From contig NC_087387.1 in assembly GCF_963675165.1 (NCBI RefSeq), forward strand, positions 999,001 to 1,063,000: DNA of 64,000 bases, written 5' to 3'. The notes beneath the pieces are model-generated. The model ran no database searches. It was not told the origin of the DNA and worked only from the letters and a program-made list of their open reading frames with translations. A program made the position numbers and the translations under genes. This document shows, piece after piece, positions 1-64,000 of this stretch. Each line of letters opens with the position of its first letter. Position 1 is the first letter of the stretch. Source of the DNA: Halichondria panicea (lineage: Eukaryota; Porifera; Demospongiae; Suberitida; Halichondriidae).

Positions 1-194
1 CATGTACCTTATATACAGAGAAACCTCTGACACATTTAAGCACACTAGTTGACAATGAACTGTCGTCCCCAAACTTACTTTTCTACACCAACTAAATATA
101 ATGCACTAAATTTAATGGACAATAAATTATCTACAAAGGGACAATATTAATGTCTTGAATAATAAAATGATAGGGCCAAGGTAGTTTGACTGAC

Positions 195-967
195 CTCGCC
201 TCTGCTCATAGTGTTGGGGTCACTGGTGGTCATGGCAACTGATAGCTCCTCCAGGTCATGCTCTGGGTACTCAGCCAGCTGTTGTATCCAGACACGGTCA
301 GGACTGTTCACCTGCAGTACTTGCAATGACATCGTTGACAATTGGTCTCCTTGTGTCGGACAATAATACCGTATCCATTGTAGGATCTTTGGGTGAAGGT
401 TCGTCTATAGTGGTGTCCATTGGATGTACTCTACTAGTGACCTCTGTGAACCTTGTCTCGGCAGCACAAGCACATGGCAATTTTCCAACCATACATTCGG
501 CCAAATACTGCAAAGAGTTGTCTTGCGTTGCTATGACTTCATCACTTTGCTGCCGTGTGGTGTCTTGTGATACAATAGTTTCGATCGTAATATTTTCAGG
601 GGGGGCTTGCATTTCTCTGGCTTCATCCTCTGGGGGGAGGGGCTGCTCTTGTACCTCAAATGTAGCTTGCTGTGCAATGAACGTGGCTTCTGCTGCTAAT
701 GCTTGAGACATCATCACCTGTTTGTTGAGCTCACAAACTAGGGACACTGGGCCGTGTAGAGGTCAAATGGTTCATCTTCAGAGCTTGGTTGGTCATGCAT
801 CAGTGGGTACCTCATCTTGCATTGAGATTGTCACTTTTAGTGAGGTTATTGAGATCTGATTGATAATGGAGTCTCGCAAGCAGTGGCTCTGCTCTCTCTG
901 CAGTTGTATAATGGGTCCATGCAACTGATGCAGCTTCAGATACAGAGTGTGCTAGGTACTTGTCCAT
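195..967 (-). pseudogene. Tudor-like gene copy 0 (partial, frameshifted)
   Basis: Start of a minus-strand gene whose 3' exons lie left of the window. The ATG is at 965-967 in an AAAATGG context, followed by an acidic, low-complexity N-terminal region and, near 195-410, an exon ending at an AG/GTCAGT donor (exon end 195). That exon carries a VNSPDRVWIQ-type segment like the first strand of an extended Tudor domain. The family assignment comes from the fuller copy at 42468-44626. This copy is broken: a 2-base insertion near 747 (GGGACACTGG where sister copies read GGGACTGG) and a second change near 820 shift the frame. An extra Gln codon also lies in the WIQQLAE segment. It lies directly downstream of T1 on the same strand and probably came along with it in the duplications. 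Confidence 0.45.
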
Positions 968-1129
968 TTTCACTTGTAATAATATGGTAAAGATCCTCAT
1001 AACACAATCACAAACCTAAAATAGGTGTAGCAGGCGAGTAAAGATCGTCAGTAGAGGTAACTGCTCTCAATCAAAAGTCAAATAGTGATTTATTACTGCC
1101 CACACACACAAAATAATTATAGATCTACA

Positions 1130-3313
1130 CTAAAAGATAACAACAGATCCGTCACTGCACGCATATACAAAACCATCAGTGTCCACAGTTACTCCAAAAA
1201 GATTAGTGATATGACCATTACCAAATGATGTGACAAACTGACAGTCTTTAGTGAACACTGACACACAACCGTTATAATAATCAACAATATAAAACCAGTG
1301 ACAAACAAAACCAGTGACACACACACCACGAGGGGTAGACAGATCTCCTTGTCCACTTCTTTTCTTTCCAATCGAGCGAATAAACCGACCATCCATAGTG
1401 AGCACTTGAACACGATGATTATAACAGTCAGTGACATACATCATTTGTTTATTGTCCACTGCAACATCCTCTGGGCAGTTAAAATGCTCATTACCAGTTC
1501 CCTCTGAACCAATCTGCTTGACTGGCTCCAGCTCTGTAGTCAACACTTGGACTCTGTGATTATTCTGATCGCACACAAACACTTGATCACCAGCGACTGC
1601 TATCCCTCGAGGGAAGTTGAGTTCTTTTGGACCACGTCCCTTCGTCCCAAACCTCTTCAGCAGATCTCCTCTTTTGTTGAACTTGTACACACAGTGTTTG
1701 CTACTATCACAGACATAGATGTTGTCCTCCTTGTCTACTGCCACACCAGAGATACCGACAAACCCATGCTTTGACTTGCTGATGCTTCGAATTTGTTTTC
1801 CTTTCTTGTCAAACACCAAAACATCACCGCTATAGTTAGTTACAATCAGTTCATCTGATGAGTTGAATGCCATATACCGAGGTTCGTTGATTCTTCTTAT
1901 CACTCTCACTGGTTTGTCCAGCTTGGTGGGGGGTATTTTGATGAACACAGAGAAGGGGCTTCCTGGGATGGGCTGGTCGTCCACTGAGATCAGGAGGTGG
2001 TGTCGACCACGTACCCTAGGGGTGTACTCAACACTGTACACTTCACCCCTCACAGGCACTGCTTGCAGTTGTTGGGTCGATTGATCAACTAGCGATTTCA
2101 GTACTGCTTGTGGTTTGCCTTGTTTTGAACTGATATAGACATTCAGCCTTGCATATTTGTCAACTTCAGCTGTTTTGATGCCGTTTCCTTTCACAATCGG
2201 CTTTCCTTCATGTACAATAATGTTGTTCTCGCACAACTTCTTGAGATCCTCACAAACAAACACTTTGACTCCAAAATCATCTTTCTCCACTGGATCAGGA
2301 TTGGCTGCTTCCTTCCCTCGCTTCACCACCTCGGCATCGATTCGACTCACCACCTGCTCTTGCATCGTAATCAGTTCTTCATCACTTGCATTCTCCAGTG
2401 TACACTCTACAAAGTCAATCAAACTCTGAGCAGTGCCCAGGGACAGGTCCAGACCCTTCTCTTGAACCGTCAGCTTCTCCATCCTTGAATCAGCCAAAGC
2501 AGAAGATTCTCGTAAAACACAGACTTTGCATCGATCGAGAATATCGTGTAGCTCCTGGAACTTGGCATTCACTTGTCTCTCTGTCAGTTCTTTCTGGGAC
2601 TGGATATTCTGTTTAGTTCCTTTCACTTGATTCACAGCGGTGCTCAGATCAGGCAGTAGGTTCTTGAGTGGGGAGAGGTGCTCCGTCAGCTTTTTGCGAG
2701 TTGCGGGGGCGGCTTTCTTTACAAATTCGTAATTGTGTCCAGCGTGTTCAATAACGATACAGTCTCGACAGATGAGCTTGTTGCAATCAAAACAGAAAAT
2801 CTTTTTCAGTTCTTCGTGATCTTCACATTTTGGGGGTGGTGGGCTTTCGAATGTTAGTTCTTTCACTCCGCCCTGTTTGAGCTCGTCCAGAGTGGAGATG
2901 GCATGTCCGGTAAATACTCTCAATCGTTTATGAGACTTCACACAATCTTCACAGATGAAATTGACACATTGTCGGCAGAATGCAGTGGCCTTTCCCCCAG
3001 AGCACATTTCACAAGTGGCCTCCAATTTTCCGTGGGCTTTCTCCATCCTCGAGTGGAGTGCTTTCATCCGGTTGATGAAGAACGCAGTGGGCAGTCTGTC
3101 AGGGTTGTTGTCTGGCAATAGAGTGGGCTCACGACAGTCGGGGCAGGGGAACGGCTGGTTGGGTCGGTAGCGACTGGAGAGTGTGAGGATGCATTGCTTG
3201 CAGTAGTAGTGACAACAAGGGAGCAGCTTTGGCTCCTGGTAGCGGTCATGACAGATGCCACAGGTCACCTCTTGCTTGAGATCAGCAACAACTGGATCAG
3301 GTCTTTCGGCCAT
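1130..3313 (-). CDS. TRIM-NHL protein T1 (RING, B-box, filamin, NHL)
   Basis: Single-exon 727-residue protein with the TRIM2/TRIM3/TRIM71 architecture. RING is C3HC4 at about residues 18-60 (CGIC, HYYCKQC, CPDC), B-box 1 about 101-140, B-box 2 about 163-193, coiled coil about 200-335, filamin/ABP280 repeat about 350-455 (GSPFSVF) and six NHL repeats about 468-727. RING TRIMs are E3 ubiquitin ligases, and NHL propellers of this family bind RNA or protein partners. The start is the MAERPDP methionine, conserved as MAEGPDP in sister copies. A minus-strand AATAAA lies at 1089-1094, about 36 bases past the stop. The filamin domain is class alpha (ISSKQGK). Blade-loop residues: YS (blade 1), QN (blade 3), CY (blade 4), YYNG (blade 5), SDG (blade 6). 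Blade 5 carries a short insertion next to GFVC that duplicates part of the repeat. T1 looks intact. Confidence 0.9.
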   Translation of the reverse strand: MAERPDPVVADLKQEVTCGICHDRYQEPKLLPCCHYYCKQCILTLSSRYRPNQPFPCPDCREPTLLPDNNPDRLPTAFFINRMKALHSRMEKAHGKLEATCEMCSGGKATAFCRQCVNFICEDCVKSHKRLRVFTGHAISTLDELKQGGVKELTFESPPPPKCEDHEELKKIFCFDCNKLICRDCIVIEHAGHNYEFVKKAAPATRKKLTEHLSPLKNLLPDLSTAVNQVKGTKQNIQSQKELTERQVNAKFQELHDILDRCKVCVLRESSALADSRMEKLTVQEKGLDLSLGTAQSLIDFVECTLENASDEELITMQEQVVSRIDAEVVKRGKEAANPDPVEKDDFGVKVFVCEDLKKLCENNIIVHEGKPIVKGNGIKTAEVDKYARLNVYISSKQGKPQAVLKSLVDQSTQQLQAVPVRGEVYSVEYTPRVRGRHHLLISVDDQPIPGSPFSVFIKIPPTKLDKPVRVIRRINEPRYMAFNSSDELIVTNYSGDVLVFDKKGKQIRSISKSKHGFVGISGVAVDKEDNIYVCDSSKHCVYKFNKRGDLLKRFGTKGRGPKELNFPRGIAVAGDQVFVCDQNNHRVQVLTTELEPVKQIGSEGTGNEHFNCPEDVAVDNKQMMYVTDCYNHRVQVLTMDGRFIRSIGKKRSGQGDLSTPRGVCVTGFVCHWFYIVDYYNGCVSVFTKDCQFVTSFGNGHITNLFGVTVDTDGFVYACSDGSVVIF

Positions 3314-4012
3314 CGTTAGTTAAGATCTGGGGAATGCATTTGTACAACATTTATAAAAGCATGAAACTATTCTAATATAAAAATTAAATAGCAACTTCGC
3401 TAGAAATTGAGTATACAAGAATGTTGAATCTGTGAATAATAGTTTGCACTAAGTGATCAATTAGGTCAAGCTAAGCTAGACCTCTGCAGCTAGTTGAAAA
3501 AATGGGTACCTGAAAAAACTTACCTACTATTTATAAGAACTTCCTAGATCCAATTTCAACAATTACAAGCCTTTAATTAATTAGTTTTGCATGTACCTTG
3601 TACTGGTACATGCTACGCCCATTACACAATGTTATAAATCTGACCAGATACGCCCACTTTTTTGTTTCAACACTGGCCCACACTTTCTTTCAATATGAAA
3701 GTACATGTACATGTATGTACAACAATTCTACACAACTTGGTAGCAACATTGATATCTCCCTGAGCACTGGGCATGAGATGCCTTGATCCCAGGCCACACT
3801 GAAGATGGAGGCCTTGTAGGAGGCTAGGGATGCTTCTATTAAAAGCTGTCTTGGTATCTTTCAATTTAAAATTATAATTATCAGCGTACTAGGTACACAA
3901 ATATTGAGGAATGCATAATTATAAGTATGTGTTCAATACATGTACATGTATATAACTGGTAAAAATGTTTGCCAAGTTTATAAGTCGTTGAACAAAATAA
4001 TGTTCGATGTGT
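3314..4012. other. TRIM-MCM6 intergenic spacer, unit 1
   Basis: No gene is seen here. This spacer recurs nearly base for base upstream of T3 (18162-18860), T4 (24428-25095), T8 (46946-47638), T9 (53836-54537) and T10 (62653-63511). It holds the 5' leader of the TRIM gene, short TACATGTA palindromes near 3700 and 3940, and the 3' flank of MCM6. Small differences between units, such as presence or absence of a TTAATTAATTAG stretch near 3575, group units 1, 2 and 5 against units 3 and 4. Confidence 0.6.
3350..3358 (-). promoter_or_regulatory. TATA-like block upstream of T1
   Basis: On the minus strand the sequence reads TTTTATAAA about 40 bases before the T1 ATG, inside a conserved leader. The same block precedes T3, T4, T5, T8, T9 and T10. 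It is absent before T2, T6 and T7, whose leaders are shortened. It would give a very short 5' UTR, so it may instead be incidental AT-rich sequence. Confidence 0.25.
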
Positions 4013-8365
<4,353 letters not shown>

Positions 8366-8914
8366 CTGTGTGTACAAATATGAATGAGTAACACCAGGAG
8401 CGGCACTCCTGTTAACAAGTTGAATGTGCAGTAAATGTGGAGTCTAATGAACTTACACATGCTCACTCTACTTCAACATGTGCTACACTATGTTCTAAGA
8501 CCGCAGACATCTCATCACACATGTGTTTACACGTAGTACATGTACACTGTGTATAATAATATCACTATAGATGCATACACTAACTAAATTAAGACATAAA
8601 ATGGTAGCTTAACTGATGCACATATACTCAAAGCAACATGTAACTCTGTTGTCTCCCACACCTATGTACCTTATATACAGAGAAACCTCTGATGCATTTA
8701 AGCACACTAGTTGACAGTTGACAATGCACTGTCCCCAAATTTACTTTTCTAACTGACTAAATACAATAACTCTTCTGCCTCCCATACCCATGTATATACC
8801 TTATATACAGAGAAACCTTTTATACATTAATTTTAAGCACACTAGTTGACAATGCACTGTCGCCAAATTTACTTTTCTACACCAACTACAATGCATGGAC
8901 AATAAATTATCTAC
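8366..8914. other. Fused MCM6/Tudor intronic sequence, junction type 1
   Basis: No coding sequence is seen. The left part matches the MCM6 intron that follows exon 8107-8365 (compare 58965-59230). From about 8620 the sequence switches to Tudor-gene intron (ACTCAAAGCAACATG, as at 43577-43592). A stretch containing CTTATATACAGAGAAACC is then repeated in tandem (about 8665 and 8799). The same fusion point is found at about 29612. Confidence 0.6.
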
Positions 8915-8919
8915 AAAGG

Positions 8920-9197
8920 CAGTGGCGTAGGAAGTGGGGTGGCTCCAGGGGCTAGAGCCACCCCTTGTTGGAGAGCAATGTTTAGCTTCAACTGTTGAGC
9001 TAGCTATTAAACTGTAAATTACGTGATTACTTCAATGATGGGTTAGGTTGCAAAAGTCTAAAGTACAAAGTGATAGATCTACCACAGAGATAATGATTGA
9101 TCTACGAGCCTAGTCTCGAATTCAAGAATACGAAGTTGGGGAGGGCGTGGCCAGACTACTATGAGCCCCCCTTGCAAAAAATCTTCCTACGCCACTG
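8920..9197. mobile_element. MITE-like element A, copy 1 (278 bp)
   Basis: Perfect 15-base terminal inverted repeats (CAGTGGCGTAGGAAG at 8920-8934, its complement at 9183-9197) are flanked by a 5-base direct repeat AAAGG (8915-8919 and 9198-9202). The empty site CTACAAAGGGAC survives at 43746-43757 and near 136. No coding capacity. The termini resemble non-autonomous hAT-type elements, but the superfamily is not proven. Confidence 0.8.
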
Positions 9198-9263
9198 AAA
9201 GGGAAAAATATTAATGTCTTAAATAATAAAAATTAATGATAAGGCCAGGGTAGTTTGACTGAC

Positions 9264-10010
9264 CTCGCCTCTGCTCACAGTCACTGGTGGTCACAGCAAT
9301 TGATAGCGCCTCCAGGTCATGCTCTGGGTACTCAGCCAGCTGTATCCAGACACGGTCAGGACTGTTCACCTGCAGTACTTGCAATAACATTGTTGACAAT
9401 TGGTCTCCTTGTGTCAGACAATAATAGTGTATCCATTGTAGGCTCTTTTGGTGAAGCTTTGTCTATAGTGGTGTCCATTGGATGTGCTCTACTGGTGACC
9501 TCTGTGAACCTTGTCTTGGCAGCACAAGCACACGGCAATTTTCCAACCATATATTCGGCCAAATACTGCAGAGAGTTGTCTTGCGTTGCTATGACTTCAT
9601 CACTTTGCTGTCGTGTGGTGTTTTGTGATACAATAGTTTCTATCGTAATATTTTCAGGGGGACTTGCATTTCTCTGGCTTTATCCTCTGGGGGGAGGGGC
9701 TGCTCTTGTACCTCAAATGTAGCTTGCTGTGTAATGAACGTGGCTTCTGCTGCTAATGCTTGAGACATCATCACCTGGTTGTTGAGCTTACAAACTAGGG
9801 ACTGGGCCGTGTAGAGGTCAAATGTCACATCTTCAGAGCTTGGCCGGCCATCAGTGAGCCTTGGGTACTTCATCTTGTTTATTGAGATTGTGAGGTTATT
9901 GAGATCTGATTGATAGTGGAGTCTCACAAGCAGTGGCTCTGCTCTCTCTGTAGTTGTATAATGGGTCCATGCAACTGATGAAACTTCAGATACAGAGCTG
10001 AGAGCTAGCT
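9264..10010 (-). pseudogene. Tudor-like gene copy 1 (decayed)
   Basis: Minus-strand copy of the Tudor-like gene. Exon end and donor are at 9264 (AG/GTCAGT). The acidic N-terminal region is split into pieces (about 9356-9562 and 9640-9927) by single-base changes, including one in the G run near 9658. The start region (MDKYLAH in sister copies) is replaced by unrelated sequence near 9990-10030, so no initiation codon remains. 3' exons are absent, and the intron is interrupted by MITE A at 8920-9197 before it fuses with MCM6 copy 1. Confidence 0.45.
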
Positions 10011-10239
10011 ATAGAGTGTGCCTTGCCTTGTAAATTAGCTAAAATGAGATGGTAAAGATCGTCATAACACAATCACAAACGATCTTTCCCAAATTAGGCA
10101 GCTTTTTTTGGGCGAGTAAAGATCGTCAGTAGAGCTAACTGTTTCTCAATCAAAAGTCAAGATAATTATAACACCAAGAGTTCCTCAACCAAAACACAGA
10201 TTTTCCATTTACTGCCCACACACACAAAATAATAATACA

Positions 10240-12438
10240 CTAAAAGATAACAACAGATCCGGCACTGCGCACATACACAAAACCATCACTGTCCACAGCT
10301 ACTCCATAAAGATCAGTGATATGACCATTACCAAATGATGTGACAAACTGACCGTCTTTAGTGAACACTGACACACGCTTGTTAGCATCGTCAGCAACAT
10401 AAACAAAACCAGTGACACACACACCATAAGGGCGAGACAGATCTCCTTGTCCATTTCCTTTCTTTCCAATCGAGCGAATAAACCGACCATCCATAGTGAG
10501 CACTTGAACACGATGATTATAACAGTCAATGACATACACCATTTGTTCATTGTCCACTGCAACATCCTTTGGGTAGTTAAAATGTCCATTACCAGTTCTG
10601 TATGAACCAATCTGCTTGACTGGCTCCAGCTCTGTTGTCAACACTTGGACTCTGTGATTCCTTTCATCGCACACAAACACTTGATCACCAGCGACTGCTA
10701 TCCCTCGAGGGAAGTCGAGTTCTTTTGGACCACGTCCATTCGTCCCAAACCTCTTCAGCAGATCTCCTCTTTTGTTGAACTTGTACACACAGTGTTTGCT
10801 ACTATCACAGACATAGATGTTGTCCTCCTTGTCTACTGCCACACCAGAGATACCGACAAACCCATGCTTTGATTTGCTGATGCTTCGAATTTGTTTTCCT
10901 TTCTTATCAAACACCAAAACATCACCGCTACAGTCAGTTACAATCAGTTCTTCTGATGAGTTGAATACCATATATTGAGGGTGGTTGATTCCTCTTATCA
11001 CCCTCACTGGTTTGTCTAGCTTGGTGGGGGGTATTTTGATGAACACAGAGAAGGGGCTTCCTGGAATAGGCTGTTCGTCCACTGAGATCAGGAGGTGGTG
11101 TCGACCACGTACCTTAGGGGTGTACTCAACGCTGTACACTCCACCCCTCACAGGCACTGCTTGCAATTGTTGGGATGTATCATCAACTAGCGATCTTAGA
11201 GTCAATTTAGTTTTTGAAGAAAATTGTTGTGGCTGGTGTGTATTGATTGAAAAGCAAGCAGGTTTATCGATTTCAGCATTTTTAGCTCCATCTCCTTCCA
11301 CAGTGCACTTCGTTGGATCAACTTTAGTACCATTATACACAAAAACGTTGTTCTCACACAACTTCTTGAGATCCTCACAAACAAACACTTCGACTCCAAA
11401 ATCATCTTTCTCCACTGGATCAGGATTGGCTGCTTCCTTCCCTCGCTTCACCACCTCGGCATCGATTCGACTCACCACCTGCTCTTGCATCGTAATCAGT
11501 TCTTCATCACTTGCATTCTCCAGCGTACGCTCTACAAAGTCAATCAAACTCTGAGCAGTGCCCAGGGACAGGTCCAGACCCTTCTCTTGAACCGTCAACT
11601 TCTCCATCCTTGAATCAGCCAAAGCAGAAGATTCTCGTAAAACACGGACTTTGCATCGATCGAGAATATCGTGTAGCTCCTGGAACTTGGCATTCACTTG
11701 TCTCTCTGTCAGTTCTTTCTGGGCCTGGATCTTCTGTTTAGTTCCTTTCACTTGATTCACAGCGGTGCTTAGATCAGGCAGTAGGTTCTTGAGTGGGGAG
11801 AGGTGCTCCGTCAGCTTTTTGCGAGTTGCGGGGGCGGCTTTCTTTACAAATTCGTAATTGTGTCCAGCGTGTTCAATAACGATACAGTCTCGACAGATGA
11901 GCTTGTTGCAATCGAAACAGAAAATCTTTTTTAGTTCCTCGTGATCCTCGCATTTTGGGGGTGGTGGGCTTTCGAATGTTAGTTCTTTCACTCCGCCCTG
12001 TTTGAGGTCGTCCAGAGTGGAGATGGCATGTCCGGCAAATACTCTCAATCGTTTATGACACTTCACACAATCTTCACAGATGAAATTAACACATTGTCGG
12101 CAGAATGCAGTAGCCTTTCCCCCAGAGCACATTTCACAGGTGGTCTCCAACTTGCCGTGGGCTTTCTCCATCTTCGAGTGGAGTGCTTTCATCCGGTTGA
12201 TGAAGAACGCAGTGGGCAGTCTGTCTGGGTTGTTGTCTGGCAATAGAGTCGGCTCACGACAGTCGGGGCAGGGGAACGGTTGGTTTGGTCGGTAGCGACT
12301 GGAGAGTGTGAGGATGCATTGCTTGCAGTAGTAGTGACAACAAGGGAGCAGCTTTGGCTCCTGGTAGTGGTCATGACAGATGCCACAGGTCACCTCTTGC
12401 TCGAGATCAGCAACAACTGGATCAGGTCCTTCGGCCAT
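10240..12438 (-). CDS. TRIM-NHL protein T2
   Basis: Intact intronless TRIM-NHL protein of about 732 residues from the MAEGPDP start at 12436-12438. An in-frame upstream Met at 12477 would add 13 residues not shared by sister genes, so I prefer the inner start. The RING, two B-boxes, coiled coil, filamin and six NHL repeats are complete. The filamin first half is class beta (SINTHQP, preceded by VEGDGAKNAEIDK), unlike T1, although RING and coiled coil are almost identical. Blade-loop residues: CS (blade 1), ER (blade 3), CY (blade 4), DDANK (blade 5), SAG (blade 6). The upstream flank is the plus-strand fragment region rather than MCM6, and the TATA-like leader block is missing. Confidence 0.9.
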   Translation of the reverse strand: MAEGPDPVVADLEQEVTCGICHDHYQEPKLLPCCHYYCKQCILTLSSRYRPNQPFPCPDCREPTLLPDNNPDRLPTAFFINRMKALHSKMEKAHGKLETTCEMCSGGKATAFCRQCVNFICEDCVKCHKRLRVFAGHAISTLDDLKQGGVKELTFESPPPPKCEDHEELKKIFCFDCNKLICRDCIVIEHAGHNYEFVKKAAPATRKKLTEHLSPLKNLLPDLSTAVNQVKGTKQKIQAQKELTERQVNAKFQELHDILDRCKVRVLRESSALADSRMEKLTVQEKGLDLSLGTAQSLIDFVERTLENASDEELITMQEQVVSRIDAEVVKRGKEAANPDPVEKDDFGVEVFVCEDLKKLCENNVFVYNGTKVDPTKCTVEGDGAKNAEIDKPACFSINTHQPQQFSSKTKLTLRSLVDDTSQQLQAVPVRGGVYSVEYTPKVRGRHHLLISVDEQPIPGSPFSVFIKIPPTKLDKPVRVIRGINHPQYMVFNSSEELIVTDCSGDVLVFDKKGKQIRSISKSKHGFVGISGVAVDKEDNIYVCDSSKHCVYKFNKRGDLLKRFGTNGRGPKELDFPRGIAVAGDQVFVCDERNHRVQVLTTELEPVKQIGSYRTGNGHFNYPKDVAVDNEQMVYVIDCYNHRVQVLTMDGRFIRSIGKKGNGQGDLSRPYGVCVTGFVYVADDANKRVSVFTKDGQFVTSFGNGHITDLYGVAVDSDGFVYVRSAGSVVIF

Positions 12439-12980
12439 CGTTAGTTCAGATCTGGGGATATGCATTTGTAAAATCATGAAACTATTCTGTTTAATATAAT
12501 AACAGCATAGTATGTTAAATCTGTGAATAATAGTTCATTAGGTCAATTCAAGCTAAACTAGACCTCTTGAAAAAACTTACCTTAACTGTTTATCAGAAGT
12601 TCCTTTCAGTGCAGCCTATAATATAGATATATATATATAAATTATTATATATAGCCGGCCAGAAGTAGATATTGTTTTGCATGTACCTTGTACTGGTACT
12701 TGCTACTCCCGTTACATAATGTATAAATCTGACCAGATACACCCACTTTGTTTCAACACCCACACTTTTCTTCAAGGCAGTGAAGCAGTGAAGCCAACTG
12801 ATGTGAAGTTAGTGAATAAAATACAAATGCATGACCACTGTCCTTGAAATAATGATTCTAGGATCTATGTGCATCTAGTAGATCTTTATGAATACGAAAA
12901 AAGTGTTCAAGATGCTCACAAAATAGTGAGTGCCTTTCCCTTTCCATCACAATTCCTGCCACTTGTAGCTGGTACTATTT
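12439..12980. other. T2 upstream flank
   Basis: No gene found. It has short AT-rich runs (ATATATATAT near 12625) and the shared CATGTACCTTGTACTGGTAC motif near 12679. The flank matches 33311-33800 upstream of T5, showing that T2 and T5 share their 5' flank. Confidence 0.5.
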
Positions 12981-13821
12981 ATGCCTCGAGGCGTAGCCGC
13001 ACGAGGGATACGGTAAAGCTGTCTGTGTGTGTGTCTGTCTGTCTGTCTGTGTGTGTGTGTGTGTATTCCAGCTATAACTGCTCAACGGTTGCAATGCGAC
13101 GAAAACTAACAGCTTCTATAGGCTTCTAGCCACGTTCTCTTGGATTTTGATTCGTGGATTAGCAAACTAAAGCTTCTTTCTCGAGTTATGGCTAGTTTGA
13201 CTCACATTGAAGGCTGTTGCAGTCTCTTCAGAATCTTTCATAGCATCATCTGTCCGCACAAACTTTCTATTCAACATATGAGTTAGCCTTGCACTAAAGC
13301 GTTAGCTTTTTGTTAGCTACAATACTCAGAAAATATCTGTTAAAACAGCTAGCTAGCAGTAGACATTTGTGAAATTGATCTCTTTGGACACACCCTTTAA
13401 TTATTCCTGTGGATGTAATGCGCATGCGCGCTCATTCCCCATGTGTGATATCCAAGATCCAGATCCAGATTCTCCTAGCAGAATCATCTTTGTCTTGAGG
13501 GCCTGGTAAGCCACAAAACACTACCATATAACAATATAGATAACAATATGCATGTACACAGGTCTTTTCTTCTTAGATATTATATACACTGAACTACAGA
13601 TCCTGGAAGAATCAATTTTCTTCTTTCTTGAGGTCCTGGTAAGCCACATAATACAATAAATAACAACAATAGATGCATGTAAATAAGTCTTTTCTTCTCA
13701 GTGACTTTATATAGATAAGCTAACTTTAATATAAAATTCATTATAGATAACACTCTAATACTTTTGAGCGAAAGCAAAAACATGGCGAGAGGCATTAGCA
13801 CAGCGCCAGCTTGAACACTAG
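12981..13821. repeat. 841-bp insertion unique to the T2-T3 spacer
   Basis: Aligned with the sister spacer near 33793, where GGTACTATTT runs straight into GCACTA, this copy carries about 841 extra bases. They begin with a GCCTCGAGGC palindrome and a (TG/CTG)n microsatellite at 13021-13064. They also contain a degenerate tandem duplication: about 13485-13585 and 13607-13710 share CCTGGTAAGCCACA and TCTTTTCTTCT. No ORF of interest and no clear terminal repeats. Confidence 0.55.
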
Positions 13822-13860
13822 TTGCACTAGTAATATTGCAGAGACTGTATATGGTACAGA

Positions 13861-13862
13861 CT

Positions 13863-13904
<42 letters not shown>
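13861..13904 (+). repeat. C-run plus (CT)n microsatellite
   Basis: A C run followed by about 15 CT units directly before a CAG acceptor-like site (exon-like block 13911-13949). The counterpart in the T5-T6 spacer is at 33846-33886. Confidence 0.85.
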
Positions 13905-13908
<4 letters not shown>

Positions 13909-13910
13909 AG

Positions 13911-15410
13911 CTCAGTGCCTCTCTGGTGGCAACAATTACTACCCACAACGTAAGTATCTTTAGGGCTATAATTTGGGTTTGATTCAACTGTTTAATGATT
14001 TTCTGATAGCTCAAAGTTACTTCTTTCAGATGGCATAATTGGTAATTTCCAAGGCCGTTTTGACAAAAAAGCGTGGGCTATAGGTGGATTAAAAGTGCAA
14101 AATAGTCTCCATAAACACAATGTTATTATCATCTTAAAGTGTACTCTCTAAGCTTACAGAAAAAATCAATTGATTGGACCAACGGTACGCAAGTTATAGA
14201 GTCCCCTTAGTGATTTTCCAAGTGGTTCTGCAATGTTATTGTGCACATTCATGTATCTCTATTGTATAACAATGTAATTGCACTGGGTGGTTGGATTGAA
14301 GTGGTTAATCACATTTCTCTCCCATTCACTGTGTGCATGCAAAATAATTGTTTGTGGAAAGTAGTAATAATTATATGGCTAGTATTTGCAAATTGCATTA
14401 ACAATCTCCAGCTATAGATCTAGAATTGAGTGTGTGTGTTCCTTCCCTATAGGAAGACAACAGGCACTCACTGCACACCATCTACTCCCTCGACCACAGT
14501 CCACAAGAGGAAACATTTATCAACAGCTCCTACGTCAGCATAGACCACTCCTCCCCCATCCAGCACACCTTCACCTTCACCAACGCCCCACCCTTACACC
14601 AGATCCAACAAACCACAAGAGATGATATTCGATTATGATATATACGGTCGACACTATATCCTCCCTCAACCCACCACCAAAGCTAGCACAGTGACAGAGA
14701 GTATTGATAGAGAGACTGCGAGGGAGCCACCGTCTAATGGAGGGGCAAATAGAAGAGGATCATTTGAAAAGATGATGATGATTGATCGTCAGTCATTTTC
14801 CACCGAGGGAGACAGCTCAGTTTGAATAGACGGGCAGAATCACAAGACAATTTACTTAGCGATGATGAGGAATGGTCCTGAATGATACCCTTGAGCCTGG
14901 CGTCATGGATACGCTGTCAGAGGGTGCTCCTTGACTTCCCGGCAAAGCATTGCACAGAAAAGCAAGGTACCATGCAGTGGGTGTGATTGTGTTGTGACAA
15001 CAGTAATCATATTCACCGGCCTCTGCAATTTACCATTGTTGATGTACAACTGTACATAATTATTATTGTGTTAATGTACTTCGTGGGCGTATTTTCCCCG
15101 AGTAAGTATTATGTGGAGCTTACCCTTCATTTGTATTTGTAGATAGACTATTGCTTTATAACTGTCACTGACTCCTACCCCCCACATGCACACACTGCCC
15201 CCCCCACACGCACAGAGCGCACCAGCTGCCAACTCCCAATCTGAAGAAGAGGATATCTATACGCTAGCAATCAGCACACTCGACTTGGTGCCCATGGAAA
15301 CACTGGTCAGAGATGGGAGTCGTACTGGCAGACACAGACACGTACTGCTCAAGTCACCATACCACTACAGCAGCACAACACTCTCAACTAAGACTGGAAG
15401 AATGCACTGA
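13911..15410 (+). pseudogene. Unidentified plus-strand gene fragment, copy a
   Basis: Three exon-like blocks on the plus strand. 13911-13949 lies between a CT-rich CAG acceptor and a GTAAGTAT donor. A block from 14453 follows a CTATAG acceptor and encodes LHTIYSLDHSPQEETF-type sequence. A block from 15226 follows a C-rich CAG acceptor and encodes SQSEEEDIYTL. I do not recognise the family. Relative to copies b and c, 13 bases are missing at the start of the second block, and the frame shifts before the TESIDRETAREP segment. Copies also exist at 33891-35410 and 38259-39480, always between a TRIM 5' end and the next TRIM 3' end and on the opposite strand. It is probably a decayed gene end. Confidence 0.35.
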
Positions 15411-15603
15411 CTGTCACAGTTTGACTCACATGATAAATAAATGATCATCATAATGATAAATTATATTCAAGTCTAATTTTTGCACATTGTGAACTTCATA
15501 AAATGTTCAATCAAAACATTACCTAGATGATAGTGTAACACACTCACTACTGCACACACACAAATATTGTACATTATAAGAAAACCAAAAACCCATTTGT
15601 AGA

Positions 15604-18161
15604 CTAAAAGATAACAACAGATTGTTGACTGCGCACATATACAAAACCATCACTGTCCACAGCTACTCCATAAAGATTAGTGATACGACCATTACCAAAT
15701 GATGTGACAAACTGACCGTCTTTAGTGAACACTGACACACGATTGTTAGTATCCTCAACAACATAAACAAAACCAGTGACACACACACCATAAGGGTAAG
15801 ACAGATCTCCTTGTCCACTTCCTTTCTTATCAATCGAGCGAATAAACCGACCATCCATAGTGAGCACTTGAACACGATGATTATAACAGTCAGTGACATA
15901 CATCATTTGTTCATTGTCCACTGTAACATCCTCTGGTTTGTTAAAATGTCCATTACCAGTTCCGTATGAACCAATCTGCTTGACTAGCTCCAGATCTGTC
16001 GTCAACACTTGGACTCTGCTATTCTTTCGATCGCACACAAACACTTGATCACCAGCGACTGCTATCCCTCGAGGGTAGTTGAGTTCCTTTGGACCACTTC
16101 CCTTCGTCCCAAACCTCTTCAGCAGATCTCCTCTTTTGTTGAACTTGTACACACAGTGTTTGGTACTATCACAGACATAGATGTTGTCCTCCTTGTCCTC
16201 CTTGTCTACTGCCACACCACAGATAAAGCCAAACCCATGCTTTGATTTGCTGATGCTTTGAATTTGTTTTCCTTTCTTGTCAAACATCAAAACATCACCG
16301 TTCCAGTCAGTTACAATCAGTTCTTCTGATGAGTTGAATACCATATATCGAGGGTTGTTGATTCCTCTTATCACCCTCACTGGTTTGTCCAGCTTGGTGG
16401 GGGGTATTTTGACGGGCACGGCGAAGGGGCTTCCTGGAATAGGCTGGTCGTCCACTGAGATCAGGAGGTGGTGTCGACCACGTACCCTAGGGGTGTACTC
16501 AACGCTGTACACTTCACCCCTCACAGGCACTGCTTGCAATTGTTGAGATGATTCATCAACTAGCGATTTTAGAGTTACTTTAATTTTTGAAGAACATTTT
16601 CGTGGCTGGTGTGTATTGATTGAAAAGCAAGCAGGATTATCGATTTCAGCATTTTTAGCTCCATCTCCTTCCACAGTGCACTTTGTTGGATCCACTTTAC
16701 CGTCATACACAAAAACGTTCTTCACACACAACAAATTCTTGAGATCTTCACAAACAAAAATTTCAACTCCAAGATCATCTTTCTCCACTGGATCAGGATT
16801 GGCTGCTTCCTTCCCTCGCTTCACCACCTCGGCATCGATTCGACTCACCACCTGCTCTTGCATCGTAATCAGTTCTTCATCACTTGCAATCTCCAGTGTA
16901 CGCTCTACAAAGTCAATCAAACTCTGAGCAGTACCCAGGGACAGGTCCAGACCCTTCTCTTGAATCGTCAGCTTTTCCATTTTTGAATCAGCCAAAGCAG
17001 AAGATTCTCGTAAAACACGAACCTTGCATCGATCGAGAATATCGTGTAGCTCATGGAACTTGGCATTCACTTGTCTCTCTGTCAGTTCTTTCTGGGACTG
17101 GATATTCTGTTTAGTTCCTTTCACTTGATTCACAGCGGTGCTCAGATCAGGCAGTAAGTTCTTGAGTGGGGAGAGGTGCTCCGTCAGCTTTTTGCGAGTT
17201 GCGGGGGCAGCTTTCTTTACAAATTCGTAATTGTGTCCAGCATGTTCAATAACGATACAGTCTCGACAGATGAGCTTGTTGCAATCGAAACAGAAAATCT
17301 TTTTTGGCTCTTCGTGATCTTCACATTTTGGGGGTGGTGGGCTTTCGAATGTTAGTTCTTTCACTCCGCCCTGTTTGAGCTCGTCCAGAGTGGAGATAGC
17401 ATGTCCGGCAAATACTTTCATTTTATGAGACTTCACACAATCGTCACAGATAAAACTGACACACTGTCGGCAGAATGCAGTGACCTTTCCCCCAGAGCAC
17501 ATTTCGCAGGTGGTCTCTAACTTGCCGTGGGCTTTCTCCATCCTCGAGTGGAGTGCTTTCATCCGGGTGATGAAGAACGCAGTAGTCAGTCTGTCAGGGT
17601 AATTGTGTCCAGCATGTTCAATAACGATACAGTCTCGACAGATGAGCTTGTTGCAATCAAAACAGAAAATCTTTTTCAGTTCTTCGTGATCTTCACATTT
17701 TGGGGGTGGTGGGCTTTCGAATGTTAGTTCTTTCACTCCGCCCTGTTTGAGCTCGTCCAGAGTGGAGATGGCATGTCCGGTAAATACTCTCAATCGTTTA
17801 TGAGACTTCACACAATCTTCACAGATGAAATTGACACATTGTCGGCAGAGCACATTTCACAAGTGGCCTCCAATTTTCCGTGGGCTTTCTCCATCCTCGA
17901 GTGGAGTGCTTTCATCCGGTTGATGAAGAACGCAGTGGGCAGTCTGTCAGGGTTGTTGTCTGGCAATAGAGTGGGCTCACGACAGTCGGGGCAGGGGAAC
18001 GGCTGGTTGGGTCGGTAGCGACTGGAGAGTGTGAGGATGCATTGCTTGCAGTAGTAGTGACAACAAGGGAGCAGCTTTGGCTCCTGGTAGCGGTCATGAC
18101 AGATGCCACAGGTCACCTCTTGCTTGAGATCAGCAACAACTGGATCAGGTCTTTCGGCCAT
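15604..18161 (-). pseudogene. TRIM-NHL T3, chimeric and frameshifted
   Basis: Two TRIM pieces are fused. The 5' piece (about 17605-18161) is nearly identical to T1 and its upstream flank. It encodes the RING, then loses 22 bases inside B-box 1 near 17850, so the RING frame ends after 117 residues (17808-18161). The B-box 2 segment then joins, at GHNY/PDRLTT near 17600, a second linker, B-box 1, B-box 2, coiled coil, filamin and NHL series (open frame 15604-17853). The body is T4-like in B-box 1 and NHL blades 3-4 (RKNSR, FNKPED) but T8-like in the filamin domain (class beta, HQPRKCSSK). Blade 2 has an extra KED repeat (DKEDKEDN). Possible products are a RING-only peptide or a RING-less protein from an internal Met. 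A normal TRIM cannot be made. Confidence 0.8.
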
Positions 18162-18860
18162 CGTTAGTTAAGATCTGGGGAATGCATTTGTACAACATTT
18201 ATAAAAGCATGAAACTATTCTAATATAAAAATTAAATAGCAACTTCGCTAGAAATTGAGTATACAAGAATGTTGAATCTGTGAATAATAGTTTGCACTAA
18301 GTGATCAATTAGGTCAAGCTAAGCTAGACCTCTGCAGCTAGTTGAAAAAATGGGTACCTGAAAAAACTTACCTACTATTTATAAGAACTTCCTAGATCCA
18401 ATTTCAACAATTACAAGCCTTTAATTAATTAGTTTTGCATGTACCTTGTACTGGTACATGCTACGCCCATTACACAATGTTATAAATCTGACCAGATACG
18501 CCCACTTTTTTGTTTCAACACTGGCCCACACTTTCTTTCAATATGAAAGTACATGTACATGTATGTACAACAATTCTACACAACTTGGTAGCAACATTGA
18601 TATCTCCCTGAGCACTGGGCATGAGATGCCTTGATCCCAGGCCACACTGAAGATGGAGGCCTTGTAGGAGGCTAGGGATGCTTCTATTAAAAGCTGTCTT
18701 GGTATCTTTCAATTTAAAATTATAATTATCAGCGTACTAGGTACACAAATATTGAGGAATGCATAATTATAAGTATGTGTTCAATACATGTACATGTATA
18801 TAACTGGTAAAAATGTTTGCCAAGTTTATAAGTCGTTGAACAAACTAATGTTCGATGTGT
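18162..18860. other. TRIM-MCM6 spacer, unit 2
   Basis: No gene. Nearly base-for-base copy of 3314-4012, including the TATA-like leader block. It indicates that the T3 5' end and this flank came together from a T1-type unit. Confidence 0.6.
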
Positions 18861-21581
18861 TCATGTCTCAACGACGTAGTTGGGATGAACCACCAGGAAT
18901 GGATCTTCGTCTGACTCCTCCCCCATCACCAACGGCAACAGAATGTGGTCCTACACACAAAAAACGCAATTCTGATTAAGCACAAAAGTATCGTTTTAAT
19001 CAGCATGCAATACGCACATACCAATACACTACTAGTGCACAAAATCTCAAACAAACTGCGAAAAGAATCATGTACAAATGCTACGAGGACCATGCATGTA
19101 CTTTTTGTAAAACTTTCCACCTAGCTTTACATTAGAGACAAATGGGCCCATGGAGACGAGGCTAACTGCACGTGCACTCATGATTGACTCACATGTTGCA
19201 CAAGTCTCTCGATGACCTTCTCCACGAGGAGCTTCTTCTCCGTCAGCTCCTCCACATTCTCTATATCATCAGCCACCTCCTTCAGGTACCAGTTCACTAG
19301 GTCACCTTCACGAACTCCGCTAGAATCTGGAGGGGGGAGGAGTGTACTTGATGTAGCATTAATACCCCTATCACACCAAAGCATGTATTTCAAACTGTCA
19401 CAATCAGTGGGTATAAATCAAAGCCAAGTCGTAGTGTATATAGTTACAAACAAACATAATGTAGCTGAAGTGATCAGTGTACATACAGCAATCAACACTA
19501 CAGCCTTTTAATGGCCACTCATGAAGAAAGGCTAACCCAGATATAAAGGCCACGCCAAATAAACAGCTTGTGTACTAAACAAACCCTCAGTCAATAAGGG
19601 CCAACATTTAATTGTTCCCCAAAGGTGTTCGCTATAGAGGGGTTTACTACTGACAGCTGCACCTTTGTCTGCCTCCTCGCTCTGACGCATGTGCAGGATG
19701 AGCAGGTTGGAGATGATACGATATTCTTCATATGTAACTCGTATCTTCTTGGTCTTCACTGGCGGTTGGGTGGATGGATCTGATTGGTCTATTGGAGTGT
19801 GGCCGTTCACTCCATTCTCGGCATTGACACCATTCTCGCCATTGGTCATGCAGTCCTCATCATTGCCTACAGTAATGCACATGTGTGTAAAGTTATGAAA
19901 ATGCTAGAAATTGAGAAAAGTTATGCATGGACACTCAAGTAAGTTTGTTAGCGAAACACACCATTTATTACTAGCCTTTGGTCTAAAAGCAATTGTTAAG
20001 CACGTTTAATATCAGCCAGAATTTATTTTCTCAAGGGAATAATTATTACTTGATGTTAAGAGCCACAGTATAATGACACCACCCACCATTGATGATCTGT
20101 TTATCCTCGTCAAAGTTGATGTCAGGAGTCTCCACACGAATAATAGACTTATTGAGCAAACGAAAGCCTTCCTTCACATGCTTGGGTTGTACCTGAGGCA
20201 TGTATAGTCATGTAATGAACCTGATGACCATCATAATATAATATCCAACAAATCATAAGTTGTATTCTGTACACACACCTACAAAATCACCCACACAGGC
20301 CACTCTACACCCACACACACCCCTCACTCTTCACACTCCACACACCTCATCAGAGCAGTGAATCCTGGCCATGGCCTCCGCGAGTCGTATCAAACTCTCC
20401 AGCTGTCTCACGATGATTCTCCATGACGACCGAGCCACGCCCGAGCAGTCTCTCTGCCGTAACTTCTTGTACTGCTCCACCATGTACTCACCAGAGGTGG
20501 GGCTGATACGAGGCTTGAACTGCCGAGCAAACAATACGTAGCGTTGGATCTCCTCCTGAAGGGGGCGGGGTCACAGTGGTACAATGACGTATTGATTTGC
20601 AACTGATTAATTACCTATACTAGCTAATATAGTACACCATCTAAAAACCATGTATCTCCGCGGTTTTTTACGATAATTGTAACGAAGAACTTTAAATTTA
20701 CCATAACTTATTCAAGCAAAAAGGCTGGTATATTATTCATGCCATAACTACAACCCTCCCCCCGTCTGCACCACTCACGAGGGAATAGACACGCTCCACT
20801 GCCTCTGTCTTGTGACTGTGGAGGTCCACAATACGCCTAGCGATGGCATAGTCAGTCACCTGTGGAGGAGGGGGAGCATCAATCAACACACTAGGTCAAG
20901 GTGTCACACTCAAAAATACAAATGCAGCTATTGCTACACTATAATAATAATCATGGGCAGTGGAATGGCAGAAAAGGGACAGTAGAGTGGAACAGAAAAA
21001 CTGCACATGCTCAGTATTGAACCCCAAATAGCTAAAAAATGGAAAAAGACAGCAGCGCTTAATTTACATTTAAAGCGTGTCTTCATGCAGATATTAGAGC
21101 ACTCACCCACTAAACCACCACTAACAGTGCACCTGTCATACACATTGACATACCAGTGTAGACAACAAAACCATAATTCAATTAGATAGCCAGAAAAAAG
21201 TTTTAGTTCATACTTGGGTTAATTATGATTTTGCTTTTCATTGCACAGTTGCAGCTAGGGTACATAAACCATGCATCGTATCAATTCAAATCTGCTGAGG
21301 AAGTAGATTATAAGAATAGTGCCTGGGGGAAGTAATTATATAATATAATTACTGGACATCACCTAGGATACGGACTGAATCAGTAAATAAATTAATGATG
21401 TGAAGCACTCACTGTTGGTTGTGTAAACTTGAACTGCTGCTCAACATCAGAGATGACCGTCTGACACTCGAGACAGAGGAACGTCCCATTGGTCAGCTCG
21501 GGATGGACAGGGTGCGTCCGTACCACTTGCCCACTGATGCGTAGCAGAGTACCCACCTTGGACATTGAGAGTTCACGAACC
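18861..21581 (-). pseudogene. MCM6: MCM6 copy 2, AAA+ core deleted
   Basis: Exons, last to first: 18861-18950, 19193-19326, 19663-19866, 20087-20192, 20346-20555, 20779-20859, then directly 21413-21581. The last of these encodes the zinc-finger exon (CLEC; segment [16 protein letters not shown]). The six exons that should lie between them are absent. They carry the second zinc pair, the N-terminal hairpin region, Walker A, Walker B and the arginine finger. The sequence departs from sister copies after GCTAGGGTACAT near 21262, which places the deletion joint in intron sequence. The remaining exons could still splice but would give a protein without ATPase activity. It is also cut 5' of 21581, where Tudor sequence begins near 21612. 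Confidence 0.85.
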
Positions 21582-21611
21582 CTGTGGGTGAATAAGTTGA
21601 CTCAAAAAATA

Positions 21612-22092
21612 CTTCGGCCAAATACTGCAGAGAGTTGTCTTGCGTTGCTATGACTTCATCACTTTGCTGCCATGTGGTGTCTTGTGATACAACGGTTTCT
21701 ATCGTAATATTTTCAGGGATGTCTTGCATTTCTCTGGCTTCATCATCTGGGGGGCCGGGGAGGGGTTGCTCTTGTACTTCAAATGTAGCTTGCTGTGTAA
21801 TGAACGTGGCTTCTGCTGCTAATGCTTGAAACATCATCACCTGTTTGTTGAGCTCACAAACTAGGGACTGGGCCGTGTAGAGGTCAAATTGTCCATCTTT
21901 AGAGCTTGGTTGGTCATCAGTGGGTACCGGTACTTCATCTTGTTCATTGAGATTGTCACTTTTAGTGAGGTTATTGAGATCTGATTGATAGTGGAGTCTC
22001 GCAAGCAGTGGCTCTGCTCTCTCTGTAGTTGTATAATGGGTCCATGCAACTGATGCAGCTTCAGATACAGAGTGTGCTAGGTACTTGTCCAT
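21612..22092 (-). pseudogene. Tudor-like gene copy 2 (5' exon only)
   Basis: Minus-strand first coding exon of the Tudor-like gene. The ATG is at 22090-22092 (MDKYLAHS). An uninterrupted frame runs to YLAE near 21615, where it fuses to MCM6 sequence (VFFESTYS then antisense or intron sequence). The whole Tudor exon is missing. The identical fusion occurs at about 59826. It includes a two-codon insertion (PGPPDDE) shared only with copy 6. Confidence 0.5.
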
Positions 22093-22267
22093 TTTCACTT
22101 GTAATAAGATGGTAAAGATCCTCATAACACAATCACAAACTATCTTTCCCAATATAGGCAGCAGGCAGGTAAAGATCGTCAGTAGAACTAACTGCTTCTC
22201 AATCAAAAGTAAATTATTACATACACATAAAACACAGATTGCTACTGCCCACACACACAAATAATAA

Positions 22268-24427
22268 CTAAAATATAACAACAGATTCTTTACTGCGCAC
22301 ATAAACAAAACCATCACTGTCCACAGCTACTCCAAAAGGAGGAGTGATATGACCATTACCAAATGATGCGACAAACTGACCGTCTTTAGTGAACACTGAC
22401 ACACGATAGTTATCAAAACCAGCAACATAAACAAAACCAGTGACACACACACCATGAGGGCAAGACAGATCTCCTTGTCCACTTCCTTTCTTTCCAATCG
22501 AGCGAATAAACCGACCATCCATAGTGAGCACTTGAACACGATGATTATAACAGTCAGTGACATACACCATTTGTTCATTGTCCACTGCGACATCCTCTGG
22601 TTTGTTAAAATGCTCATTACCAGTTCCGTATGAACCAATCTGCTTGACTAGCTCCAGATCTGTCGTCAACACTTGGACTCTGCTATTCTTTCGATCGCAC
22701 ACAAACACTTGATCACCAGCGACTGCTATCCCTCGAGGGTAGTTAAGTTCCTTTGGACCACATCCCTTCGTCCCAAACCTCTTCAACAGATCTTCTCTTT
22801 TGTTGAACTTGTACACAGAGTTATTGCCGCTATCACAGACATAGATGTTGTCCTCCTTGTCTACTGCCACACCAAAGATATAGCCGAACCCATGCTGTGA
22901 TTTGCTGATGCTACGAATTTGTTTTCCTTTCTTGCCAAACACCAAAACATCACCGTTCCAGTCAGTTACAATCAGTTCTTCTGATGAGTTGAATGCCATA
23001 TACTGAGGGTTGTCGATTCCTCTTATCACCTTCACTGGTTTGTCCAGCTTGGTGGGGGGTATTTTGATGAACACAGAGAAGGGGCTTCCTGGGATGGGCT
23101 GGTCATCCACTGAGATCAGGAGATGGTGTCGACCACGTACCCTAGGGGTGTACTCAACACTGTACACTCCACCCCTCACAGGCACTGCTTGCAATTGTTG
23201 GGTCGATTGATCAACTAGCGATTTCAGTACTGCTTGTGGTTTGCCTTGTTTTGAACTGATATAGACATTCAGATTTGCACATTTGTCAACTTCAGCCATC
23301 TTCACACCATCACCCCTCACAGAAGGATAAACTACAACATTGTTCTCACACAACTTCTTGAGATCCTCACAAACAAACACTTCAACTCCAAAATCATCTT
23401 TCTCCACTGGATCAGGATTGGCTGCTTCCTTCCCTCGCTTCACTACCTCGGCATCGATTCGACTCACCACCTGCTCTTGCATCGTAATCAGTTCTTCATC
23501 ACTTGCATTCTCCAGTGTACGCTCTACAAAGTCAATCAAACTCTGAGCAGTGCCCAGGGACAGGTCCAGACCCTTCTCTTGAACTGTCAGCTTCTCCATC
23601 TTTGAATCAGCCAAAGCAGAAGATTCTCGTAAAACACGAACCTTGCATCGATCGAGAATATCGTGTAGCTCCTGGAACTTGGCATTCACTTGTCTCTCTG
23701 TCAGTTCTTTCTGGGCCTGGATCTTTTGTTTAGTTCCTTTCACTTGATTCACAGCGGTGCTCAGATCAGGCAGTAAGTTCTTGAGTGGGGAGAGGTGCTC
23801 CGTCAGCTTTTTGCGAGTTGCGGGGGCAGCTTTCTTTACAAATTCGTAATTGTGTCCAGCATGTTCAATAACGATACAGTCTCGACAGATGAGCTTGTTG
23901 CAATCGAAACAGAAAATCTTTTTTGGCTCTTCGTGATCTTCACATTTTGGGGGTGGTGGGCTTTCGAATGTTAGTTCTTTGACTCCGCCCTGTTTGAGCT
24001 CGTCCAGAGTGGAGATAGCATGTCCGGAAAATACTTTCATTTTATGAGACTTCACACAATCGTCACAGATAAAACTGACACACTGTCGGCAGAATGCAGT
24101 GACCTTTCCCCCAGAGCACATTTCGCAGGTGGTCTCTAACTTGCCGTGGGCTTTCTCCATCCTCGAGTGGAGTGCTTTCATCCGGGTGATGAAGAACGCA
24201 GTAGTCAGTTTGTCAGGGTTGTTGTCTGGCAATAGAGTGGGCTCACGACAGTCGGGGCAGGGGAACGGCTGGTTGGGTCGGTAGCGACTGGAGAGTGTGA
24301 GGATGCATTGCTTGCAGTAGTAGTGACAACAAGGGAGCAGCTTTGGCTCCTGGTAGCGGTCATGACAGATGCCACAGGTTACTTCTTGCTCGAGATCAGC
24401 AACAACTGGATCAGGTCCTTCTGCCAT
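22268..24427 (-). CDS. TRIM-NHL protein T4
   Basis: Intact 719-residue intronless TRIM-NHL protein starting MAEGPDP. RING, B-box 1 (variant CVKSHKMKVF, one residue shorter than in T1), B-box 2 (CIVIEH), coiled coil and six NHL repeats are all present. The filamin domain is class alpha with a short VYPSVRGDG entry shared with T5 and T9. Blade-loop residues: WN (1), GNNS (2), RKNSR (3), CY (4), GFDNY (5), SKE (6). The entry loops are also distinctive (GYIF in blade 2, PPF in blade 6). MCM6 copy 3 lies upstream and Tudor copy 2 downstream. Confidence 0.9.
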   Translation of the reverse strand: MAEGPDPVVADLEQEVTCGICHDRYQEPKLLPCCHYYCKQCILTLSSRYRPNQPFPCPDCREPTLLPDNNPDKLTTAFFITRMKALHSRMEKAHGKLETTCEMCSGGKVTAFCRQCVSFICDDCVKSHKMKVFSGHAISTLDELKQGGVKELTFESPPPPKCEDHEEPKKIFCFDCNKLICRDCIVIEHAGHNYEFVKKAAPATRKKLTEHLSPLKNLLPDLSTAVNQVKGTKQKIQAQKELTERQVNAKFQELHDILDRCKVRVLRESSALADSKMEKLTVQEKGLDLSLGTAQSLIDFVERTLENASDEELITMQEQVVSRIDAEVVKRGKEAANPDPVEKDDFGVEVFVCEDLKKLCENNVVVYPSVRGDGVKMAEVDKCANLNVYISSKQGKPQAVLKSLVDQSTQQLQAVPVRGGVYSVEYTPRVRGRHHLLISVDDQPIPGSPFSVFIKIPPTKLDKPVKVIRGIDNPQYMAFNSSEELIVTDWNGDVLVFGKKGKQIRSISKSQHGFGYIFGVAVDKEDNIYVCDSGNNSVYKFNKREDLLKRFGTKGCGPKELNYPRGIAVAGDQVFVCDRKNSRVQVLTTDLELVKQIGSYGTGNEHFNKPEDVAVDNEQMVYVTDCYNHRVQVLTMDGRFIRSIGKKGSGQGDLSCPHGVCVTGFVYVAGFDNYRVSVFTKDGQFVASFGNGHITPPFGVAVDSDGFVYVRSKESVVIF

Positions 24428-25095
24428 CTTTAGTTAAGATCTGGGGAATGCATTTGTACAACATTTATAAAAGCATGAAACTATTCTAATATAAAATTAA
24501 ATAGCAACTTCGCTAGAAATTGAATCTGTGAATAATAGTTTGCACTAAGTGATCAATTAGGTTAAGCTAGGCTAGACCTCTGCAGCTAGTTGAAAAAACG
24601 GGTACCAGAAAAAACTTACCTACTATTTATAAGAACTTCCTAGATCCTTTAATTACAAGCCTTTGTTTTGCATGTACCTTGTACTGGTACATGCTACGCC
24701 CATTACACAATGTTATAAATCTGACCAGATACACCCACTTTTTTGTTTCAACACTGGCCCACACTTTCTTTCAATATGAAAGTACATGTACATGTATGTA
24801 CAACAATTCTACACAACTTGGTAGCAACATTGATATCTCCCTGAGCACTGGGCATGAGATGCCTTGATCCCAGGCCGCAGCACTGAAGATGGAGGCCTTG
24901 TAGGAGGCTAGGGATGCTTCTATTAAAAGCTGTCTTGGTATCTTTCAATTTAAAATTATAATTATCAGCGTACTAGGTACACAAACATTGAGGAATGCAT
25001 AATTATAAGTATGTGTTCAATACATGTACATGTATATAACTGGTAAAAATGTTTGCTAAGTTTATAAGTCGTTGAACAAATAATGTTCGATGTGT
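24428..25095. other. TRIM-MCM6 spacer, unit 3
   Basis: No gene. Homologous to 3314-4012 but without the AATTAATTAG stretch. It carries a small CAGCAC expansion near 24878. Confidence 0.55.
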
Positions 25096-29353
<4,258 letters not shown>

Positions 29354-29909
29354 CTGTGTGTACGAAGTAGGTTATAATTATGAATGAGTAACACCAGGAG
29401 CGGCACTCCTGTTAACAAGTTGAATGTTTAGTAAATGGTGGAGTCTAATGAACTTACACATGCTCACTCTACTTCAACATGTGCTACACTATGTTCTAAG
29501 ACCGCAGACATCTCATCACACATGTGTTTACACGTAGTACATGTACACTGTGTATAATAATATCACTATAGATGCATACACTAACTAAATTAAAATGGTA
29601 GCTTAAACTGATGCACACATACTCAAAGCAACATGTAACTCTGTTGTCTCCCACACCTATGTACCTTATGTACAGAGAAACCTCTGATGCATTTAAGCAC
29701 ACTAGTTGACAGTTGACAATGCACTGTCGCCAAATTTACTTTTCTAACTGACTAAATACAATAACTCTTCTGCCTCCCATACCCATGTATATACCTTATA
29801 TACAGAGAAACCTTTTATACATTAATTTTAAGCACACTAGTTGACAATGCACTGTCCCCAAATTTACTTTTCTACACCAACTACAATGCATGGACAATAA
29901 ATTATCTAC
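29354..29909. other. Fused MCM6/Tudor intronic sequence, second copy
   Basis: No coding sequence. Nearly base-for-base copy of 8366-8914, with the MCM6-to-Tudor switch near 29612. Confidence 0.6.
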
Positions 29910-29914
29910 AAAGG

Positions 29915-30192
29915 CAGTGGCGTAGGAAGTGGGGTGGCTCCAGGGGCTGGAGCCACCGCTTGTTGGAGAGCAATGTTTAGCTTCAACTGTTGAGCTAGCT
30001 ATTAAACTGTAAATTACGTGATTATTTCAATGATGGGTTAGGTTGCAAAAGTCTAAAGTGCAAAGTGATAGATCTACCACAGAGATAATGATTGATCTAC
30101 GAGCCTAGTCTCGAATTCAAGAATACGAAGTTGGGGAGGGCGTGGCCAGACTACTATGAGCCCCCCTTGCAAAAAATCTTCCTACGCCACTG
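29915..30192. mobile_element. MITE-like element A, copy 2 (278 bp)
   Basis: Same element, same site and same AAAGG target duplication (29910-29914 and 30193-30197) as 8920-9197. The insertion predates duplication of this unit. Confidence 0.8.
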
Positions 30193-30258
30193 AAAGGGAA
30201 AAATATTAATGTCTTAAATAATAAAAATTAATGATAAGGCCAGGGTAGTTTGACTGAC

Positions 30259-30962
30259 CTCGCCTCTGCTCACAGTCACTGGTGGTCACAGCAATTGATA
30301 GCGCCTCTAGGTCATGCTCTGGGTACTCAGCCAGCTGTATCCAGACACGGTCAGGACTGTTCACCTGCAGTACTATGGGTGAAGGTTCGTCTATAGTGGT
30401 GTCCATTGGATGTGCTCTACTGGTGACCTCTGTGAACCTTGTCTTGGCAGCACAAGCACACGGCAATTTTCCAACCATACAATGTATATTCGGTCAAATA
30501 CTGCAGAGAGTTATCTTGCGTTGCTATGACTTCATCACTTTGCTGCCGTGTGGTGTTTTGTGATACAATAGTTTCTATCGTAATATTTTCCGGGGGGGGG
30601 GGGGCTTGCATTTCTCTGGCTTCATCCTCTGGGGGGAGGGGCTGATCTTGTACCTCAAATGTAGCTTGCTGTGTAATGAACGTGGCTTCTGCTGCTAATG
30701 CTTGAGACATCATCACCTGGTTGTTGAGCTCACAAACTAGGGACTGGGCCGTGTAGGGGTCAAATGGTCTATCTTCAGAGCTTGGTTGGTCATCAGTGGG
30801 TACCTCATCTTGTTCATTGAGATTGTCACTTTTAGTGAGGTTATTGAGATCTGATTGATAGTGGAGTCTCGCAAGCAGTGGCTCTGCTCTCTCTGTAGTT
30901 GTATAATGGGTCCATGCAACTGATGCAGCTTCAGATACAGAGTGTGCTAGGTACTTGTCCAT
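30259..30962 (-). pseudogene. Tudor-like gene copy 3 (decayed)
   Basis: ATG at 30960-30962 (MDKYLAHS), open to about 30417. It then changes frame near 30480 (CAATGTATATTCGG where sister copies lack the extra bases). About 70 bases are missing between the GTACT at 30370-30374 and GGGTGAAGG, removing the junction between the acidic region and the Tudor exon. The exon donor is at 30259. A G/C homopolymer at 30593-30604 is longer than in sisters and adds proline codons. Confidence 0.45.
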
Positions 30963-31129
30963 TTTCACTTGTGTAGTTAAATGAGACGGTAAAGATCGTC
31001 GTAACACAATCACAAACGATCTTTCCCAAAATTGGCAGTGTAGGCAAGTAAAGATCATCAGTAGAGGTAACTGTTTTTCAAATTAAAAGACACATTTGCT
31101 TCTGCCCACACACACAAAATAATAATACA

Positions 31130-33310
31130 CTAAAAGATAACAACAGATCCTTCACTGCGCACATACACAAAACCATCACTGTCCACAGCTACTCCATAAG
31201 GAGAAATGATATGACCATTACCAAATGATGTAACAAACTGACCGTCTTTAGTGAACACTGACACACGATTGTTAGTATACTCAGCAACATAAACAAAACC
31301 AGTGACACACACACCAAAAGGGTAAGACAGATCTTCTTGTCCATTTCCTTTCTTTCCAATCGAGCGAATAAACCGACCATCCATAGTGAGCACTTGAACA
31401 CGATAATTATAACAGTCAGTGACATACATCATTTGTTCATTGTCCATTGCAACATCCTCTGGTTGGTTAAAATGTCCATTACCAGTTCCGAATGAACCAA
31501 TCTGCTTGACTGGCTCCAGCTCTGTTGTCAACACTTGGACTCTGTGATTCCTTTCATCGCACACAAACACTTGATCACCAGCGACTGCTATCCCTCGAGG
31601 GGAGTTGAGTTTCTTTGGACCACTTCCATTTGTCCCAAACCTCTTCAGTAGGTCTCCTCTTTTGTTGAACTTGTACACACAGTGTTTGCCACTATCACAG
31701 ACATAGATGTTGTCCTCTTTGTCGACTGCCACACCAGAGATACCGCAAAACCCATGCTTTGATTTGCTGATGCTTCGAATTTGTTTTCCTTTCTTGTCAA
31801 ACACCAAAACATCACCATCATAGTCAGTTACAATCAGTTCTTCTGATGAGTTGAATGCCATATATTGAGGGCTGTTGATTCCTCTTATCACCCTCACTGG
31901 TTTGTCCAGCTTGGTGGGGGATATTTTGATGAACACAGAGAAGGGGCTTCCTGGGATGGGATGGTCCCCCACTGAGATCAGGAGGTGGTGTCGACCACGT
32001 ACCCTAGGGGTGTACTCAACGCTGTACACTCCACCCCTCACAGGCACTGCTTGTAGCTGTTGGGTCGATTGATCAACTAGCGATTTCAGTACTGCTTGTG
32101 GTTTGCCTTGTTTTGAACTGATATAGACATTCAGACTTGCACATTTGTCAACTTCAGCCATCTTCACACCATCACCCCTCACAGAAGGATAAACTACTGT
32201 AACAACATTGTTCTCACACAACTTCTTGAGATCCTCACAAACAAACATTTCGACTCCAAAATCATCTTTCTCCACTGGATCAGAACTGGCTGCTTCCTTC
32301 CCTCGCTTCACCACCTCGGCATCGATTCGACTTACCACCTGCTCTTGCATCGTAATCAGTTCTTCATCACTTGCATTCTCCAGCGTACACTCTACAAAGT
32401 CAATCAAACTCTGAGCAGTGCCCAGGGACAGGTCCAGACCCTTCTCTTGAACTGTCAGCTTCTCCATCTTTGAATCAGCCAAAGCAGAAGATTCTTGTAA
32501 AACACGGACCTTGCATCGATCGAGAATATCATGTAGCTCCTGGAACTTGGCATTCACTTGTCTCTTTGTCAGTTCTTTCTGGGCCTGGATCTTCTGTTTA
32601 GTTCCTTTCACTTGATTCACAGCTGTGCTCAGATCAGGCAGTAGGTTCTTGAGTGGGGAGAGGTGCTCCGTCAGCTTTTTGCGAGTTGCGGGGGCGGCTT
32701 TCTTTACAAATTCGTAATTGTGTCCAGCGTGTTCAATAACGATACAGTCTCGACAAATGAGCTTGTTGCAATCGAAACAGAAAATCTTTTTTAGTTCTTC
32801 GTGATCATCACATTTTGGGGGTGGTAGGTTTTCAAATGTTAGTTCTTTCACTCCGCCCTGTTTGAGCTCGTCCAGAGTGGAGACGATATGTGTAGCAAAC
32901 ACGGCTTTCATACGTTGATGAGATTCTACACATTTTTCACAGATAAAATTGACACACTGTCGGCAGAATGCAGTGGCCTTTCCCCCAGAGCACACTTCAC
33001 AGGTGGTCTCCAACTTGCCGTGAGCTTTCTCCATCCTCGAGTGGAGTGCTTTCATCCGGTTGATGAAGAATGCAGTGGGCAGTCTGTCTGGGTTGTTGTC
33101 AGGCAACAGAGTGGGCTCACGACAGTCGGGGCAAGGGAACGGCTGGTTGGGTTGGTAGCGACTGGAGAGTGTGAGGATGCATTGCTTGCAGTAGTAGTGA
33201 CAACAAGGGAGCAGCTTTGGCTCCTGGTAGCGGTCATGACAGATGCCACAGGTCACCTCTTGCTCGAGATCAGCAACAACTGGATCAACTGGATTAGGTC
33301 CTTCGGCCAT
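31130..33310 (-). CDS. TRIM-NHL protein T5
   Basis: Intact 726-residue intronless TRIM-NHL protein. The N-terminus has a three-residue insertion (MAEGPNPVDPVV). The B-box 1 tail is the ESHQRMKAVFATHIVST variant, with a CEKCVE zinc loop. The filamin domain is class alpha with VYPSVRGDG and a TV insertion. Blade-loop residues: YD (1), SGKH (2), ER (3), CY with NYR (4), EYTNN (5), SEG (6), with entry loops CG (2), NS (3), Q (4), YPF (5) and ISPY (6). Its upstream flank resembles that of T2 (plus-strand fragment region), its downstream flank that of a Tudor unit. Confidence 0.9.
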   Translation of the reverse strand: MAEGPNPVDPVVADLEQEVTCGICHDRYQEPKLLPCCHYYCKQCILTLSSRYQPNQPFPCPDCREPTLLPDNNPDRLPTAFFINRMKALHSRMEKAHGKLETTCEVCSGGKATAFCRQCVNFICEKCVESHQRMKAVFATHIVSTLDELKQGGVKELTFENLPPPKCDDHEELKKIFCFDCNKLICRDCIVIEHAGHNYEFVKKAAPATRKKLTEHLSPLKNLLPDLSTAVNQVKGTKQKIQAQKELTKRQVNAKFQELHDILDRCKVRVLQESSALADSKMEKLTVQEKGLDLSLGTAQSLIDFVECTLENASDEELITMQEQVVSRIDAEVVKRGKEAASSDPVEKDDFGVEMFVCEDLKKLCENNVVTVVYPSVRGDGVKMAEVDKCASLNVYISSKQGKPQAVLKSLVDQSTQQLQAVPVRGGVYSVEYTPRVRGRHHLLISVGDHPIPGSPFSVFIKISPTKLDKPVRVIRGINSPQYMAFNSSEELIVTDYDGDVLVFDKKGKQIRSISKSKHGFCGISGVAVDKEDNIYVCDSGKHCVYKFNKRGDLLKRFGTNGSGPKKLNSPRGIAVAGDQVFVCDERNHRVQVLTTELEPVKQIGSFGTGNGHFNQPEDVAMDNEQMMYVTDCYNYRVQVLTMDGRFIRSIGKKGNGQEDLSYPFGVCVTGFVYVAEYTNNRVSVFTKDGQFVTSFGNGHIISPYGVAVDSDGFVYVRSEGSVVIF

Positions 33311-33843
33311 CGTTAGTTCAGATCTGGGGAATGCATTTGTACATTTATTTTATAAAAGTATGAAACTATTCGCAACTAGAAATTGAGTACAATAATTGTG
33401 CTAAAGTGATCATTAGGTCAAGCTAAAGCTACACCTCTGCAGCTAGTTCAAAAAACGTACTTACTCGGAAGTTCCTAGATACTAGATCCTTCAATTTCAG
33501 AAGCGCAGCACATTAAGTTGTTGTTTTGATGTACCTTGTACTGGTACATATGCTACGCCCATTACACAATGTTATAAATCTGACCAGATACGCCCACTTT
33601 TTTGTTTCAACACCCACACTTTTCTTCAAGGAAGCAGTGAAGTGAAGAAGTGAGTGAATAAAATACAAATGCATGACCACTGTCCTTGAAATAATGTGCA
33701 TAGTAGATCTTTATGATATAAAAGTGTTCAAGATACTCACAACCCATTTTCCTTCCCCTTTCCATCACAATTCCTGTGACTTGTAGCTGGTACTATTTGC
33801 ACTATGTACTAGTAATATTGCAGAGACTGTATGGTACCGACTA

Positions 33844-33888
<45 letters not shown>

Positions 33889-33890
33889 AG
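33311..33890. other. T5 upstream flank with CT microsatellite
   Basis: No gene. Homologous to 12439-12980 but without the 841-bp insertion. It ends in a (CT)n run at 33846-33886 directly before a CAG acceptor-like site. Confidence 0.5.
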
Positions 33891-35410
33891 CTCAGTGCCT
33901 CTCTGGTGTAGTGGTAACAATTACCACCCACAATGTAAGTATCATTAGACGGCTATAATTAATTTTGGGTTTGGATTGTCCGATTTCAACTGTTTAATGA
34001 TTTTCTGCATGGTAGCTCAAGGTTAGCCTCTATTCAAGGCTGATTTAATCGGCCTTGAATCGAGGCTAGCTCAAGGTTAAGTTCTTTCAGATGGCATAAA
34101 ATTAATAATTTCTGAGGCCGTTTTGACAAAAAAGCTTGGGCTATAGGTGGGTGAAAAGTGCAAAATAGTCTCCATAAACAATGTTGAGCTGAACATAATA
34201 ATTTATTATCATCTTAAAGTGCACTCCCTAAGCTTTCTAAATTATTGTTGGACCAACTGTACGCAAGTTATATAGAGTCCCCTTAGTGATTTTCCAAAGT
34301 GGTTCTGTTTTGCTAGCAATGTTATTGTGCACATTCATGTATCTGTTGTATTAAATGTACACATTGTAATAGCCTCGACCCCAACATTGTAATTGCACTG
34401 GCTGGTTGGATTGAAGTGGTTGATCACATTTCTCTCCCATGCACAGTGTGTTAATCCTTCACAAATAATCGTTTGTGGAAGTAGTAATAATTATACGGTA
34501 TGGCTAGTATTTACATTTAACAACCTCCAGCTATAGAGTGTTTGTTCCTTCCCTACAGGAAACTGTGTGTCTTGGACAACAGTCACTCACTGCACACCAT
34601 CTACTCCCTCGACCACAGTCCACAAGAGGAGACATTCATCAATAGCTCCTACGTCAGCATAGACCACTCCTCCCCCATCCAGCACACCTTCACCTTCACC
34701 TACGCCCACCCTCACACCACATCCAACAAACCACAAGAGACAGTATTCAATGTGATGATATTTACGGCCGACACTATATCCCCCCCCTCAACCCACACCA
34801 AAGCTAGCACAGTGACAGAGAGTATTGATAGAGAGACTGCGAGTGAGACAGTGTCTAATGGAGGGGCAAAGAGAAGAGGATCGTTTGAAGAGATCGTCAG
34901 CCATTTTCCACTGAGGGAGACAGCACAGTTAAATTTGAATAGACGGCAGAATCACAAGACAATTTGCTCAGCAATGATGAGGATGGTTCTGATTAAAAGC
35001 ATTCCAGTATATAACATTGTTAATACGTGTATATTGTGCTTCTGTACTTCATGGGCGTATTTTCACAAGGGTACGATATTCAGCATTTTGCTGAGCTTGC
35101 ACTGCATTTAGTTACATTTGTAGATAGAAGAGTCAAGGCTATTGCTAGTATCTGTCACTGACTCCTATTCCCCCCCCCGGCCCCCATACACACACACACA
35201 CAGCATCAGCTGCCAACTCCCAATCTGAGGAAGAGGCTATCTATACGCTAACAATCAGCACACCCGACTTGGTGCCCATGGCAATGCTGGTCAGAGGTGA
35301 CAGTCGTACTGACAGACACAGACACTGCTCAGGTCACCACACCCATCATAGTCGTGCCCAACGGTGCCACCATGCACACTGAAGCACAATCTAGTACTGG
35401 AACAATGTAC
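33891..35410 (+). pseudogene. Unidentified plus-strand gene fragment, copy b
   Basis: Best preserved of three copies. There is an exon-like block at 33891-33934 between a CT-tract CAG acceptor and a GTAAGTAT donor, five bases longer than copy a. A long open block from 34559, after CCCTACAG, encodes KLCVLDNSHSLHTIYSL and later TESIDRETASETVSN, open to about 35111. A block from 35210 encodes SQSEEEAIYTL. The KLCVLDN stretch resembles a beta-propeller strand, but I cannot name the family. Five-base differences between copies in the small exon imply loss of function in at least one. Confidence 0.35.
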
Positions 35411-35588
35411 TGCTTCAACATGTTGTTTAATGCTTATAATTTTCATTTTACGTAAGTCTAAATTCTCAAATTTTTGTACACATCACATTTGAAAACGGTT
35501 AATTAAGATAATACAACCACAGATTTGTCACTCAACACACAAAATTAATAGTAATTATGAAATGCAAACTAGTCATGCAAGACAGCCA

Positions 35589-37787
35589 CTAAAAGATAAT
35601 AACAGATCCGTCACTGCACACATACACAAAACCATCATTGTCCACAGCTACTCCATAAAGATGGGAAGTGATATGACCATTACCAAATGATGTGACAAAC
35701 TGACCGTCTTTAGTAAACACTGACACACGATTGTTATCAAAATCAGCAACATAAACAAAGCTAGTAACACACACACCATGAGGGCGAGACAGATCTCCTT
35801 GTCCACTTCCCTTCTTTCCAATCGAGCGAATAAACCGACCACCCATAGTGAGCACTTGAACACGATGATTACTATAGTCAGTGACATACACCATTTGTTC
35901 ATTGTCCACTGCAATATCCTCTGGTCCGTTAAAATGTCCATTACCAGTTCCCTTTGAACCAATCTGCTTGACCAGCCGCTCTGTCGTTAATACTTGGACT
36001 CTGTGGTTGTTCTGATCGCACACAAACACTTGATCACCAGCGACTGCTATCCCTCGAGGCCAGTTGAGTTCCTTTGGACCAATTCCCCTTGTCCCAAACC
36101 TCTTCAGTAGATCTTCTCTTTTGTTGAACTTGTACACACAACTTTCGCCGTTGTCACAGACATATATGTTGTCCTCCTTGTCTACTGCCACACCAGAGAT
36201 ATTGCTAAACCCATGCTTTGATTTGCTGATGCTTCGAATTCGTTCTCCTTTCTTGTCCAACACCAAAACATCACTGTCTCGATCAGTTACAATCAGTTCT
36301 TCTGATGAGTTGAATGCCATATACCGAGGGTTGTTGATTCCTCTTATCACTCTTACTGGTTTGTCCAGCTTCGTAGGGGGTATTTTGACAAACACAGAGA
36401 AGGGGCTTCCTGGGATGGGCTGATTGTCCACTGAGATCAGGAGGTGGTGTCGACCACGTATCCTAGGGGTGTACTCAACACTGTACACTCCATCCCTCAC
36501 AGGCACTGCTTGCAATTGCTGAGATGATTCTTCAACTAGCGATTTTAGAGCCACTTGTATTGTATGATGCTTAAATTGTGTATTACATTCCACAAGAATC
36601 GAAAAATTGTTAAGTGTACTAATTTCAGCAGTTCTAGCTCCATTTCCTTCGACAGTGAACTTTGTTGGATCCACTTTTCCTTCATACACAAAAACGTTGT
36701 TCTCACACAACTTCTTGAGATCCTCAGAAACAAACCCTTCGACTTCAAAATCATCTTTCTCTACTGGATCAAGATTGGCTGCTTCCTTCCCTCGCTTCAC
36801 CACCTCGGCATCGATTCGACTCACCACCTGCGATTGCATTGTAATCAGTTCTTCATCACTTGCATTCTCCAGTGTACGCTCTACAAAGTCAATCAAACTC
36901 TGAGCAGTGCCCAGGGACAGGTCCAGACCCTTCTCTTGAACCGTCAGCTTCTCCATCTTTGAATCAGCTAAAACAGAAGATTTTCGTAAAACACGGACCT
37001 TGCATTGATCGAGAATATCGTGTAGCTCCTGGAACTTGGCATTCACTTGTCTCTCTGTCAGCTCTTTCTGGGCCTGTATCTTCTGTTTAGTTCCTTTCAC
37101 TTGATTCACAGCGGTGCTCAGATCAGGCAGTAGGTTCTTGAGTGGGGAGAGGTGCTCTGTCAGCTTTTTGCGAGTTGCGGGGGCAGCTTTCTTTACAAAT
37201 TCGTAATTGTGTCCAGCATGTTCAATAACGATACAGTCTCGACAGATGAGCTTGTTGCAATCGAAACAGAAAATCTTTTTTAGTTCCTCGTGATCTTCAC
37301 ATTTTGGGGGTGGTGGGTTTTCGAATGTTAGTTCTTTCACTCCGCCCTGTTTGAGCTGTTCCAGAGTAGAGACGATATGTGTAGCAAACACTTTCATACG
37401 TTGATGAGGTCTTACACAATCCTCACAGATGAAATTGACACACTGTCGGCAGAATGCAGTGGCTTTTTCCCCAGAGCACATTTCACAAGTAGTCTCCAAC
37501 TTGCCGTGGGCTTTCTCCATTCTCGAGTGGAGTGCTTTCATCCGGTTGATGAAGAACGCAGTGGTCAGTCTGTCTGGGTTGTTGTCTGGCAATAGAGTGG
37601 GCTCACGACAGTCGGGGCAGGGGAACGGCTGGTTGGGTCGGTAGCGACTGGAGAGTGTGAGGATGCATTGTTTGCAGTAGTAGTGACAACAAGGGAGCAG
37701 CTTTGGCTCCTGGTAGCGGTCATGACAGATACCACAGGTCACCTCTTGCTCGAGATCAGCAACAACTGGATCAGGTCCTTCGGCCAT
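35589..37787 (-). CDS. TRIM-NHL protein T6
   Basis: Intact TRIM-NHL protein of about 732 residues from MAEGPDP. A second Met directly precedes it at 37790. It is the most divergent intact copy. The filamin first half is its own class gamma (STLNNFSILVECNTQF), the B-box 1 tail is CVRPHQRMKVF, and the blade 2 loop is NGESC. Other blade-loop residues: RD with SDVLVL (1), QN (3), YS (4), DFDNN (5), SDG (6). One residue pair is missing in the TTERLVKQ segment. Plus-strand gene fragments flank it on both sides, with no adjacent MCM6 or Tudor copy, and the leader lacks the TATA-like block. Confidence 0.9.
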   Translation of the reverse strand: MAEGPDPVVADLEQEVTCGICHDRYQEPKLLPCCHYYCKQCILTLSSRYRPNQPFPCPDCREPTLLPDNNPDRLTTAFFINRMKALHSRMEKAHGKLETTCEMCSGEKATAFCRQCVNFICEDCVRPHQRMKVFATHIVSTLEQLKQGGVKELTFENPPPPKCEDHEELKKIFCFDCNKLICRDCIVIEHAGHNYEFVKKAAPATRKKLTEHLSPLKNLLPDLSTAVNQVKGTKQKIQAQKELTERQVNAKFQELHDILDQCKVRVLRKSSVLADSKMEKLTVQEKGLDLSLGTAQSLIDFVERTLENASDEELITMQSQVVSRIDAEVVKRGKEAANLDPVEKDDFEVEGFVSEDLKKLCENNVFVYEGKVDPTKFTVEGNGARTAEISTLNNFSILVECNTQFKHHTIQVALKSLVEESSQQLQAVPVRDGVYSVEYTPRIRGRHHLLISVDNQPIPGSPFSVFVKIPPTKLDKPVRVIRGINNPRYMAFNSSEELIVTDRDSDVLVLDKKGERIRSISKSKHGFSNISGVAVDKEDNIYVCDNGESCVYKFNKREDLLKRFGTRGIGPKELNWPRGIAVAGDQVFVCDQNNHRVQVLTTERLVKQIGSKGTGNGHFNGPEDIAVDNEQMVYVTDYSNHRVQVLTMGGRFIRSIGKKGSGQGDLSRPHGVCVTSFVYVADFDNNRVSVFTKDGQFVTSFGNGHITSHLYGVAVDNDGFVYVCSDGSVIIF

Positions 37788-38258
37788 CATTTATAGTTCA
37801 GATCTGGGGAATGCATTTGTAAAAGCATGAAACTAATCTCATGTTTAATTAATGCAAATATTGGCTAGCTAGAAATTGAGTACTAGTCTAGAATGTTAAA
37901 TATGTGAATAATAGTTTGCACTAAGTGATCAATTAGGTCAAGCTAAGCTAGACCTCTGCAGCTAGTTGAAAAAACTTACCTACTAGATCTATATCAGAAG
38001 TTCCTTTCAAGCACATTAATTTGTATGAATCTCAGATACGCCCACTTTTTTGTTTCAACGCCCACACTTTTCTTCCCATCATCCATTCACTTCTTCCAGA
38101 GTCTCAAAAGAAGTGAGTCCACATTGAGCATGTATGGAAACAAATTGGATAAAAACCTATATTTATTTGCATACTGCATATTGCTTAGTACAGTCTATCT
38201 GGCTGTAAACAATCAGGCTCCAGCTATAGAATTGAGTGTGTGTGTTCCTTCCCTACAG
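37788..38258. other. T6 upstream flank
   Basis: No gene recognised. It contains the GACCTCTGCAGCTAGTTGAAAAAACTTACC leader motif (split here; about 37950-37980) shared with other TRIM flanks, then sequence specific to this spacer. Confidence 0.4.
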
Positions 38259-39480
38259 GAAACTGTGTGTCCTGGACAACAATCACTCACTGCACACCAT
38301 CTACTCCCTCACCACAGTCCACAAGAGGAGACATTCATCAACAGCTCCTACGTCAGCATAGACCACTTCCCCATCCAGCACACCTTCACCTTCACCAACG
38401 CCCGCCCACCCTCACACCAGATCCAAAAAACCACAAGAGACGATAATATTATTGGATGATGATATTTACGGCCGACACTATATCCTCCCTCAACCCACAC
38501 CAAAGCTAGCACAGTGACAGAGAGTATTGATAGAGGGACTGCGAGGGAGCCACTGTCTAATGGAGGGGCAAAGATAAGAGGATCGTCTTTGAAGAGATCT
38601 TCAGCCATTTTCCACCGAGGAAGACAGCTCAGTTTGAAGAGACGGCAGAATCACAAGACAATTTGTTCAGTGATGATGAGGATGGCTGATTATGATACGC
38701 TGGAGCCTGTTGTCATGGATACGTTGTCAGAGGGTGCTCCTCGAGTTCTCAGTAGCATTGCATACTGAGAAACAAGGTATGTACATGTACCAGATTGTGT
38801 TGCTATAACAGTCATCATATTCATTACCTCGGCATTCCAATCACTATTGTTGTGTACCATTGTTGATGCACTGTGCTACTGCAGAAGAGGTACGACACGC
38901 TCGGTGCATCTCTAGCAATTAGTCTCGGATTATCTGCCCACATGTTGTTGTTATTGCTGAGTGTAATCAGGCTAATTGCTTGAGCTGCACTGCGCCCGTT
39001 GTACCTCCTTGAACATTGTGCTGAGCTTGCATTTAATTAGAAGAGTCAAGGCTATTGCTAGTATCTGTAACCGCCCACATGCACACACATTAATTTTGAT
39101 GCTGGTATATTGTGCTATATGTGCTGTACTTCATGGGGGTGTATTTTCGTGAGGGTTCGCTATAAGTATGGTGCTGAGCTTGCACTATATTTGTATTTGT
39201 AGATAGAAGAGTCAAGGCTATTGCTATATCTGTCACTGACTCCTACCCCCCACATGCACACACTCTCCCCCCCCCCCCCCACACACACACAGAGCACCAG
39301 CTGCCAACTCCCAATCTGAGGAATAGGCTATCTACGCTAACAATCAGCACACTTGACTTGGTGCCCATGGCAACGCTGGTCAGAGGTGGGAGTCGTACTG
39401 GCAGACACAGACACTGCTCAGATCACACCCATCACGCCCACCACAGCAGCACAACTGACGGCACTAGTGGAACAGTGCAC
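38259..39480 (+). pseudogene. Unidentified plus-strand gene fragment, copy c
   Basis: A block from 38259, after CCCTACAG, begins GAAACTGTGTGTCCTGG. The Asp codon of YSLDHS is disrupted (CCCTCACC for CCCTCGACC), shifting the frame. A further two-base insertion near 38585 (GGATCGTCTTTG) shifts it again. The acidic segment TAESQDNLFSDDED can be read near 38640-38690. The last block from 39301 has a premature TAG (GAGGAATAGGC). A C14 run lies at 39267-39280. The small 5' exon of copies a and b is absent. Confidence 0.35.
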
Positions 39481-39717
39481 TGACTGTATTTGACTCACAT
39501 CTTAGTTATGCTATTACTTTTACGTAAAGTTCATAAATTCGTTCAATCAATAAACAATATACACATATATACTGGTAGACTACAAAACCACAGATATATG
39601 CTACTGCACACACACAAATAAGGTAAGTAACAAAGTGAAGACAACCACAAAACACTAAAAGATAACAACAGATCCTTCACTGCACACATACACAAAACCA
39701 CCACTCACTGTCCACAG

Positions 39718-41823
39718 CTACTCCATAAGAGAAGTGATATGACCATTACCAAATGATGTGACAAACTGACCATCTTTAGTGAACACTGACACACGCTTGT
39801 TAGTATACTCAGCAACATAAAGAAAACTACTGACACACACACCACGAGGGCCAGAAAGATCTCCTTGTCCATTTCCTTTCTTTCCAATCGAGTGAATAAA
39901 CCGATCATCCATAGTGAGCACTTGAACACGATGATTACCATAGTCAGTGACATACACCATTTGTACATTGTCCACCGCAACATCCTCTGGTAGGTCATTA
40001 CCAGTTTCCATTAAATCAATCTGCTTGACTGGCCCCAGCTCTGTCGTCAACACTTGGACTCCGTGATTCCCTCGATTGCACACAAACACTTCATCACCAG
40101 CGACTGCTATCCCTTGAGGGTAGTAGAGTTTTTTTAGAATACTTTCCCTTGTCCCAAACCATTTTAGCAGATATCCTCTTTTGTACACGCAGTGTTTGTT
40201 GCTGCCAGAGACATAGATCTTGTCTTCCTTGTCTACTGCCACACGAGAGATACTGCCAAACCAATGTATTGATTTGCTGATGCTTTGAATTTGTTTTCCT
40301 TTCTTGTCAAACATCAAAATATCACCGTTCCAGTCAGTTACAATCAGTTCTTCTGATGAGTTGAATGCCATATACCGAGGGTTGTTGATTCCTCTTATCA
40401 CCCTCACAGGTTTGTCCAGCTTGGTGGGGGGTATTTTGACGAACACAGAGAAGGGGCTTCCTGAAATAGGCTGGTCGTCCACTGAGATCAGGAGGTGGTA
40501 TCGACCACGTACCCTAGGGGTGTACTCAACACTGTACACTCCACCCCTCACAGGCACTGCTTGTAGCTGTTGAGATGATTGATCAGCTAGCAATTTTAAA
40601 GTTGCTTTAGCTTTTGAAAATTGTCGTGGCTGGTGTATATTGATTGAAAAGCAAGCAGGTTTATCGATTTCAGCATTTTTAACTACATCTCCTTCCACAG
40701 TGCACTTCGTTGGATCCACTGTACCGTCATACACAATAACGTTGTTTTTACACAACTCCTTGAGACCCTTATAAACAAACACCTCAACTCCAAAATCATC
40801 TTTCTCCACTGGATCAGAATTGGCTGCTTCCTTCACCACCTCAGCATCGATTCGACTCACTACCTGCTCTTGCATCGTAATCAGTTCTTCATCACTTGCA
40901 TTCTCCAGTGTACGCTCTACAAAGTCAATCAAACTCTGAGCAGTGCCTAGGGACAGGTCCAGATCTTTCTCTTGAACTGTCAGCTTCTCCATCTTTGAAT
41001 CAGCTAAAGCAGAAGATTCTCGTAAAACACGGACTTTGCATCGATCGAGAATATCGTGTAGCTCCTGGAACTTGGCATTCACTTGTCTCTCTGTCAGTTC
41101 TTTCTGGGCCTGTATATTCTGTTTAGTTCCTTTCACTTGATTCACAGCGGTGCTCAGATCAGGCAGTAGGTTCTTGAGTGGGGAGAGGTGCTCCGTCAGC
41201 TTTTTGCGAGTTTCGGGGGCGGCTTTCTTAACTAACTCTGACTTGTGGTCACAATGATCGAATACAACACAGTCTCGACAGATGAGCTTGTTGCAATCGA
41301 AACAAAAAATCTTCTTTGGCTCCTCATGATCCTCGCATTTTGGGGGTAGTGGGCTTTCGAATGTTAGATCTTTCACTCCGCCCTGTTTGAGCTGTTCCAG
41401 AGTAGAGACGATATGTGTAGCAAACACTTTCATACGCTGATGAGATCTTACACAATCCTCACAAATGAACTGGACACACTGTCGGCAGAATGCAGTGGCC
41501 TTTTCCCCAGGGCACATTTCACAGGTGGCCTCTAACTTGCCGTGGGCTTTCTCCATCCTCGAGTGGAGTGCTTTCATCCGGTTGATGAAGAACGCAGTGG
41601 TCAGTCTGTCTGGGTTGTTGTCTGGCAATAGAGTGGGCTCACGACAGTCGGGGCAGGGGAACGGCTGGTTGGGTGGGTAGCGACTGGAGAGTGTGAGGAT
41701 GCATTGCTTGCAGTAGTAGTGACAACGAGGGAGCAGCTTTGGCTCCTGGATGCGGTCATGACAGATGCCACAGGTCACCTCTTGCTCGAGATCAGCAACA
41801 ACTGGATCAGGTTTTTCGGCCAT
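39718..41823 (-). pseudogene. TRIM-NHL T7, degenerate with cut C-terminus
   Basis: Open frame of 701 residues but visibly decaying. The last NHL blade is lost: after HITS the frame reads LME and stops, caused by small deletions near 39727. A further insertion (CACTCA near 39704) lies beyond. Blade 2 lost three residues (KHCVYKRGYLLKW) and its cysteine loop reads VSGSNKH. Blade 3 reads TRESILKKLYYPQG, and blade 4 lost part of its entry (METGNDLPED). The coiled coil lost the RGK before EAA. RING and B-box 1 remain sound. B-box 2 is the rare CVVFDHCDHKSELV variant, otherwise resembling T9. The filamin domain is class beta. Without blade 6 the propeller cannot close normally. Confidence 0.75.
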
Positions 41824-42467
41824 CGTTAGAAATTGTTTCTCAGATCTGGAGAATGCAATTGTGTAGAATGTTGAATATTGTATAATTAGCTATATACATG
41901 TACTATAGTATAGTCTATACCTCTGCAGCTACTGTATAAAGTCTTACCTACAATCAGAAAAAGCTTTCCAGGGTTAAAACATATGGTCAAAGTAAGCAAT
42001 GAACTGAAGTAGCAGTAAGCTCTAAGTTATGTAAAATTAATGTTATTCATAGCGTTTCACCAGCGCTATAATATTATAGTGTTTTAATGAGATTCATTGC
42101 ATTTTCTAGTACAAATTGCGATTTTACTCAGAAATTAATACTTGCGAAAATATGTAATCTGAGATACGCCCACACTTCTTCACAGTCATATATACAGTAC
42201 AGATAATAATTGCAGTTAGGCTATAATAGCTAGTCCAGTCATCATCTTCAGTTCTCAAATGATAATCACTTGTCAACACTAGGGACTTGCTGCTCAGACG
42301 ACGTGGGTCGCTATGACAGCACTCATCAGACTCGTTACACCAGGAGTCCTTCCCGCTTAACGAGGCTCTCTCCAGAGGGGCATCTTGATACCAGCAATTG
42401 GCAGCTTCCTTACAATCTCCTTTCTCACAAGTAGACACTTTGACACCATTAAACAAGTTTGTCGGTG
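41824..42467. other. Spacer between T7 and the Tudor gene 3' end
   Basis: Unique sequence not repeated elsewhere in the window. A minus-strand frame (42124-42507) overlaps the Tudor gene end and could be 3' UTR or an alternative C-terminus (ETSSMSAVLAP then a Cys/Asp/Ser-rich stretch). I see no independent gene. Confidence 0.4.
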
Positions 42468-44626
42468 CTAGTACAGCTGACATTGATGATGTCTCTTTAG
42501 TGCACAAATAGTTTCTGTTTTGAGGGTCATGAATTGTTTTGATTTCTTTAGTAGGTAACTGAGCCGAGATAGTAATGATCGTGGGGGAGTGGTTACTGCT
42601 TGTGAGGGGGTGGTTTGAGGTGTGGGTGTGGTCTCAGCTAGCAGAGAGGTGGAGCTGAGGTATAGTCCTTTAGTGAGGAGCAGGTTAGTTACTCTGTTCT
42701 TGCCAACACGATCATAGTAGATATCGACGACACCAACTTGTAGCCCGGATGGTTTCCTGGTAACCTTGGCAAACACCTGTAGTCACATTTAAGCAAGCAT
42801 GAACAAAATGCACACACTATAAAACACATACTATATACACAATTTACAAAGTCTACAGTTTTAGTTCTACTTATAGGCACTTATTATCAGACGGTGGGGG
42901 GACTAAGTGCAACCACAAAAAGTTCCTTCTAAACTGCAGCTACTTCACAGAAGCCTTTCGCTACACTATATTCACCATTTTGTGTCGTAGGTGTTTCCAT
43001 AGTAGCTGTTTGTCCAGTGGGAACCATTCCTCTCCGTGATTGAATGTTGAGTAGAGGCCGTCAATAGCCGTGGGGAGGGACCACGCCCACTCTCAGTCCG
43101 TGGGGGAGCTTGTAGAGGAGTGACACACTGTGCATCGTTGAGCCACAATCTATCAGCTCCAGTGTAGCCTGAGGTTGTATACACACAGGTGGGGAGATAA
43201 CAAGCAAATGATCAAATGATTGTGTAATCATGTTTGTCTATATAATGTAGCTTCCCCCGAGTATTGTCATTTGTAACTTTAGAAGCAATTATCTAGAAGT
43301 GCCTAGAAATTCAGTCTATTCAGGCTACACAGTTTATAGACTATGGAAGAGGACGTTGAAGGATAATGGCTATAAGTGGCTCTATTGAGCAACAGGCACA
43401 CCCACTCACCTGTCCAATGTAGTGTGGTCGATTGACCTCTGTCACTCTAGCTCTTCTGTAGAAGCCATCCTCTTCTCTCTCTTGAGTGCCTCCAACACTC
43501 ACAAGCACAGCACAATACAGTCCAACCATCAACTGCAGAATGTTCCGTATAAAAAGCCATCCATGAATGCACATGCTCAAAGCAACATGTAACTCTTCTG
43601 CCTCTCACAACATGTACCTTATATACAGAGAAACCTCTGACACATTTAAGCACACTAGTTGACAATGAACTGTCGTCCCTAAACTTACTTTTCTACACCA
43701 ACTAAATACAATGCGCACTAAATTTAATGGACAATAAATTATCTACAAAGGGACAATATTAATGTCTTGAATAATAAAATGATAGGGCCAAGGTAGTTTG
43801 ACTGACCTTGCCTCTGCTCATAGTGTTGGGGTCACTGGTGGTCATGGCAACTGATAGCTCCTCCAGGTCATGCTCTGGGTACTCAGCCAGCTGTATCCAA
43901 ACACGGTCAGGACTGTTCACATGCAGTACTTGCAATGACATCGTTGACAATTGGTCTCCTTGTGTCGGACAATAATAGCGTATCCATTGTAGGATCTTTG
44001 GGTGACGGTTCGTCTATAGTGGTGTCCATTGGATGTGCTCTACTAGTGACCTCTGTGAACCTTGTCTCGGCAGCACAAGCACACGGCAATTTTCCAGCCA
44101 TACATTCGGCCAAATACTGCAGAGAGTTGTCTTGCGTTGCTATGACTTCATCACTTTGCTGCCGTGTGGTGTCTTGTGATACAACGGTTTCTATCGTAAT
44201 ATTTTCAGGGATGTCTTGCATTTCTCTGGCTTCATTATCTGGGGGGAAGGGCTGCTCTTGTACATCAAATGTAGCTTGCTGTGTAATGAACGTGGCTTCT
44301 GCTGCTAATGCTTGAGACATCATCACCTGTTTGTTGAGCTCACAAACTAGGGACTGGGCCGTGTAGAGGTCAAATGGTTCATCTTCAGAGCTTGGTTGGT
44401 CATCAGTGGGTACCGGTACTTCATCTTGTTCATTGAGATTGTCACTTTTAGTGAGGTTATTGAGATCTGATTGATAGTGGAGTCTTGCAAGCAGTGGCTC
44501 TGCTCTCTCTGTAGTTGTATAATGGGTCCATGCAACTGATGCAGCTTCAGATACAGAGTGTGCTAGGTACTCTTGTAATAAGATGGTAAAGATCCTCATA
44601 ACACAATCACAAAAGATCTTTCCCAA
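42468..44626 (-). CDS. Tudor-domain-like gene, fullest copy (copy 4)
   Basis: Exons, last to first: 42468-42776, 42976-43168, 43410-43532 and one ending at 43807, all with GT/AG borders. The protein reads as an extended Tudor domain: VNSPDRVWIQL with a HDLEEL helix, GLYCAVLVS and FYRRARV strands, ELIDCGSTMHSV (the usual DYGN position reads DCGS), GEEW, and VGVVDIYYD with NLLLTKGL as the staphylococcal-nuclease-like half. Tudor proteins of this type commonly act in germline small-RNA (piRNA) complexes. Two problems remain. The frame must change between LPHGLR and SLPTAIDGLYS in 42976-43168. The link between the acidic first exon (43907-44626) and the Tudor exon is also out of frame unless an intron ends at the TATAG before ACGAAC near 44010. 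Twelve bases holding the usual ATG are deleted near 44570, so initiation would need an upstream Met. Possibly a pseudogene. Confidence 0.5.
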
Positions 44627-44737
44627 AATTGGCAGTGTAGGCCAGTAAAGATCGTCAGTAGAGCTAACTGTTTTTCAAGTCAATAATCACACAAAATACA
44701 GATTTGCTACTGCCCACACACACAAAATAATAATACA

Positions 44738-46945
44738 CTAAAAGATAACAACAGAGTCTACACTGCGCACATACACAAAACCATCACTGTCCACAGCTAC
44801 TCCACAAGGATAAGTGATATGATCATTACCAAATGATGTGACAAACTGACCGTTTTTAGTGAACACTGACACACGCTTGTTAGTATACTCAGCAACATAA
44901 ACAAAACCAGTGACACACACACCATAAGGGCCAAGCAGATCTCCTTGTCCACTTCCTTTCTTTCCAATCGAGCGAATAAACCGACCATCCATAGTGAGCA
45001 CTTGAACACGATGATTACTACAGTCAGTGACATACATCATTTGTTCATTGTCCACTGCAACATCCTCTGGTTGGTTAAAATGTCCATTACCAGTTCCCTT
45101 TGAACCAATCTGCTTGACTGGCTCCAGCTCTGTTGTCAACACTTGGACTCTGTGATTTTGATCGTCGCACACAAACACTTGATCACCAGCGACTGCTATC
45201 CCTCGAGGACAGTTGAGTTCCTTTGGACCACTTCCAATCGTCCCAAACCTCTTCAGCAGATCTCCTCTTTTGTTGAACTTGTACACACAGTTTTTGCTGC
45301 TATCACAGACATAGATGTTGTCCTCCTTGTCTACTGCCACACCACAGATACTGCCAAACCCATGCTTTGATTTGCTGATGCTTTGAATTTGTTTTGCTTT
45401 CTTGTCAAACACCAAAACATCACCGCTACCGTCAATTACAATCAGTTCTTCTGATGAGTTGAATACCATATATCGAGGGTTTTTGATTCCTCTTATCACC
45501 CTCACTGGTTTGTCTAGCTTGGTGGGGGGGGGTATTTTGATGAACACAGAGAAGGGGCTTCCTGGAATAGGCTGATCGTCCACTGAGATCAGGAGGTGGT
45601 ATCGACCACGTACCCTTGGGGTGTACTCAACACTGTACACTCCATCCCTCACAGGCACTGCTTGCAATTGTTGAGATGATTCATCAACTAGCGATTTTAG
45701 AGTCACTTTAGTTTTTGAAGAACATTTTCGTGGCTGGTGTGTATTGATTGAAAAGCAAGCAGGATTATCGATTTCAGCATTTTTAGCTCCATCTCCTTCC
45801 ACAGTGCACTTTGTTGGATCCACTTTAGTACCGTCATACACAAAAACGTTCTTCACGCACAACAAATTCTTGAGATCTTCACAAACAAAAATTTCAACTC
45901 CAAAATCATCTTTCTCCACTGGATCAGGATTGGCTGCTTCCTTCTCTCGCTTCACCACCTCGGCATCGATTCGACTCACCACCTGCTCTTGCATCGTAAT
46001 CAGTTCTTCATCACTTGCATTCTTCAGTGTACGCTCTACAGAGTCAATCAAACTCTGAGCAGTGCCCAGGGACAGGCCCAGACCCTTCTCTTGAATCGTC
46101 AGCTTCTCCATTTTTGAATCAGCCAAAGCAGAAGATTCTAGTAAAACACGGACCTTGCATTGATTGAGAATATTGTGTAGCTCCTGGAACTTGGCATTCA
46201 CTTGTCTCTCTGTCAGTTCTTTCTGGACCTGGATCTTCTGTTTAGTTCCTTTCACTTGATTCACAGCTGTGCTCAGATCAGGCAGTAGGTTCTTGAGTGG
46301 GAAGAGGTGCTCAGTCAGCTTTTTGCGAGTTGCGGGGGCGGCTTTCTTTACAAATTCGTAATTGTGTCCAGCGTGTTCAATAACGATACAGTCTCGACAG
46401 ATGAGCTTGTTGCAATCGAAACAGAAAATCTTTTTCGGCTCTTTGTGATCTTCACATTTTGGGGGTGGTGGGCTTTCGAATGTTAGTTCTTTGACTCTGC
46501 CCTGTTTGAGCTCGTCCAGAGTGGAGACGATATGTGTAGCAAACAGGGATTTCATACGCTGATGAGATCTTACACAATTCTCACAGATGAACTGGACACA
46601 CTGTCGGCAGAATGCAGTGGCCTTTCCCCCAGAGCACACTTCACAGGTGGTCTCCAACTTGCCATGGGCTTTCTCCATCCTCGAGTGGAGTGCTTTCATC
46701 CGGTTGATGAAGAACGCAGTGGGCAGTCTGTCTGGGTTGTTGTCTGGCAATAGAGTGGGCTCACGACAGTCGGGGCAGGGGAACGGCTGGTTGGGTCGGT
46801 AGCGACTGGAGAGTGTGAGGATGCATTGCTTGCAGTAGTAGTGACAACAAGGGAGCAGCTTTGGCTCCTGGTAGTGGTCATGACAGATGCCACAGGTCAC
46901 TTCTTGCTCGAGATCAGCAACAACTGGATCAGGTCCTTCGGCCAT
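44738..46945 (-). CDS. TRIM-NHL protein T8
   Basis: Intact 735-residue intronless TRIM-NHL protein starting MAEGPDP. The B-box 1 tail is CVRSHQRMKSLFATH. The filamin domain is class beta with VKNVFVYDGTKVDP, almost the same as in T3. A G-run expansion at about 45526-45533 adds one proline (IPPPTKL). Blade-loop residues: GS with IVIDGS (1), SSKN (2), DQ (3), CS (4), EYTNK (5), SVD (6), with entry loops NC (3), Q (4), LGPY (5) and YPC (6). Tudor copy 4 is downstream and MCM6 copy 4 upstream. Confidence 0.9.
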   Translation of the reverse strand: MAEGPDPVVADLEQEVTCGICHDHYQEPKLLPCCHYYCKQCILTLSSRYRPNQPFPCPDCREPTLLPDNNPDRLPTAFFINRMKALHSRMEKAHGKLETTCEVCSGGKATAFCRQCVQFICENCVRSHQRMKSLFATHIVSTLDELKQGRVKELTFESPPPPKCEDHKEPKKIFCFDCNKLICRDCIVIEHAGHNYEFVKKAAPATRKKLTEHLFPLKNLLPDLSTAVNQVKGTKQKIQVQKELTERQVNAKFQELHNILNQCKVRVLLESSALADSKMEKLTIQEKGLGLSLGTAQSLIDSVERTLKNASDEELITMQEQVVSRIDAEVVKREKEAANPDPVEKDDFGVEIFVCEDLKNLLCVKNVFVYDGTKVDPTKCTVEGDGAKNAEIDNPACFSINTHQPRKCSSKTKVTLKSLVDESSQQLQAVPVRDGVYSVEYTPRVRGRYHLLISVDDQPIPGSPFSVFIKIPPPTKLDKPVRVIRGIKNPRYMVFNSSEELIVIDGSGDVLVFDKKAKQIQSISKSKHGFGSICGVAVDKEDNIYVCDSSKNCVYKFNKRGDLLKRFGTIGSGPKELNCPRGIAVAGDQVFVCDDQNHRVQVLTTELEPVKQIGSKGTGNGHFNQPEDVAVDNEQMMYVTDCSNHRVQVLTMDGRFIRSIGKKGSGQGDLLGPYGVCVTGFVYVAEYTNKRVSVFTKNGQFVTSFGNDHITYPCGVAVDSDGFVYVRSVDSVVIF

Positions 46946-47638
46946 CGTTAGTTAAGATCTGGGGAATGCATTCGTACAACATTTATAAAAGCATGAAACT
47001 ATTCTAATATAAAATTAAATAGCAACTTCCCTAGACATTGAGTATACAAGAATGTTGAATCTGTGAATAATAGTTTGTACTAAGTGATCAATTAGGTCAA
47101 GCTAAGCTAGACCTCTGCAGCTAGTTGAAAAAACGGGTACCAGAAAAAACTTACCTACTATTTATAAGAACTTCCTAGATCCTTTAATTTCAACAATTAC
47201 ACAAGCCTTTGTTTTGCATGTACCTTGTACTGGTACATGCTACGCCCATTACACAATGTTATAAATCTGACCAGATACGCCCACTTTTTTGTTTCAACAC
47301 TGGCCCACACTTTCTTCAATATGAAAGTACATGTACATGTACAACAATTCTACACAACTTGGTAGCAACATTGATATCTCCCTGATCACTGGGCATGAGA
47401 TGCCTTGATCCCAGGCCACACTGAAGATAGAGGCCTTGTAGGAGGCTAGGGATGCTTCTATTAAAAGCTGTCTTGGTATCTTTCAATCAATTTAAAATTA
47501 TAATTATCAGCGTACTAGGTACACAAATATTGAGGAATGCATAATTATAAGTATGTGTTCAATACATGTACATGTATATAACTGGTAAAAATGTTTGCCA
47601 AGTTTATAAGTCGTTGAACAAAATAATGTTCGATGTGT
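46946..47638. other. TRIM-MCM6 spacer, unit 4
   Basis: No gene. Homologous to 3314-4012, with the TATA-like leader block. The TACATGTACATGTA palindrome near 47330 is shortened by one TGTA unit. Confidence 0.55.
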
Positions 47639-51058
<3,420 letters not shown>

Positions 51059-51509
51059 TGTCTTGCATTGCTATGACTTCATCGCTTTGCTGCCATGTGG
51101 TGTTTTGTGATACAACGGTTTCTATCGTAATATTTTCTGGGATGTCTTGCACTTCTCTGGTTTCATCCTCTGGGGGGAGGGGCTGCTCTTGTACCTCAAA
51201 TGTAGCTTGCTGTGTAATGAACGTGGCTTCTGCTGCTAATGCTTGAGACATCATCACCTGGTTTTTGAGCTCACAAACTAGGGACTGGGCCGTGTAGGGG
51301 TCAAATTGTCCATCTTCAGAGCTTGGTTGGTCATCAGTGGGTACTGGTACTTCATCTTGTTCATTGAGATTGTCACTTTTAGTGAGGTTATTGAGATCTG
51401 ATTGATAGTGGAGTCTCACAAGCAGTGGCTCTGCTCTCTCTGTAGTTGTGTAATGGGTCCATGCAACTGATGCAGCTTCAGATACAGAGTGTGCTAGGTA
51501 CTTGTCCAT
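51059..51509 (-). pseudogene. Tudor-like gene copy 5 (5' exon only)
   Basis: ATG at 51507-51509 (MDKYLAHS). The frame is open through the acidic region to EVIAMQDN near 51060, where it runs into the inverted MCM6 fragment. The Tudor exon and everything 3' of it are absent. Confidence 0.5.
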
Positions 51510-51684
51510 TTTCACTTGTAATAAGATGGTAAAGATCCTCATAACACAATCACAAACAATCTTTCCCAAAATAGGCAGCAGGCAGGTAAAGATCGTCAGT
51601 AGAAATAACTGCTTCTCAATCAAAAGTAAATTATTACATACACATAAAACACAGATTGCTACTGCCCACACACACAAATAATAA

Positions 51685-53835
51685 CTAAAATATAACAACA
51701 GATCTGCCACTGCACACATAAACAAAACCATCACTGTCCACAGCTACTCCATAAAGATCAGTGATATGACCATTACCAAATGATGTGACAAACTGACCGT
51801 CTTTAGTGAACACTGACACACACTTGTTATCACGATCAGCAACATAAACAAAACCAGTGACACACACACCACAAGGGTCAGACAGATTTCCTTGACCATT
51901 TCCTTTCTTTCCAATCGAGCGAATAAACCGACCATCCATAGTGAGCACTTGAACACGATGATTATAATAGTCAGTGACATACACCATTTGTTCATTGTCC
52001 ACTGTGACATCCTCTGGTCCGTTAAAATGTCCATTACCAGTTCCGAATGAACCAATCTGCTTGACTGGCTCCAGCTCTGTCGTCAACACTTGGACTCTGT
52101 GATTATTCTGATCGCACACAAACACTTGATCACCAGCGACTGCTATCCCTCGAGGGAAGTTGAGTTCCTTTGGACCACTTCCCTTCGTCCCAAACCTCTT
52201 TAGCAGATCTCCTCTTTTGTTGAACTTGTACACACAGTGTTTTCTGCTATCACAGGCATAGATGTTGTCTTCCTTGTCTACTGCCACACCAGAGATACCG
52301 CCAAACCCATGCTTTGATTTGCTGATACTTTGAATTTGTTCTCCTTTTTTGTCAAACACCAAAACATCACCTCTAAAGTCAGTTACAATCAGTTCTTCTG
52401 ATGAGTTGAATACCATATACCGAGGGTTGTTGATTCCTCTTATCACCCTCACTGGTTTGTCCAGGGGTATTTTGACGAACACAGAGAAGGGGCTTCCTGG
52501 GATAGGCTGATCGTCCACTGAGATCAAGAGGTGGTGTCGACCACGTACCCTAGGGGTGTACTCAACGCTGTACACTCCACCCCTCACAGGCACTGCTTGC
52601 AATTGTTGGGTCGATTGATCAACTAGCGATTTCAGTACTGCTTGTGGTTTGCCTTGTTTTGAACTGATATAGACATTCAGATTTGCACATTTGTCAACTT
52701 CAGCCATCTTCACACCATCACCCCTCACAGAAGGATAAACTACAACATTGTTCTCACACAACTTCTTGAGATCCTCACAAACAAACACTTCAACTCCAAA
52801 ATCATCTTTCTCCACTGGATCAGGATTGGCTGCTTCCTTCCCTCGCTTCACCACCTCGGCATCGATTCGACTCACCACCTGCTCTTGCATCGTAATCAGT
52901 TCTTCATCACTTGCATTCTCCAGTGTACGCTCTACAAAGTCAATCAAACTCTGAGCAGTGCCCAGGTACAGGTCCAGACCCTTCTCTTGAATCGTCAGCT
53001 TCTCCATTTTTGAATCAGCCAAAGCAGAAGATTCTCGTAAAACACGAACCTTGCATCGATCGAGAATATCGTGTAGCTCCTGGAACTTGGCATTCACTTG
53101 TCTCTCTGTCAGTTCTTTCTGGGCCTGGATCTTTTGTTTAGTTCCTTTCACTTGATTCACAGCGGTGCTCAGATCAGGCAGTAGGTTCTTGAGTGGGGAG
53201 AGGTGCTCTGTCAGCATTTTGTGAATTGCGGGGGCGGCTTTTTTTACAAACTCTGACTTGTGGTCACGGTGATCGAACACAGCACAGTCTCGACAGATGA
53301 GCTTGTCACAATCAAAACAGAAAATCTTTTTTAGCTCCTCGTGATCTTCGCATTTTGGGGGTGGTGGGCTTTCGAATGTTAGTTCTTTCACTCCGCCCTG
53401 TTTGAGCTCGTCCAGAGTGGAGATAGTATGTCCGGCAAATACTTTCATTTTATGAGACTTCACACAATCGTCACAGATAAAACTGACACACTGTCGGCAG
53501 AATGCAGTGGCCTTTCCCCCAGAGCACATTTCGCAGGTGGTCTCTAACTTGCCGTGGGCTTTCTCCATCCTCGAGTGGAGTGCTTTCATCCGGTTGATGA
53601 AGAACGCAGTAGTCAGTCTGTCAGGGTTGTTGTCTGGCAATAGAGTGGGCTCACGACAGTCGGGGCAGGGGAACGGCTGGTTGGGTCGGTAGCGACTGGA
53701 GAGTGTGAGGATGCATTGCTTGCAGTAGTAGTGACAACAAGGGAGCAGCTTTGGCTCCTGGTAGCGGTCATGACAGATGCCACAGGTCACTTCTTGCTCG
53801 AGATCAGCAACAACTGGATCAGGTCCTTCGGCCAT
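51685..53835 (-). CDS. TRIM-NHL protein T9
   Basis: Intact 716-residue intronless TRIM-NHL protein. B-box 1 is the T4 type (CVKSHKMKVF). B-box 2 is the rare DKLICRDCAVFDHRDHKS variant otherwise found only in T7. The filamin domain is class alpha with VYPSVRGDG. The linker before NHL is short by three residues (KIPLDKP for KIPPTKLDKP). Blade-loop residues: FR (1), SRKH with ACDS (2), QN (3), YY (4), DRDNK (5), SGR (6), with entry loops GG (2), NF (3), G (4), DPC (5) and DLY (6). Confidence 0.9.
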   Translation of the reverse strand: MAEGPDPVVADLEQEVTCGICHDRYQEPKLLPCCHYYCKQCILTLSSRYRPNQPFPCPDCREPTLLPDNNPDRLTTAFFINRMKALHSRMEKAHGKLETTCEMCSGGKATAFCRQCVSFICDDCVKSHKMKVFAGHTISTLDELKQGGVKELTFESPPPPKCEDHEELKKIFCFDCDKLICRDCAVFDHRDHKSEFVKKAAPAIHKMLTEHLSPLKNLLPDLSTAVNQVKGTKQKIQAQKELTERQVNAKFQELHDILDRCKVRVLRESSALADSKMEKLTIQEKGLDLYLGTAQSLIDFVERTLENASDEELITMQEQVVSRIDAEVVKRGKEAANPDPVEKDDFGVEVFVCEDLKKLCENNVVVYPSVRGDGVKMAEVDKCANLNVYISSKQGKPQAVLKSLVDQSTQQLQAVPVRGGVYSVEYTPRVRGRHHLLISVDDQPIPGSPFSVFVKIPLDKPVRVIRGINNPRYMVFNSSEELIVTDFRGDVLVFDKKGEQIQSISKSKHGFGGISGVAVDKEDNIYACDSRKHCVYKFNKRGDLLKRFGTKGSGPKELNFPRGIAVAGDQVFVCDQNNHRVQVLTTELEPVKQIGSFGTGNGHFNGPEDVTVDNEQMVYVTDYYNHRVQVLTMDGRFIRSIGKKGNGQGNLSDPCGVCVTGFVYVADRDNKCVSVFTKDGQFVTSFGNGHITDLYGVAVDSDGFVYVCSGRSVVIF

Positions 53836-54537
53836 CGTTAGTTAAGATCTGGGGAATGCATTTGTACAACATTTATAAAAGCATGAAACTATTCTAATAT
53901 AAAAATTAAATAGCAACTTCCCTAGAAATTGAGCATACAAGAATGTTGAATCTGTGAATAATAGTTTGCACTAAGTGATCAATTAGGTCAAGCTAAGCTA
54001 GACCTCTGCAGCTAGTTGAAAAAACGGGTACCCGAAAAAACTTACCTACTATTTATAAGAACTTCCTAGATCCTTTAATTTCAACAATTACAAGCCTTTA
54101 ATTAATTAGTTTTGCATGTACCTTGTACTGGTACATGCTACGCCCATTACACAATGTTATAAATCTGACCAGATACGCCCACTTTTTTGTTTCAACACTG
54201 GCCCACACTTTCTTTCAATATGAAAGTACATGTACATGTATGTACAACAATTCTACACAACTTGGTAGCAACATTGATATCTCCCTGAGCACTGGGCATG
54301 AGATGCCTTGATCCCAGGCCACACTGAAGATGGATGCCTTGTAGGAGGCTAGGGATGCTTCTATTAAAAGCTGTCTTGGTATCTTTCAATTTAAAACTAT
54401 AATTATCAGCGTACTAGGTACACAAATATTGAGGAATGCATAATTATAAGTATGTGTTCAATACATGTACATGTATATAACTGGTAAAAATGTTTGCCAA
54501 GTTTATAAGTCGCTGAACAAAATAATGTTCGATGTGT
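53836..54537. other. TRIM-MCM6 spacer, unit 5
   Basis: No gene. Homologous to 3314-4012, including the TTAATTAATTAG stretch and TATA-like leader block. Confidence 0.55.
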
Positions 54538-59784
<5,247 letters not shown>

Positions 59785-59825
59785 CTGTGGGTGAATAAGT
59801 TGACACATTATCACTCAAAAAATAC

Positions 59826-60305
59826 TTCGGCCAAATACTGCAGAGAGTTGTCTTGCGTTGCTATGACTTCATCACTTTGCTGCCATGTGGTGTCTTGTGA
59901 TACAACGGTTTCTATCGTAATATTTTCAGGGATGTCTTGCATTTCTCTGGCTTCATCATCTGGGGGGCCGGGGAGGGGCTGCTCTTGTACCTCAAATGTA
60001 GCTTGCTGTGTAATGAACGTGGCTTCTGCTGCTAATGCTTGAAACATCATCACCTGTTTGTTGAGCTCACAAACTAGGGACTGGGCCGTGTAGAGGTCAA
60101 ATTGTACATCTTCAGAGCTTGGTTGGTCATCAGTGGGTACTGGTACTTCATCTTGTTCATTGAGATTGTCACTTTTAGTGATGTTATCCAGATCTGATTG
60201 ATAGTGGAGTCTCGCAAGCAGTGGCTCTGCTCTCTCTGTAGTTGTATAATGGGTCCATGCAACTGATGCAGCTTCAGATACAGAGTGTGCTAGGTACTTG
60301 TCCAT
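59826..60305 (-). pseudogene. Tudor-like gene copy 6 (5' exon only)
   Basis: ATG at 60303-60305 (MDKYLAHS). The frame is open through the acidic region to YLAE and fuses to MCM6 intron as VFFE near 59826, the same breakpoint as at 21612. It carries the PGPPDDE insertion also seen in copy 2. Confidence 0.5.
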
Positions 60306-60480
60306 TTTCACTTGTAATAAGATGGTAAAGATCATCATAACACAATCACAAACGATCTTTCCCAAAATAGGCAGCAGGCAGGTAAAGATCATCAGTAGAA
60401 CTAACTGCTTCTCAATCAAAAGTAAATTATTACATACACATAAAACACAGATTGCTACTGCCCACACACACAAATAATAA

Positions 60481-62652
60481 CTAAAATATAACAACAGATC
60501 CGTGACTGCGCACATAAACAAAACCATCACTGTCCACAGCTACTCCATAAAGATCAGTGATATGACCATTACCAAATGATGTGACAAACTGACCGTCTTT
60601 AGTGAACACTGACACACGCTTGTTACCATCGTCAATAACATAAACAAAACCAGTGACACACACACCATAAGGGCGAGACAGATCTCCTTGTCCATTTCCT
60701 TTCTTTCCAATCGAGCGAATAAACCGACCATCCATAGTGAGCACTTGAACACGATGATTATAACAGTCAGTGACATACATCATTTGTTCATTGTCCACTG
60801 CAACATCCTGTGGGAGGTTAAAATGCTCATTACCAGTTCCCTCTGAACCAATCTGCTTGACTGGCTCCAGCTCTGTCGTCAACACTTGGACTCTGTGATT
60901 ATTATGATCGCACACAAACACTTGATCACCAGCGACTGCTATCCCTCGAGGGTAGTTGAGTTCCTTTGGACCACTTCCAATCGTCCCAAACCTCTTTAGC
61001 AGATCTCCTCTTTTGTTGAACTTGTACACACAGCGTTTTATGCTATCACAGACATAGATGTTGTCCTCCTTGTCTACTGCCACACCAGAGATACCGACAA
61101 ACCCATGCTTTGATTTGCTGATGCTTCGAATTTGTTTTCCTTTCTTGTCAAACACCAAAATATCACCGCTATGGTCAGTTACAATCAGTTCTTCTGATGA
61201 GTTGAATGCCATATACACAGGGATGTTGATTCCTTTTATCTCCTTCACTGGTTTGTCCAGCTTGGTGGGGGGTATTTTTACGAACACAGAGAAGGGGCTT
61301 CCTGGTATGGGCTGGTCGTCCACTGAGATCAGGAGGTGGTGTCGACCACGTACCCTAGGGGTGTACTCAACGCTGTACACTCCACCCATCAAAGGCACTG
61401 CTTGCAATTGTTGGGTCGATTGATCAACTAGCGATTTCAGTACTGCTTGTGGTTTGCCTTGTTTTGAACTGATATAGACATTCAGCCTTGCACATTTGTC
61501 AACTTCAGCTGTTTTAATGCCGTCTCCTTTCACAATCGGCTTTCCTTCATGTACAATAACGTTGTTCTCACACAACTTCTTGAGATCCTCACAAACAAAC
61601 ACTTCGACTCCAAAATCATCTTTCTCCACTGGATCAGGATTGGCTGCTTCCTTCCCTCGCTTCACCACCTCGGCATCGATTCGACTCACCACCTGCTCTT
61701 GCATCGTAATCAGTTCTTCATCACTTGCATTCTCCAGTGTACGCTCTACAAAGTCAATCAAACTCTGAGCAGTGCCCAGGGACAGGTCCAGACCCTTCTC
61801 TTGAACTGTCAGCTTCTCCATCTTTGAATCAGCCAAAGCAGAAGATTCTCGTAAAACACGGATCTTGCATTGATCGAGAATATCGTGTAGCTCCTGAAAC
61901 TTGGTATTGACTTGTCTCTCTGTCAGTTCTTTCTGGGCCTGGATATTCTGTTTGGTTCCTTTCACTTGATTCACAGCGGTGCTCAGATCAGGCAGTAGGT
62001 TCTTGAGTGGGGAGAGGTGCTCCGTCAGCTTTTTGCGAGTTGTGGGGGCGGCTTTCTTTACAAATTCGTAATTGTGTCCAGCGTGTTCAATAACGATACA
62101 GTCTCGACAGATGAGCTTGTTGCAATCAAAACAGAAAATCTTTTTTGGCTCCTCATGATCCTCGCATTTTGGGGGTGGTGGGTTTTCGAATGTTAGTTCT
62201 TTCACTCCGCCCTGTTTGAGCTCTTCCAGAGTGGAGACGATATGTGTAGCAAACATTTTCATACGTTGATGAGATTCTACACATTTTTCACACATAAACT
62301 GGACACACTGTCGGCAGAATGCAGTGGCCTTTCCCCCAGGGCACATTTCACAGGTTGTCTCCAACTTGCCGTGGGCTTTCTCCATCCTCGAGTGGAGTGC
62401 TTTCATCCGGTTGATGAAGAACGCAGTGGTCAGTCTGTCTGGGTTGTTGTCTGGCAATAGAGTGGGCTCACGACAGTCGGGGCAGGGGAACGGCTGGTTG
62501 GGTGGGTAGCGACTGGAGAGTGTGAGGATGCATTGCTTGCAGTAGTAGTGACAACAAGGGAGCAGCTTTGGCTCCTGGTAGCGGTCATGACAGATGCCAC
62601 AGGTCACTTCTTGCTCGAGATCAGCAACAACTGGATCAGGTCCTTCGGCCAT
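60481..62652 (-). CDS. TRIM-NHL protein T10
   Basis: Intact 723-residue intronless TRIM-NHL protein. The B-box 1 tail is CVESHQRMKMFATH with FMCEKC. The filamin domain is class alpha with VHEGKPIVKGDG, closest to T1. VPLMGGVY replaces VPVRGGVY, and the NHL entry reads EIKGINIPVY. Blade-loop residues: HS (1), SIKR (2), HN (3), CY (4), DDGNK (5), SHG (6), with entry loops NY (3), L with PQD (4), RPY (5) and DLY (6). Downstream Tudor copy 6; upstream MCM6 copy 6. Confidence 0.9.
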   Translation of the reverse strand: MAEGPDPVVADLEQEVTCGICHDRYQEPKLLPCCHYYCKQCILTLSSRYPPNQPFPCPDCREPTLLPDNNPDRLTTAFFINRMKALHSRMEKAHGKLETTCEMCPGGKATAFCRQCVQFMCEKCVESHQRMKMFATHIVSTLEELKQGGVKELTFENPPPPKCEDHEEPKKIFCFDCNKLICRDCIVIEHAGHNYEFVKKAAPTTRKKLTEHLSPLKNLLPDLSTAVNQVKGTKQNIQAQKELTERQVNTKFQELHDILDQCKIRVLRESSALADSKMEKLTVQEKGLDLSLGTAQSLIDFVERTLENASDEELITMQEQVVSRIDAEVVKRGKEAANPDPVEKDDFGVEVFVCEDLKKLCENNVIVHEGKPIVKGDGIKTAEVDKCARLNVYISSKQGKPQAVLKSLVDQSTQQLQAVPLMGGVYSVEYTPRVRGRHHLLISVDDQPIPGSPFSVFVKIPPTKLDKPVKEIKGINIPVYMAFNSSEELIVTDHSGDILVFDKKGKQIRSISKSKHGFVGISGVAVDKEDNIYVCDSIKRCVYKFNKRGDLLKRFGTIGSGPKELNYPRGIAVAGDQVFVCDHNNHRVQVLTTELEPVKQIGSEGTGNEHFNLPQDVAVDNEQMMYVTDCYNHRVQVLTMDGRFIRSIGKKGNGQGDLSRPYGVCVTGFVYVIDDGNKRVSVFTKDGQFVTSFGNGHITDLYGVAVDSDGFVYVRSHGSVVIF

Positions 62653-63511
62653 TATTAGTTAAGATCTGGGGAATGCATTTGTACAACATTTATAAAAGCA
62701 TGAAGCTATTCTAATATAAAAATTAAATAGCAACTTCCCTAGAAATTGAGTATACAAGAATTGTTGAATCTGTGAATAATATTTTGCACTAAGTGATCAA
62801 TTAGGTCAAGCTAAGCTAGACCTCTGCAGCTAGTTGAAAAAACTTACCTATGAACTTCCTAGATACCGTATAGCGCGAAATTTTCGAGGGGCTTAATTTT
62901 CGTGGATTTCGTGGGTTAGCAATCCTACACGAAAATTAAGTCCACGAAAATCGTTCTTTACCTGCTATAACGTGCAAGATTTAAAGGCGTGGCTTCCGGT
63001 AAGCAGTCATTCCGCGAACATTGTGCAACGAAATGGCTTTTAGAGGCCAATCCACGAAATATAAGTGCCTCGAAAATTTCGCGCTATACGGTAGATCCCA
63101 ACAAGCCTTTACGCCCATAATTTATTACACAATGTCTGACCAGATACGCCCACTTTTTTGTTTCAACACTGGCCCACACTTTTTCTTTCAATATGAAAGT
63201 ACATGTACATGTATGTACAACAATTCTACACAACTTGGTAGTAACATCTATATCTCCCTGAGCACTGGGCATGAGATGCCTTGATCCCAAGCCACACTGA
63301 ATGGAGGCCTTGTAGGAGGCTAGGGATGCTTCTATTAAAAGCTGTCTTGGTATCTTTCAATTTAAAATTATAATTATCAGCGTACTAGGTACACAAATAA
63401 TATTGAGGAATGCATAATTATAAGTATGTGTTCAATACATGTACATGTATATAACTGGTAAAAATGTTTGCCAAGTTTATAAGTCGTTGAACAAACTAAT
63501 ATTCGATGTGT
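62653..63511. other. TRIM-MCM6 spacer, unit 6
   Basis: No gene. Homologous to 3314-4012 but interrupted by MITE B at 62865-63092, and slightly shorter after it. Confidence 0.55.
62865..63092. mobile_element. MITE-like element B (228 bp)
   Basis: Perfect terminal inverted repeats of 25 bases (62865-62889 and 63068-63092; outer end ACCGTATAGCGCG) with a 4-base target duplication AGAT (62861-62864 and 63093-63096). The empty site TTCCTAGATCC is seen in the five sister spacers, for example near 3541. The inside contains repeated ACGAAAAT and CCACGAAA motifs and no ORF. Present only in the last unit, so it inserted after the duplications. Confidence 0.85.
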
Positions 63512-64000
63512 TCATGTCTCAACGACGTAGTTGGGATGAACCACCAGGAATGGATCTTCGTCTGACTCCTCCCCCATCACCAACGGCAACAGAATGTGGT
63601 CCTACATACAAAAAACGCAATTCTAATTAAGCACAAAAGTATCGTTTTAATCAGCATGCAATACGCACATACCAATACACTACTAGTGCACAAAATCTCA
63701 AACAAACTGCGAAAAGAATCATGTACAAATGCTACGAGGACCATGCATGTACTTTTTGTAAAACTTTCCACCTAGCTTTACATTAGAGACAAATGGGCCC
63801 ATGGAGACGAGGCTAACTGCACGTGCACTCATGATTCACTCACATGTTGCACAAGTCTCTCGATGACCTTCTCCACGAGAAGCTTCTTCTCTGTCAGCTC
63901 CTCCACATTCTCTATGTCATCCGCCACCTCCTTCAGGTACCAGTTCACTAGGTCACCTTCACGAACTCCGCTAGAATCTGGAGGGGGGAGGAGTGTACGT
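63512..64000 (-). CDS. MCM6: MCM6 copy 6, C-terminal exons at the window edge
   Basis: Exons 63512-63601 (C-terminal, ending VVHPNYVVET) and 63844-63977 (VNWYLKEVADDIENVEEL) are visible. The rest lies beyond the window. Nothing seen is broken, so this could be either another truncated copy or the complete parental MCM6 gene. Confidence 0.8.

Follow-up and report, generated by a model that had tools for sequence, protein, structure and literature searches.

To our knowledge, diversified TRIM repertoires are known only on vertebrate B30.2 domains, and some of the fish finTRIMs have been reported to be induced by virus or interferon. Among proteins with an NHL propeller, Brat and Mei-P26 act singly as developmental regulators and do not belong to a multigene family whose faces are under selection, and Drosophila Thin/Abba is not known to us as an amplified or diversified family. 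By the account given in passages of PMC3137616, the finTRIM, btr and trim35 proteins of fish (RBCC–B30.2) form large families with selected, hypervariable loops on the ligand surface, the btr copies recombine, and the variable ligand loops of TRIM5α have diversified in the course of primate evolution, with an effect on the set of retroviruses that it restricts. Passages of PMC5908797 name the RNA-contacting residues of zebrafish LIN41, which line a basic pocket and are mostly identical across species, and an excerpt of PMC9070667 assigns recognition by the NHL domains of Brat and Mei-P26 to the top face. For sponges, one figure legend of PMC8242945 includes NHL among the domains of receptor proteins. 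No published description of a diversified NHL face was recognised by title in a library that takes in a minority of subscription papers and no bioRxiv preprints.

The window analysed here is a stretch of 64,000 nucleotides of Halichondria panicea DNA, positions 999001–1063000 of contig NC_087387.1 (C11), in a genome of 131 Mb in 39 contigs. All ten TRIM-NHL genes of the window were confirmed, each on the minus strand. T1 (1130–3313, NHL part 1133–1939) encodes 727 residues with a RING, two B-boxes, a filamin domain and an NHL propeller; T2 (10240–12477, NHL part 10243–11037) is listed at 745 residues; and T4 (22268–24427, NHL part 22271–23065), at 719 residues, is the numbering reference and the copy of the structure model. 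T5 (31130–33310, NHL part 31133–31927) differs in its recognition face from its counterparts in duplicated blocks, and T6 (35589–37790, NHL part 35592–36386) has four sister copies with 0–1 nonsynonymous face changes. Together with T8 (44738–46945, NHL part 44741–45538), T9 (51685–53835, NHL part 51688–52473) and T10 (60481–62652, NHL part 60484–61278), these make up the eight intact-looking genes. The exceptions are T3 (15604–17853, NHL part 15607–16410), a rearranged open reading frame (ORF) with a late start and the RING not in frame, and T7 (39718–41823), a decayed copy without its C terminus in which RING Cys33 is replaced by Arg. A separate RING-bearing ORF (17811–18167, minus strand) adjoins T3 and continues into other sequence, MCM-like by eye. 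T7 and its three relatives on C11 (at 949296, 1106359 and 1197289) hold one TAG each, and T7 therefore looks like a decayed lineage.

In a Pfam scan of three of the ten genes (T1, T3 and T4), the B-box (PF00643), filamin (PF00630) and NHL (PF01436) domains were over cut-off in all three, and the RING (PF00097) scored 25.1 bits against a cut-off of 21 in T1 and T4 and was absent from the T3 ORF; no SPRY (B30.2/PRY-SPRY) match was found in these three, which have NHL instead. A C3HC4 RING, B-boxes and filamin followed by an NHL propeller, found by Pfam in T1 and T4 (and, apart from the RING, in T3), with the propeller borne out by the structure model described below, are features of TRIM-NHL (class VII TRIM) proteins. 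The residue strings that an earlier note had quoted for T1–T10 (the blade 1 and blade 3 pairs, the blade 5 loop, the blade 6 triplet, and the variable residue of the N-x-P motif for blades 3 and 5) match the translations, and its blade 1 motif IVTD is borne out except in T1 (IVTN) and T8 (IVID). Its description of the copies as near-identical has to be softened, amino-acid identity between window copies being 79–91%; the family of ten is real, but the window has only part of a larger one.

That larger group, family A, comprises at least 47 full-length, stop-free, single-exon RING/B-box/filamin/NHL genes on C11 (a manual count among the matches listed), at least 39 of them within 0.94–1.30 Mb of the contig. 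A search with T4, in which 62 of 322 candidates were scored, gave at least 67 matches; those listed all lie on C11. The RING Cys/His columns are kept in 49–50 of 50 family A copies, the exceptions being T3 and T7; the decayed copies of the family include T7, T3 and one labelled L040. An NHL-model search returned many matches on other contigs (150 of 830 candidates scored), and searches with three of these yielded families B (at least 28 near-full-length, stop-free genes, mostly in C3 at 5.9–6.3 Mb, one on C9), C (at least 23 intact genes, in C3 at 0.07–1.9 Mb, one on C8) and D (at least 11 intact genes, in C5 at 5.6–5.8 Mb). The total of 109 intact genes in the four families was counted by eye and is a lower bound. 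In a tree of 100 sequences the families form separate clades with support of 1.0, and identity in this set is 77–100% within and 24–40% between families. The family A alignment consists of the ten window copies and 40 fetched copies, and those of B, C and D of 21, 21 and 12 sequences. Every row was used for entropies; T3, T7 and L040 were left out of the family A dN/dS estimates, face counts and PHI tests (47 remain), and L033–L036 also out of its site-wise test (43 remain), whereas in family D L098 was left out of the PHI and site-wise tests and one identical row also out of the latter (10 remain).

An AlphaFold2 model of the T4 NHL part, made from the ten window copies, has six blades (pLDDT 92.6, pTM 0.91). 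Its nearest solved fold is that of Thin (Z 42.3, r.m.s.d. 1.3 Å over 265 residues); RNA-bound LIN41 (6fq3) aligns with Z 39.0 and an r.m.s.d. of 1.5 Å over 262 residues (model 1–265 to 539–824), TRIM2, TRIM71 and TRIM3 score Z 37.7–38.3, and RNA-bound Brat 31.7. With strand limits taken from this one predicted model of one copy, the 28 family A NHL sites with an entropy (H) above 1.5 bits divide into 14 in the BC loops, 11 in the DA loops and 3 at the first two positions of strand a, and none lies in loops AB or CD. As the earlier note had claimed, the variable sites fall on the same loops of each blade; they are not scattered. By convention the DA and BC loops form the top face of the propeller, a placement with which the LIN41 RNA contacts agree. 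General loop flexibility is rejected as the explanation by the mean H of 0.24 in loops AB and CD and 0.19–0.38 in the strands, against 1.02 in BC and DA (p = 1.6e-7).

Four positions per blade, namely the x and the P+1 of N-x-P and the pair that follows the Asp/Glu of strand b, define a set of 24 positions termed face24. In T4 its codons span 22286–23011 (minus strand) and encode residues 473, 475, 490, 491, 516, 518, 533, 534, 563, 565, 579, 580, 609, 611, 626, 627, 656, 658, 671, 672, 696, 698, 713 and 714. On the same four register positions lie 13 of the 14 RNA-contact residues of zebrafish LIN41 named in the passages of PMC5908797, 12 of the contact letters having been checked on the human sequence and two taken from that source. 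Mean column entropy in family A is 2.22 bits at face24 and 0.34 in the rest of the NHL (AUC 0.980, p = 2e-15, n = 50). The register was fixed after the family A entropies had been inspected, so an independent test comes from families B, C and D, whose registers were hand-placed on motifs. The corresponding entropies are 1.74 and 0.34 in B (AUC 0.922), 2.09 and 0.29 in C (0.978) and 1.24 and 0.29 in D (0.852). In each of the four families the entropy profile peaks at zero register shift, and face24 supplies 20 (A), 17 (B), 16 (C) and 13 (D) of the 24 most variable NHL sites, the others lying mostly within two residues of a face24 site or nine before one.

Estimates of dN/dS at face24 by the NG86 method are 2.55 (95% interval 1.72–4.18) in A and 4.47 (2.57–9.05) in C, intervals that exclude 1, and 1.63 (0.96–3.13) in B and 1.86 (0.92–4.86) in D, intervals that include 1. 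The earlier note had named dN/dS above 1 at the variable sites as support: A and C show it, and B and D do so in their point values. At residues within two positions of a face24 site the ratios are 0.81 (A), 0.51 (B), 0.97 (C) and 0.78 (D), in the NHL farther away 0.52, 0.38, 0.71 and 0.31, and over residues 1–100 0.13, 0.11, 0.33 and 0.29. Among pairs with pS of at most 0.10 the face ratio is 3.23 in A (172 pairs), 1.59 in B (17 pairs, 0.80–4.45) and 5.19 in C (53 pairs). Taken together, these sequence comparisons indicate an excess of nonsynonymous over synonymous change at face24, clear in two families and a point estimate in two, with constraint on the bottom loops and on the greater part of the framework. 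The filamin region of family A is also variable (dN 0.13). Synonymous divergence does not account for the pattern: family A has a dS of 0.27 at the face and of about 0.15 gene-wide, and its face dN divided by gene-wide dS is 4.6. A mutational hotspot was rejected on similar figures, face dS being raised (0.27 versus about 0.15 in A, 0.16 versus 0.13 in C) far less than dN.

Site by site, our own Bayesian grid implementation (fixed kappa, six arbitrary partition trees) called as positive 20 of 24 face24 sites in A, 6 in B, 17 in C and 5 in D, compared with 7 of 231, 3 of 238, 10 of 245 and 3 of 232 sites in the rest of the NHL and 3 of 464, 1 of 479, 6 of 465 and 1 of 473 upstream of it. On a single tree the calls were 17, 10, 16 and 10 of 24 at face24, 11, 7, 12 and 13 (in D, 13 of 232) in the rest of the NHL and 8, 8, 17 and 5 upstream. 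Most face24 sites of B and D are individually non-significant. In simulations on the A and C trees, the test picked out 138 of 144 selected sites and 2 of 144 that were fast-neutral, and with dN/dS of 1 everywhere 0 of 719 sites were called in each of six runs; these calibrations were simulated without recombination, which is strong in these genes and can inflate site-wise tests.

Such data bear on whether the face could have lost its ancestral ligand and drifted neutrally after amplification. Relaxed constraint of this kind would suit the existence of the decayed copies and the B and D intervals that include 1, and for B and D alone it is compatible with the estimates. Drift, however, predicts dN/dS near 1, not 2.6 in A or 4.5 in C; few fast-neutral sites were called in the recombination-free simulation; one register is common to all four families; and the residues of family A are biased in composition. 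We regard drift as scarcely credible for the system as a whole. Since the variable sites are not scattered, their dN/dS is raised and synonymous divergence does not match it along the gene, the earlier proposal, in which a constant scaffold of E3 type carries a diversified surface for recognition, is well supported, with the amendment that the filamin part varies too. As judged from the alignments, the RING–B-box part is largely constant and the filamin–NHL half bears one hypervariable propeller face.

Which ligand such a face might hold is suggested by its composition. At the variable face sites of family A the commonest residues are Tyr, Ser, Asn and Gly, followed by Arg, Cys and Asp, with few aliphatics, and a make-up rich in Tyr, Ser, Asn and Gly is paratope-like. 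An A or G stands at the second base in 83% of the codons at variable face sites in A (57% in D). The mean net charge of face24 is −0.19 in A, 0.95 in B, 0.86 in C and 0.73 in D (range −4 to +5), and that of the equivalent 24 positions of TRIM71 about +8 (hand count). The proteins resemble TRIM71/LIN-41 in having a RING, B-boxes, filamin and NHL and in using the register of its RNA contacts, but differ in that positions which form a conserved basic pocket there, by the portions of PMC5908797 cited above, are here hypervariable and near neutral. The conserved basic RNA-contact residues of that subfamily are not found, and a conserved LIN41-like RNA pocket was rejected on account of the near-neutral charge and the hypervariability. 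The faces may instead form an RNA-recognition repertoire, in which each would read a different viral, transposon or cellular RNA and repress or mark it. This reading draws on the 13 of 14 LIN41 contacts in the diversified register, on close folds that include RNA-bound LIN41, Trim71 and Brat, and on a proposal in part of PMC5908797 that RNA recognition in the NHL domain evolves rapidly; it is nevertheless unlikely, given a face24 charge of −0.19 to 0.95 against about +8 in TRIM71, a family A face rich in Tyr, Ser, Asn and Gly and not in Arg and Lys, the position of Thin as the closest fold, and TRIM2/3 scores as high as that of TRIM71. The near-neutral face compared with TRIM71 favours varied ligands, perhaps protein, over a shared RNA pocket, and judging by these residues the ligands are probably varied and proteinaceous.

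The number of distinct faces is 41 among the 47 copies of A, 21 among 21 for both B and C, and 10 among the 12 of D. By PHI tests, families A, B and C have recombined, in the whole gene as in the NHL (0 of 200 permutations); for D the whole gene shows recombination but its NHL part does not (p = 0.34). A pair of T5-like and T6-like genes was found in five places; the intergenic DNA of four of these blocks is 98.1–99.4% identical, and that of the fifth about 90%. Among the four blocks, T6-like genes differ by 0–1 nonsynonymous face change, and T5-like genes by 19–28 nonsynonymous and 0–3.5 synonymous face changes. Elsewhere in the NHL the T5-like genes differ by 21–29 nonsynonymous and 8–14 synonymous changes, and upstream by 5–56 and 10–32, the non-face differences lying mainly in filamin. 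Because the T5-like genes differ outside the face too, the blocks cannot serve as a clock of face change in place, and whole-cassette replacement is indicated rather than single-site change since duplication. Between the window and the block at 1097k, identity is 99.1% in the 5′ flank and 96–100% from the gene start to the coiled-coil region, about 79% in the filamin region, 92.5% in the NHL, 84–92% in the first 600 columns of the 3′ flank and 92–99% further out, a profile that fits replacement of the filamin–NHL half. Filamin–NHL halves appear to be swapped between copies. Twelve of the 14 closest family A pairs have 0–1 face changes, and the pair of T1 and L013 has none, with six nonsynonymous changes upstream; face change is therefore not instantaneous.

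The sequence that neighbours the genes in the repeat units provides context and an internal control. An MCM6-like P-loop exon lies at 27371–27730 (minus strand), with further window copies at 6388–6669, 50033–50311 and 56950–57231. In the TRIM-NHL units the MCM6-like exons have dN/dS of 0.03 (four copies) and 0.04 (five copies) at pS of 0.07–0.08, and the units are thus not simply decaying; a third MCM piece has a ratio of 0.67 with few changes. An ORF in the 3′ flank beside many copies was considered as a partner gene and rejected, since stops interrupt many of its matches and the two window copies open to comparison have a dN/dS of 1.23; it is probably untranslated. Three cathepsin/silicatein-type loci of the genome carry Cys in their catalytic motif.

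We consider it likely that these genes constitute a germline-encoded recognition repertoire of intracellular, predicted TRIM-type E3 ubiquitin ligases whose propeller is hypervariable on one face. Copies arise by tandem and block duplication with strong recombination among them; each face may bind a different ligand, a protein or ribonucleoprotein surface being likelier than one shared RNA motif; the RING would ubiquitinate, or signal on, the bound target; and conflict with fast-changing ligands such as viruses, bacteria or mobile elements may have driven the diversification. The repertoire may serve as an innate sensor, as the earlier note had suggested. The driver could also be self or mate recognition, allorecognition or intragenomic conflict in place of infection, and large, recombining arrays that encode many different faces would suit individuality markers as well. 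The RING stands at the protein start, however, and Pfam finds no secretion or membrane domain in T1, T3 and T4, which makes direct cell-surface recognition unlikely and this group of drivers improbable. A bolder form of the repertoire reading is put forward tentatively, as somewhat short of an even chance: more than 100 intact genes in four amplified families, a sixfold contact ring, selection with cassette swaps and a near-fixed RING half would amount to an antibody-like intracellular germline repertoire.

The repertoire is like that of fish finTRIM, btr and trim35, as far as passages of PMC3137616 describe them, in comprising large TRIM families within one genome with positively selected loops on the ligand surface, a feature clear in A and C and with intervals including 1 in B and D; it is unlike them in that their ligand domain is B30.2, a β-sandwich, whereas here it is filamin–NHL, with variable sites in all six blades. 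The resemblance is one of mode, not membership. TRIM5α is likewise a TRIM with diversified ligand-binding loops, but its loops vary between species and on B30.2, whereas the variation here is within one genome and on NHL. Brat and Mei-P26 offer, by the excerpt of PMC9070667, a parallel for predicted recognition by the top face, and Thin/Abba the closest solved fold. What would be new is a diversified TRIM repertoire on another ligand domain, NHL, the known precedent being B30.2.

With more than 100 naturally occurring versions of a single propeller face, all on a near-fixed scaffold, the families may be of use for ligand finding and for engineering binders or ligases for targeted degradation. 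If the antibody-like form is true, recognition by these families would be modular and evolvable, and repertoires should differ from one individual to the next. An NHL repertoire, if true, would mean that recognition libraries have been built from the TRIM architecture with more than one kind of ligand domain, and would indicate extensive intracellular recognition in a genome that was not expected to have it.

The filamin domain that precedes the NHL propeller also varies. In family A, the amplified TRIM-NHL family to which the genes of the window belong, the filamin region (residues 331–464, T4 numbering) differs strongly between some copies, with a dN of 0.13, and that of T5 has approximately 79% DNA identity to its T5-like counterpart in the duplicated block near 1,097 kb. 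The filamin region seems to travel together with the NHL part. Further long TRIM-NHL-like ORFs, not belonging to the four amplified families (A–D), lie on contigs C17, C15, C6, C14, C13 and C8; they are 41–57% identical to members of those families.

Directly downstream of several TRIM genes is an open frame of 221–277 residues (21496–22326, 30420–31082, 43910–44674, 50982–51743 and 59814–60539, minus strand), which is probably an untranslated portion of the repeat unit. It gave no Pfam match in the three copies scanned, and its 86 genome matches, many containing stops, lie on contig C11 in all but one case. At T3, the RING (17811–18167, minus strand), identical to that of T1 over 300 nt, is split from the remainder of the gene (15604–17853, minus strand) by a local rearrangement; by eye, the RING ORF continues into MCM-like sequence.

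Exons resembling MCM6 are found repeatedly across the repeat units (4755–4934, 6388–7116, 19604–19783, 25840–28095, 48384–48563, 50033–50736 and 55282–57678, minus strand). The P-loop exon, whose top PDB match is MCM6, gave 37 matches in the genome. Among these are 26 copies (one split) at 90–100% identity within 0.96–1.30 Mb of C11, 5 of which carry a stop inside the region of the match; outside this interval, none of the 37 exceeds 61% identity. Two of the MCM6-like exons have dN/dS values of 0.03–0.04. On this evidence, a replication helicase subunit appears to have been co-amplified with the TRIM-NHL genes.
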